A stretch of 64,000 bases of DNA from positions 41,057,835-41,121,834 of the forward strand of contig CP136066.1 in assembly GCA_032622095.1 (NCBI GenBank). Direction: 5' to 3'. The notes under the pieces were generated by a model, which was not told where the DNA came from, searched no databases, and was given only the letters and a program-made list of their open reading frames with translations. This stretch comes from Siphonodentalium dalli (Eukaryota; Mollusca; Scaphopoda; Gadilida; Siphonodentaliidae). The position numbers and the translations under genes are program-made. Position 1 is the first letter of the stretch, and the number at the start of each line of letters is the position of its first letter. This document shows, one piece after another, positions 1-64,000 of this stretch.

Positions 1-1198
1 AATTTTGAAATCCAAAATGGCCACCAGCGGCCATGTTTTTTGGCTGAATGACCCCAAAATGACTCGTTCCCATCTACATGTCAATGTCAACATTCATGAC
101 AAAATTCATAAAGATCAGACCATAGGTACGACCTGTAGCCCGCGCCAAAGGATTTAGTCATGCAAAGAGTAAAATCCATGATGGCTGCTGGCGGCCATGT
201 TTTTTGGCAGAACAACCCCAAAATCACTCGTTCCCATCTACATGTCATTGTTAACATCCATGACAAATTTCATGAAGTTCTGATCAAAACTACGACCTGC
301 AGCCTGCGCCAAAGGATTTAGTCATGCAAAGAGTAAAATCCAAGATGACTGCCAGCGGCCATGTTTTTTGTCCGAACAACCCCAAAATGACTCGTTCCCA
401 TCTACATGTCAATATTAACATCCATGACAAATTTCATAATGATCAGACGAACAGTACGACCTGTAGCCCGCGCCAATGGATTGAATTTTGAAATCCAAAA
501 TGGCCACCAGCGGCCATGTTTTTTGGCCGAATGACCCCAAAATGACTCGTTCCCATCTACATGTCAATGTCAACATTCATGACAAATTTCATAAAGATCA
601 GACCAAAGGTACGACCTGTAGCCCGCTCCAAAGAATTTAGTCATGCAAAGAGTAAAATCCAAGATGCCTGCTGGCGGCCATGTTTTTTGGCCAAACAACC
701 CCAAAATCACTCGTTCCCATCTACATGTCATTGTTAACATCCATGACAAATTTCTTGAAGTTCCGATCAAAACTACGACCTGTAGCCTGCGCCAAATGAT
801 TTAGTCATGCAAAGAGTAAAATCCAAGATGGCTGCTGACGGCCATGTTTTTTGGCCGAACGATCCCAAAATGACTCGTTCCCATCTACATGTCAATATTA
901 ACATCCATGACAAATTTCATGATGATCAAACGAACAGTACGACCTGTAGCCCGCGCCAATGGATTCAATTTTGAAATCAAAAATGGCCACCAGCGGCCAT
1001 GTTTTTTGGCCGAATGACCCCAAAATGACTCGTTCACATCTACATGTCAATGTCAACATTCATGCAAAATTTCATAAAGATCAGACCAAAGGTACGACCT
1101 GTAGCCCGCGCCAAAGGAAATTGTTGACGGACACACGCACACACGGACGACAAGCCATGGCAATAGCTCAAACTTACAAAAGTAAGTTGAGCTAATAA
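1..1198 (+). repeat. Pearl/Helentron-like tandem repeat array with 3' hairpin tail
   Basis: Seven copies of a monomer containing GGCCATGTTTTTTGGC start near 33, 197, 361, 516, 680, 844 and 999. Spacings are 164, 164, 155, 164, 164, 155, so the higher-order unit is three monomers (483 bp). The array ends at 1115-1198 with an ACGG/ACAC-rich microsatellite, then a stem-loop (AGCTCAAACTT against AAGTTGAGCT) and CTAA. A tandem core, an ACGG-type microsatellite and a 3' hairpin are the layout of pearl-type non-autonomous Helentron-like elements; that class assignment is inference. The left end is outside the window. The same family fills 45.6-49.4 kb. Open frames in it are not coding. Confidence 0.8.
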
Positions 1199-2053
1199 TG
1201 CTAAAGTATGCTTCTAACCAATTATTTTATTATTTTAATATTAACTAACAGTACAAGTAGGTTGACTGTTTTTCTCGCATTTCCTCCATGTGGGCCGCGA
1301 TGCGTTTTGATTTGATTTTGATTTTTTCATGGTTCTTAAATAGTATATGTTATAAATATCAAAGTTGTGCAACTAAAAATATATACGGTACTTTCCTTCA
1401 CTCCCCTCTTTCATTTTTGCTGATGTACGGTATACAATACCAATTAATTTGACAAACGGAGATCTACAATTTTGGCCCGATTATTAATCTGCATGCTAAT
1501 TCATGCATTATTCAGACCTCTATTTCAATAGAAATTAGAAATAACAAAGAAAAGATACATGACCACCGAAATCAATTCAAATGTCGAATAAGAGAACTGA
1601 GAAACTAACAGTTTAGTGTAATTGGACGGAGCTGGCAGTGCATCAACATAATAACGAGTCAATCGTCAATGCATTCGTCACTTTTTTGGCAATGGGGTGT
1701 GTGGTTATTGTTGTATTAATGCAATGGCTGTTGCATGTTTGATGATGAACCTTTCACCAATTGGAACATATGCGCCCTTTATGGTGTGTAAATATTTCAT
1801 ATTTATCATAACTATAGTTTGGCACGTCTAATTTTAAAAATGTTTTCACATGCTTTCTCGCCAATCGCACACTTTTCACACATACACAAAATATTACATA
1901 TAATCAAATACATAACCATTACCTATGTACACATTCTTCACAATCACTACATTAAAGCTCCATTTTATTGTGTATATGACTAATAATATGATCTTGATGG
2001 TGTTACCATTTCTGACTATGGTTTATTGCATACATTTTGTATCTGTTTGACAG
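1199..2053. other. Intron sequence of the PGGHG-like gene
   Basis: AT-rich sequence with no coding-like frame and no recognisable repeat beyond the tail of the left array. It ends in a good 3' splice site (TTTGACAG at 2046-2053). The preceding exon of the gene was not found here and is probably to the left of the window. Confidence 0.6.
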
Positions 2054-2179
2054 GTTACACCGGGAGGGCCAGCGATGACATGGGGTATGTTCGCAGTTGG
2101 TTGGTTAGAACTTAACGAAACGGACAAAGCAGAGGCTGCTTTCCGGAAAAGCATCAAAAATGTACACGGATCCTTTAAT
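2054..2179 (+). CDS. PGGHG: PGGHG-like glucosidase, penultimate coding exon
   Basis: The exon is 126 bp (42 codons, phase 0 at both ends), between TTTGACAG and GTAAGTAG. It encodes VTPGGPAMTWGMFAVGWLEL followed by a Lys/Glu-rich helix. The GPAMTWxMFAVGWxEL stretch matches, from memory, the C-terminal part of the catalytic (alpha/alpha)6 domain of protein-glucosylgalactosylhydroxylysine glucosidase (PGGHG/ATHL1, acid-trehalase-like, glycoside hydrolase family 65). That enzyme removes glucose from the Glc-Gal unit on hydroxylysine of collagens. The catalytic acids lie in earlier exons and cannot be checked. The frame continues directly into the exon at 3032. The longer apparent frame past 2179 is intron read-through. 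Confidence 0.88.
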
Positions 2180-2299
2180 GTAAGTAGTCCATTTAAGGTG
2201 GATTTTAGCACATTGCACATGATCCAGTATACACTCACTCAAGAAGTGATTAGCCAAGTTAAGCCACACTCACTTGTAACTTATAACACGTGTTACTAA

Positions 2300-3031
2300 G
2301 GTATTTCTATGGAGATGCACATGGCGGGAACAGTCAGATTACGGCACCAAAGTTGGCCAAACCTACACTTTCATATCTGCCAATGTCTAGCGAATAGATA
2401 TGAACAGAGGTCTGATCCTAGATATTACCTTAGTGTACTTCTAAATATGAACAGAGGTCTGATCCGAGCTATTACCTTATTGTATTTCTAGAGATGAACA
2501 GAGGTCTAATTCTAGATATTAGCTTATTGCATTTCTGGATATGAATGGAGGTCTGAACCTAGCTATTACCGTATAATGGCGTATTGCACTTCTACATATG
2601 AACAGAGGTCTGATCCTAGCTGTAACCTTATGGTCTGAACCTAGATATTATCTTATGTGTACTTATATATATGAACAGATGTCTGATCCAAGTTATTACC
2701 TTATTGTATTTCTAGATATTAAGGGAGGTCGGAACCTAGCTGTTACCTTATTGTACTTCTAGATATGGACGTAGGTCTGAAACTGGCTATTACCTCATGT
2801 GTATCTCTAGATACTGGTAGAGGTCTGATCCTAGTTAGTACCTTATTGTATTTCTAGATATGGACGTAGGTCTGAATTTATTAATTTATGTGTACTTCTA
2901 TATATGAACAGAGATTTGAACCTGGCTATTACCGCATGTGTACGTCTAGATGTGGACGGAGCTATTAACTCATAGTATTTCTGGAAGTGAATGGAGGTCT
3001 TATCCTAGCTATTGCCTTAATGTATTTATAG
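2300..3031 (+). repeat. Intronic minisatellite resembling the downstream splice acceptor
   Basis: About 14 degenerate units of roughly 50-55 bp. Typical words are TTATTGTATTTCTAG, ATATGAACAGAGGTCTGA and CCTAGCTATTACC. The last unit grades into the true acceptor and first codons of the final PGGHG exon (TGTATTTATAG then ATATGGACGGAGGT at 3021-3045). Earlier units carry the same acceptor-like TTTCTAG followed by ATATGrAC. It lies wholly inside the intron 2180-3031. The open frames at 2309-2491 are repeat translation. Confidence 0.85.
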
Positions 3032-3517
3032 ATATGGACGGAGGTTAGAGATGGCACGGGAGCGGTTAATTTCGAGACAGGGATGGGTGGCTACATTCAG
3101 ACCCTGCTATATGGATACATTGGTATTCGTGCACATCACAGAGGGCAGCTAATATTGAACCCAAGACTACCTCATTCTGTCACGAGCCTCGAAGTGAAAA
3201 CCCTGACATATTTAGGCAACTCATTTCGTGTATTGATAGCAGATGACAAAGTATCGGTGACGCTTGAAACTACTGGTTTAATCAATGAACTACAGTGTTT
3301 GTCCACAGACTCATCCTGGCATAGGCTGGTAAAGAACAGGACAGTTTCAGTTAGGCCAGGTGTTATAACATTAATGACTACTCATTGCCCATACCCAACA
3401 ACAACCGAATCTGTCAGTTCCGGGTCTCGATTCGGCTCCAACTGGCCCACTATCCTCTCACTGTTTCTAGCACTACTGTGGTTATTGTTTCCAGTTCAAC
3501 ATTCCAGTTTCCATTAG
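3032..3517 (+). CDS. PGGHG: PGGHG-like glucosidase, terminal coding exon
   Basis: The exon begins after TATTTATAG at 3031, in phase 0 with the previous exon, and reads IWTEVRDGTGAVNFETGMGGY and onward to a TAG stop at 3515-3517 (161 codons). The WTE..GxGAVNFxTGMGG block and the following beta-sandwich-like region (YLGNSFRVLI) match the C-terminus of PGGHG as I remember it. The last 40 residues depart from it: a Ser/Thr/Gly-rich stretch is followed by about 17 hydrophobic residues (near TILSLFLALLWLLF) and a short polar end. That pattern fits a GPI-anchor signal or a tail anchor. Whether the upstream part has a signal peptide cannot be seen. An AATAAA lies 157 bp past the stop, inside a MITE. 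Confidence 0.87.
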   Translation: MWTEVRDGTGAVNFETGMGGYIQTLLYGYIGIRAHHRGQLILNPRLPHSVTSLEVKTLTYLGNSFRVLIADDKVSVTLETTGLINELQCLSTDSSWHRLVKNRTVSVRPGVITLMTTHCPYPTTTESVSSGSRFGSNWPTILSLFLALLWLLFPVQHSSFH

Positions 3518-3636
3518 GTTAGATTAATGAGGGTGTCACCCCCCCCCCCCCACCTCTGAATCCTGAATATCAGTTAACAGAGCCTGTGGTAAATACTGAA
3601 AAACAGTTAACAGAGAGCTAGGGGTGAATCCTGCGG

Positions 3637-4063
3637 TTAACCCTTTACCCAACAAAACGGCCAAAAACGCCCAAATAAAGCTTCAACAGCCTAAAATATC
3701 TTGGGTCTGTCTCAATAACACCATACAAATATGGGTATCATTGGAACCGGTTCATTGACCACATTGTGATGGCTACAGTTATGCCCTGTGCCAATGCATT
3801 CTCTTATATATGCGAGTCGACCATAGGTCGCCTCGCATATATAAGAGAATGCATTTTTACTGCCAGTATCGCGGCATGTCGTTTTTTAACACTTTTCTTA
3901 CATTCTTTAACAATTTTATAATTTTTTCTTACATTTTTTAACAATTTTTATAATATTTTTCTACATTCTTTGACACTTTTATCATTTTTAATATGTGTTA
4001 AGCCAATGCATTCTCTTATATATGCGAGGCGACCTATGGCCGTTCTGTTGGGTAAAGGGTTAA
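3637..4063. mobile_element. piggyBac-like MITE, family 1 (TTAA target)
   Basis: Flanked by TTAA on both sides with inverted ends CCCTTTACCCAACA / TGTTGGGTAAAGGG. A CCCTTT start and TTAA duplication are typical of piggyBac-like elements. It holds one full 70-bp hairpin (around 3785-3855) and half of a second (4008-4040). It has no coding capacity. AATAAA at 3674-3679 is the first poly(A)-signal match after the PGGHG stop. Confidence 0.85.
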
Positions 4064-4209
4064 GAAAATATAGAATCTGAGTCATGGTTATTTCATGCTA
4101 TTAAATATGATATTTTCACACATTTGCTGAAGTTGTTGTCAATCATTATTAAAACATCAAAATATGTCATTTTGGCCAAGAAATAATACCAATTTGATGC
4201 CATAAAAGC

Positions 4210-4637
4210 TGTGTTTAGTGTGCCTGTCATTGCAGAATGAGATCCCCAGTGGGCTAGCAGCACTAAATTCGTCCTCTGGGGACCTCATTCTGCTTAGGCC
4301 TCATCTTCTCTGGAAAGTTTCTTTATTATCAAATTTCTATAGAAACTTCTTCACATTGATTCTATTTCTTTTTCAGTTTAGTTTCTCTATATCCACAAAT
4401 TGGCAGACGACACATTGCATAATCGAGGGTCCCAATAGGTGACATCACAATATTCACCATTTGGGAACTTCAATCTGAGTCTGTCTCCCATAGCAGATGA
4501 GGCCATGCAGAACGAGGTACCCAGTGGTACCCAGGGGGTGAATTTAGTGATGCTAGCCCACTATGTGGGATAGAGTCACTAAATTCACCCTCTGGGGACC
4601 TCATTCTGCAAATGACTGGCACACTAAACTCAGGCTT
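4210..4637. mobile_element. Non-autonomous inverted-repeat element, double-hairpin superfamily (long form)
   Basis: The ends carry AGTGTGCCTGTCATTTGCAG-like inverted repeats, and GCAGAATGAGGTCCCC hairpins sit near each end around a 200-bp AT-rich centre. Related long copies occur at 15050, 15972, 16480, 20285 and 30540. Non-coding; superfamily not assigned. Confidence 0.6.
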
Positions 4638-4907
4638 GATATCAATCTGTTTTCGTTATGAAATATCCAACTTCTGTTGATTCATGCAGCGTGAATGTTT
4701 TTCATGATTTTCCTAAATAGATTTTTTTTAATGTTCCAAATCTAACGATATCCTAAAGCTAGACTCATACACATATCCAAGAATGAATTTTTATGACTTT
4801 TCCTGGATTTTATGAAATTATCCAAGACCTTGGTCAAAGAAATTCCATATTTTTTTCGAAATTTAGAAAGGCAGGATGTAAATAGATGTAAGATATAACT
4901 TAGATAG

Positions 4908-5308
4908 TTAACCCTTTACCCAACAAACCGGCCAAAACCGGCCAAATAAAGCTTCAACAGCCTAAAATATCTTCGGTCTGTCTCAATAGAACCATACACA
5001 TATGGATATCATTGGAACCGGCTCCTTGACCACATTGTGATAGTTACAGTTATGCCCTGTGCCAATGCATTCTCTTATATATGCGAGTCGACCATAGGTC
5101 ACCTCACATATATAAGAGAATGCATTGGCCTAAAAAAAAATCTTTTTTTAACACTTTTTACCATTTTTTCTTACATTCTTTAACAATTTTATAATTTTTA
5201 ATGTGTTAAGCCAATGCATTCTCTTATATATGCGAGGCGACCTATGGTCGACTCGCATATATAAGAGAATGCATTGGCACAGGGCCCTTCTGTTGGGTAA
5301 AGGGTTAA
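4908..5308. mobile_element. piggyBac-like MITE, family 1
   Basis: TTAA at both ends, CCCTTTACCCAACA termini and two full copies of the 70-bp hairpin (5058-5128 and 5209-5280) separated by an AT-rich spacer. This is the most complete member of the family in the window. Confidence 0.88.
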
Positions 5309-5412
5309 TCTATCTCACAACTTGGCCTCAGGATCAGTTAAATTATTGTTATATGTGTTATTTTATGAAAGAATCATGTGATAAATTTGTTGACATTCAT
5401 TATACCCATGTG

Positions 5413-5665
5413 CAAGCCTTGAAATAGTGTGTCTGTCATTTGCAGAATGAGGTTCCCAGAGGGTGAATTTAGTGATGCTATCCCGCATAGCGGGCTAGCA
5501 TCACCAAATTCACCCTCTGGGAACATCATTCTGCTGAGGTGTAAGCAGAATGAGGTCCCCAGAGGGTGAATTTGGCAATGCTAGCCTGCTAAGTGGGGTA
5601 GCATCACTAAATTCACCCTCTGGGGACCTCATTCTGCAAATGACAGACACCCTATTTCAAGGCTT
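5413..5665. mobile_element. Nested double-hairpin MITE, full length
   Basis: Ends CAAGCCTTGAAATAG / CTATTTCAAGGCTT. Each half is itself a hairpin made of GCAGAATGAGGT, AGAGGGTGAATTT and a small GC loop, so the whole is a palindrome of two palindromes. It has the same architecture as 9284, 10495 and 17644. No convincing target duplication at this copy. Confidence 0.8.
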
Positions 5666-5944
5666 AAATTCAATGACTGGTGCAATGTCCAGAACTTGGT
5701 CATAGGGAGGTTAAATAAGATGCCTTTTTTCCATTACTTTTTCAAGTCTGGAGATGGTACTTCATCCCGTTCTAAACTAAAGCATCATTGATGAGTAGTT
5801 ATCTCATAGAAAATGTTCAGATAACAAGTCGTTCAACACTTATTATCTAAACATTTCCTTCACCAGAATTAACAATGGGAAACAATAATCACCTGATTTT
5901 ATTTGAGAATCGATTCAATATCGATATCAGGAAGGAATTCGATA

Positions 5945-6161
5945 TACAGTAATGCCCAAAATAATTGACCACTTAACCACAGCAGAATTATGGGTAATTT
6001 TTCTGGATTTAGTCGGAAATATGGCTTGTTGTAATTCATCGGAAAGCTCTCGCTGAGAGCTTTCTGATGAATGGCAACAGGCCATATTTCCGACTAAATC
6101 CTGAAAAATTACCCATAATTCTGCTGTGGTTAAGTGGTCAATTACTTTGGGCATTACTGTA
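5945..6161. mobile_element. Palindromic mariner-like MITE (TA target)
   Basis: A nearly perfect 217-bp palindrome with ends TACAGTAATGCCC / GGGCATTACTGTA. TA flanks suggest a Tc1/mariner-type source (inference). The arms carry CAGCAGAATTATGGGTAA and GATTTAGTCGGAAATATGGC. About ten relatives lie in the window. Confidence 0.82.
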
Positions 6162-6695
6162 GAGATTCGATGCAAAATCCCAGATTCGCAGATTTGTTGG
6201 GAGTAAAAATAAGATAAATTATAAGAATAACAGTCATTATGCTAATCTGATATCATTAGAATACATAATAAATTAGCATATGCTAATCATATACCAAAAG
6301 AATACATTATTATAAATTAGCGTAGCATATCAAACAACAGTTCTTTTTTCAATAACAAAATAATTATTATTAAGAGAGAAACCAGATCATGCCATGAACC
6401 TACTCTGGCTACGTCCTTAGACATCAGTGATATTCCACACGTTGAAAACATGGGAACTTTTTGAAGTTCTCACTGGGAGCCTTAGCCCAAAGTAAAAAAT
6501 GTTTGTGGTTCGGGTTTCCCTACCCTCAAGTTTCTTAGTTTTCAAAAAATGTTTTATAAAAAAAAAAAAATAATGTTCACATTATACAGTTTACATGAAG
6601 AAAAGCATAATCAATTTTATCGAAATCTTGCAGAAGACACAAAAAGTCATAAAAATATTTCAAAATAAAACAAGAGCATCGCCATGGCAAAACAC
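6162..6695. other. Gene-free AT-rich spacer
   Basis: AT-rich sequence with short direct repeats near 6240-6320 (variants of AATTAGCATATGCTAAT) and an A-run near 6560. No exon or clear element seen. Confidence 0.5.
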
Positions 6696-6905
6696 ATGCT
6701 CTAAATAATCAACTCCTTAACCACAGCGGAATTATCGGTAACTTTTCAGGATTTAGTCGGAAATATAGCTTGTTGCCATTCATCGGAAAGTTCTCAGTGA
6801 GAGTTTTCTGATGAATTGCAACAAGCCATATTTCCGACTAAATCCTGAAAAATTACCCATAATTCTGCTGTGGTTTAGGAGTCGATTATTTAGAGCATTA
6901 CTGTA
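6696..6905. mobile_element. Palindromic mariner-like MITE, left end degenerate
   Basis: Same arms as the element at 5945. The right end GAGCATTACTGTA is intact, but the left terminal 10 bp differ. Confidence 0.7.
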
Positions 6906-7117
6906 AGCCTGTGGTAAATCCAACAAAGGTAGAAATTGGTGGGCGGAATCCAAAATCATACTTGACCTGTATATTGGGCTAGTAAACCCACATACCAAAT
7001 TTCATTTTATTCAGTTGAGACTATCTAAAGTTATCATCTGTAAACCAAAAGCAAACAGATGGACTGACCAATAACATAATACATCACTTTTCTTTTTTTA
7101 AAAGGGCGTATACAAAA

Positions 7118-7251
7118 TTGTTGCCATTCATCGGAAAGCTCTCGGACAGCTTTCCGATGAATGGCAACAAGCCATATTTCCGACTAAATCCTGAAAAGTT
7201 ACCCATAATTCTGCTGTGTTTAAGGAGTCGATTACTTAGGGCATTGCTGTA
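7118..7251. mobile_element. Mariner-like MITE, truncated left arm
   Basis: The central hairpin (GGAAAGCTCTCGG..) and right arm are present, ending GGGCATTGCTGTA. The outer part of the left arm is missing. Confidence 0.7.
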
Positions 7252-7477
7252 TTTAATTGAGAATTATATACATGTATTGCCTGCCTTCAAAAGGTTCCCA
7301 TGTTTTTAAGTGGTAAAATATAATCTCTACATGTATAGCTTGAGTAGAGATTCATGGAATGATCTAGAGAGAAAGTAGTGAGCAATCAAATGATAGTGCG
7401 AGTTCCACTCAGCCAACAAACATTCAAACATAGTCTGAATTTCCCGCCACACAACTGATTTGCGATCTCAGTGCAAG

Positions 7478-7725
7478 TACAGTAATGCCCTAAATAATCA
7501 ACTCCTTAACCACAGAATTATGGGTAACTTTTCAGGATTTAGTCGGATTTATGGCTTGTTCTTTCCGATGAATGGCAACAAGCCATATTTCCGATTAATC
7601 CTGAAAAGTTACCCAAGTGAGAGCTTTCCAATGAATGGCAACAAGTCAGATTTTCAACTAAATCCTGAAAAGTTACCCATAATTCTGCTGTGGTTAAGGA
7701 GTTGATTATTTAGGGCTTTACTGTA
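7478..7725. mobile_element. Mariner-like MITE with internal duplication
   Basis: Runs from TACAGTAATGCCC to GGGCTTTACTGTA. The interior contains extra partial copies of the arm (repeated AATGGCAACAAG words), so it is longer than the 217-bp standard form. Confidence 0.7.
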
Positions 7726-7930
7726 TGACGTTCTCAGTGCAACTTTGCTTTTCATTCTCAACGACTCGGCCATTGCCACTTTGGTCAGAAATAATCTCTT
7801 CCGTAAACCATATTAGCCAGAATATTTCAATCATGTGATCAATAATTTGTGCACACAGCTGGGAATTTCAATTGTTTATAGCGAAAATCGTTTGTTGAAC
7901 TTGAAATATTTATTGCTATTTATTTACTAA

Positions 7931-8130
7931 TTAACCCTTTCAGTGCCAGGTTGAATTTTTTTGGGTATGCTTAAGCATGCTATAGCGAAATTAAAAACCT
8001 ACAAAATAAGTCTGTTAAAGAATATAAGAAAAAATTATTAAAATTGTAAAAAATAATAGCATAGGTCGCCTCGCATATATAAGAGAATGCATTGGCACAG
8101 GGTATATGGGTTGATACCAAAATCGAACCA
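7931..8130. mobile_element. piggyBac-like MITE, family 2, truncated
   Basis: Starts TTAACCCTTTCAGTGCCAGG, contains half of the shared hairpin near 8059-8105, and then loses similarity before a right terminus. The centre is in inverse orientation to the copy at 22862. Confidence 0.65.
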
Positions 8131-8276
8131 CACTGTCTACAATTCCCCCCCCCCCCATTCCTGTTCAAGTTGTGATCAGTATTGACTGCATTTCAAGGTA
8201 ATTTCCTAATCACGAGGTCTGTGTATTGTAGCATTGCATGAATATGCTTTCTATTTATGGAAGAGGTTATTCTGAG

Positions 8277-9741
8277 TAGGGTTGCCACAACTCTTGAGTT
8301 TTCAGAATCCACTAACCGACAATTATAGTCGATGGTTAGTCGTTTAATCGTTCATATATGCGGCCTACATTACACCCAGGTAAAGTGATAAATGTGAAAT
8401 TATAATGACTACTTTACATCCAGTCTGAACACAGTTATAAACTTTGAGTGTTCTGTGTTTTATTTCATATTCATGCTCATTCGTCCCGATGTAATTATAA
8501 ACATGCCCTTACTATTAAATACTGCCCAGATGCAGATGAGCCCGATGTTACTGCAAACTGCGCACCGACGTGACAATAACTTCTAATTTGCATGAAGTAA
8601 AACTAATCTCGGCCGCGAGTCAACGATATATATTTCGGCAGAACACGTGGTTAGTCGGCTAAAAACACGAAACTGCGGCAAAAGGTATGATGTTGCACTT
8701 AGGTTAATGAGGACATTTATAGGTAAACAGAGGCAGATATTTGAGCTTTTGTGGGGTGACGGGGATGCAGTCACAATTACTGCCGAGTATAACCTGTACA
8801 TTTTCAATAAAAAGTTACAAGAAATAACGAAGCAAATTAATAGTTTATATACGTTACCACTTTGGAGAAGGTACATGTAATGTATGTAGCACTCATAAGT
8901 GATTACACAAACTTGTTACTGAGTAACTGTCTAGTAACTTTGAACATTCCATGTCCCGCAAACTTTGTGACTTTGTCAATAAAGGTGAATGTTTTAAAGT
9001 ATGAAATTTGAAATGAAACATAGATGCAGTCCGATGCACGTCATCCATTTTGGCTATAATGATCGCTAATTACCGATCCATAGGAACATAAATTAAAATT
9101 CACAGTTAAACATAATTTATAGACAATGTCAAGGCCGAAACATGACATCAATCGCAAAGGAAGCCGCTGGCCCACCATGGACTGTGAGAACATGTCGCAC
9201 ACCAAATTTTTTGAAGATGACCACCAAATGATGGCTGTGACATCAAAGGGAAAGGAAGCTGCATAGAAGTGGCGAGTCTGGTGCAAGCCTTGAAATAGTG
9301 TCTGTCATTTGCAGAATGAGGTCCCCAGATGGTGAATTTAGTGATGCTACCCTGCATAGCGGGCTAGCATCACCAAATTCACCCTCTGGGGACCTCATTC
9401 TGCTTACACATCAGCAGAGTGAGGTTCCCAGAGGGTGAATTTGGTGATGCTAGTCCGCTATGCAGGGTAGCATGACTAAATTCACCCTCTGGGGACCTCA
9501 TTCTGCAAATGACAGACACACTATTTCAAGGCTTGGTGAGAGAACAGGCTGTCGGGTGGTCATTTGTGCTTCATACACTGTTAACTGTTACCTCCAGGCA
9601 TGGCATTGATGCATAGTACTTCTTACACACACAACCATACCCCCCCCCCCTTGTGCTTTTAGTCGACGAAAGTTAATAACCGTCGACTACCGCACCTGTC
9701 GAAGGTTAGTTGATTAATCAAATAATCTCGCGGCAAGCCTA
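8277..9741. mobile_element. hAT-like non-autonomous transposon, 1465 bp
   Basis: Inverted ends TAGGGTTGCC / GGCAAGCCTA. Flanked by a perfect 8-bp duplication ATTCTGAG (8269-8276 and 9742-9749). 8-bp duplications and a TAGGG end are typical of hAT elements. Inner inverted pieces with GTCGA/TTAGTCG words follow each end. It contains a nested double-hairpin MITE at 9284-9535. No transposase frame is visible; the 77-aa and 97-aa frames inside look random. Confidence 0.82.
9284..9535. mobile_element. Nested double-hairpin MITE inside the hAT-like element
   Basis: Full length: CAAGCCTTGAAATAG to CTATTTCAAGGCTTG with two internal hairpins. It inserted after the enclosing element, whose two halves continue on either side. 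Confidence 0.82.
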
Positions 9742-10494
9742 ATTCTGAGCTAAGCAGAAATGGCCGAGTCGTTGATACTACTTGGATTTTATGACCAAAT
9801 ATAAACCGCAATATATCCAATAATATAAACATGGGAAGAAACAACAAGAGTTCTGCATCTATATGTATCTGTCAGAGAGTCAATTCAGACCTAGCCATTT
9901 AAACCTTTTTTCACAGAATGGATTCTCCCCCACAGTTGAACAATTATGCATTGGAATGGTCTTCGCGGTTAAAAATCATAACATTCTGTAAATCCATCAT
10001 CACCGAGAATAACACGGGATATATATCATAATTGTTATTTTCTTTGTAAATAATTCTTCACAAAATTTGAAACCACTGTTAACCCTTTCATGAGGGAGCT
10101 GTGCTTGTGCTTTCCCTTATACTCAAAGAATAAGACTAAGTTTCCCCGGTCAACAACAGAATACACAGAATGACATGCGTGTTAATTAACCATTACATAA
10201 CGGGAGATGTGCTGGTGCATTAATATCATGAAGCTCCAGTCATGGAATGGTTATGGATAGACCAAGTCTTTTCAGTCCACAACAGCCCTTTCTATACAGA
10301 TTGGACTCATCCACAGAGTTATAAAATTAAGCATTGAATGGTCTATTATTAATTTGAAGGGTTTTTTAGGAAAAATAAGCAGACTACAGATAATACAAAC
10401 ATAGAAGGAGTCCTGTTTATTGAAGAGAAATGTTCATAAAATAATTTATTTGTTTTTTTTTTCACTTGAAAAAGGTCACTAGAATGGCTGTAAG

Positions 10495-10748
10495 CAAGCC
10501 TTGAAATAGGGTGTCTGTCATTTGCAGAATGAGGTCCCCAGAGGGTGAATTTAGTGATGCTACCCCGCATAGCAGGCTAGCATCACCAAATTCACCCTCT
10601 GGGGACCTCATTCTGCTTACACCTCAGCAGAATGAGGTTCCCAGAGGGTGAATTTGGTGATGCTAGCCCGCTATGCGGGGTAGCATCACTAAATTCACCC
10701 TCTGGGGACCTCATTCTGCAAATGACAGACATCCTATTTAAAGGCTTG
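10495..10748. mobile_element. Nested double-hairpin MITE with 8-bp target duplication
   Basis: Full-length copy flanked by GCTGTAAG at 10487-10494 and 10749-10756. Both inner hairpins are almost perfect, suggesting a young copy. Confidence 0.83.
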
Positions 10749-10984
10749 GCTGTAAGCTGGTGATATTAAAGGGGCACTGTACATTAAATCCAGCCATTTA
10801 TGGGACCATCTCCTGTTATACTCAACAGAATATATGCAACACATGAACCATTTTCTTACATTCTTTAACAATATTTTATCATTTAAAAAAAAAATTCTTA
10901 CATTCTTTTGACAATTATAAATAATAATATAAAATTTGTTATTTAGGGTGACTGCATATGTAAGAGAATGCAGTGACACACTGT

Positions 10985-11126
10985 TTTCGCAAAATTTCAG
11001 GAAGCTCCAGTGATGGAGCTTTCTGAATCCTGATGAATGGCAACAAGCCATATTTCCAACTAAATCCTGAAAATTACCCATAATTCTGCTGTGGTTAAGG
11101 AGTCGATTATTTAGGGCATTACTGTA
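10985..11126. mobile_element. Mariner-like MITE, right arm only
   Basis: A short GGAAGCTCCAGTGATGGAGC-type loop, then the standard right arm to GGGCATTACTGTA. A degenerate piece of the 70-bp hairpin precedes it near 10930-10980. Confidence 0.6.
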
Positions 11127-11311
11127 TGCTGATGCTGAGAGGCCGCAGATCGTTTGGGCTGTGTGAAAATTTTCCAAACAGAAAGCTATTAAATAAAATA
11201 ACCATATATACAATCATGTCATTGGGTATCCTGGCCAGATCATTCATATTAAATCGAAAGGCCACTTTTTTGATAACTGGTTTGACTATATTTAATGCAA
11301 CTAAAAGCGTG

Positions 11312-11474
11312 TACAGTGATGCCCTAAGTAAATATGGCTTGTTGCCATTCATCGGAAAGCTCTCAGGGAGAGCTTTCCTATGAATGGCAACAAGCCATAT
11401 ATCCGACTAAATCCTAAAAAGTTACCCATAATTCTGCTGTGTTTAAGGAGTCGATTACTTAGGGCATTACTGTA
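11312..11474. mobile_element. Mariner-like MITE, left arm shortened
   Basis: Starts TACAGTGATGCCC, jumps directly to the inner arm, then has a complete right arm ending GGGCATTACTGTA. Confidence 0.72.
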
Positions 11475-11783
11475 CCTCTTTTTTTTATTGGGAATAATGA
11501 TATACTCATTGATTTACAATATCTTCCAAGTGATGAAAGAAATGATGAATATTTTTACAACATATTTGCAGTTGGATCTGAATTAATCGAATGTCGTTTT
11601 AAACCGTTTCTATACTAAATACTCATTGACAAGTAGTTCCCTTAGGAAATATTCAGATAGTAAGTTCAACAACGAACTTATTATCTGAACATTTCCCATC
11701 AAAGAATATGATTTCTTCTGCAATTCTATTATCATTTTGTCTGGTTGTCGTCAGCTCAAATATCCTTAACATCCCTCCAAATG

Positions 11784-12161
11784 ATTAACCCTTTACCCAA
11801 CAAACCGGCCAAAACCGGCCAAATAAAGCTTCAACAGCCTAAAATATCTTCGGTCTGTCTCAATAGAACCATACAAATATGGATATCATTGGAACCGGTT
11901 CCTTGACCACATTGTGATAGTTACAGTTATGCCCTGTGCCAATGCATTCTCTTATATATGCGAGTCGACCATAGGTCGCCTCGCATACATAAGAGAATGC
12001 ATTGGCCTAAAAAAAATCTTTTTTTAACACTTTTTACCATTTTTTCTTACATTCTTTAACAATTTTATAATTTTTAATGTGTTAAGCCAATGCATTCTCT
12101 TATATATGCATATATAAGAGAATGCATTGGCACAGGGCCCTTCTGTTGGGTAAAGGGTTAA
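11784..12161. mobile_element. piggyBac-like MITE, family 1
   Basis: TTAA flanks, CCCTTTACCCAAC termini and two hairpin modules. The second (near 12086-12135) has lost its centre, leaving a shortened stem. Confidence 0.85.
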
Positions 12162-12209
12162 TAGGCTATTCCAATGTATACTTTTATAACAGAGAGTGGG
12201 AGAATACAT

Positions 12210-13440
12210 TTAGTATATAAGGATATCAGTATAAATCTCTGTATAGCGGTGATATTACCAAGGATATCGGAATAAAACCCATATAGTGGTGATAATATTA
12301 AGGATATCGGAATAATGCCATGTATAGCGGTGATAATATAAAGGATGTCAGAATAAAGCCCAATATAGCGGTGATAATACGAAGGATATCGGAATAAAGC
12401 CCCAGTACAGCGGTGATAATATGAAGGATATCAGAATAAATGTCCATATAGTGGTGATAATATGAAGAATATCCATAATAAAGCCCCATATAGTGGTAAT
12501 AATATGAAGGATATCGGAATAAAGCCCCATATACATGTAGTGGTGACAATATTAAGGATATCGGAATAATGCCCTGTATAGCGGTGATAATATAAAGGAT
12601 ATCATAATAAAGCCCAATATAGCGAGATAATACGAAGGATATCGGAATAAAGTCCCCGTACAGCGGTGATAATATGAAGGATATCAGAATAAATCTCCAT
12701 ATAGTGGTGATAATATGAAGAATATCGGAATAAAGCCCCATATAGTGGTGACAATATTAAGGATATCGGAATAATTCCATGTATAGCGGTGATAATATAA
12801 AGGATATCAGAATAAATCTCCATATAGTGGTGATAATATGAAGAATATCAGAATAAAGCCCCATATAGATGTAGTGGTGATAATATGAAGGATATCGGAA
12901 TAAAGCCCCATATAGATGTAGTGGTGATAATATGAAGAATATCAGAATAAAGCCCCATATAGCAGTGATAATATGAAGAATATCGGAATAAAGCCCCATA
13001 TAGCAGTGATAATATGAAGGATATCAGAATAAAGCCCCATATACAATGTAGCAGTGATAATATGAAGGGTATCAGAATAATGTCATGTATAGCGGTGATT
13101 ATACGAAGGATATCGGAATAAATCCCTGTACATGTATAGCGATGATAATTCGAAGGATATCGGAATAAAACCCCATCTAGTGGTGATAATAAGGATATGA
13201 CAATAATGCCCCATATAGCGGTGATAACATGAAGGATAACGGAATAAAGCCCTGTATAGCAGTGGTAATACAAAGGATATCGGAATAAAGCCCCATATAG
13301 TGGTGATAATATGAAGGATATCGGAAAAAAGCCCCATATAGTGATGATAATACGAAGGATATCGGAATAAAGCCCCATATAGTGGTGATAATACGAAGGA
13401 TATCGGAATAAAGCCCTGTATAGTAGTGATATCGGACAGA
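12210..13440. repeat. 41-bp AT-rich minisatellite, about 30 copies
   Basis: The unit contains GATATCGGAATAAAGCCCCA followed by TATAGTGGTGATAATATGAAG (41 bp). Because 41 is not a multiple of 3 and the unit lacks stops on the - strand, long overlapping hydrophobic frames appear in all three - frames. They are repeat artefacts with a 41-residue peptide period. Some units carry an ATGTAG insertion. Confidence 0.9.
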
Positions 13441-13556
13441 GTGCAGGTTATTGACTGCCATACATTGGTGTATTGTAGCAAATATATCACTTGTTCACAT
13501 AAACAGAACAGTGACCACATATTACTGATCCAGTGCCTCCAGCATTCTGATATACA

Positions 13557-13641
13557 ATGTATAGAGGTTTTGTACTGGTGGATTATGATCACTATGTGTG
13601 TAGCTAATGCAGAGATTCATGGCATGATGTACAATATATAG
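13557..13641. repeat. 77-bp-type minisatellite, left fragment
   Basis: One unit (TATAGAGGTTTTGTACTGG ... GAGATTCATGGCATGATG), cut off by the element starting at 13642. The array resumes at 14746. Confidence 0.75.
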
Positions 13642-14745
13642 TAGTGATGCGGACAGGACGGACCACCTTGGTTGGTCCGGTCCACTGCCAAGGCGGTCCA
13701 GTCTGGTCCGGTCCAGGCCATTCCATACACTTACCTGGACTGGTCCAAAACGGTCCGGTCCACCTATAATAGGCTATATGTTAATGAATTCTGTTTTCTC
13801 AAAGTTTTTACTCTGTACATATGTATAGTACAAACTATAAGGTTACTGAGTTCAATGCATTGCAATGAGTCCATATATGTTAAAACTTACATTGTTTGCC
13901 GATTGTCTGTCTGGTGGGATATACTGGGAACGATGCACGATAATAGTATTTCTAGTAATGCGAACATGCACTAATTAAATGTATTGGACAGATACATGTA
14001 TATAGCTAGGGCCAGAATGTGTTATAACCAATCTAACATGGCACTCAACTGATCGTATGCATGATTCGTATCATACTTATTTTCATTAAATTGAAATTTA
14101 AACGAAATAACTATACTGATGACAATAATTATACAAATGTGTACTAATATGACTACTACATTAATATTGGAGTCTTGGAGATTGTGATGGCTGATTGTAT
14201 AGTCCTGAAAATTACAGTTATATACCTAAGTACAACTACTATTGGATTAATGTGACTGTCTTGTGTATGTACTATGTAATGTGGTTTGCATGTTTCTTCG
14301 ATAATTATAACTGTGAGAAACAATAGAATACTCGATTCGATATCCATCCAAATTGATTAGTTGATGCCATGTTACACTGTTTATGACAAATAGTTCCATA
14401 CCCATTCAGTTGCATGTTTGTCACATTGATAGGGTGCTACAAAGTGTTGGCCAGTGTTACATTAATACATTATAAGGAAAGTGACATGTACAAAGTACAT
14501 CTATACATTGTTTTCGTGGCATCAAACGTTTAATAGATATTAACCACTTGAATGTGTCAATACATCGTTGCTAATTGATATGACGGCAAATACGCAATAA
14601 TATTCGCGATAGTTTATTATAACTGAAGTAAAATAGTGGACCGGAGAGTACCGGATCGGCGCCAAAAGCGGTCCGGTCCGGTCCAGTGACACCCGGTCCA
14701 GACCGGACCGCGGTCCATGGCAAAGCGGTCGGGTCCGCATCACTA
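13642..14745. mobile_element. hAT-like non-autonomous element, 1104 bp
   Basis: Inverted ends TAGTGATGCGGAC / GTCCGCATCACTA, with subterminal arrays of GGTCCGGTCC-type words at both ends. It interrupts a minisatellite. A TAGTGATG start is common in hAT elements. The 8-bp duplication is not clean, because the flanks are themselves repeats (ATATATAG against GATAGAGG). No transposase frame. Confidence 0.72.
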
Positions 14746-15045
14746 GATAGAGGTTTTGTACTGGTGGAATATGATCTCTACGTGTGTACATGTAGTTAAA
14801 GTAGAGATTCATGGCATGATATAAATGTATAGAGCTTTTGTGCTGGTGGAATATGATCTCTATAATTATGTGTAGCTAAAGTAGAGATTCATGGCATGAT
14901 ATAAATGTATAGAGGTTTTGTACTGGTAGAATATGATCTCTATATGTGTAGCTAAAGTAGAGATTCATGGCATGATATACAATGTATAGAGCTTTTGTGC
15001 TGGTGGAATATGATATCTATGTGTGTGGCATGATGTAGAAGAGCT
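14746..15045. repeat. 77-bp-type minisatellite, right part
   Basis: Four units with the words TAGAGGTTTTGTACTGGTGG, ATATGATCTCTA and GTAGAGATTCATGGCATGAT. Confidence 0.8.
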
Positions 15046-15049
15046 AAAA

Positions 15050-15335
15050 TCACCAAATTCACCTGCTGGGGACCTCATTCTGTTTAGGCATCATATTCCG
15101 GTAAGTATCTATAGTATCAAATTAACATTGTTTTTAGTTACATTTTCCGTTCAGGGAAGTTTCTATATCACCTAATTTGCAGAAGATAAAATGCATAATC
15201 GAGGTGCCCAATAGGTGAACATCACCATCTTCAACTGGGGAACTTCAATCTGATCCTAGGTCTGCCATAGCAGTTGAGGGCCTAAGAAAATTAGGTTCCC
15301 AGAGGGTGATTTGGTGATGCTAGCCCACTGTGCTA
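15050..15335. mobile_element. Double-hairpin superfamily, long form, partial
   Basis: Inner hairpin halves (TCACCAAATTCACC and GAGGGTGATTTGGTGATGC) flank the AT-rich centre seen in the 4210 element. Both termini are degraded. Confidence 0.5.
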
Positions 15336-15971
15336 CTGTACCAACACAGTCAATTAACTTTCAGTCAAATTTAAACATTTTGGCGCATGTTCACGCAAAT
15401 CGCATCTCTTAATGCTTGCATAGCGTTATTCCTCTTGGCTACAAATTTTGTATGCAACATGTAGGACACATCTGAACCAAATGACCATCTACATGTAGTC
15501 AAAATGGTCATATGAATAAGCTGTCCTTCATTATCACAGTCTTGATTGATTGTAGTTATCCCAGAGGAAATTTTCAGATAATAAGTTCAATAACTATACC
15601 TGTACATGTATCAGGTCATTTGTTGAAATTATTATCTAAACATTTCCCTCCATAAATAGGGCTCCTTCTGCACTTATAATTCTACGTCGTCTGCTTTTAT
15701 CACCTTAACATCCCTCCAAATCAATTTTAGACCATTCCGATGGTACACTTTTTAACTGACTGGGATAATCCACTTAGTATAGAAAGGGTTATAGTGTCAA
15801 AAAACTTAATTCATTAACACACAATAGCATCCTAAAATTATCATGTACATATTACGAATAGCACATATACACAGAAGAACACGTGTGTGAATTGGTTGGT
15901 CAATACGGCACGAGTGCCAGTGTAGAAGGAAAGCATGAGAGGCACAGTATCGAATGCTATCCTTGCATGAT

Positions 15972-16378
15972 CAAGCCTGCAAATAGTGTGTCTGTCATTT
16001 GCAGAATGATGTCCCCAGAATTTAGTGATGCTATCACGAACAGCGAGCTAGCATCACCAAATTCACCCTCTGGGGACCTCATTCTGCTTAGGCCTCATAT
16101 TCTGGGAATTATCTATAGTCCCAAATTAATTGTTTTAGTTACTTTTTCACTTCTGGGAAGTTTCTATAACCCCGAATTTAAATAAATAACACATAATCGA
16201 GGTGACTAATGGGTGAACATAAACTTCAACCGGGAAATAATAATCTGATTCTAGGTCCCCCATAGCAGTTGAGACCTAAGCAGAATGAGGTTCCCATAGG
16301 GTGAATTTGGTGATGCTAGCCCACCTTGCGGCCCTATGGGGACCTTTTTCTGCAAATGTCAGACACTATTTGCAGGCA
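15972..16378. mobile_element. Double-hairpin superfamily, long form
   Basis: Ends CAAGCCTGCAAATAGTGTGT / ACACTATTTGCAGGC with a hairpin at each end and an AT-rich centre. Open frames here are artefacts. Confidence 0.65.
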
Positions 16379-16479
16379 TCGACAAACCCATTGACACATG
16401 TCCCTTGTGTTTATTATATGCCATCTGTAATATAATCCTTAAATTGAAATAAAAAGACTTTATTTATTGTTTATTGTTT

Positions 16480-16735
16480 ATTCGAAGTGTCTCTATATTC
16501 CCAAAATGCAGACGAGACATTGCATGATCGAGGTTCCCATGGGTGTACATCACAATATTCACCATCTGGAAACTACGATCTGAGTCTATGTCTCCCATAG
16601 CAGATGAGGTCATGCAGAATGAGGTCCCCAGAGGGTGAATTTGGTGATGCTAGCCCGCTATGCGGGATAGCATCACTAAATTCACCCTCTGGGGACCTCA
16701 TTCTGCAAATGACAGACACACTATTTGCAGGCTTG
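16480..16735. mobile_element. Double-hairpin superfamily, long form, right part
   Basis: The centre plus a near-perfect right hairpin (16617-16710) ending CACTATTTGCAGGCTTG. The left end is absent. Confidence 0.6.
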
Positions 16736-17118
16736 TGTATGATGGCACAAGTTCTGTATCAACAAACCCATTGACACACATGACCTTTTGTTTAGTATAT
16801 GCCATCTGTAATAGAATCCATAACTTGAAATAATAAGACTTGCAAAGTTTATTCAGAAAGACATGACTTGTCTTGTCATGTGTGACGCTGCTATTATTTT
16901 ATATTTCCGGATTCATGGTCGATGCGACCGTCATTTTTGTTGTGTAACATCAACATCATCCGATTTCGCACTGCAGAATCAGAACAAAAACAATGTGATT
17001 CTAGGAAAAGGTGTGTAATAAAAAAAATACTAACCTATATTGACATTACAGGTGAAGGAACATTGAGACCTCGTAATAGAGCATGCTGTTTTATAAATCC
17101 ACTGTCCAGATCTGAGAA

Positions 17119-17335
17119 TACAGTAATGCTCTAATTAATCGACTCCTTAAACACAGCAGAATTATGGGTAACTTTTCAGGATTTAGTCAGAAATATGGCT
17201 TGTTGCCATTCATCGGAAAGCTCTCGGGGAGATCTTTCCAATGAATGGCAACAAGCCATATTTCCGACTAAATCCTGAAAAGTTACCCATAATTCTGCTG
17301 GGTTTAAAGAGTCGATTAATTAGAGCATTACTGTA
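17119..17335. mobile_element. Palindromic mariner-like MITE
   Basis: A full 217-bp copy, TACAGTAATGCTC to GAGCATTACTGTA, with compensatory-looking changes at both termini. Confidence 0.8.
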
Positions 17336-17337
17336 TT

Positions 17338-17580
17338 TGCAGAATGAGGTCCAGAGGGTGAATTTAGTGACGCTATCCTGCACAACAGGCCTACATCACC
17401 AATTTCACCCTCTGGCGACCTCATTCTGCAAATTTATGGTCGACTCGCATATATAAGAGAATGCATTGGCACAGGGTTATAACTGTAACCATCACAATGT
17501 GGTCATTGAACCGGTTCCAATGATATCCATATTTGTATGGTGTTATTGAGACAGACCGAAGATAATTTAGGCTGTTGCAC
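17338..17580. mobile_element. Juxtaposed fragments: double-hairpin unit and inverted piggyBac-like piece
   Basis: A single degraded hairpin (GCAGAATGAGGTCC .. CTCATTCTGC, 17338-17428) abuts half of a 70-bp hairpin and the conserved piggyBac-MITE arm (ATGATATCCATATTTGTATGG) in inverse orientation. Confidence 0.6.
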
Positions 17581-17643
17581 AATATTCACCATCTGGGAAC
17601 TTTAAATTTCGGTCCAGGTCTCCCATGATGAAGCCATGAAGAG

Positions 17644-17879
17644 CAAGCCTTGAAATAGTGTGTCTGTCATTTGCAGAATGAGGTCCCCAGAGGGTGAACA
17701 TAGCGGGCTAGCATCACCAAATTCACCCTCTGGGGACCTCATTCTGCTTACACCTCAGCAGAATGAGGTTCCCAGAGGGTGAATTTGGTGATGCTAGCCC
17801 GCTATGCGGGGTAGCATCACTAAATTCACCCTCTGGGGACCTCATTCTGCAAATGACAGACACCCTATTTCAAGGCTTG
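17644..17879. mobile_element. Nested double-hairpin MITE with 19-bp flanking duplication
   Basis: Full-length termini. The left hairpin has an 18-20 bp deletion. Flanks are identical over ATGATGAAGCCATGAAGAG on both sides (17625-17643 and 17880-17898). Confidence 0.82.
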
Positions 17880-18474
17880 ATGATGAAGCCATGAAGAGTG
17901 AGGCTCATAGTAGCGCTGGCTTTTTTAAAAATCTTGGAGGGCTAAAAATCACTCTCGCCAAAGGGCTTTTTTTTTAATAATCCAGTTGTACAGACAAGAC
18001 AATTAAAGCTCCAACTTCCATGTTCCAAGTTATCCTTTAATTTTCATGAACTATATTATTGACTACATCATAGTACATGAATTCATGTTACAAACTAATT
18101 TATCTAGAAGTTGACGGCATCTGTGTTTACCTTGAAAAACGGATCTGCAGGTGAGGAAGCATGTCACTGCATGTGCAGCAACATCTAACACGAATTACGT
18201 CAGCATTATTCGGGAATTGGCACGTACGACACGCAGAATTTGTAGTATTCAATATTTTTTGCTACATCTTAACGTTTGGGTGAAGATGATTACTTATTGC
18301 CATTTTATCTGCGAGATTCCCATTCGTGATGCTGTGGCTTTGTCTATTCAAATGCCAAGTGTAATAAACTTTAACAGACTTAGGTTCATAAAATTTAAAT
18401 AGATTATGCCAGTTAAAAGTTGCATGAGGGTACGCGAGCGATGAAAATGCTCGCGCAATATTTCCATGGCTATC

Positions 18475-18580
18475 GGTGAGTGAATTTAGTGATGCTAGCC
18501 TGCTGTACAGGGTACCATCACTAAATTCATCATCTAAGGACCTCATTCTGTAAATGTCCAGCACCATATTCTCAGGCCTG
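18475..18580. mobile_element. Double-hairpin superfamily fragment
   Basis: A single hairpin, GTGAATTTAGTGATGCTAG with its complement, followed by ACCATATTCTCAGGCCT. Confidence 0.55.
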
Positions 18581-18582
18581 TT

Positions 18583-18779
18583 TTGACCACTTAACCACAG
18601 CAGAATTATGGGTAATTTTTCAGGATTTAGTCGGAAATATGGCTTGTTGCCATTCATTGGAAAGCTCTCGGCGAGAGCTTTCCGATGAATGGCAACAAGC
18701 CATATTTCCGACTAAATCCTGAAAAATTACCCATAATTCTGCTGTGGTTAAGTGGTCAATTACTTTGGGCATTACTGTA
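18583..18779. mobile_element. Palindromic mariner-like MITE, GACCACTTAACC subfamily
   Basis: Same subfamily as the 5945 copy. The outer 14 bp of the left end are missing; the right end GGGCATTACTGTA is intact. Confidence 0.75.
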
Positions 18780-18848
18780 TGTTACTTCCAAAGCCGATGG
18801 AATAGAAATGTAGGGGTGTCAAATCAGCCAGTGGATTCATCAGAGAAG

Positions 18849-19030
18849 TACAGAAATGCCCTAAATAATCAACTCCTTAACCACAGCAGAATTATGGGTA
18901 ATTTTTCAAGATTTAGTCAGATATATGGCTTGTTGCCATTCATCGGAAAGCTCTCAGTGGCAACAAGCCATATTTCCGACTAAATACGAATTACGTGGTT
19001 AAGGAGTCGATTATTTAGGGCATTACTGTA
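18849..19030. mobile_element. Mariner-like MITE with shortened centre
   Basis: TACAGAAATGCCC to GGGCATTACTGTA; the central loop and part of the right arm are deleted. Confidence 0.72.
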
Positions 19031-19296
19031 TGCATAAATGATGAAAGCAAGCTCTTTGTAGTTTAAAGGTGATTTATTTTTACAATTTCAAGATGGTGGG
19101 TCTCTTCCTAAATACGTTTTATATAGTTTCCTGGGTATTTGGTATAAATTAATAAATATGAATCAAAGACCCATGTCCGGAAATGCTTCTATCAATTAAT
19201 ATTGATTTTAACTGATTATCGCATTATACAAGAAATATCAATAAAATCAATATTATATATTGATAGGTTTTCGGACAGGTCACTTCGACTCATCTT

Positions 19297-19600
19297 CTTC
19301 TATTATATATTTTGGAACTTCTGTCTGTGTGTATGTATCTATGTATGTGTGTTATAGACTCGAAAACTGCTTGACCGATCGGACTCAAATTTGGTATGTA
19401 GGCCTACTTTGATCCCGATAATATGGGTGGGTCCAATTGCAACTGCAACCCTGTCTTTGACCTCGCTCATATACGCCCATATAGGCATGTTTCAGGATCG
19501 ATCGAACAATAGTTTTTTTCTTTCTCCTAATACGTATCAGGCGATCACAAAGAAATCCATAAAGAGCCCAGACAAAATCAGGAACATCAGCTAGTATTTA
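19297..19600. mobile_element. Dispersed element with TATATAATAG / CTAG-type ends
   Basis: Read on the - strand it begins ACTAGCTGATGTTCC and ends CCAAAATATATAATAGA. These are the same kind of ends as the 52.7-56.8 kb array and the 63-kb repeats. It contains TGTGTGTATGTATCTATG microsatellite-like sequence and no convincing reading frame. Class not assigned. Confidence 0.5.
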
Positions 19601-19653
19601 TTATTTTATACCCCAGAAACTTTATAAAACATTTTGAAAGAGATAATTCATCT

Positions 19654-20055
19654 TTAACCCTTTACACAACAAAGCGGCCAAAAACGGCCAAATAAAGCTG
19701 CAACAGCCTAAATTATCTTGGGTCTGTCTCAATAAAACCATACAAATATGGATATCATTGGAACCGGCTCATTGACCACATTGTGATGGTTACAGTTATG
19801 CCCTGTGCCAATGCATTCTCTTATATATACGAGTCGACCATAGGTCGCCTCGCATATATAAGAGAATGCATTGGCCTAAAAAAAATCTTTTTTTAACACT
19901 TTTTACCATTTTTTCTTACATTCTTTAACAATTTTATAATTTTTAATGTGTTAAGCCAATGCATTCTCTTATATATATGCGAGGCGACCTATGGTCGACT
20001 CGCATATATAAGAGAATGCATTGGCACAGGGCCATTCTGTTGGGTAAAGGGTTAA
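19654..20055. mobile_element. piggyBac-like MITE, family 1
   Basis: TTAA flanks, CCCTTTACACAACA termini and two intact hairpin modules (19805-19876, 19956-20028). Confidence 0.87.
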
Positions 20056-20284
20056 GCCTTTGACAACTAATACTCACTGATGTGAAGTTGGCTGGTAAAA
20101 ATGGCTCTTATTTTTTCTTTTTGAATCATTAATTTCTTCATCAATGCAGCTTTCCAAGTCATACAAAATACGTATAAAACTAATTCCCATATCTATTTTC
20201 ATACATTTTGAGCCACGAAACATAACGAAAGTGATAACTGCTCGTATAAATTGAGACTTTTAGAATTCTATGTTGTTAAATCAG

Positions 20285-20730
20285 ACCTCAAAATATGGTG
20301 CTGGACATTTGCAGAATGAGGTCCCCAGAGGGTGAATTTAGCAGAGGCTAGCATCAATAAAATCACCCTCAGGGGACCTCATTCTACTTGGGTTTCATCT
20401 CCTCTGGAAAGTATCTTTATTATAAAATAAACAAGTTTTTTTAGTTTCTTGAGAAACTTTATTTAACTTTTTTAGTTCAGTTTCTCTATATTCCCAAATT
20501 GGCAAAAAACACAATGTATTATCGAGGTACCTAATGGGTGCACATCACCATCTTCACCATCTGGGAACTTAAATCTGTGTATAAGTATCCAATAGCAGAT
20601 GAGGCCATGTAGAAAGAGGTCCCCAGAGGATGAATTTGGTCACGCTAGCCCACTGCAGGATAGAGTCACTAAATTCATCCTTTGGGGACCTCATTCTGCA
20701 AATGTCCGGCACCATATAATATTTTGAGGG
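20285..20730. mobile_element. Double-hairpin superfamily, long form
   Basis: Terminal inverted repeats CTCAAAATATGGTGCTGGACA against GTCCGGCACCATATAATATTTTGAG. A hairpin at each end surrounds an AT-rich centre. Confidence 0.65.
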
Positions 20731-21137
20731 CTGGGTTGTTATATAACCCAAGTTTGGAGGCAATTGTATGAGATCTATTTTGGCATATTCAGTCACATAT
20801 CACATATTACATGTATCTATACAACATGTCATTTTAGTCTGCGAACTCTACACCAGGCCAAAATATTTTTTGTTTGTTTGCCCACTACCTACCCAATAAA
20901 AAGTCCCCTACTGGAAACATTTTATCCGAAAATTTATTTCTACAATATTGTTCAATAATATTGTTCAATAATGTTCAAAGATAATCATTTTTATGATATC
21001 AGTTTCTATGAAAGAAATGTATAATTACTATTAAAAATCGGGCTGTAAAATAATTATATTTATCAAACAACATTAAAAGGGAAAAAGATATTTTAAGATG
21101 AAATACTTGTCAGGAATGAAGTAAAATAAGATAATTA
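20731..21137. other. Gene-free spacer
   Basis: AT-rich, no coding-like frame; short local repeats (TTGTTCAATAATA, near 20945-20975). Confidence 0.5.
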
Positions 21138-21332
21138 TACAGTAATGCCCTAATTAATCGACTCCACAACCACAGCAGAATTATGGGTAATTTTTCAGGA
21201 TTTAGTCGGAAACATGGCTTGTTGCCATTCATTGGAAAGCTTCATGACTGGAGCCATATTTCCAACTAAAACCTGAAAAATACCCATAATTCTGCTGTGG
21301 TTATGGAGTCGATTAATTAGGGCATTACTGTA
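21138..21332. mobile_element. Mariner-like MITE with altered centre
   Basis: TACAGTAATGCCC to GGGCATTACTGTA. The central loop is replaced by TTCATGACTGGAG. Confidence 0.75.
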
Positions 21333-21348
21333 TTAGACGACCTACATA

Positions 21349-21695
21349 TACCGCTATACTTAAAGTAATTGACCACCAATAACGTGGTGTCACTCCGTTA
21401 ATATGGTGGTACTATACCGCAGTATCCTCCAATACCGCGTTACTGATACCGCTTGTTAACGTGAACAAGTATGTGTGAGTAAATACCTCCCCTAAAAGAG
21501 TTCCATGAAAATCACCGCAGTATTCAACAAAATTAATGCGGTGCCCGCTAAAAGACCACGGTATCATTATCACCCAATACCATAACTCCACGCCATGACC
21601 GTCTCGATACCGCTACCGTTTATTACCGGTATCACCGCGGTCATGACCGGGGTATCACCCCGTTTTTCTGGTCAATTACTTTGAGAATAGCGGTA
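21349..21695. mobile_element. TACCGC inverted-terminal-repeat element, copy 1
   Basis: 347 bp. Ends TACCGCTATACTTAAAGTAA / TTACTTTGAGAATAGCGGTA. The interior is rich in GGTATCACCGCGG-type words. A nearly identical copy sits at 41762 in WDR20 intron 2. Probable TA target. Non-coding. Confidence 0.8.
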
Positions 21696-21726
21696 CCTCC
21701 CCAATATTTCACATTAGGAGAGAATC

Positions 21727-21870
21727 AAGCCTGAATAGTGTGTCTGACATTTTCAGAATGAGGTCCCCAGAGGGTGAGTTTAGTGAAGCTATCCAGCACA
21801 GTGGGCTAGCATCACTAAATTCATCCCCCAGTTGAAGTCGGTGATGTTCACCCATTAGTCACCTCGATAA
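21727..21870. mobile_element. Double-hairpin superfamily fragment
   Basis: Left end TCAAGCCTGAATAGTGTGTC, one hairpin, then part of the long-form centre in inverse order. Confidence 0.5.
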
Positions 21871-21885
21871 TATCAAGTTATTATA

Positions 21886-22039
21886 CAATGTTGTGTACAG
21901 TATGTGTTTTTCTTGTACGAGTCCAGGTTGTGGTGAAAAGTCATATTGGACGAGACACGCCAGTGTCGAGTCCAATATGACTTTTCACCACAACCTGGAC
22001 GAGTATAAGAAAAACTCATACTGTACACAACATTGTATA
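21886..22039. repeat. Near-perfect 150-bp inverted repeat
   Basis: Arms from ATACAATGTTGTGTACAGTATG to its complement, with a loop around GACACGCCAGTGTC. The arm words AGTCCAATATGACTTT recur twice at 22330-22372, so a related piece lies nearby. Confidence 0.75.
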
Positions 22040-22499
22040 ATGACATTTTTATTATCCATCTGTATGTTTATCCAAATTTTGGGAATAAAACTTTTGTGGT
22101 TATTTTTGGTATTTGTCGCACTTAATTCTCGATAAAAGCCTGCATTTTGATCATAAGAAAGCATGATTTGGAAAAGTAAACACGGAAGTGAGAAAAAAAT
22201 TCAACGCGGAAGTGAAACGTCTGCTAAAATCCACCAGTGTTGCGAGCGCATCACAATTTCACCGATTCATTTCGCAATAGAGTTAATTCGTGATGTCACG
22301 GAGTAACAATAAAAAGTGATATTGTACAGTCGGGAGTCCAATATGACTTTCGGGAGTCCAATATGACTTTTTCCAGGACTATCACGTGGCGGCTTTTGCC
22401 CAATCGGAAATGGTGTTAGTTAAGGGATGGATAATAATGCATTTTATCTTCTGCAATTATGGATATAGAAACTGAACAGAAGGGAAAAAGTAACTAAAA

Positions 22500-22665
22500 C
22501 AATGTTAATTTGAGATTATAGATACATCCCAGAAAATGAGGCCTAAGCAGAATGAGGTCTCCAGAGGGTGAATTTGTTGATGCTAGCCCGCTCTGTGGGT
22601 AGCATCACTAAATTCACCCTCTGGGACCTCATCCTGCAAATGTCAGATGCACTAAATTCAGGCTT
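22500..22665. mobile_element. Double-hairpin superfamily, right part
   Basis: A hairpin with GCAGAATGAGGTCTCC and its complement, ending ACTAAATTCAGGCTTG. Confidence 0.55.
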
Positions 22666-22861
22666 GGAGGGAATGGGCAAACAAAAAAGTTAAAAATAGT
22701 GGCCTCAGACAAATACGGAAGTCACATCAGATAAAATCAGTTGTCCATGCGTAGGTTCTGTTTAAGCATTCATGATTATAATTAGTTATGACATTGTGAA
22801 AGATTGTCCAAGTTTCCTTCGATGTAAAGCCTCTAGTGAAATCAGTAGGAATAATAATGGT

Positions 22862-23331
22862 TTAACCCTTTCAGTGCCAAGTCCAATTTTTGTATCAACC
22901 CATATACCCTGTGCCAATGCATTCTCTTATATATGCGAGTCGACCATAGGTCGCCTCGCATATATAAGAGAATGCATTTGCCTAACAATTTTTTATCATT
23001 TGTTATTATTTTTTACAATTTTAATAATTTTTTCTTATATTCTTTAACAGACTTATTTTGTAGGTTTAGTGCCAGGGAATCTTACATTTTTCATGGGCAT
23101 CAAAATTATTACTATGAATACTTGGTGATAGTTTTGAGTTATAACATGCCCCTAAGGTTTTATCCAGTTTGTTTTTAAATTCGCTATGGCATGCTTAAGC
23201 ATACCCAAAAAATTCAACCCCAAAAAAAAAATGAAAAAAAAAAAAAATGTATTTTTTATTTTTTTTTACGGCCGATTTTACAGACCGTAAATTAGGGCCG
23301 AACAGATCGCTCCTGGCATTGAAAGGGTTAA
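22862..23331. mobile_element. piggyBac-like MITE, family 2 (full length)
   Basis: TTAA flanks and ends CCCTTTCAGTGCCAAGTCC / GCTCCTGGCATTGAAAGGG, different from family 1. It holds one copy of the same 70-bp hairpin (22912-22980). Long A and T runs lie near 23220-23265. No coding capacity. Confidence 0.85.
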
Positions 23332-23626
23332 GCCAAAGTATGATTGCCTTTAATAATCTTTTATAGTGGACTTAACAGCCAGATCCAGTGGCGGGATTTT
23401 TCGTTAATGTTAATCAACTAAATCATATGATTCAATAAAATTGCTATATTTTACGGTAATAATGATGTATTATAATCTAAAATTTATGTTAAATTAAGCA
23501 CAGTATATGATGTGTAATTAGGTGTACCGTAACTCACGTTTAATCTGTGTTTGTTTACGCGCAGAGAAGATCCAAACTAATATGAAGTCGCAAGGTCAAA
23601 TGAGTTCGTTTTCTTTTGAAATTACA

Positions 23627-24019
23627 TACCCCGCTGGACAAAACAAGTGTCCATTGGCACCGCGGTGTATTTGCCGTTCGGCCGCGGTGTAAGAGTTTGT
23701 AACTGCAGTTGAGCACCGCGGCCGAACGGCATGTACACTGCGGCCGAACGGCAAGTACACTGCGGCAAAAACGGCAAGTACACCATGGCCGAAAGGCAAC
23801 TACAACGCGGCGGAATGGCATGTACACCGTGGTTAGATTTCTGGTATCGTCTTTTTTCTGTTTAATGAACATACAGCAACTATGCCATGGCCGAATGGCA
23901 AGTACACTGCTGCCCAACTGTAGTTAGCCGGTGGAGCCGCAGTGTAATTGCATTTCGGCCGCGGTGGCAACGCTAACCGCACCGCGGTTAAGTGGATACT
24001 TGTTTTGTCCAGCAGGGTA
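23627..24019. mobile_element. TIR element packed with a GC-rich 20-30 bp repeat
   Basis: 393 bp with inverted ends TACCCCGCTGGACAAAACAA / TTGTTTTGTCCAGCAGGGTA. The inside is a GC-rich repeat of GTACACTGCGGCCGAACGGC-type words in both orientations, in sharp contrast with the AT-rich surroundings. Frames on both strands are repeat translation. Confidence 0.75.
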
Positions 24020-24171
24020 AACGTGATATATTTTATATTCATATTTTTCATACTTTCAGTCGGCAGTCGGAGTTCAGAACAAATAAAATCTTTTCTATGG
24101 AATAAACCAGGCTACTTTCACAATTGTGACATTTTATTACCAACATTTGGTGATTTTAGATGAGCGGTACT

Positions 24172-24565
24172 TTAACCCTTTCAGTGCCAAGTCCGATATT
24201 TGTATCAACCCATATACCCTGTGCCAATGCATTCTCTTATATATGCGAGTCGACCATAGGTCACCTCGCATATATATATATAAGAGATTGCATTGGCCTA
24301 ACAATTTTTCATCATTTGTTATTATTTTTTACAATTTTAATAATTTTTTCTTATATTCTTTAACAGACTTATTTTGTAGGTTTAGTGCCAGGGAATCATA
24401 AGTTTTTCATGGGCATCAAAATTATTACTATGAATACTTGGTGATAGTTTTGAGTTATAACATGCCCCTAAGGTTTTATCCAGTTTGTTTTTAAATTCAC
24501 TATAGCATGCTTAAGCATACCCAAAATTTGGTTTTGAAATTTACTCCTCAAGACCGTAAATTAGT
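24172..24565. mobile_element. piggyBac-like MITE, family 2, 3' truncated
   Basis: TTAACCCTTTCAGTGCCAAG start. The hairpin module at 24225-24297 has an expanded TATATATATA centre. The right terminus is missing. Confidence 0.75.
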
Positions 24566-24790
24566 AAGTTGATATGTGAATTCATAAAAGCATGCATGGA
24601 ATAAGATAACCTACTCCTCAATACCATCAATTCAAGGAAAAACACTTTTTTTTTTGTTCTTCAAAAAACATACATAATATACATGTAACAATTGTTTTTG
24701 TAATAAATGTTTGTTTATGTTATAGCAGAAACCAAAATTCATTGGTATTGCTGAATAAAAACTTGAAACTTGACAACTGTACTTCAACGT

Positions 24791-25195
24791 TAGTGATGTG
24801 CGGTTTTGAGATATTCATTTCTGTTTTGATTTCAGTATGGTTTTTGTATAAAACCGGGTTTTGGCCTCGGTTATGGTTTTGCTCAATACACCAATGACTA
24901 TACGCATAGAGCAGATGGTATAATATATGGCATAATAATTCCAGCCATTTTCTTGTGATTGCTTTATAGTTTATGTGTCAGTAAGTGCCATTATCGCCCA
25001 TATGACACCAAAATGTTCCAAATTGAAACTGCTATAGTGGTGGCAAATAGCAGCTGACAAAAGCATGTGACACATCACACATAGTTGTCCGTTAATTGAA
25101 ATCGGAAGAATAGGTTTTATAGAATATATCGGTTGCAATTTGGTTTTGAAATAAAACCAAATGAAAACTGAGAAATTTAAAACTGCACATTACTA
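24791..25195. mobile_element. hAT-like MITE, 405 bp
   Basis: Ends TAGTGATGTGCGGTTTT / AAAACTGCACATTACTA. Flanking 8-mers TTCAACGT (24783-24790) and TTCGACGT (25196-25203) match at 7 of 8 positions, as expected for an older hAT insertion. Confidence 0.75.
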
Positions 25196-25210
25196 TTCGA
25201 CGTAAACCAG

Positions 25211-25784
25211 TACAGTAAAACCTCTCCAAACCCGACCCTCTATAACCTAATTCTTCTCCATACCGAACAAATTGTCCGGTCCCGAATTCACCAACAATGT
25301 GTCAGTGCTCTATTGTCAGTGAAGTCACCATTGTTCACTTAATGTGTGAAACAAGCATACAGTTATCATCTAATCAGATATCTGATGTTGTAATCTAGCT
25401 CAAAGTGTTCGCCGATAAAAATACCGCAAAATTAAATTTGTACGATTATACAAGAGTATGAAAATATACCTGAGCTATTGTCAGCAGCATTTTCAAAAAC
25501 AGCGATTCACCATAAAATTTGTTGTTCCCATGTTTCCTGTCTTATCTATACATATATTGTGTCTCAATATACCATGTTATTAATTCTTATGATACCATGT
25601 TTTAACTTTGTTATATATATTTTATTTGGGACTTCATTGAATAAAGTTTAATTTAATGTTAGTTTGTTTAATGAGTTGGTTGTGCTTGGGCGATGTCAAT
25701 ACATACCAATCACAGTGCGATTTTCTATAAGCCGAACAGAAGGGCCGGTCCGAATGGTGTTTAGTTTGGAGACTTTTTTCTGTA
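25211..25784. mobile_element. pogo/Tigger-like MITE
   Basis: Ends TACAGTAAAACCTCTCCAAA / TTTGGAGACTTTTTTCTGTA. The TACAGTAAAACCTC start is typical of pogo/Tigger elements, with TA as target. Non-coding. A related right end lies at 36538-36629. Confidence 0.72.
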
Positions 25785-25801
25785 TTATCATATCTATACA
25801 T

Positions 25802-26167
25802 TTTTTTACCCTGTGCTAATGCATTCTCTTATATATGCGAGTCGACCATGGGTCGCCTCGCATATATAAGAGAATGCTTTGGCCTAACAATTTTTTATCA
25901 TTTTTTAAAAATAAATGTTTCTTACAATTTTTAGGACATAAAATAAAAAACATCCATTACCCTGCAGGGAGCCCCACACATATATATAGAAGCTCATGTT
26001 TGTCTGGGGCTCTGTATGGGTGAAATTATAAAATTATTAAAGAATACAAGAAAAAATTATTAAAATTGTAAAAAATTGTTAGGCCAATGCATTCTCTTAT
26101 ATATGCGAGGCGACCTATGGTCGACTCGCATATATAAGAGAATGCATTGGCACAGGGTAAAAAAAAT
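25802..26167. mobile_element. Solo pair of 70-bp hairpins without piggyBac ends
   Basis: Bounded by TTTTTTACCCTGTGC and GCACAGGGTAAAAAA, with hairpin modules at 25812-25883 and 26086-26157 and an AT-rich spacer. No CCCTTT terminus or TTAA is present on either side. Confidence 0.7.
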
Positions 26168-26289
26168 CCCGACTTACGACTGGATTTGATATGGCGGGTC
26201 ACATATATCTGATCATTTATAAAGGGACTTCAAACTTGGTGCTTTACGTTGAAGGAAACTTGGACTAAGTGAAAGAGAGTTTAATTTCA

Positions 26290-26660
26290 CTGGTTATTTG
26301 TTATACGTTAACCCTGCAACACACGCACCATACTGCATGGTCCGACACTGTTTCCATCTCATCTTTGCAGCATACACACCAAATACATGGTTCACCACTG
26401 GTTCAATATTATCTATGAACCACACTACAGGATCAGTCACGGGACCACATCTTGCATCATACACACCACACAGTTTGGTATGCCACCGGTCCCATCTTAT
26501 CACCACCGAAACCCACATGCCATGATCCAGTAGTTCCATCAAACTGCAGCCCACACAGCTTGGTAGCCCAATTATCTGGACACACATCAGTGAACACTGT
26601 GATGAGAGAGATGGCTTGGTACACCGGTCTCCTGGACACACGGCACTGTGAGAGAGGGGT
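26290..26660 (-). pseudogene. Coding-like repeat of about 87-90 bp, unidentified
   Basis: Read on the - strand, two frames give protein-like units with a shared core (DNWATKLCGLQFDG and DRWHTKLCGVYDARCG) at a spacing near 29-30 codons. A frame change occurs near 26457-26500. The units are rich in Trp, Cys, Gly and aromatic residues, unlike the low-complexity frames of other repeats here. It could be a decayed fragment of a repeat-domain protein or a minisatellite that happens to be open. I do not recognise the family and cannot place splice sites with confidence. Confidence 0.3.
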
Positions 26661-27243
26661 TAATTGTCCCTGATTACTTGATTAGTTCTGTTATATTCAA
26701 AGCACACACATTCATGTCACACAGCGTGGTTCTCATCGTCAATACCCAACTCGTCATCTGCAAGAAAAACAAGAGGCCGATCACTAACAGCAGATGTCTA
26801 ACCCATACCTTCAACCAAACCGGCTGGAAACGAGCGATCTAGAACTGAATATATGCCTGTATACAAATTGTGGAGATGACTTGTTAAAGATGTTATAAGG
26901 CATAAGAACAGAATCCATCCACTTGTGCAAAAAAGATATTTGTGCAACATGCGACATGGGATGGGTTGAAGCGATTAATACTTTCCAAACTGATCATTAC
27001 CGAAATACAGGTACATACAGAAAATAATAATAATGACAGTTTTATATAGCGATTAACCAATTACATGTACATTTGTACTTGCTAATTGGTTTATAATAGT
27101 TACTTGCTGTAACACGCTTTTAAACTTTATAATATTACCACAGTCACTGTGTACAAGCCAATCAATGAACTTGCAGGCACTGCTCTAGTTTGATCAGAAA
27201 ATGCTCTGACACTCAACAGTTTGACAAGTTGTCTGGAACTCGT
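26661..27243. other. Gene-free spacer
   Basis: No coding-like frame. A stretch near 26770-26830 (GGCCGATCACTAACAG, ATGTCTAACCCATACCTT) resembles 32490-32525 and is probably a dispersed repeat. Confidence 0.45.
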
Positions 27244-27621
27244 TTAACCCTTTACCCAACAAACCGGCCAAATAAAGCTTCAACAGCCTAAAATATCTTC
27301 GGTCTGTCTCAATAGAACCATACAAATATGGATATCATTGGAACCGGCTCCTTGACCACATTGTGATGGTTACAGTTATGCCCTGTGCCAATGCATTCTC
27401 TTATATATGCGAGTCGACCATAGGTCGCCTCGCATATATAAGAGAATGCATTGGCTTTTTTTAACACTTTTTACCATTTTTTCTTACATTCTTAAACAAT
27501 TTTATAATTTTGAATGTGTTAAGCCAATGCATTCTCTTATATATGCGAGGCGACCTATGGTCGACTCGCATATATAAGAGAATGCATTGGCACAGGGCCC
27601 TTCTGTTGGGTAAAGGGTTAA
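27244..27621. mobile_element. piggyBac-like MITE, family 1
   Basis: TTAA flanks and two intact hairpin modules (27384-27456, 27525-27596). Slightly shortened left arm. Confidence 0.87.
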
Positions 27622-27999
27622 CGCATGAGTGGTGTGAAGCCGACACAGACCTTGCTCAAGGGGCCCATAATAATAATATTCAGTAATCAAGTACAGGTAT
27701 TATTACACAGTGAAAAGCCCTCATAATTGGCTACAGCAATCATCAATGGGTTGCCAAAGCAGATTGCCAAAGCCAAACAATGTGAATAAAAGGTCAGCCG
27801 ACCACAGTGTCCCCCGAAAACGTGGCAAGTTGACGCCGCTTTGTTAAAGAAATAAAAAAAAATGTTGAAATGTTCAAAGTCGAAAGGGTTAATAATTCCG
27901 TAAAGAAATAATTTTTCCGGCATCTATATACATGTTGCGCATCTCCAATATGTGAGTAACAATACTCTGAAGTTTCAAATATCTACGATCAAAACTGTA

Positions 28000-28770
28000 G
28001 GAGGAGTTGATTACACCATGAATGTACCCTCATACAGAAAATTATAAAAAATGTTTTTCAAAGTCGAAAGGCCCATAACTTGACCTGTATGGGTCAACAA
28101 TTTTCTGAACTTGACCTGTATTTTGATATGAACGACCCACAAAAAAACAGAATTTCCAATTAAACAATCCAAACTTTAGCTATCATCCGGAAATCAAAGA
28201 AAAAAGAAGAAAATTGAATTTCGTAAGTCGAAAAGCACATAACTGAGAAAAATCATCGGATCAAACTCAAATTCGAACTTGACCTGTATTTTGATAACAA
28301 TGACTCAAAAAAAACGGAATTATCAGTTGAACAGTCCAAACTTGAGTTATCATCCGGAAATCAAAGAAAAAAGAAGCAAAATGGAATTTTCTAAGTCGAA
28401 AAAAGTCCATAACTCATAGTGAGGAAAAATCATCGGATCAAGCTCAAATTCGAACTCAACCTGTATCTTGATATGACTGATCCACATAAAAACGGTATTT
28501 GCAATTAAAGGATCCAAACTAGAGATATCATCCGGAAACCGAAAAAGTGAGAAATTTTCTAAGTTAAAAAAAAAGGTGGAAAAAAGGGAAATAACTCCAC
28601 AAAAGAACATCGGATCAAACCCAGAATTGCAGAGCACCTGTGTTCTTGGTTGAGACACCTACATACCAAGTTTAAATCAAATGGATGATCATTACTGGAG
28701 TTATAACTCCAGACGGACGGACAAAGGACGCGGCTGATAACAATAGTCCTCCGAAAATTTCGGGGGACAA
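28000..28770. repeat. Degenerate tandem block with ACGG tail
   Basis: Units of about 140 bp with words AAGTCGAAAAGGCCCATAAC, ATCGGATCAAAC and TTGACCTGTATTTTGATA. It ends in ACGGACGGACAAAGGACG and TCCGAAAATTTCGGGGGACA. Related blocks are at 33950 and 39190. The layout (tandem core, ACGG microsatellite, hairpin) recalls the pearl-like arrays. The 102-aa frame on - is an artefact. Confidence 0.65.
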
Positions 28771-29302
28771 TTAATAGGGCTGGTGAAACAAAAAAATATC
28801 AGACGATACATCAAAATGCAATGATTAGAACTTAAAGCCCTGCAAGACGTTCGCAATGTCAGTATCAAGTTAGGGGAATCTTGACGTTCAATTAACAAAT
28901 AACAAATTCTATAATTGATATCGTATCCGTATATCACCTAAAATTATATCTATTTCTTGAGGTATCCAAATTTTACAGAATATTGTTTGGACACTGTTCC
29001 AAGTAACCCCATGGAACATATCCAGAGATTTGATCAACGGAAAAATATATCTCACTTCGTTGCAATCAATGCTGATTCTTACCGTATTGCGACCAAGTGT
29101 ATCATTACAGTCCTAATGACCCATGCAGACAGCGATATGAATACTGCATCAATTACGACGAACGTAATATGATTGAGTCATTCACATGGTGGCGCGACAA
29201 AAGCGTAAATCGCAAGACTAGAATTTGTTCTAACTGAGCGACGTGATCAGAGTGTTTATACTCAGGTGTTTTTACAACGAAGACAGATGATCTCACCGTA
29301 TG
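28771..29302. other. Gene-free spacer
   Basis: Non-repetitive by eye. The open frame at 28957-29172 has no recognisable similarity and no clear splice context. Confidence 0.4.
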
Positions 29303-30473
29303 CAGTGTTCGCGCTGTCGGTAGCCAAATTAGCCAATGGCTAATCTTTTTCGAATTTGGCTAATAAAACTTTCATTTGGCTAAACTTTTAGCTAAACTTT
29401 TTTTAACCCAAATGGAGACTGAAAGCATGGAGCCAGAAAGCTAATTAATAAAAGCGCTCAATAGATCGGCATTCAAGACGAAGTTAGGTGACGAAAGTAT
29501 TTCATTATTTTCGTACTTATGAAATATCGTACAAAGGGGAACCCGATCGACAACTCTATCAACCAAGCGATCACAAAGTGATATGCAATCATCTTTAGTT
29601 TTCACAAGACGGACATTCAAAGACGCATGGACATTAAAGCGACCGTGGTTGAATTATGACAATGTGAAGAAAGCAATGTTTTGTAAAGTGCATTGACGCC
29701 GGTATATAAGCAATTTGTTCGTAACAGGCTGTTTTAATCTGGAAAAAGATTACGTCACTCTGCACGAAGCAGCAAAAGGTCATTATTAATTTTTACATTT
29801 AATCCCCTAATCCCCCATTCAGCCCATTGTCTGTCTGGTCACTCACGGCGCGCCTGCACAATGCATGTTTATGATGACATTGTATTTAAGACGGTCGAGG
29901 TTTATGAGCACCAAGTGTAAGACAAAAGCTTAATCAGCCAAATGTGAATCACGACAGATATTTTGTGGCTATTTGTCGTCATTACCGATACAGTCAAAAT
30001 AATATGCATGCTTTTATGACAGATTGTAATTTGATAATGGCGTAACAATATTAAGTTATTAGTTTCCAGATGTCACTTAGATATTTTCGCAAGGATAAAT
30101 ATTTAATGATTTAAAAAAAGATATTGATAAAAAACAAAAAAATAATGACATTAAGAAGGACAATCCCGGGTTACACCCCCCCCCCCCAATCACTCTTTCA
30201 CATAAAGATTAATAAATTTTTAATAAATGATATATATAAAAATACTTCTAGTTCATCAAAATGATTTAAATTATTGTATATTTTACCTGTGTCTGTTAGA
30301 TTTTACGTTTTAGTCATTAATTGTGAACCGACCAGAAAACGATGATTTAATTTGGCCAAAGTTTTTTTTAATTTGGCCAAAAAACATTTGGCTAAAGTTG
30401 TTTTCATTTGGCTAATAAAATTTTCATTTGGCTAAACTTTTGGCTAAAGTTTTTTTCGGTCCAGCGCGAACAC
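29303..30473. mobile_element. hAT-like element, 1171 bp
   Basis: Inverted ends CAGTGTTCGCGCTG / CAGCGCGAACACTG. Flanks ACCGTATG (29295-29302) and ACCGTACG (30474-30481) match at 7 of 8 positions. Both subterminal regions are built from repeats of CATTTGGCTAAACTTTT-type words. No transposase frame visible. A C-run lies near 30175. Confidence 0.8.
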
Positions 30474-30539
30474 TGACCGTACGTGGAATCCATCAGCAAT
30501 GCCAAGGGCATTCATAAATAGAATGGCTATCAGGCCTGA

Positions 30540-30715
30540 GTATATTAAAGGTGCCTGTCATTTGCATGCTATGCTGGATAGCGTCACTAAATTCACCCTC
30601 TGTGGACCCCGTTCTGCTTAGGCCTCATCTTCTCTGGAAAACTTTATTATTTGATTTCTATAGAAACTTCTTCACATAGATTCTATTTCTTTTTTAGTTT
30701 CTCCGATCAACTATT
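30540..30715. mobile_element. Double-hairpin superfamily, long form, partial
   Basis: TGCCTGTCATTTGCATGCTATG, part of a hairpin, then the TTCTCTGGAAA centre shared with the 4210 element. Confidence 0.5.
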
Positions 30716-31193
30716 TTTAGATGTGCAAATTACGGAATGGGACAGGGCTCACTGTCGTTTTATTGTGTAAATGTGCGGACATTTCAGCCTTCCATGCTGA
30801 GCACATTGTTGCGTTATTATGTCTGTCCGACTGAATCCACGAAATAATGCAATTATTCCAGTTCAGTGATGTAACATTTACGTCACCGGGATGCGGGTTG
30901 ACACCTGGATTTTAACGAATATATTACTGTTCACTTCAGACAGACAGGTAGTTTATAATTAAGATATTAGGTGGTATTCAAGCAAATTAGTTCACAATTC
31001 ACATAGTGTACAATCGGTTTCCGTTTACTATCGATATCAACGTCAATTTTGGGCGAATGTTAGTTGAGATATTAGAGAAGAACCATAAAATGCCTATACA
31101 TTTTATGTTGAGCATTTCAACCTTTTCGAACCAATATTTTCGAGCCGAATACAATTGAATATCGAGACCGAATTGAGTAACAACACTGTCGGA

Positions 31194-31680
31194 TACCCGT
31201 TTAGGTTCGTACGTGTCAAGATGGCGGTGCCCAGTGGACAGGATAAACGGTAAGTGTATATATTGTCTTCAAGCATCAATTAACGACATCTTTCGGTGAT
31301 ACACATTTAAACAGTTATGTAGGAATTTGTATGCCCAACACCTACTTACATGCCCTTCGCAATGTTAGCTTTTTCATAATTTTTTGGCCATGGGCTCATG
31401 GATCTGCACATTTATGTATTGTCCTGGGTAGATTAGATCTTCGGAATGTAAAACCACCGATATTTTTATTGTCTTACTCCGAAAAACGACCTTTGAAAAT
31501 TTCAAAATGTTCAGGTTCAGATTCGCAATATTTCCGATGATTTTGTTCAGGTTCAGAAACAATTTTCGTTTAGGTTCGGACAATTGCGATCAGGTTCGGA
31601 CGCATCAAAACCTCACCAAGAAGCGAAATGCCTAGCTGCAGTAGCGCTGTTATTGTGCTTGTTGTTTACGAGCACGCATT
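31194..31680 (+). repeat. Left arm of a 5-kb inverted repeat
   Basis: Begins TACCCGTTTAGGTTCGTACG and is the reverse complement of 35465-36224 with moderate divergence. The arm carries an ATG in a CAAGATGGCGG context, a splice donor, and further on a run of CAGGTTCAGA/CAGGTTCGGA words. Inner similarity fades near 31680. Confidence 0.8.
31221..31249 (+). CDS. Candidate first coding exon (promoter-like), unidentified
   Basis: ATG at 31221 in CAAGATGGCGGTGCC, then MAVPSGQDK plus two bases before GTAAGTG at 31250. The CAAGATGGCGG context matches the YY1 promoter motif, which often overlaps housekeeping start codons. No downstream exon was found. The inverted copy (start at 36197, - strand) keeps the motif and donor but has a stop after MAAPSE. 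This may be a captured or duplicated first exon and not a working gene. Confidence 0.3.
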
Positions 31681-31892
31681 GTTATATCTAATGATGTCAG
31701 CTGAAATTTACAAATATAGGTGGTAATTCTCCGAATGAGTGGGACAAAAGCCACAGTTAAATAATGTTGCCAATAATCTCGAGAATTGTCGGCTATACAC
31801 CAGCTAGTGGGGAATGAAATTACATTGCCATATTACATATGAGCAACAGTATATATAGTAATGTTAGTTATCTTCGGCAATATCGGGGGTAG

Positions 31893-31990
31893 GGCCTACA
31901 TGGAGATTTAATACCTGGATGTCGATTTTGAACCCAGAGGCGGAGCCAAGGGTTCAAAAAGCGGCATCCAGGTATTAAATCTCCATGTAC
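31893..31990. repeat. Inverted repeat (ATGGAGATTTAATACCTGG arms)
   Basis: Arms of about 35-40 bp (TTTAATACCTGGATG and complement) surround AACCCAGAGGCGGAGCC. Short foldback, function unknown. Confidence 0.6.
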
Positions 31991-31999
31991 CCCACGATG

Positions 32000-33949
32000 T
32001 TGGCAGAGATAACGATTTTGCCCCCACAACAATAGCTACCATGCGGTGTGATTTTCATAGGTTATTAGATAAATTCACACCAATCGGCACCAATAAGAAT
32101 AATTCAGTAGCCGACCAATCGGTCCTGTGTCAGGTGACGTCATATAGTGCACGCTCAGTGTGTTACTGAGAACAATGTCACGATTGGTGGAAACTGCTAG
32201 TTCAAGGGTCATTCATAACCCCGATGTTTCACGTGTTATTATACCCCACTGTCAAGAGTTACGGGGACATGGTGCATGATTTAAACGTGACGTTGTTGTC
32301 AATCAGTTTGCTAGTTACAACCGGATGTGATGGACAAATGTTTTTGTTATATGCTTCCCAATGAAATAGCCGTAATTTTGAGTGGCATACGATGCGCTCT
32401 CTTTCGCCAGGACCTAGGCATGGATAACACTTTTCAAAAGTTGCTTAGATATTGTTATTTCACTGTAGATACTTCCGTTAAACGAGAGGCCGATCACGAT
32501 CGACAGATGTTTAACCCATACCTTGGCGATAACGATTAGCTATTTTCATAAATCCTTACACCAACCTTTTCAACAATTCACATCTTACTATTAAAGCTAC
32601 TCGATCCGATTAAGCACCCCTCAGTTATGTTTTATTTGGCTTTGGGGGTAAAAAATATTTTATTCAAATCGAGGAACCCATTCCTCAAAGCTCAGAATAA
32701 GCAGATATCAATTTTTAAAATCTATTATCTTTAACCACCTGGAATATTTAGTGGCCGTATGAAAGTTGATGAAGATGGATAACTCTAAAATCAAGTGTTT
32801 TTTTTGTGTGAGATATATGACAAAGTAGCAAAATTTCATTGTACAAAATGTTGATAAATAACAGATTTTGGGCAATTTTATACTAGTGGACTGTGGTTAG
32901 CATTATTTTTGGGCAATTAATTGACTCTGATAACAGAAGCGGAATTTCAAAAAAACTGTTGTTGTTGGAATCTGATGATATGGGGACCATCAAATCGGAT
33001 TGAGTACCTTTAAGTTCACAAGTGGCATAAGACTTATTGGGCACCGTCCATATGAACATGGATATGGCATTTGATTCCAACCTATTAAGTCAGTATAAAA
33101 TAGATATATAGTCTTATAGAGCTCAGTCCATAGTCAGGCAGAAGAACCATACATAACAGTTAAAGATAAACTATTTTAAAAATTTCGTAAAATATGATTG
33201 ATAATGATTGGATATAACATACTTTAATGCATAATTATGAGATAACTAGAGGTCACCAGGGATATGAGATTGAAGATATTAGATTTATTACATTGGATAG
33301 CATACTGTATGTCTATGGAATGGGTGGGTTAATTTTGATAATATTTTAAAGCAATTAAACCAAATGACCCTCTCTGTACAGGTTAGGGGTGTGTTATCAT
33401 AAACTATGACTTGAAATATAATATAATCAATGACAAATATTTGAGTTATTAAATGAGATAGCAAGGGGTTGATCTTAATCACATTAATGAACTGATCAAA
33501 ATAGTCTATAAATGCATGTATATGGATTTAGAAGCCCACACAATAAGTCCGTCTCAAGAATACAAGCAACATAATTATTATCCTGCACCCCAAATGCAAT
33601 AGAGGGAATTTCAAAATAAGACATTTCCTCTAATGTTTTTAGAAATCCTTACTGAACCTGGCTCAAAGTGAAAGATATAATTTAATATCTGCCTATCAGA
33701 TATCATGTGACTATGGAATGGGTTAATATTAATCCCAAAATCCATGCAAGACCAGAGAGCTATGTTGGAGTTGATAAATCCTGAGAAGTCACTGTCCACA
33801 CACTATGGAAATTCAATAAACAACAGATAGCTATTTCTCCTCACACTAATGTCTAAAAATAACTCTAATTATCAATAACTCAGATACTGCTTGTCTCTTA
33901 CAGAGCTAATGTTTTACTGCTGGTGCTGGTAATCAATTATTTGTTGACT
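32000..33949. other. Interior of the 5-kb inverted repeat, no gene seen
   Basis: AT-rich with weak internal repetition (GATATCATGTGACTATGGAAT-like words near 33300 and 33700, suggesting an old duplication). The frame at 32327-32539 has no recognisable similarity. Confidence 0.4.
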
Positions 33950-34510
33950 GCTATGGTTATCTGTTCAATTCTTAGTTGAACAAGGGCCATAACTCTGGTA
34001 TAAAATGTTGGATCTAACCCATATTCAATCTCGATTTGTATTTTGAAATGAGAAACTCGCATACCAAATTTGGTTCTTATCAGTTGAAAAATGGTTGATT
34101 TATCAAAATATGCAGAAATTCTATGTCAAAGGGCCATAACTCCATTGAAAAATATCGGATCAAACCCATATTCGAACTCGATCTGTATTTTGGTCCGAGA
34201 AACTTGCATACCAAATTTGATTCTGATCAGATAATTTTTGTTTGAGTTATGGTAGCATGCATGAATTCTAAGTCGAAAAAGGGCCATAACTCCGTGAAAA
34301 AAACTCGGATCGAACCCATATTCGAACTCGATCTGTATTTGGTGCTGACAAATTCATATAAAAAATTTGGTTCCGATCAGATATAAAATGTTTGAGTTAT
34401 CGCACCATGCGTAAAGTGTCTACAGACAGACAGACAGACAGACAGACAGACGGACTAACGACGAGTGGTCAATCCGGACAACGACACTATGTTTACCATA
34501 CTATGGTATG
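33950..34510. repeat. Degenerate tandem block with (CAGA)n tail
   Basis: Three units of about 120 bp (CGAACTCGATCTGTATTTTG, GGGCCATAACTCC) followed by CAGACAGACAGACAGACGG (about 34421-34452) and ACGACACTATGTTTACC. Same family as 28000 and 39190. Confidence 0.65.
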
Positions 34511-34884
34511 GGTAAACATAAAAAAGGTAAACAATTATTGGCGCGTGTATTAACAATGGAACTACGCGAAATTCCGCGGAAGACTGAAAATAGTTCATTA
34601 CTGCGATAAATTCTAAAGAAAAACAAATGATCCTGTTTTATTACGTATTCAGTTGTTATTTGTCTTGATAATTGAGTTTCTGTGTGTAATATTTAACCAT
34701 TGGGTATAGGAACTATTCTTTTAGACGCAAGTAGGAAATTTTCCAACCAAATTTAGTGATGCGTAATTTGCCAACGGAAACAGCTGATATTGTTTGCATT
34801 AGTTTCGCTACTTCGGCGTCTAAATTCTTGTTTCGATAGACATATACTTGTAGTTTTGCAGAATTACTTACCATAAGCATAACA

Positions 34885-34985
34885 TAAAGAGAACATCTAT
34901 GGTTTCTCGAATAATATATTCCTGAAATATCACAGCTCTTGAAGATTCGCTTATTGCAGGTATCATTCGAGAAACCATAGGTATT
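34885..34985. repeat. Imperfect inverted repeat
   Basis: CTATGGTTTCTCGAATAATA pairs with TATCATTCGAGAAACCATAG, with AGAACATCTA and complement-like sequence outside. Probably a small foldback element. Confidence 0.55.
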
Positions 34986-35464
34986 ATCTATGTTCGCATA
35001 TCTGATTAATAGTCCTGCACAATAGTCGTGTCTATAAATATTATCGATATTAGATTGTTGGTATTACGGGGAATTCGTTGAAGATGGCGTACATTACCCC
35101 TTTAACTCAGTTCTGAAATTGTCACGAATGATACCGTATAGCAAGCTCCGTACAGAGTTCAGTGCAGAATTTAGCGAAGCGAAGGGACTGAACCCTGTTT
35201 TGCAGCTTGGAATGTTACATCATCACCAGTGAATATTAGTCTAATCTCAATGGCCATGCATACTTAACATGTAACAGGAAGATGTATCGACAGTTGTGAA
35301 CAGATATCTGATCATCTACCTGCAGCGACCTTAGTGGCCTCGTATGTGGGTTGGGAGGGGAACCACAAGTACGCAAATATGTATCTTCCATGCATACATA
35401 AAGAAAGTCCGCCCTAATTATTCCGGAGTGGGCTAAAACCATGCCAAGTGTTCCCCGTTTATTG

Positions 35465-36224
35465 TGTTTTTTTTGTTACGAATAGAATATAAGCAACACG
35501 TACAATAACAACGCGACTGCAGCTTATGGCAAGCCAAACCACTACTTAATATTAATTTTATTTAGTAAAATAAAATGACACTTTATTTTACTGAAGTAAA
35601 ATAAAATATGATTTTATTTCACATAAGTAAAATAAAGTGTCATTTTATTTTACTTAAGTAAAATTAATATTAAATAGCGGTTTGGCTTGCCATAGCAGCT
35701 GCTGGGTATTTCGTTTCTCGGTGAGGTTTTGATGCGTCCGAACCTGAACGAAAATTGTCCGAACCTGAACAAAAATTGTTTCTGAACCTGAACAGAATCA
35801 TCGGAAATATTGAGAATCTGAACCTGAACATTTAGAAATTTTCAAAGGTTGTTTTCAAAAACAATAAAAATATCGGTGGTTTTGCATTCCGAAGATGTGT
35901 GGTAGCCTAATCTACCCAGGACAATACATAAATTTGCGGACCCATGAGCCCATGGCCAAAAGATTACGAAAAAGCGAACATTTCGCCGCATCGATAAAAT
36001 TTCGAAAATTTATGACGACTTGACACTCCAAATACAATATTTTGCATGCCTGTCATGCGAAAGGCATGTCACGTAGGTGTTGGGCATACAAATTCCTACA
36101 TAACTGTTTAAATGTGTATCACCGAAAGATGTCGTTAATTGATGCTTGAAGACAATATATACACTTACCGTTTATCCTATTCACTGGGCGCCGCCATCTT
36201 GAAACGTACGAACCTAAACGGGTA
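35465..36224 (-). repeat. Right arm of the 5-kb inverted repeat
   Basis: Reverse complement of 31194-31680, ending CGTACGAACCTAAACGGGTA. It is longer than the left arm because a 167-bp palindrome (35526-35692) and about 100 bp near 35960-36060 are inserted. Confidence 0.8.
35526..35692. mobile_element. AT-rich palindromic foldback inserted in the right arm
   Basis: Nearly perfect palindrome, from GGCAAGCCAAACC to GGTTTGGCTTGCC, made of TAAAATAAAATGACACTTTA-type words. Comparison with the left arm shows it interrupts an otherwise continuous arm. Confidence 0.75.
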
Positions 36225-36537
36225 GGGGGGGGGTAATAAGTTTAAGCATCTTACCATGGGGAGGAGTCTGTGGGCTTGTCGCAGAGTGTTGAGTTAAATT
36301 CTGTAAAAGATGGAACGAGACATTAATACCGGTACCAATGACTTTTATAATTAGTCACTGCTCTAAATAGATCATTCTAAATAATTATGCACATTGAATA
36401 CAAAATTTATTTGTTAATGGTACAGTTACATGTAAGTGTTATTTACTGATGTTCACTACCCACATGGTACATGGAATGTAACATACATTACAGGGTTTCC
36501 GCTTGGGCGGCAGGGGATCCCTTTTGGGCTCCCATTC
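36225..36537. other. Gene-free spacer
   Basis: G-run at 36224-36233, then AT-rich sequence. No exon or element recognised. Confidence 0.45.
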
Positions 36538-36629
36538 CTACCCTGGCTCAACATTTTCTATAAACCAAACACCTCTCTGAACCGAACTGAAGGGCAGGGT
36601 GTTTGGTTTGGAGAGGTTTTACTGTATAT
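36538..36629. mobile_element. pogo/Tigger-like MITE fragment
   Basis: CAAACACCTCTCTGAACCG and, at the right end, GTTTGGAGAGGTTTTACTGTA. Only the inner left and right terminus remain. Confidence 0.6.
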
Positions 36630-37031
36630 CTCTAATCTCTATACACCGGAAGCAATGCTGTCATAACTTGAAATGCTGAAATTTGGCGACATTATTCATC
36701 TAGTGTTTAAACAATTAATTGACTACTAGTCGACATCGACTAGAATTTCAGCCAAAATCCACAATAAAATTGCCAGCCAACTAGGTGCCCTTTTTGCTTA
36801 GATAATAGCAATATCGTTATAACGAAGTGCAGTCAATGACTGCATGTATTATATGGACACAGGCATGTGAAAGCATGGACAATAAGTGTTTTCGTACCGG
36901 TAGGTGTAAATAATATAGTCAGTAACAAACCTAGCCTAGTCATGGTTACATTCGCAGTCAAACAAGCAGGTGCTGGGATAGTCATGGTTTGCTTTTCCAT
37001 ACTTCATGTATATGTGATATGGTGCGGACTA

Positions 37032-37399
37032 TTAACCCTTTACCCAACAGAACGGCCCTGTGCCAATGCATTCTCTTATATATGCCAGTCGACCATAGGT
37101 CGCCTCGCATATATAAGAGAATGCATTGGCTTAACACATTAAAAATTATAAAATTGTTAAAGAATGTAAGAATAAATGGTAAAAAGTGTTTTAGGCCAAT
37201 GCATTCTCTTATAGGTCGCCTCGCATATATAAGAGAATGCATTGGCACATGGCATAACTGTAACCATAACAATGTGGTCAATGAGCCGGTTCCAATGATA
37301 TCCATATTTGTATGGTTTTATTGAGACAGACCCAAGATAATTTAGGCTGTTGCAGCTTTATTTGGCCGTTTTTGGCCGGTTTGTTGGGTAAAGGGTTAA
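37032..37399. mobile_element. piggyBac-like MITE, family 1 (inverse orientation)
   Basis: TTAA flanks with CCCTTTACCCAACAGAACGG / GGCCGGTTTGTTGGGTAAAGGG ends. Hairpins at 37062-37131 and 37195-37248, the second shortened. Confidence 0.86.
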
Positions 37400-37513
37400 A
37401 TAACTAATTGATTAGAGACCTTTGACTGGTGGACTAGTTAATTCCCTAATTGTTTCAACACTAGTTTCTTCAAAATTCTGTTTTTACGAAAACTGAAAAG
37501 GTTGTCTTTGATA

Positions 37514-37758
37514 TTAACCCTTTGAGTGCCAGGTCCGATTTTTGTATCAACCCACATACCCTGTGCCAATGCATTCTCTTATATATGCGAGTCGACCATA
37601 GGTCGCCTCGCATATATAAGAGAATGCATTGGCTTAACAATTTTTTTCCTTTTTTTTTTCTTTCTTTCAATTTTAATATATTTTATTATATTCTTTAAAC
37701 AGATTTATTGTGTAGGTTTAGGGCCGATAATATCGGCCCCTGGCACTCAAAGGGTTAA
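37514..37758. mobile_element. piggyBac-like MITE, family 2, at the WDR20 3' end
   Basis: TTAA flanks, ends CCCTTTGAGTGCCAGGTCC / CCTGGCACTCAAAGGG, one hairpin at 37564-37636. It lies 13 bp beyond the WDR20 exon 3 donor. The - strand frame of exon 3, if not spliced, enters its right terminus and stops at 37718-37720. Confidence 0.86.
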
Positions 37759-37771
37759 TTAGTATACTTAC

Positions 37772-39079
37772 AAATTTTCCGGGTCGCGCCCATGTATTAA
37801 CAATGCCATCACAGCATGCAGTGACCAAACATTCTTCTACAAACGCCAGCATCGTCAGTGGTTCATGTGCAATCTTCTTACATATAAGTGGCTCTAACAT
37901 CGCCACCTGCTCTATGTGAGGACAAGACAGTGTTCCTAACAACTTCACACCATCATCAGGCGGTCGCGCATGATTCGACTTCATGAAGTTCACTTTGTCG
38001 CTTTTTGAAGCTAGACTGAAGTTCCTTTTATGTTCTTTTTTTTCCTGGAAATCCTTGCGATCCGCAACAGATAGCGTCGCAAACTTTGACGATAAATTAG
38101 CAGAGGAATTCGGAACAGTGTGTTTTGAAGATGCACCACCTGTAGCATTTGGAATATTCCCATCAATAACACTGTGGTCATGTGACACGGCATTCCCGAA
38201 AGAATTTGGTGATTTCAGTGGCAGATTACTACATCGGGGCAACGTGTGTGAGGAAAAGCTCGCAAAGGAGTTTGTAGAACTTAAGTGCATACTGGCTCGA
38301 GATCGCCCGCCAAGGGGTTTCAGAATATCCTCCGTTAAGTCCCATAAACACATTAACGTGTCCTGTCCCACAGAACCGAATCTGTACGATGTGAAATTTA
38401 GAGGTTTATCTCCCTTTGGATTCACTGGAAGGCCATTGGCCCTGACTTGTTCATTAGGTGAAGCACCCACGTCAGAATATGCATTACTACTATTTGAGTT
38501 TTTCGTCTCGTAGCCCGACGTGTCATCAGCATTATCACAGTTATCGGGATTAGACAAGCACGATGTGTACGAATCAAACGACACCATATTCACCCATGAT
38601 TTATGGCCCTGACCTCGACACAGAACTTTCTTTTCGTGAAATGACCAAACAGTCACAAGGTCATCCTCACCTCCAGTCACAAGGTACTTTCCATCTGGGG
38701 ACCAACAAACACAGATTAGACCACCAAAATAACTCCTCATATAACCCACGAAATCCATCGTGTTATAGTTAAAAACTCTCAAGTAACCATCTTGTCCAAC
38801 GACCGCTAAATATTTAGAACAAGGCGAGAAAACAAACTCACTGATAGCACCCTGCCCTACCGACCAGCGGTATAGCGGGTTTTTCGTAGTCTTAGTTTTA
38901 CATGTGTGAATAGCATAGCCTTCTCCTTGTTTGAATGTTTGATAGTGAGGCGGCGTTGGTCCGCATGCTAGGTCCTCGTTGTAGCAGTAGAGGTAACCAC
39001 TCGAGTGTGACACAAGGAACTGATTAGCTGAGCCAGGAACCCATTTAATGCACGTCACTTTCGTCTTGTCGATAAGTTT
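37772..39079 (-). CDS. WDR20: WDR20, coding exon 3 (main WD40 exon)
   Basis: 1308 bp (436 codons, residues 148-583 of the assembled protein). The acceptor TGTTTTACAG precedes KLIDKTKVTCIKWVPGS; the 3' end is AAATTT followed by GTAAGTAT. WD-type blades are visible: QFLVSHSSGYLYCYN, YLAVVGQDGYLRVFNY, YLVTGGEDDLVTVWSF (about 284-294), GSVGQDTLMCLWDL (about 385-395) and VNTWARPGK at the end. Two Ser/Asn-rich linkers (about 320-370 and 405-530) are likely disordered. The match to vertebrate WDR20/DMWD is clear along the whole exon (from memory). WDR20 has no catalytic activity; it binds USP12/USP46 together with WDR48/UAF1 and raises their deubiquitinase activity. If the donor is not used, the frame adds 17 residues, mostly from a MITE. 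Confidence 0.95.
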
Positions 39080-39189
39080 CTGTAAAACAAATATATTTCA
39101 TGTACATTAAGGTAGTTGACTATTCTGAAACGAAAAGAAACGTAAGCAGCAAGAAATATACCGTACACTGTACATGTAACCCTTTCTGA

Positions 39190-40160
39190 ACCTGAGCCTC
39201 CTTGGGCTGAGTTACTTGTTAAGTCGAAATGTAACCTCAAATTGGCACAAAATCAACAAAATTCTAAGTTGAAAAATTCTAAGTTGACAATGACCATAAC
39301 TGCGGTAAAAATGGGCAGACCGAACCTAAATTTGATCTGTATTTTCATATGAGTAATCCATATTCCAAATTTGAAAACAAACATAACTAAAACTAAAGCT
39401 ATCACCCAGAAACAAAAATAATTGTCAAATTATAAGTCAACAAGGACCATAGATCCGGTAAAAATAAGAGAACGGAACCCAAATTTGAGTATTTAAATCC
39501 ACAAGTCTTGAAATAGCGTGTCTGTCATTTGCAGAATGAGGTCCCCAGAGGGTGAATTTAGTGATGCTACCCCGCATAGCGGGCTAGCATCACCAAATTC
39601 ACCCTCTGGGGACCTCATTCTGCTTACACCTCATTCTGCAAATGACAGACATACTATTTCAAGGCTTGGTAATCCATAGGCCAAATTTGATAATACATGT
39701 ACTGTTTGTTAATCGTTTGCATTAGTTTATTGCTGATAGTTGTGTCCTGAACCAAGACGTAAATATTTACAAATGAGCGAGTTCAGATGTTTTATATGAA
39801 GTGGTACAGTTGATTTGTTTGACATTTTCAGTTGACATAGCGCCTGGGTACTAACTTATCAGTTACATAACATGTCTTTAAGCTATTACCCGAAAACCAA
39901 AATAATCGAACTTGACCTGTATTTTCATATGAGTAAACCATTTACCAAATTTCAAAACAATCAGATAATCACCCGGAAACCAAAATAATCTGCAAATTTT
40001 AAGTCAACAAGGACCATAACTCTGACAAAAAAGGCGCAACGAACCCAAATTTTATCTTGACCTGTATTTCCATGAAGGTAATGCATATACATGTACGTTA
40101 AAAAATGGATGGAGGACACACAGCTAAATGCACGGACAGACACCGCTGATTTCTATTGTC
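39190..40160. repeat. Degenerate tandem block in WDR20 intron 2
   Basis: Units with AAGTCAACAAGGACCATAAC, CTTGACCTGTATTTTCATAT and GAGTAATCCATA. It ends GGACAGACACCGCTGATTTC. Same family as 28000 and 33950. Interrupted by a double-hairpin MITE at 39507. Confidence 0.65.
39507..39667. mobile_element. Double-hairpin MITE reduced to one hairpin
   Basis: Ends AAGTCTTGAAATAG / CTATTTCAAGGCTTG. One inner hairpin is complete; the other is deleted down to CCTCATTCTGC. Confidence 0.78.
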
Positions 40161-40664
40161 TCCCCGAAATATTTTATCAGGGGAAACTGCACATTGGGGA
40201 ATCACATGGTTTCGAGTTGATGAGTATCACGCATTCAAAATGGCCAAAGCGATCGAAAACATGACAAGAAATGAGAAAAAGGTTATAAACTACCGGTAGG
40301 ATAATGATACATAACATACATGTAGTATTCTGGCTATGCTATACTATTTTTCAAACAAGCTGATACCTCAGTTGTGTCCAAACTCACAGTTGTTTGCTCT
40401 AACATTCTGAACAAAGTTGTCAGTCGAAGGATTCTCCTAGATGTATGGACTTGTGTATTCCATAAACCTCCATAAACCTCTGGAAACTTTGGTGAGAATA
40501 TTATAGAAAACTACTAAGTACAATTGTATATGTATTTCCGAACAAATAAGGTATCAACTTGTTTTAAAAATAAACTAGCATGTGCTCGTAACAGTAAAAA
40601 TTTTATGTTTTGTGTAAGTTTCCCATATATTATGTTTTTGTGTGTTTACGCATTTTGAATGCAT

Positions 40665-41110
40665 GGTACTCACTCACGCTAAAGGGGTCGTTGTCGTAAT
40701 GTTTTATACATAGATGCACACTGTGTGCATTTCTGTATACATATATGCACAACAGTCTTGCGTAGTGTCACGTGATATGGGTCATTGTAGTAAGGTTTTC
40801 TACATAAATGCACATGTGTTGATATTTTTTGTAAGTTCATTTTCTTCCGTTCAACGATCAAACAACCATGCAGTTCTTTCAGTCCCAGTTTAATAATATG
40901 ATCAATATGCGATCGATGATCAATTTTATTGCAGTTTCGTCAAAGTGATAAAAGAATGCCTTTATCAGAACTTCTGAAGAAAAATAGTTATGAATTGAAG
41001 CAGATGGCAATTATTTACAGAAACATTTCAATCTCGCTCTGACTGAGACTGGTGTGCATTTATGTATAAAACGTTACGACAACGACCCCATCAGCCTCAC
41101 TCACCAACAT
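40665..41110. repeat. Inverted-repeat element, about 445 bp
   Basis: Arms of about 55 bp: CTCACTCACGCTAAAGGGGT.. (40671) against ..ACCCCATCAGCCTCACTCACC (41104), containing GTCGTTGTCGTAATGTTTTA and complement. A further piece of the outer arm (GGGGAATCACATGGTTTCGA) is at 40197 and, inverted, at 41107-41130. Non-coding. Confidence 0.6.
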
Positions 41111-41761
41111 CGAAACCATGTGATTCCCCACCGTGAACTATAGAAATGAATACAAATATATATTTAACATCCACTGATGGATTTTATGACACCTTCGAAC
41201 TTGACACCAAAACAATAATGGCGCCAGGCCCGGGAATGGGAACCTCAAAATACTAGTAGCATGCAACTCGGGTAAGTTAGGATGTAATTGTCAATCATTG
41301 GCTAGTTCACTTGAATGTGTTTTAATACCAGTAAATATATTCATGTATATATCAATCAGGGCATTACATAATTCCATGCTGCTATATTGAAAAACATTTA
41401 GCTCAACTTGGAGAGGGGATAATTTCATATAAAAATTTGATGGCTCCCATCTATTAATGGTCACCAAGAATATCAATATGAAGTTTGGTGATGATTGGAT
41501 AAGGGATGTGGTTTGTAGGGTGTGCCAAAGGATTTAGCCATGCTAAGAGTAAAATCAAAGATGGGAGCCATGTTTTTCATCGAAAATCATTAAAATTTGA
41601 TAGCTCCAATTTAGTGGTGACCTTAAACATGCCTATTAATTTTCAAAACAATCATAATGATATGTTTGTTAAATACAATTTATAACCCCCCCCCCCCCAC
41701 CCCTGGAACTGGCACCTCAAACATTCCAACTGTTGGAAATTTCCAACCTGACACCACCCCT

Positions 41762-42109
41762 TACCGCTATACTTAAAGTAATTGACCACCAATAACGTGG
41801 TGTCACCCCGTTAATATGGCGGTACTATACCGCTGTATCCTCCAATACCGCGGTACTGATACCGCTTGTTAACGCGAACAAGTATGTGTGAGTAAATACC
41901 TCCCCTCAAACAGTTCCATGAAAATCACCGCGGTATTCAACAAAATTAATGCGGTGCCCGCTAAAAGACCGCGGTATCATTATCGCCCAATACCATAACT
42001 CCACCGCCATGACCGTCTTGATACCACTACCGTTTATTACCGGTATCACCGCGGTCATGACCGGGGTATCACCCCGTTTTTCTGGTCAATTACTTTGAGA
42101 ATAGCGGTA
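41762..42109. mobile_element. TACCGC inverted-terminal-repeat element, copy 2
   Basis: 348 bp, almost identical to 21349-21695 and in the same orientation. Lies 218 bp from WDR20 exon 2 in intron 2. Confidence 0.8.
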
Positions 42110-42327
42110 TGGTTGGAAAATTTCCAAATGATATCCATTTCAAACAAAATGCTCACAAAAAGTAGAAAAATATATGGGTGCTGTTAGTCTAAAAACAACA
42201 TATTCCCTTTTAATTATTGGTTGGAAAATCAAAGAATGAGGACAATTTCAAACTATATTTGGTGTAAAATTTCCCAGTCGCCACATCCCTGCTACCAAGC
42301 TCGTATAAACACTCTAAATAAACTCAC

Positions 42328-42510
42328 ATCCTCATTGTAAAATTTGCAGATGTCTTTTCTGATTGGATCAATCAGCTGGATCTGTCCGCCTGTAAAACCG
42401 ATCAAAAGCAGCACGCTTTCCACACTCACGACAAATTTATTGAAGTCATGGCATGTTGGGAATGTTCCTTTATACATTCTTTTATCAATGGGCTTTGTCA
42501 AGTCCGCCGC
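42328..42510 (-). CDS. WDR20: WDR20, coding exon 2
   Basis: 183 bp, 61 codons (residues 87-147), phase 0 at both ends. Acceptor ATTATTTTTCAG at 42522-42511; donor GAT followed by GTGAGT at 42327. It encodes AADLTKPIDKRMYKGTFPTC, then an HDFN.. beta-strand pattern and GFTGGQIQLIDPIRKD, ending FYNED, which joins KLIDKTK of exon 3. The AADLxKPIDKRxYKGTxPTCHDFN stretch is one of the most conserved parts of WDR20/DMWD, as I recall it, and begins the WD40 propeller. Confidence 0.94.
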
Positions 42511-44619
42511 CTGAAAAATAATTTCAAAGATATAGAATTTTGTTTTTATTACCGCTATTCATTTATTGAGAATGCCTTGCCCAAAGCTCTCCAATTCCAC
42601 GTGACTGACATTACATTCAAAGAACTTTTTCCAGATTCATTGTGATGAATAGAGCAACATTTATAAATATATAATCTTATTTCTATGTGTGATGTTGGCA
42701 TGTGCCAGCCTGCCAGGGTGCACCCAAAAATGTGCCTAATTCTGACTAATGTAAGCGTGACTGACATTACACAATTTTATCCAAGATACATGGTAACTGG
42801 ATTTAAAATTTAAGTTGTTTGACATTCAAATACTTTAATATGAACACCCTTTTTCAATTATTTTAGTTGGTATTTCAAATTTTGTTTATGGACAGACTAA
42901 TCTGTCTGTGTATGATATTATGTTACTGAATTTGTGCCTAACATTAACCTATGAAAAAAAAGAACAAAGCATTAGTTCTACATTCTCAATTACCTTTTGT
43001 ACAAGGTTTTCAGACAATAATAGCGTTTGGAGACCGGGGGAAATGGGAGGTGGTTTGCATAGGCTGTCTTACTTTGGCAAACATTTTCAACAAATATTTC
43101 ATGCCTATGACATTTCAGTTGGAAATTTTACACCAAATCTAGGTTGAAATTTCCCTGTATAGTTTGTTTAGTAATGTTTACCAGTATTTAGTGAGATATA
43201 TTTATACAAGTTGAATAAATAAATAAGCGGATAAGAATCGTCATTGTATGGCAGCCTCCCGAGAAAAATGATAGCATAATAATGTGGACTTTCTCGTAGA
43301 AGTTGAACAAATCATTGGCCACAACAAAAGTCTGAGCATGCTGTTCATTATACCTGGGGACATGAATTTCCGAATATATAACCAAGCTGATAATTTTCAG
43401 CCCACTTGTAGTTAGGGCTGTAAGAATGCAGAAGTTCACATTGCAATGCACATCGCAATGTTTATGCTAAGGCCTAAAAAAAAAAACACATTTGTTTCTG
43501 CTAACGAGCTGAAAAAAATTAGGGTAGGTACTAGTAGGTAGGCTTAATTTTTTTTTTTTTTATTAATTTTTTTTTTCAGTATCTTTAAAAATAACTGTAT
43601 AATACTTGTCAATAACCCAAACTATGCACTTCTTAGCCCCAATCAGGTTAACCCAAATGACAGAGGAACTAAAAACTCCAATTCAATCTTACATATGCTT
43701 CAATATTTACATATATACTAGTCTATATACTAATATAGTCTTTGATAATCCTAATATTTCCCATATGGTCTGGCGACAACTGGAGTCAGTCCAGCACCAC
43801 TGCACTGTCACATATTTGAGTGACCGTCTTGTACCGATCTCTTAATGATGGCTTCACAACCCCACCTTCTCCTCCGCATTCAGTGAAGGATCAAGGTATT
43901 TTTTGGGGACACCTGTTTTTGGGCAATGATATGCCAAAGACATAACCTGAAGGCCTGAGTGGAGGAAGGTTTGGGAGGGGTGACCCCCTGCTGATGGTGG
44001 GGGTTCTCCCACTGGAAAAAATTTGAAAATCCATTGCATTTAGAGCTAATCTCGGGCACTTTGAGTCAGTATTTTTAATTTTACTGAGAGGTCAATTTGA
44101 TCAAGTTTCTCGAGCATAACTTTGGAAATGTTTATACCCGGTATATGTATGGATTGGAAATGCTTATAACTTATTGTCAGATATCTTTTGGTTCAATGGA
44201 ATATGCTTATCCTGCTTGAAATGAGACTTACCATTATCACTCTAATTCATATAATAGGCTATTTTATAAAATTCAAGTGAGACATATACATAATATACTA
44301 CATGTAGTACAGAAACAATGTCTATTTAGTTAGTATTTACTATTTATAGTACTAATCTCTGTTAATTTTTCATTTGATATTATGATATCCCACCTGATAA
44401 CCAGGTTGATTCGATCAAATTGTTAATGTTCCTGTACTGTATTTGATTGAAATACTGAAGTCTGAAGGCTGAATCATAACAAACCTGAACTGAAACTATT
44501 TGAAGTTTTCACAGATGAAAGCTAGATAAAGCCAAACATACTTTATAGTATGATTCCAACTGTTAAACTTAAATCTTTTTGTAAACTAAAATTTCTTATG
44601 TCAATATATATAATATTTA
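42511..44619. other. WDR20 intron 1, left end: no gene
   Basis: AT-rich. GTGACTGACATTACA occurs at 42600 and 42759. A fragment at 43470-43560 (GGCCTAAAAAAAAAAACACA, TTTGTTTCTGCTAACG) is an inverted relative of 57925-57970. No exon-like frame with splice sites. Confidence 0.5.
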
Positions 44620-44965
44620 TAAATAATATTACTTTTTCCTTAAGGGAAGCCCGAAACTGAACTATATGGATTACGTCTCCGGCCTTGTGTCAATCAGGAG
44701 GGTTAAAATTTTATTGCTGTGCCGACCCCACTCACACCCGTGTCCAGATTAGTCTCGCATGAATACACCCGCATTCTATCTATTGTCTAGTCAGTTTTTT
44801 ATTTCCGACTTAATCATGAGATTTGCGAGTCGCGGGGTTGGGAATGGCACCACCATGGGAGGGATCTATGATAGTTCAGTTTCGGGCTTCCCTTAAGGAA
44901 AAAGTAATATTATTTATAAATATTATATTTTTCCGCCAAGGAGAAGCCCTCAACTGAACTATATG
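44620..44965. mobile_element. Foldback element with AAGGAAAAAGTAATATT arms
   Basis: Arms TTACTTTTTCCTTAAGGGAA (44629 on) and its complement (44885-44905), each continuing into AGCCCGAAACTGAACTA. The right arm is followed by a variant terminus TTTCCGCCAAGGAGAAGCCC. The inner segment 44665-44810 recurs inverted at 57610-57770. Confidence 0.65.
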
Positions 44966-45639
44966 GATTAGAATGCAAGCCCAGGAGGAGGCACGAGCAA
45001 TAAAGTTAATTAATATCCAAATTCGATGGGAATGTACTCTTCCGAAACAGGATTCATGTAAATGTGATTTAGTCATGAATCAGATATGATTATGTTACGT
45101 GAAAGAGCTCCCAATTCAGATTACGACATTGCTCAAATGTGTACCGCCCGCCCCCCTTGTTTTTGGAATAAACATCCCAGGTAGTGCCATATAATTCATG
45201 CTAGCGAGACAACCGAGCAAGTATAACTTTGCTGCATCCTATTCTCTTTGTTATCTTCTTCGCTCTCTCGACAGTTCACATTATGAACTGATGTCACATG
45301 CAGCCATTGTGTATGCCATAAGATATCAGAATGCTTATGATACACCAGGGAGCAAATTAACTGGAATCGCATCGCGATTTGCCACTGAAATGTGGATACC
45401 GGTAATAGCGAGGAATTATTTATACATGTATGATGTTATAAAAATGCTATCTAATCATGTCAATGTGAGATTATTTGCTAATCAGATATCGAAAGTAAAT
45501 TGCTCCCTGTGATACACAAACCAGATATAATGAAAGTGTCAATGACACTGTAGCTCAACTTGGAAAGGGAATAATTTAATGTATTACAGTCAATGGAGCG
45601 ATTAGGAATGTGGAAAGTTGAATGTCTAATACTAGTTTA
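44966..45639. other. Spacer with imperfect inverted repeat
   Basis: The 104-residue frame at 45198-45512 spans an inverted repeat (GATACACCAGGGAGCAAATT against AAATTGCTCCCTGTGATACA, 45340-45515), so it is more likely a degraded MITE than a gene. Confidence 0.45.
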
Positions 45640-46540
45640 TAGACATGAAGAGAAAAGTAAAATCCAAGATGGCTGCTGGCGGCCATGTTTTCGGCCGAAT
45701 GACCCCAAAATGATTGTATCCCATCTACATGTCATCGTTAACATCCATGACAAATTTTATGACGATCAGACTAAAGGTACGACCTGTAGCCTATGCTAAA
45801 GAATTTAGTCATACAAAGAGTAAAATCCAAGATGGCTGCTGGCGGCCATGTTTTTTGGCCGAATGACACCAAAATGACTCGTTCCCATCTACATGTCATT
45901 ATTAACATCTATGACAAATTTTATGACGATCAGACTAAAGGTACGACCTGTAGCCCATGCTAAAGAATTTAGTCATACAAAGAGTAAAATCCAATATTAA
46001 CAACCATGACAAATTTCATGATGATCAGACGAACAGTACGACCTGTGGCCCATGCTAATGGATTAAATTTTGAAATCCAAGATGGCCACTGGCGGCCATG
46101 TTTTTTGTCCGAATGACCCCAAAATGACTCGTTCCCATTTACATTCCAATTTCAACAGCCATGACAAATTTTATGATGATCAGACTAAATGTACGACCTG
46201 TAGCCCGTGCTAAAGGATTTAGTCATACAAAGAGTAAAATCAAAGATGGCTGCTGGCGGCCATGTTTTTCTGCCGAATGACCCCAAAATTACTCGCTCCC
46301 ATTTACATGTCATTATTAACATTCACGACAAATTTTATGATGATCAGACTAAAGGTACAACCTGTAGCCCGTGCTAAAGGATTTAGTCATACAAAGAGTA
46401 AAATCCAAGATGGCTGCTGACGACCATGTTTTTTGGCCGAATGACCCCAAAATTACTCGTTCCCATCTACATGTCATTGTTAACATCCATGACAAATTTT
46501 ATGATGATCAGACGAACAGTACGACCTGTGGCCCGTGGTA
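45640..46540 (+). repeat. Pearl-like tandem array, second locus (left part)
   Basis: Monomers of about 160 bp homologous to 1-1198 (GGCGGCCATGTTTTTTGGCC, CATCTACATGTCATTATTAA, GATCAGACTAAAGGTACGAC). Interrupted at 46541 by a TA-flanked element. Confidence 0.82.
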
Positions 46541-47732
46541 CTCTCTCCTGCCAAATAAACGTGACGTCACGTTTATTTATTTAAAGAAAAATACGACAGC
46601 ATCACGATTATTAGGCGCCATCACGATTATTTAAAGTTCTTGCAAAGTCGCGGAATTTTCAGTCAAAAAGTTAGAAAAAACGTGCAGCTCACTAAAAAAA
46701 ATAGAAGTGCACTTGACAAGTTGACAGGAATGTGGGAGAATCTCATTCCTAACAGGATTTAGGCCTCTAGATCATGATGTCCGTGTATAAACAGACGGAT
46801 TATCGCAGTTAATTACAACTCATCAAAGCTTATAATCACACAGTGACAACTAATTATCGTTGGGACGGAACCGACTTCTACTATCAAAACGGGACTTAAT
46901 GCTAAAATCACATCACCAGGCTTATATTATAAAATAATCAGTGAAACTAATCTGAGTGACAACTGATGAACTAATTTAACTTGACGTGGCCGACTTCTCC
47001 AAACAATACTGTTATCGTGACCCAATTATGCGCTATCATGAAGACACAGAAGCTGTGTCGTGTGCACACATGCGTGACTGGTTTTGGCTATAAATGGAAA
47101 GTTACGACACCGCAGTAGCTTCTGTGTGTACACAGGAACATGTATTTAAATCTATGCAATAAAGCAATACAATAACATGTCCGTGTATTCAAAGCACAGT
47201 TTAATTATGAATGCGATGACTTGGCAACAGTTCCACATTATTAACCACAACTTACGTTTTATGTCGGATTTAAGTTTTATGTCGGATTTTAAATAGCCGA
47301 TGTGCGACATAAGAAAGATAACACTAATTTACATCTCGAGCGAAATATTGATGGATGATGCAACCGATATGCCAACTAATTTCCCGCAAGTTCCACCTTT
47401 TACTCATTGTCACTGATCAAAATGCCGAACTTTATTTATCATAAATAATAATAGAAGTTTCCCCACTATATTTGTTTTTCGCATTATAGAACTGGTTGAA
47501 TTAATGTGGTCCGTTTTATAAGCTCCATTACAGCATTTCAAACCGCGCGTTCCGTTATTGTTCCGTTTTTGTTTCCAATCTGGAATTTAAAATAATTCTA
47601 CAGCAGAAATATGGTAAAATGCCATCATTGTGCGCCATCACTATTATTTGGCACCATCACTATTATTAATAACACCCGAAAATGTGCACCATCACTATTA
47701 TTTGGCCATCACTATTATTAGGCAGGGGAGAG
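46541..47732. mobile_element. TA-flanked TIR element, 1192 bp, inside the pearl-like array
   Basis: Ends CTCTCTCCTGCCAAATAA / TTATTAGGCAGGGGAGAG. Flanked by TA on both sides (46539-46540, 47733-47734); uninterrupted monomers read GTGCTAATGG here, so the TA is duplicated. Next to each end are ATCACGATTATT / ATCACTATTATT direct repeats, and a palindrome AAACGTGACGTCACGTTT follows the left end. No transposase frame. TA duplication fits a mariner-type or similar source (inference). Confidence 0.8.
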
Positions 47733-48858
47733 TAATGGATTAAATTTTGAAATCCAAGATGGCCACTGGCGGCCATGTTTATTGGCCGAATGACCCCAAA
47801 ATTACTCGTTCCCATCTACATTCCAATTTCAACAGCCATGACAAATTTTATGATGATCAGACTAAAGGTACGGCCTGTAGCCCGTGCTAAAGGATTTAGT
47901 CATACAAAGAGTAAAATCCAAGATGGCTGCTGGCGGCCATGTTTTTTGGCCGATTGACCCCAAAATGACTCGTTCCCATCTACATGTCATTATTAACATT
48001 CTTGACAAATTTTATGATGATCAGACTAAAAGTAGGACCTGTAGCCCGTGCTAAAGGATTTAGTCATACAAAGAGTAAAATCCAAGATGGCTGCTGGCGG
48101 CCATGTTTTTTGGCCGAATGACCCCAAAATTACTCGTTCCCATCTACATGTGAATATTAACATCCATGACAAATTTTATGATGATCAGACTAAAGGTACG
48201 ACCTGTAGCCCGTGCTAAAGAATTTAGTCATACAAAGAGTAAAATCCAAGAAGGCTGCTGGCCGCCATGTTTTTTGGCCGAATGACCCCAAAATTACTCG
48301 TTCCCATCTACATGTCAATATTAACATCCATGACAAATTTCATGATGATCAGACGAACAGTACGACCTGTGGCCCGTGCTAATGGATTGAATTTTGAAAT
48401 CCAAGATGGCCGCTGGCGGCCATGTTTTTTGTCCGAATGACCCCAAAATGACTCGTTCCCATCTACATTCCAATTTCAACAGCCATGACAAATTTTATGA
48501 TGATCGGACTAAAGGTACGACCTGTAGCCCGTGCTAAAGGATTTAGTCATACAAAGAGTGAAATCAAAGATGCCTGCTGGCGGCCATGTTTTTTTGGCCG
48601 AATGACCCCAAAATGACTCGTTCCCATCTACATGTCATTATTAACATTCTTGACAAATTTTATGATGATCAGACTAAAAGTACGACCTGTAGCCCGTGCT
48701 AAAGAATTTAGTCATACAAAGAGTAAAATCCAAGATGGCTGCTGGCGGCCATGTTTTTGGGCCGAATGACCCCAAAATTACTCGTTCCCATCTACATGTC
48801 ATTGTTAACATCCATGACAAATTTTATGATGATCAGACGAACAGTACGACCTGTGGCC
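47733..48858 (+). repeat. Pearl-like tandem array, second locus (middle part)
   Basis: About seven further monomers continuing in register after the insertion. From 48696 the sequence repeats 46371 onward with high identity (offset 2325 bp). Confidence 0.82.
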
Positions 48859-49113
48859 CGTGGTACTCTCTCCTGCCAAATAAACGTGACGTCACGTTTA
48901 TTTATTTAAAGAAAAATACGACAGCATCACGATTATTAGGCGCCATCACGATTATTTAAAGTTCTTGCAAAGTCGCGGAATTTTCAGTCAAAAAGTTAGA
49001 AAAAACGTGCAGCTCACTAAAAAAAATAGAAGTGCACTTGACAAGTTGACAGGAATGTGGGAGAATCTCATTCCTAACAGGATTTAGGCCTCTAGATCAT
49101 GATGTCCGTGTAT
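48859..49113. mobile_element. Truncated second copy of the TA-flanked element
   Basis: Identical or nearly so to the first about 250 bp of 46541-47732, then joined directly to pearl-like sequence via three TTCATGTAT repeats (49112-49140). It arose by tandem duplication with deletion, not by a second insertion. Confidence 0.75.
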
Positions 49114-49420
49114 TTCATGTATTTCATGTATTTCATGACGATCAGACAAACAGTACGCCCTGTAGCCCGTGCTAATGGATTGAATTTTGAAATGCAAGAT
49201 GGCCACTGGCGGCCATGTTTTTTTTACCGAATGACCCCAAAATTAATCATTCTGGTCTAAATGTTGATGTCAACAGCTATGACAAATTTCATAATGATCC
49301 GACCAAAGGTACGACCTGTAGACTGCATTGTTGACGCCTTACGTACACACGTACACACGGACGACGGACGACAAAGCCATGGCAATAGCTCAAACTTTAC
49401 AAAGTAAAGTTGAGCTAAAA
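49114..49420 (+). repeat. Pearl-like array, right end with hairpin tail
   Basis: Two monomers, then CACACGGACGACGGACGAC microsatellite and the stem-loop AGCTCAAACTTT / AAAGTTGAGCT followed by AA. Same 3' end as at 1115-1198. Confidence 0.8.
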
Positions 49421-49689
49421 ATGATATGCTGCAGATATCATAGCGAGGTAGGAGGTTTCATTATATCATGCCACACATCTGTACTCCAGCCTCGTATAAT
49501 GTAGAGAGCAGGGAACGCCATCATGATCCAAGGTATCATTGCATACCAGTATATATGGGATTAGAGAACACCACTGAGGACTTGATGAACAAGCATAGAA
49601 GCATCAGTGATCTATGATGGCGCACATAACGAGTGTCGGGTACATTTCGAAATGATCAAATGTAGCAGAATGATCAAAATTGCAAAATG

Positions 49690-50420
49690 ACCGGTGAAGG
49701 AGTGGCCTGGAGGTATCCCGAAGGTATTACGATTCCAGGAGATTGGACCCCATCGTGTGGAGATGTGGGCCACTGTACCGTGGGGAAGAGATAGAAGGCT
49801 GGTTGGTGCAGCTCTTGGAGGCACGCAACAAGTCTTCCCCACCCAGATCATTCAGCCTTTCTTTCCTACCGGTGAAGGAGTGGCCTGGAGGTATCCCTAA
49901 GGTATTACGATTCCAGGGGATTGGACCCCATCTTGTGGAGATGTGGGCCACTGCACCATGGGGAAGAGTTAGAAGGTTGGTTGGTGCAGCACTTGGAGGC
50001 ACGCAATAACAAGTCTTCCCCACCCAGAACATTCAGCCTACCGGTGAAGGAGTGGCCTGGAGGTATCCCAAAGGTATTACGATTCCAGGAGATTGGACCC
50101 CATCGTGTGGAGATGTGGGCCACTGTACCGTGGGGAAGAGATAGAAGGCTGGTTGGTGCAGCTCTTGGAGGCACGCAACAAGTCTTCCCCACCCAGATCA
50201 TTCAGCCTTTCTTTCCTACCGGTGAAGGAGTGGCCTGGAGGTATCCCTAAGGTATTACGATTCCAGGGGATTGGACCCCATCTTGTGGAGATGTGGGCCA
50301 CTGCACCATGGGGAAGAGTTAGAAGGTTGGTTGGTGCAGCACTTGGAGGCACGCAATAACAAGTCTTCCCCACCCAGAACATTCAGCCTACCGGTGGAGG
50401 AGTGGCCTAGAGGTATCCCG
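49690..50420. repeat. 350-bp tandem dimer repeat with coding-like frames
   Basis: Monomers of about 170-180 bp begin CCGGTGAAGGAGTGGCCTGG at 49690, 49869, 50040 and 50219, with a fifth variant at 50390. Two monomer types alternate, giving an exact 350-bp period. The units (AAGGTATTACGATTCCAG, GATGTGGGCCACTG, AGTCTTCCCCACCCAGA) are homologous to single-copy sequence at 51105-51290. Frames are open on both strands. Confidence 0.85.
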
Positions 50421-50682
50421 AAGGTGTACGATTCCAGGGGAGTGGCTGGACCCCATCTGTGGAGATGTGGGCCACTGCACCGTGGGGAAGAGGCAGAAGG
50501 CTGGAGCAGCTCTTGGAGGCACGCAACAACTCTTCACTTCCCCACCCAGAACATCCTCCAAAGGCTACAGTGCTGGATCTTTCCTGACTGAGATAAATAC
50601 TTGTACTTATCGCAGATTGTTGAATTAAATGAAGCAATATAAGATATCAACCTGTATCCTCATCCTGTACAAAATCACTTAC

Positions 50683-51290
50683 CAGCGGAACATCAGAATC
50701 CTCGTCCGACAGTGTGCCTGGCGACCCACTGTCGACCCGCGAATCTTGCTCATCGTCGTCAAACCTGCCGACGCCACGCGATGCAGAGAAGCATGTCAAG
50801 ATCGACGCCAGCCAACAGAATTGGCTGCATCAGGTTGGGATACCAGACTGTGGAAGAGGCCTACTCTGAAATGGTTCGACGCAAGACAAATGCTCTTGCA
50901 TTTGGGATAAGTAGCTATGTCCTGTCCAAGGTCACCCCCTCAAATTCTGGGGCATCAAGCTGCGCCCCCAAGGCCAGAGGGAATAAGTTCTGATGAGCCA
51001 TTTGATCAGAGGAAGCCCCTTCCATGGAATCCCCCAAATGCAGGTGGTCCTGACCAAACTGGAATAAATGTCGATGACATACCACTATGATCACATGACG
51101 GCGGAGGAGCAGGCCCGGATGTATCCCGAAGGTATTACGATTCCAGGGGATCGACTGGACCCCATCTTGTAATGATGTGGGCCACTGCACCATGGGGAAG
51201 AGTCAGAAGGCCATTTGGCTGGTGCGCTATGTCTATGAGAGCAAGAGCGTCACGTGACAACGAGTCTTCCCCACCCAGAACAGCCGCCAA
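50683..51290 (+). pseudogene. Coding-like fragment with frame breaks, unidentified
   Basis: GC-rich against its surroundings. On + it reads SESSSDSVPGDPLSTRESC.. after a CTTACCAG acceptor-like site, then STPANRIGCIRLGYQTVEEA in another frame, then PEGISSDEPFDQRKPLPWNP and, after a further shift, YDHMTAEEQARMYPEGITIP with GDRLDPIL and stop. These look like real protein in pieces joined by small indels. On - the same DNA offers a competing exon, 50824-50683, ending DEDSDVPL before a perfect GTAAGTG. I do not recognise the protein. The 3' part is the source or a relative of the tandem units at 49690-50420. Confidence 0.35.
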
Positions 51291-52715
51291 AGGCTACTCC
51301 CAGGTGCCCAATAATTGTGGTGGCCTATAAACATATCTTCGTGGCAGGAATCCAGGCCGAAATCAAAATACTGATGGAAATTTCACTCTATGTGGAATAA
51401 TAGTATATCGATGTGAATTTTTTCGAAATTTAATAATCGTATTGCCTCTACCATTAGGCACCTGAGAGAAAGGTGCCGGAGCAATCGCCCATGAAGATTG
51501 GTTTCCCGAATCAACCACTTGCAGCACCCGCCTACCATTGGTTCACACTGCCATAGGAGGACCTGGGGGGCCAGAACTGGTCCTGCCCGAGGTAAAGACT
51601 GGTACGGTTGCTCAAAGTAGGTAATCATTGACTAATATGCCCTGACCCAACTATAACAAGTAATACACCCGTGAATGAGCAACCTGCACGGTGTGTGGCC
51701 ATCAAATTCGAATCATGTTCGACTGCAAGACATGCTGTTAGTTATAACAAAGCAAGGTTAATATACATAACACAATACAACCTAGGTTATTGAGTATAAA
51801 GTAAGGTTAATATAAAATCACGTTATACCCCTGGCCACGTGATCTTACCTGCTATGACAGGTAAGATACTGTCTTTTCTCGTATATGAGGACGATGAGTT
51901 CCGAATGCACATAGGCAAGAACTAGGCGGTTTCCGTTAGGAAAGTGCGCTTACAGCGGACGTGAAGATACGAATGCCTTCATTTTCGGCATGATTGTATC
52001 GAATCGTTTTGTCACATAATCAGTGGATATGTGACAATAGACGAAGAGCCATGTCTTGGCCGGTTTCGGAAATATATTGGCAGTAGATGTGCGCAATATA
52101 AACGCTGCGCATGTAAGCTCGCTTTAGACATGTAACAATACAAATGCAGTCCTTTCTGATATTCTGCGCAATATAAATGTGTTGCATGTAACTGCGCATC
52201 ATACACGAGTGAAAGCTATTTGGCAGAATATCGTTTTGATATATGTGGAAATAGAAGTTAGTGAGCCAAGTGATGGTCTCTACTGGAAAGACTATTGGCA
52301 GTGAATCTGGAGCACGTGACAATATGTATTCTTTTTATTTCGCTGTTTGCCGTTATCATTCACTGATGAAACTGCAAAGTATGTCAGTATTGGGATGAAA
52401 ACTGTTCACCATATGTAAGCATACTAGTAGTCAGTTCTGACAGCATACATGAGGCCCTGATACCATATGAATGTCATGTACAATGTATGGAACTATTACA
52501 GCGTGCAATACATTATTGCAAGCTCGCCCATGCCGAGGCATATTAGAGCCTACGGTAAGATGGCTTAGTGTCAGGCTACAAAGTTTTCACTTCATTGCAG
52601 TTGGTGAACAATAGTTCGTAGGAACCCAAACTGTACATACATGGATGTAAAGAATGCAACACAATATTTAGAACGTCAGACAACACATCAATTTGAAGTG
52701 TGGTTATATATGTGA
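51291..52715. other. WDR20 intron 1, gene-free
   Basis: A short hairpin at 51846-51870 (ATCTTACCTG, loop, CAGGTAAGAT). Imperfect repeats around 52090-52200 (GCGCAATATAAA, GCATGTAA). No coding-like frame. Confidence 0.5.
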
Positions 52716-55700
52716 CTAGAAGGTGACCCGACTTCGTCCGGGCTATTAAAAAACCAAATTTCAAGTCGATTGCTCCACCCGTTTCCTAGATCTGGTCTGC
52801 GCATGCGCGAAGCTGGTGTCGCACGTGCTCGGCGACCCGATAAAATTCGTATCCGGGGCAAGATACATTCACATACCAAATTTAAAGTCAATATCTCAAC
52901 CCGTTTACGAGATCTCGTCTGCGCATGCGCGAAGCTAGCGTCGCACGTGCTCGGCGACCCGATAAAATTCGTATCCGGGGCAAGATACATTCACATACCA
53001 AATTTCAAGTCGATAGCTACACCCGTTTCCGAGATATATAGCCCAATGTCATTTGCGGATACCTCGGCCGGTGATGAGTTAACGCGACACAGTCAAATGC
53101 ATCGGCAGGGTGAGAGTTAACGTAATCTAACTTTATGACCTCTGACGACGTCATAGAAATTACGCATTGATTTTATCCTGATAAAAGCATCGTACCACTT
53201 GTACCTAATAATTGAGGCAGATAACTAAAACGGATACATACATATTATATATCGTTGGAAAGATGAAGCCACACAGATTCTAACCGTGCAAATTATATGA
53301 CTGGCAATTTATTATTCGCGCTATATCGTATCGATTTGTGAGCACCGAACTGAAATATATTAGCGCAAAACGGCGTAAAAACAGATTTGACCTCCGCACG
53401 TGAAAAGTTGACCTCGCACGGACAAATAAATATGCCTATGTTCGTCTCCGGCCGAAAATACCCTAAAATACCAAATTTCATCGAAATTGGCTTAGTCGTT
53501 TTCGAGTCCATCGATTTCAAACAAACAAACACATACACACACACACAGATCTTTCAAAATATATAATAGACTAGAAGGTGACCCGACTTCGTCCGGGCTA
53601 TTAAAAAACCAAATTTCAAGTCGATTGCTCCACCCGTTTCCTAGATCTGGTCTGCGCATGCGCGAAGCTGGTGTCGCACGTGCTCGGCGACCCGATAAAA
53701 TTCGTATCCGGGGCAAGATACATTCACATACCAAATTTAAAGTCAATATCTCAACCCGTTTCCGAGATCTCGTCTGCGCATGCGCGAAGCTGGCGTCGCA
53801 CGTGCTCGGCGACCCGATAAACTTCGTATCCGGGGCAAGATACATTCACATACCAAATTTCAAGTCGATAGCTACACCCGTTTCCGAGATATATAGCCCA
53901 ATGTCATTTGCGGATACCTCGGCCGGTGATGAGTTAACGCGACACAATCAAATGCATCGGCAGGGTGAGAGTTAACGTAATCTAACTTTATGACCTCTGA
54001 CGACGTCATAGAAATTACGCATTGATTTTATCCTGATAAAAGCATCGTACCACTTGTACCTAATAATTGAGGCAGATAACTAAAACGGATACATACATAT
54101 TATATATCGTTGGAAAGATGAAGCCACACAGATTCTAACCGTGCAAATTATATGACTGGCAATTTATTATTCGCGCTATATCGTATCGATTTGTGAGCAC
54201 CGAACTGAAATATATTAGCGCAAAACGGCGTAAAAACAGATTTGACCTCCGCACGTGAAAAGTTGACCTCGCACGGACAAATAAATATGCCTATGTTCGT
54301 CTCCGGCCGAAAATACCCTAAAATACCAAATTTCATCGAAATTGGCTTAGTCGTTTTCGAGTCCATCGATTTCAAACAAACAAACACATACACACACACA
54401 CAGATCTTTCAAAATATATAATAGACTAGAAGGTGACCCGACTTCGTCCGGGCTATTAAAAAACCAAATTTCAAGTCGATTGCTCCACCCGTTTCCTAGA
54501 TCTGGTCTGCGCATGCGCGAAGCTGGTGTCGCACGTGCTCGGCGACCCGATAAAATTCGTATCCGGGGCAAGATACATTCACATACCAAATTTAAAGTCA
54601 ATATCTCAACCCGTTTCCGAGATCTCGTCTGCGCATGCTCGAAGCTGGCGTCGCACGTGCTCGGCGACCCGATAAACTTCGTATCCGGGGCAAGATACAT
54701 TCACATACCAAATTTCAAGTCGATAGCTACACCCGTTTCCGAGATATATAGCCCAATGTCATTTGCGGATACCTCGGCCGGTGATGAGTTAACGCGACAC
54801 AATCAAATGCATCGGCAGGGTGAGAGTTAACGTAATCTAACTTTATGACCTCTGACGACGTCATAGAAATTACGCATTGATTTTATCCTGATAAAAGCAT
54901 CGTACCACTTGTACCTAATAATTGAGGCAGATAACTAAAACGGATACATACATATTATATATCGTTGGAAAGATGAAGCCACACAGATTCTAACCGTGCA
55001 AATTATATGACTGGCAATTTATTATTCGCGCTATATCGTATCGATTTGTGAGCACCGAACTGAAATATATTAGCGCAAAACGGCGTAAAAACAGATTTGA
55101 CCTCCGCACGTGAAAAGTTGACCTCGCACGGACAAATAAATATGCCTATGTTCGTCTCCGGCCGAAAATACCCTAAAATACCAAATTTCATCGAAATTGG
55201 CTTAGTCGTTTTCGAGTCCATCGATTTCAAACAAACAAACACATACACACACACACAGATCTTTCAAAATATATAATAGACTAGAAGGTGACCCGACTTC
55301 GTCCGGGCTATTCAAAAACCAAATTTCAAGTCGATAGCTCCACCCGTTTCCTAGATCTGGTCTGCGCATGCGCGAAGCTGGTGTCGCACGTGCTCGGCGA
55401 CCCGATAAAATTCGTATCCGGGGCAAGATACATTCACATACCAAATTTCAAGTCGATAGCTACACCCGTTTCCGAGATATATAGCCCAATGTCATTTGCG
55501 GATACCTCGGCCGGTGATGAGTTAACGCGACACAGTCAAATGCATCGGCAGGGTGAGAGTTAACGTAATCTAACTTTATGACCTCTGACGACGTCATAGA
55601 AATTACGCATTGATTTTATCCCGATAAAAGCATCGGACCACTTGTACCTAATAATTGAGGCAGATAACTAAAACGGATACATACATATTATATATCGTTG

Positions 55701-56702
55701 GAAAGAGGACACGCCACAGATTCTAACCGTGCAAATTATATGACTGGCAATTTATTATTCGCGCTATATCGAATCGATTTGTGAGCACCGAACTGAAATA
55801 TATTAGCGCAAAAACGGCGTAAAAACAGATTTGACCTCCGCACGTGAAAAGTTGACCTCGCACGGACAAATAAATATGCCTATGTTCGTCTCCGGCCGAA
55901 AACACATCCAAATACCAAATTTCATCGAAATTGGCTTAGTCGTTTTTGAGTCCATCGATTTCAAACACACACACACACACACAAACAAACACACAGATCT
56001 TTCAAAATATATAATAGACTAGAAGGTGACCCGACTTCGTCCGGGCTATTCAAAAACCAAATTTCAAGTCGATAGCTCCACCCGTTTCCTAGATCTGGTC
56101 TGCGCATGCGCGAAGCTGGTGTCGCACGTGCTCGGCGACCCGATAAAATTCGTATCCGGGGCAAGATACATTCACATACCAAATTTCAAGTCGATAGCTA
56201 CACCCGTTTCCGAGATATATAGCCCAATGTCATTTGCGGATACCTCGGCCGGTGATGAGTTAACGCGACACAGTCAAATGCATCGGCAGGGTGAGAGTTA
56301 ACGTAATCTAACTTTATGACCTCTGACGACGTCATAGAAATTACGCATTGATTTTATCCCGATAAAAGCATCGGACCACTTGTACCTAATAATTGAGGCA
56401 GATAACTAAAACGGATACATACATATTATATATCGTTGGAAAGAGGACACGCCACAGATTCTAACCGTGCAAATTATATGACTGGCAATTTATTATTCGC
56501 GCTATATCGAATCGATTTGTGAGCACCGAACTGAAATATATTAGCGCAAAAACGGCGTAAAAACAGATTTGACCTCCGCACGTGAAAAGTTGACCTCGCA
56601 CGGACAAATAAATATGCCTATGTTCGTCTCCGGCCGAAAACACATCCAAATACCAAATTTCATCGAAATTGGCTTAGTCGTTTTTGAGTCCATCGATTTC
56701 AA

Positions 56703-56733
<31 letters not shown>

Positions 56734-56769
56734 AACACACACACAGATCTTTCAAAATATATAATAGAT
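52716..56769. repeat. Five-copy tandem array of a CTAG..TATATAATAGA element (855-bp unit)
   Basis: Head-to-tail units start at 52716, 53571, 54426, 55281 and 56019. The first three are exactly 855 bp and nearly identical; the fourth is 738 and the fifth about 750 bp. Each starts CTAGAAGGTGACCCGACTTC and ends with an (AC)n run and AAAATATATAATAGA. Units 1-3 carry two copies of a 118-bp module with TGCGCATGCGCGA and GCACGTGC; units 4-5 carry one. The repeated frames (about 116 aa on +, 83-117 aa on -) are artefacts of the repeat. Confidence 0.92.
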
Positions 56770-57600
56770 AACGAATACCATCCCCCTGTTACGGAGTGTT
56801 AGTAACTATTGTACTGATGATACAATGAGTTATATGATATTTAATCGTGATAGACAAGGCAGAATTTTCTAAATACCTTGAAGTCGATGTAATGTGTTAT
56901 TACATTTGCCATGTGTCTAACAAGACCACGCGCTCATACATACTGGCGGGCGTAGATTCGCAGGTATTGATCGTTAAAACAATGTTACAGATCGCTCAGT
57001 CGAAAGAAATGTGAATTGTCATCTGATAGTGATAACAAGTACTATCTTTCGTATTTATTCATGTAAATTATTACAAAGGAGGATATGGCTGTCCTGTGCA
57101 ACTTTCTGCGAATTAACAGAGCAGTGCCATGTATGATTTGGCAGTATACATTAGGATACAAAGCAACGGAACTTACGAAATAACCGAAGCGAGTCGACGG
57201 AAACTTATGTAAAGTGAAACACGTGTAGCACGAAATTAGGAGATATCGCATACCGTACTACATTGCGTCCTCAATTGTAAGTCATGATAGTCATCACGCC
57301 GTATGTGTGGCACAATATGCACTATGTGGTTTTGCCACAAGTAAGCTATGTGCTTCTTTAGTCATTGTCAAGATGGCCATCTTAATTCCAATTGTTGGAA
57401 GATAAAGCCGTCTAGAGGAAAACAGAAAACACAGAAACAAATTACGGATACAGTGAAACGAAAAAAGTTCCCGTTTCGGATGTGAGAAATATTAATTAAC
57501 TATCGGGTACAATAAATTGCAAGTTTGTAATATCAACAATAAATATTGAGTCGATAAACTCGCAACACAGAAAGATACAACCTTGAGAAAATAGAAACGA
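56770..57600. other. WDR20 intron 1, gene-free
   Basis: No repeat family or coding-like frame recognised. Confidence 0.45.
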
Positions 57601-57609
57601 TCCTGTCCT

Positions 57610-57795
57610 GGCGAGGAGGAATAAAAACTGACTAGACAATAGATAGAATGCGGGTGTATTCATGCGAGACTAATCTGGACACGGGTGTGAGTGGGGTCGG
57701 CACAGCAATAAAATTTTAACCCTCCTGATTGACACAAGGCCGGAGACGTAATCCATATAGTTCAGTTGAGGGCTTCTCCTTGGCGGAAAAATATA
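57610..57795. repeat. Inverted copy of the 44.6-kb element
   Basis: Reverse complement of 44640-44810: ACTGACTAGACAATAGATAG, CGGGTGTGAGTGGGGTCGG and GGCCGGAGACGTAATCC match in inverse order, then GCTTCTCCTTGGCGGAAAAA ends it. Confidence 0.75.
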
Positions 57796-57839
57796 AATGT
57801 TTTGCATCTTGTTATGATATGAATTAGGATCTAAATTGA

Positions 57840-57975
57840 AAAAGAAAAAAAAAAAATTGTTGTTGTTGCAATGGCAATAAAAAGTTTAGGGTCGGGGGGG
57901 GGGGGGGGGGGGGGGGGTTTAAAATAGGGTCGGTCGGGTTAGCGGAAACAAACGTCTTTTTTGTTTAGGCCTAAG
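57840..57975. repeat. Element with 24-bp G run
   Basis: A-run, (GTT)n, AATGGCAATAAAAAGTTTAG, then 24 consecutive G at 57894-57917, then GGTCGGTCGGGTTAGCGGAA and TTTGTTTAGGCCTAAG. An inverted diverged relative of the last part is at 43470-43560. Confidence 0.55.
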
Positions 57976-60900
57976 ATGCGCTGTACACCACGATGCACAA
58001 TTGCTAGTTGTCACTATGAATTAATTCAGCCTCGTTGTAGGGATCAAGTTGCTCATTGCCCAAATGGTAACCAACCTGATTCATGCAATTAGGAAGGGTA
58101 AATAACCTACTTTCTCTTACTCATTGATGAAATTGATGTCATTCTTGGAAATTAATGTTGAGAAACTGAATTCTTGAGTGTTGTTATAAAGCATTTGATG
58201 AGTTTTGGATGCAAAAGTATGTTTTTCATACATTCAATGCTCACATACATCATGAGAACAGTTTTTAAATTTACTAGCAGTAGATGCACCTACATGTACA
58301 TGTATATATGCAACTGCATCTGTTTACAAATCAAATTACTAGTATGTTTTCTTAAAAGATTTTTATGTCATCTACCAGAATAGAAACAAATTGCAAAATG
58401 TGACTGACATTACATGCCCTGATTGTCATACATTACGCGTGACCAGGGAAATTTCCAGGGCTGTTTTGATACCTGTTACAGGTATGGGCGCCCAAACTCG
58501 AGAAGCCCAAATGACCCCAAATTCCTAGTGGACAGTATTGAGTCAACGCAAATTTTCAAGGCAATTCAACAATATGCGATGTAAATAAAAATCTGCAGTT
58601 GCAATACAGCCTTCATTTGCATGTTTAATTTTTAAATAAGAAATATTATGCCATATTTATAATATATGCGTCTGTATCTGTGTTGGTTCGGTGTAGAAGC
58701 CGTATTTTGGGATACTGGTACAAATCCTCTGCTGGAAACAGGTGTCCCCAAATTATATCTGGATTCTTCCCTGCGCGTGACTGACATTACACATTTCAAC
58801 TCTTGCTAGCAGTCAACTTAGACATCGAATGGTGCCTATTTTGAACAGACATTCAGGCTCAGGTATATTGAGTGTATCTAAGATATGGTTATTATATTGT
58901 CATGCATTATAGTTTTATAACAACAATGGTAATATTTTTGTGACTGACATATAGTACAATGTTTGTAGATTTCTAAAAAATAATTTTTCCCAAATGGACA
59001 TCAGGCACAGGAATATAAACCCAAAATGTGTTATAGCGTGCATCAATCTATTTAAATACTGAAATACTACAGGCCAATCTAAAATAATTGTTACAATTTG
59101 CTCAATTACTTACAAGCCACTTTGGGCATATATTTGAGTAGCACATGTGGGTTAACAATGGCATATGCTTTCATCACTAAAATGATGAATATGACAGAGA
59201 GAAAAACTGTTTTCAATAACTTGAATACCATAACTATCAGATTTTTAAACTTTTTAGTCAATATTCAACATTTAATTTTTTGTGAAACAAGAATATTCAC
59301 CATAGTGGTGAATAACTTGTTCACATTAATTAGCTCATTATTTTAAAAGATTGACAATCAAAGCGAGAAAATCAACGACGGCCACCATTTTAGTAATATA
59401 GAATTTTCTCTGATAGGAACCGGAAATGCAACGAAAGGTTGAACTCAATCGAGACGATGACATTTGGTGCTCACTATCTCCAAATATATGTTGCTTTAAT
59501 CAAGTGAAATATATTGTAAGCTCAATCTTCTCAAGAGAAATAATTTAGTTTGTCGGAGGACAAAGTAACTTTGTCCTTATAATTAGAATTGACAAAAAAA
59601 ACCTATTTTAGGGTACATTAATTTCTTTCGGGAATTTAATGATTCCGCCATTTGACATTACCATCTGTCGCAGACCTCACGCATGCGCACACTGTACAAA
59701 TTAATAATTTACAATTTTGAGGAAGTATTTTTCTCATAAAACATGATGAAATAACTAAATACACACAATTTTGAAACCTGCTGGCCTGAGATTCTCAACT
59801 TTAATAAGTGAATAACATTATAAACAAGAATATTCTAACCTAATGTTCGTTCGCCTGGTTTGTGCTTACCATAGGTTAGTAGGAAAGTTACCCAAACTGT
59901 CATATTCACTAAAACTGATAAGGCCATTCAACAGAGATTCCTTGACTTTTTTCTGAGAATGGGGCGGGCGTTTTGTTTTTTATATTGTAAAGTTCTTCTA
60001 AGTCAACTCATAGTAAATTTAGACGATCACCTTTTTGTCATTTAGATGTGTTTATGTGGTTAAAATTGGAACATTGGTCAGAAGTTAATGTGAGATGATT
60101 TGCACGGGATTTAAATTATTCACTGGCCCTCCCAGAGTATGACATGAATATTAATGATAGTGCACATTGAACTGCAGAAATCATGGCCAATATTAAAAAC
60201 GCTGCTAAATTATCAAATAATAGTGCAGGGGGGAACTTTCATTGAAAATTAATAAACGTGCAGACCCAAATAATATTGCAGGGGGGAATTTCCAGCAAAT
60301 GTTTATAAAATTAACAGTGAGGACGTGAAATTTTTATATTTTATACATAACTCGGTAAGCCATGTTTAAATTCTCGCGGGGGAAACAACAATTTTTACAG
60401 AAATTCCCTAAAGACAGTGCGTAATGAGGCCCCGATGTTTTATTCTACGTCCATTTTTAATTATAGACTAAGCTTCCCAACTATAAAGTAACATTTTATT
60501 ACACTTTCAATGATCCAAATATTTTATAAATTAACCTCTAATAAAATTGTTGGATTATGGCAGTATTGAGTGTTTTATTGAGATAATTAAAACAAAAATA
60601 TCTGGTTCTAAATGGAGCCCCACACTGACACAGTAAAAAATGTGTATTCCGGTAAGCACGTGGTGCGTCCCCCCTAATAATGAGATAATCCTGATGAAAA
60701 CGTGCGCAAACGTCATGGATACACGGCTTAATCGGAAACCGATGGGTCCACTTTTAAAGGCATGCGGGGAGGGGAAATGTGTATTCTGGAAGAACATGGA
60801 TGATGGTGCGTCCCCCTGATAATGAGATAATCCTAACAATCACGTGCGCGAAAGTAATGGATACTCGGCTTACTAGTCGGATGCAGCCACTTTCAAATGA

Positions 60901-62086
60901 ATGCGGGGAGGTAAACACTGCTATTTTCATTTTTGGGAATTCCTCTCAAGCGAGTAACGTATTTACTATAATAACTGTCAAACTGTTTCCCTAAATTTGA
61001 AGTGAAAAGATGTTTTACAGTGGTAAAACTTTCACTTGGTTGATGAATTTGACGGTTCACTTTTGGTACAAATTATTTTACTGAAAAATAACTAAACGTG
61101 CAGACCCAAATAAGCAGCGTACAGGGGGGAATTTTCCGCCTGAAATAATAAACGTGCATGCACGTTTATTTGGAGCCCGAGAGTAGCATTTTAGTTACCG
61201 CCTGACCAATGTTTTGTCTTCGCACGTTTACATCTATGTGCGATATTGATAATTTATAAAATACAAAACAATTAGAGACGGGTGATAAAATCGGGACGGG
61301 GCGCTGATGAGAAACAAGGAATCTTGGTTGAATGGCCTAATATTAACTACATGGGCAACTCATTGAACTACCGGTACCATAATAAATTTGAAGGTCTCCT
61401 TTTTGGGACTTTATTGAGCAAAAATTAAGGTGAGAATATCGCGAGACCTGCATTTATAAAACTTTGGCACGACCTGATTTTCATTTTTATATAACATCCA
61501 GGCAAACTAGCTGAAGATCGTTCTCAGGACTCAAATTTGCAGGCCTGAAACTATTCCCAATGGCAATGTCCCCAATTCCAAACACCCAGTAAATCTATAC
61601 AGAGCGACTTGACGACCACTGGAAGCAGCAATCTGTGAAAGCTGTCATATTCACCTATACTAGTACTACCACTGCCAGTGACTACTACAAGTCAAGATTT
61701 ATACTATCTCTAGACTGATCGGCAGTTCACTCCAGACCTTATGAAGTTTGTATCCAGGGATGGACATTATCACGACGCTCGCATCATTTTAGGAATTTGA
61801 ATGTGCAACTTCAAAAGCTGAGCACGCATTTAAACCAAACTTGAATTCTGAAGATGAAGACATTGATTGAAGGATTTGTAGTTGTTGAAGGACTCGAACT
61901 TAGTCGAAGCCTTCGACGAAAGTCTGCCACTGCCAGTGACAAATTCACTGTCATTGGCAGACATTGTCAACAAGTGAAATGTATTACTAGTATTTTACTA
62001 CATGTATGTACAATTCAACAAATGGCTTATGTATATGGATCATTTATAGTATGTGGAATGCGTATACTCAGTTCCGGGTTTCTCAC
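57976..62086. other. WDR20 intron 1, right end: no further exon seen
   Basis: GTGACTGACATTACA-type words at 58400, 58777 and 58940. GCAGGGGGGAA-type words with AATAAACGTGCAGACCCAAA at 60225-60290 and 61090-61160. A 2-copy tandem repeat of about 134 bp at 60643-60912 (GTGCGTCCCCCTGATAATGA, GGATACTCGGCTTA). A hairpin around 61922-61962 (GTCTGCCACTG / CATTGGCAGAC). No convincing alternative first exon. Confidence 0.5.
60643..60912. repeat. Two-copy direct repeat, about 134 bp
   Basis: AATGTGTATTCCGG .. GCATGCGGGGAGG, then AATGTGTATTCTGG .. GAATGCGGGGAGG. Moderately diverged. Confidence 0.7.
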
Positions 62087-62344
62087 CTTTTTGATCCCCT
62101 TGTACACGTACACATAGATCTCCCTACCAACGTTGAAACACAACCTGTCCGGATTTCCGGAATTGGAATCTTCACCAATGACATTGATAAATGACACCTT
62201 GACCGGGGTGTTCGACTGGCCATTCAATGAAACTCGTGTTGGGCGGGAGTATTCAGATAATTGCATTAATTTGTAAGTCCCTTCTCTTGTGATGAAGTGG
62301 GTTTTGATTTCATCCTTTCCCCCACCCTCAATGTGAGTCGCCAT
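62087..62344 (-). CDS. WDR20: WDR20, coding exon 1 with start codon
   Basis: 258 bp, 86 codons (residues 1-86). ATG at 62344 begins MATHIEGGGKDEIKTHFITR, followed by an SEYSRPTRV block and PDRLCFNVGREIYVYVYKGIKK, then donor AAG followed by GTGAGA at 62086. The sequence matches the WDR20 N-terminus as I remember it (MATEGGGKE.. start; REGxYKLxxxSEYSRP; RLCFNVGREL), which supports this ATG. The exon is in phase 0 with exon 2, 19.6 kb away. The ATG is in a GGCGACATGG-like context (CAACATGGCG on the - strand). No other in-frame upstream ATG of note. Confidence 0.94.
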
Positions 62345-62391
62345 GTTGATTATCCTTCATCGCCGAAATCAGGACCCGGATGCAACACCAA

Positions 62392-62404
62392 TACGCATGC
62401 GCAA
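62392..62404. promoter_or_regulatory. NRF1-like site upstream of WDR20
   Basis: ACGCATGCGCAAA, about 50 bp upstream of the WDR20 ATG. It resembles the NRF1 palindrome (YGCGCAYGCGCR) common near housekeeping transcription starts. No TATA box seen nearby. The transcription start is probably close by. Confidence 0.45.
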
Positions 62405-62759
62405 ACTGTATATCCGTTTATTTGTAAACAATTTGCACGTGAGTCACAAGCAGGTGCGCTTGCACTAGCTAGTCTAGGTACCGTTAGTTTTGTCATGAGG
62501 CCTACTAATTGATTTATGCAGCATGCTGGTGCGTAATTTAATTAGACCAGCATGCTCACTTATAGAATCTAATCGTTACCAATCTGACATTTTATAGCGA
62601 AAATAGGTTTATATTTATATCAAGTAAAATTGGTGGTTTGCAGAATTTTAACTTAAAGTTAAAGAGCGTTTCGTGATTCTGTCCACAAATAGTAGTATCA
62701 TAAATGCCCTCTCCGATTTGACACTATAAAACCAAGATAATTATGTTCGTTTTCTCTAC

Positions 62760-64000
62760 CAGAAAATACTAAGATCGGACCCATAATTATGAGCACATGT
62801 AAAATACCCCCACATACCAAGTTTCATCGAAATCCCGTGATATTCGTGCGTTTGACCTTGAAATGACCCGATTTCAAGGTCACGTCGCACGGGCAAATTA
62901 ATAGGCCCATGTCACTCCCCGGCCGAAAATACCCCCACATACCAAGTTTCATCGAAATCGGCTCCATTGGAAACAGACAGACAGACAGGCAGATCTTCCA
63001 AAATATATAATAGACTAGAAGGTGACCCGACTTCGTCCGGGCTTTGACCTTGAATTGTCCATTTTGAAGGTCAAGGTCAAGTAGGGTCACGATTTGACCA
63101 GTCCAAAACACTACCCGAACAAAAGTACCCGACAAACGTGCCCGTCGAAATCCATCCGGTTTTACCCGATTTGACATCGAATTGATCATTTTGAAGGTCA
63201 AGGTCAGGTCGGGGTCACGACTCGACCCGTCCAATACACTCAGTGGACAAAAGTAACCCTACGTATCAAATGTCGCGAATTGACCTTGAATTGACCAGAT
63301 TTCAAGGTCAAGGTCACGTCGCACGAGCAAATGAATAGACGTATGAGACTCCCCATACGAAAGTACCCCCACATACCAAGTTTCATCAAAATCCCGTGAT
63401 ATTCGAGCGTTTGACCTTGAAATGACCCGATTTCAAGGTCAAGTTCGCGTCGCACGGGCAAATTAATAGGCCTATGTCACTCCCCGGCCGAAAATACCCC
63501 CACATACCAAGTTTCATCGAAATCGGCTCTGCTGTTTTCGAGTCCATTGGAAACAGACAGACAGACACACAGACAGACAGATCTTCCAAAATATATAATA
63601 GACTAGACGGTGACCCGACTTCGTCCGGGCTTTGACCTTGAATTGACCATTTTTAAGGTCAAGGTCAGGTGGGGTAACGATTTGACCCGTCCAAAACACT
63701 GCCCGGACAAAGTACCCGACAAAAGTACCCGTCGAAATCCATCCGGTTTTACCCGATTTGACCTCGAATTGATCATTTTGAAGGTCAAGGTCAGGTCGGG
63801 GTCACGACTCGACCCGTCCAATACGCTCAGGCTCATGAGACTCCCCATACGAAGGTACCCCCACATACCAAGTTTCATCAAAATCCCGCGATATTCGGGC
63901 GTTTGACCTTGAAATGACCCGATTTCAAGGTCACGTCGCACGGGCAAATTAATAGGCCTATGGCACTGCCCGGCCGAAAATACCCCCACATACCAAGTTT
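62760..64000. repeat. Tandem CTAG..TATATAATAGA element rich in TCAAGGTCA
   Basis: Unit boundaries CTAGAAGGTGACCCGACTTC at 63015 and CTAGACGGTGACCCGACTTC at 63603 (588-bp unit). The left copy is truncated and the right copy runs out of the window. Same termini as the 52.7-56.8 kb array, with a different interior. Each unit carries several TGACCTTGA / TCAAGGTCA words (for example 62853, 62874, 63045, 63071, 63198) and a (CAGA)n tail. Frames of 60-136 aa are artefacts. Confidence 0.85.

Follow-up and report, generated by a model that had tools for sequence, protein, structure and literature searches.

MITE families are classed by their ends, and the locus described here raises the question of how a single hairpin core comes to be shared by families whose ends are unrelated. 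The locus lies in a 64,000-nucleotide stretch of the Siphonodentalium dalli genome (assembly GCA_032622095.1, contig CP136066.1, positions 41,057,835 to 41,121,834, forward strand), referred to below as the window. The original prediction placed a 70-bp hairpin in two piggyBac-like MITE families and in a solo form, and proposed either a hairpin that moves by itself or a functional module exchanged between families.

The hairpin cassette and its copies in the window

The common unit consists of the motif CCCTGTG, a near-perfect hairpin of 67 bp and a T-rich spacer. It frequently takes a composite form of two inverted copies, CCCTGTG-H1-spacer-H2-CACAGGG, of which the F2 family carries only half. 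The sharing of the predicted module is confirmed, but not its length, since the unit exceeds 70 bp and takes in the spacer. As DNA, the stem folds with -36.3 kcal/mol (z -14.8). The arm of the hairpin has 36 matches in the window at up to 3 mismatches, compared with 0.01 expected from 100 shuffles. The window contains 16 paired hairpins and 5 unpaired arms. Of the latter, those at 4003, 8076 and 17450 are half hairpins, the one at 10957 has diverged and the one at 12171 is a weak match; the earlier count of about 18 copies with base-paired arms was a fair one.

Twelve matches to F1 ends form six paired elements, and F1 copies are about 370–430 bp long. Five of these elements lie on the forward strand. 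At 3637..4063, H1 is whole, while H2 stops at its centre, where the F1 right end follows; two whole hairpins (5062-5128 and 5211-5277) are present at 4908..5308; and at 11785..12161, H2 (12087-12130) lacks its centre. The element at 19654..20055 carries two hairpins, one with an additional TA, and both hairpins at 27244..27621 match the consensus exactly. The sixth, at 37032..37399, is reversed and retains one hairpin, with an internal deletion ending at the centre. An F1 left part on the reverse strand (17435..17580) is followed by CCCTGTG and half a hairpin, which breaks at the centre, where another repeat is joined.

F2 is represented by four left ends (7931, 22862, 24172 and 37514) and only two right ends (23327 and 37754), all on the forward strand. 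The elements at 22862..23331, with CCCTTTSAGTGCCA ends, and 37514..37758 contain one hairpin each (22914-22980 and 37566-37632), and the left part at 24172..24383 contains one at 24224-24296. The expectation of one hairpin per F2 copy holds for these three, but the left end at 7931..8095 is accompanied only by half a hairpin in inverted orientation. No right end was found for the latter two copies. A diverged arm on the reverse strand (10957..10976) adjoins F3-type sequence and was assigned by eye as an old copy.

The pair of hairpins previously described as having neither end (25802-26167) does lack F1 and F2 ends. However, it belongs to an F4 element on the forward strand (25809..26202), in which the composite CCCTGTG-H1-spacer-H2-CACAGGG is followed by a right F4 end reaching 26202, while the left F4 end is lost except for a T tract. 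This solo copy is therefore a truncated family member, and the case for a solo form falls for it.

Carrier families and genome-wide abundance

The cassette is carried by at least four MITE families, F1 to F4, whose ends are unrelated apart from TTAACCCTTT, so that the predicted sharing of a hairpin between such families, with arms that stay paired, is borne out. F1 and F2, and to judge by its ends probably F3, are TTAA elements of piggyBac type. TTAA precedes 12/12 F1 ends and 6/6 F2 ends in the window, and the tip CCCTTT of all three families fits the piggyBac-type CC(C/T)T. Among the F3 right ends read, TTAA is intact in some and altered in others, and the search pattern for F3 itself required TTAA. 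F4 differs in both respects: its ends, GTGACCCGCC, do not have the CC(C/T)T tip, and it lacks the TTAA site of a piggyBac-type MITE. Of 10 short F4 copies, 9 have a target duplication of four A/T bases (ATAT, AATT, ATTT and AAAT among them), and a long copy, L143, has no target duplication.

Inside these ends, the spacers of F1, F2, F3b and F4 are related, with 0/300 shuffles for each pair (one or two copies per family), whereas 14 of the 15 comparisons between outer flanks showed no relation; only F3's own two ends resemble each other. The internal region is thus more alike between families than the ends are, as in the CMITEs discussed below. In the copies read, the outer edge of the cassette is identical to the base on both sides of F1 and in F2, F3 and F4. 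No target duplication surrounds the cassette in the copies of F1 or F3 that were read; TA flanks it on both sides in F4 only, and on one side in F2. No gradual intermediate between F1 and F2 was seen among the copies read, and chimeric copies, such as L116 and L102, are present. Most of the contexts read lie at the start of a single chromosome, and local duplicates are among them.

On the scale of the 2.2-Gb genome, the arm has 573,378 matches, compared with 250 for a reversed control, and exact cassette edges number 152,002; the cassette is present in well over a hundred thousand copies. A purine precedes 99.0% of the exact edges, as in the families read. Most follow G, the base found in F1 (88,919), and the others lie in the F4 context (24,676), in the F2 context (13,655), after A outside these two contexts (23,256) or after a pyrimidine (1,496). 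There are 91,612 exact F1 ends, a number close to that of the edges after G, which would follow if two edges were present in most F1 copies. The right-end sequence of F4 has 12,886 matches at up to 3 mismatches. Since a single genome holds about 150,000 exact edges, the spread of a core between transposon families could become directly measurable, and the same set of edges could show whether selection or templated repair keeps the hairpin paired.

Explanations for the shared core

The explanation favoured here, held with about even confidence, is that four or more MITE families with unrelated ends captured the cassette, which the transposase of each carrier has amplified passively. The cassette may once have been an element with its own ends, in which case the common edge would be the terminus of a mini-element that once inserted into the carriers or was captured by them. 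F3, the most diverged host, would then be an early carrier. The hairpin could be kept in register by templated repair or template switching, without selection being required, while cruciform breakage at the centre could drive further rearrangement. A bolder reading, in which the cassette is a transposon parasite (a mini-element with its own ends that lives almost only inside other MITEs, moves among families that depend on different transposases and is preserved by hairpin-templated repair in any carrier), appears doubtful.

It is also possible, if more tentatively than capture, that the core never had ends of its own and was copied from one MITE family to another by recombination or template switching, with fork stalling at the hairpin as an aid. 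Chimeric copies are consistent with such exchange, as are several breaks at hairpin centres. In a small set of junctions sorted by eye after the fact, 6 of the 8 that leave an F1-, F2- or F4-type hairpin fall at positions 31–37 of 67 (37, 36, 35, 33, 31 and 33, the last two being both sides of L143); the remaining two lie at 53 (L092) and at 19 (a third end in L143). The set was drawn from 51 listed arm ends, leaving out the F3-type rows, which have another centre than the reference, any change in (AT)n length and the internal deletions at 12087, 37196/37245, L002 and L123. The window junction at 4003 joins F1's own right end. Template switching is able to create and mend hairpins (PMC8794818), and quasi-palindromes break in yeast (PMC3855049). 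Exchange of this kind nevertheless predicts scattered edges, while the outer edge falls on one and the same base in the copies read of all four families.

If the hairpin acted inside the elements to raise mobility, as a binding site for a transposase or host factor might, the MITEs that acquire it would outgrow others, and the carriers are indeed very numerous. The C-terminal domains of piggyBac and piggyBat transposases bind subterminal palindromes (PMC11707139), and such a role was proposed for the cores of coral CMITEs (PMC2872659). Short subterminal palindromes were also noticed by eye in some autonomous piggyBac copies of this genome. This explanation is nonetheless unlikely. F4 does not insert at TTAA, which makes a piggyBac-specific enhancer less likely and means that one transposase-specific site does not explain all carriers, and F3 has a different hairpin centre. 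Among the 128 listed matches to PF13843, 30 loci and 20 flank pairs were examined, and an autonomous piggyBac with the same module, which the original prediction proposed to look for, was not found among them, nor were F1–F3 ends serving as transposase ends, although ends were recognised in only some. The arm (up to 4 mismatches) is absent from all 30 transposase loci of about 4 kb, and in the 20 further flank pairs arms occur only in the neighbouring F3 MITE of L071. One F1-like match with 2 mismatches is present at L020:1187.

It is highly improbable that the hairpin still moves independently from one MITE to another at present. An identical consensus in three families could be read in favour of such movement, as could hairpins without a recognised end at L119 (with its duplicate L123) and L127, contexts picked elsewhere in the genome, and rare solo copies may exist. 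However, all 18 module loci lie within F1–F4 (13 in the window, not counting the weak arm at 12171, plus 5 from 12 arbitrarily placed 5-kb samples), some having been assigned by eye, and the suggested self-movement finds no support in them. The F4 right end is retained in the window's solo copy and, in part, in L135, and no clear independent insertion of the cassette with both ends was found among the contexts read. The purine before nearly all exact edges points the same way, but this test is weak because a target preference could give the same result.

Precedents, origin and variation of the hairpin

Within TTAA families, a close precedent is provided by the CMITEs of Acropora corals (Wang et al. 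2010, PMC2872659), described there as TTAA MITEs of about 100 bp with a 75-base core and an estimated ~1,600 copies in A. millepora. Both systems combine TTAA, several CCCTTT-type ends, one internal region better conserved than the ends, tandem arrays, piggyBac elements in the genome and a core without an established origin. The core described here, in contrast, is a 67-bp hairpin with a spacer, often doubled and inverted, and far more numerous; F4 is not a TTAA family, F1 is longer, and the cores were compared by description rather than by sequence. New here are a core found in families of different target-site types, its hairpin form and the scale.

The MER6 MITE with a SINE V domain (PMC6887750) likewise has a conserved domain found in otherwise unrelated mobile elements, which nested insertion explains; its source, V-SINE, is known, unlike that of the cassette. 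Modular bivalve pearl-type MITEs and satellite–TE networks (PMC5139131) also contain modules common to several repeats, and in one satellite the junctions map within palindromes, 13 of 16 at the longer one; those modules are satellite monomers, whereas the unit shared here is a hairpin whose outer edge is the same in its carriers. The piggyBac and piggyBat palindromes (PMC11707139) similarly lie just inside the transposon end, but they are mutually unrelated in sequence and each is bound by its own transposase, while the 67-bp hairpin of the cassette recurs in families whose ends are unrelated. That TTAA and non-TTAA families share a core shows that the interior of a MITE can have its own history, as conserved SINE domains do.

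As to origin, the sequence GGCGACC-TAT-GGTCGAC at the centre of the hairpin is similar to GCGACATAAGTCGC, which one autonomous piggyBac family has near its end, so that a piggyBac CRD palindrome may be its source. This stays a lead, because the F3 centre is CTCCC-ATA-GGGAG and F4 is not of piggyBac type. No protein-coding source of the cassette was found, an exact 26-base stretch of the arm had no match in viral contigs or prokaryote genomes, and no known RNA family matched the window at gathering score.

The hairpin consensus is identical at 67/67 positions in F1 left (n = 14), F1 right (12), F2 (15) and F4 (23), some copies being local duplicates, while that of F3 differs by two paired changes. 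The suggested test for compensatory changes in the stems gave more paired changes than shuffling: they occupied 14 cells, compared with 4.3 in shuffles (0/500; 18 hairpins, 15 of them F3). Changes in F3 stems are mostly one-sided (73, versus 10 paired and 2 two-sided but unpaired). The hairpin is not uniformly more conserved than its flanks. Differences in hairpin and flank, in copies picked by exact patterns, were 1.22% and 3.33% for F1 left (11 rows), 0.17% and 3.09% for F1 right (9 rows), 1.17% and 12.24% for F2 (14/15 rows kept, with indels spoiling the flank) and 1.32% and 0.44% for F4 (17/21 rows kept); because of this choice of copies, no conclusion on relative conservation is drawn from them. 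Private variants common to H1 and H2 of one element were not supported, occurring only in L096 among 19 F1- and F4-type elements (2 variants), a result reached by 309/5000 shuffles. Two F3 elements, left out of that comparison, share some variants between H1 and H2.

The hairpin and its carrier families

The hairpin reads CCAATGCATTCTCTTATATATGCGAG-T-CGACC-ATA-GGTCG-C-CTCGCATATATAAGAGAATGCATTGG, and its single T/C mismatch, retained across the family consensuses, marks its orientation. As DNA it folds with -36.3 kcal/mol (z -14.8). Its arm, CCAATGCATTCTCTTATATA, has 36 matches in the window when 3 mismatches are allowed (0.01 expected) and 287,279 + 286,099 in the 2.23-Gb genome (nine contigs), compared with 113 + 137 for the pattern read backwards. 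Among 100 paired hairpins collected, 87 are 67 bp long (79 assigned to families and 8 unassigned); 34 unpaired arms, some of them chance matches, were tallied separately.

At least four MITE families, F1 to F4, carry this hairpin. F1 runs from TTAA through the CCCTTTACCCAACA end, about 150 bp, CCCTGTG, the first hairpin, a T-rich spacer, the reversed second hairpin, CACAGGG and a short right end to TTAA, while F2 has the ends CCCTTTSAGTGCCA and a single hairpin. F3 has TTAACCCTTTCATGACTGGAGCTTCC, and its left end is matched 10,256 times genome-wide with at most 1 mismatch. Copies were read at loci L001, L045, L071 and L101-L112, among others; L102 and L110 have the F3 end and no arm within the mismatch limit of the search. 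F4 was discovered through a hairpin pair at 25809..26202 of the window, whose right flank has 12,886 genome matches, often as facing pairs. In ten copies selected by this flank (L091-L100), GTGACCCGCCATATCAAATCCAGTCGTAAGTCGGGATTTTTTTTA precedes CCCTGTG at both sides with small changes, and the target duplication is 4 bp of A/T in nine. Because of these ends and this duplication, F4 is not piggyBac-type. The long F4 copy L143 is flanked by inverted copies of one sequence, and no target duplication was found around it.

A shared cassette and the solo form

F1 left (n = 14), F1 right (n = 12), F2 (n = 15) and F4 (n = 23) share one and the same hairpin consensus; in that of F3 (n = 15) two base pairs are changed, with T:A in place of G:C and C:G in place of A:T. 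The spacers of F1, F2, F3b and F4 are related, every pair exceeding 300 of 300 shuffles; the short F3a spacer showed no relation to the others in this comparison. Once TTAACCCTTT is removed, 14 of 15 comparisons show no relation between outer flanks; only the two ends of F3 itself are alike.

The outer boundary of the cassette at CCCTGTG, here called the edge, occurs in its exact form CCCTGTGCCAATGCATTCTC 152,002 times in the genome, preceded by a purine in 150,506 cases and by a pyrimidine in 1,496. Edges after G, the F1-like context, number 88,919; those in CATATA (F2-like) and TTTA (F4-like) number 13,655 and 24,676, and 23,256 other A-preceded edges include F3. Exact F1 ends have 91,612 matches, and among 100 matches listed at least 92 lie no more than 420 bp from an edge or arm. 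For F4 outer ends there are 20,357 matches; at least 52 of 74 (among 100 matches listed) lie no more than 500 bp from an exact edge, and slightly altered edges are present in some of the remaining 22, as in L097 and L100.

All 18 module loci of the window (13) and of 12 arbitrarily placed 5-kb pieces (5) lie within F1-F4. Of 20 A-preceded edges sampled at the start of contig C1, several being local duplicates, 10 belong to F2, 4 to F3 and 2 to F4; L116 has an F2 inner part and a different outer part, L127 an F4 interior with no recognised ends, and the mutual duplicates L119 and L123 yet another context, the middle of which resembles F4. Twelve pyrimidine-preceded edges comprise 3 F1 left, 3 F1 right, 2 F3, 2 F4 and two F4 interiors with a foreign left flank (L135, L139).

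The original prediction described a solo hairpin pair with neither family end. The window copy indeed lacks F1 and F2 ends, but it is not endless, since it keeps the F4 right end. L135 also retains part of this end, so that the solo form resembles, for the most part, a damaged F4; L119/L123, L127 and L139 are left outside that reading.

The identical outer edge in five contexts supports a cassette with a defined end, which may once have been a mini-element. Evidence against recent movement of its own is that F1 and F3 lack target duplications around the cassette and that clear solo insertions are missing. The target duplications of the carriers are of two kinds, so that at least two transposases presumably move the cassette. 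The nearest system in print is the coral CMITE group, TTAA families with differing ends and a common core (PMC2872659). A literature search of limited coverage returned no case of a single core in TTAA and non-TTAA MITEs.

Paired changes and breaks in the stem

In the 15 F3 hairpins 73 changes are one-sided; of the two-sided ones, 10 are complementary and 2 unpaired. Shuffles, which treat copies regardless of kinship, give 3.1 complementary changes, and 0 of 2000 reach 10. Some of these changes lie in F3 copies with an F1-type centre. Non-F3 hairpins have 4 complementary changes versus 0.35 shuffled (0/2000). F3 and three other hairpins together have 14 paired-change cells versus 4.3 (0/500), and slid structures give at most 5. 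Besides selection, template switching can also be a source of such changes (PMC8794818).

Eight junctions to foreign sequence were found in F1/F2/F4-type hairpins. With the centre at position 34 of the 67, six of them stop at 37, 36, 35, 33, 31 and 33 (window 4003, 8095 and 17469; L124; both sides of L143); two are off-centre, L092 at 53 and a third L143 end at 19. Although the set is small, the central junctions fit a hairpin that was extruded and then broke, as quasi-palindromes in yeast are described to do (PMC3855049).

Other repeats and genes

Another palindromic repeat, about 100 bp long (GCAGAATGAGGTCCCCAGAGGGTGAATTTAG...) and often in two tandem copies, lies at 5442-5637, 9311-9506, 10524-10719 and 17330-17850, and is joined to a broken F1 hairpin at 17435. 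In the F3-type copies L004 and L111 a unit of about 70-80 bp, built from a degraded hairpin and spacer, is repeated three to four times in tandem.

Positions 37718-39097 of the window hold a WD40-repeat exon. The genome contains an amplified Bcl-2-family gene, with at least 128 PF00452 matches, which point to a probable animal source; many form inverted pairs separated by about 1,004 bp, with open frames of 205 codons. L147 (C1:260062300-260065100) was read over 2.8 kb and is palindromic throughout, its two divergent frames being identical (Pfam 2.9e-14), and in L143 (C1:4495930-4497740) a Bcl-2-family copy with an internal stop lies inside the long F4 element, with the joins at two hairpin centres.

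Among piggyBac PF13843 matches, at least 14 with a 562-codon frame have an in-frame TGA, two also a TAG, and represent either an amplified defective family or a codon read through. The copies L009, L011, L018-L031 and L038 are up to 99.9% identical, with mostly open frames and, by eye, short subterminal palindromes; they were possibly active recently.

Cassette edges recur about every 14.6 kb at C1:735748-779416, every 11.2 kb at C1:820016-920822 and every 7.9 kb at C1:94237018-94292223, a regularity that indicates large tandem arrays containing these MITEs. In the window, 164-bp tandem arrays (AAATCCAAGATGGCTGC...) occupy 1-1118 and 45656-48862, 45 kb apart.
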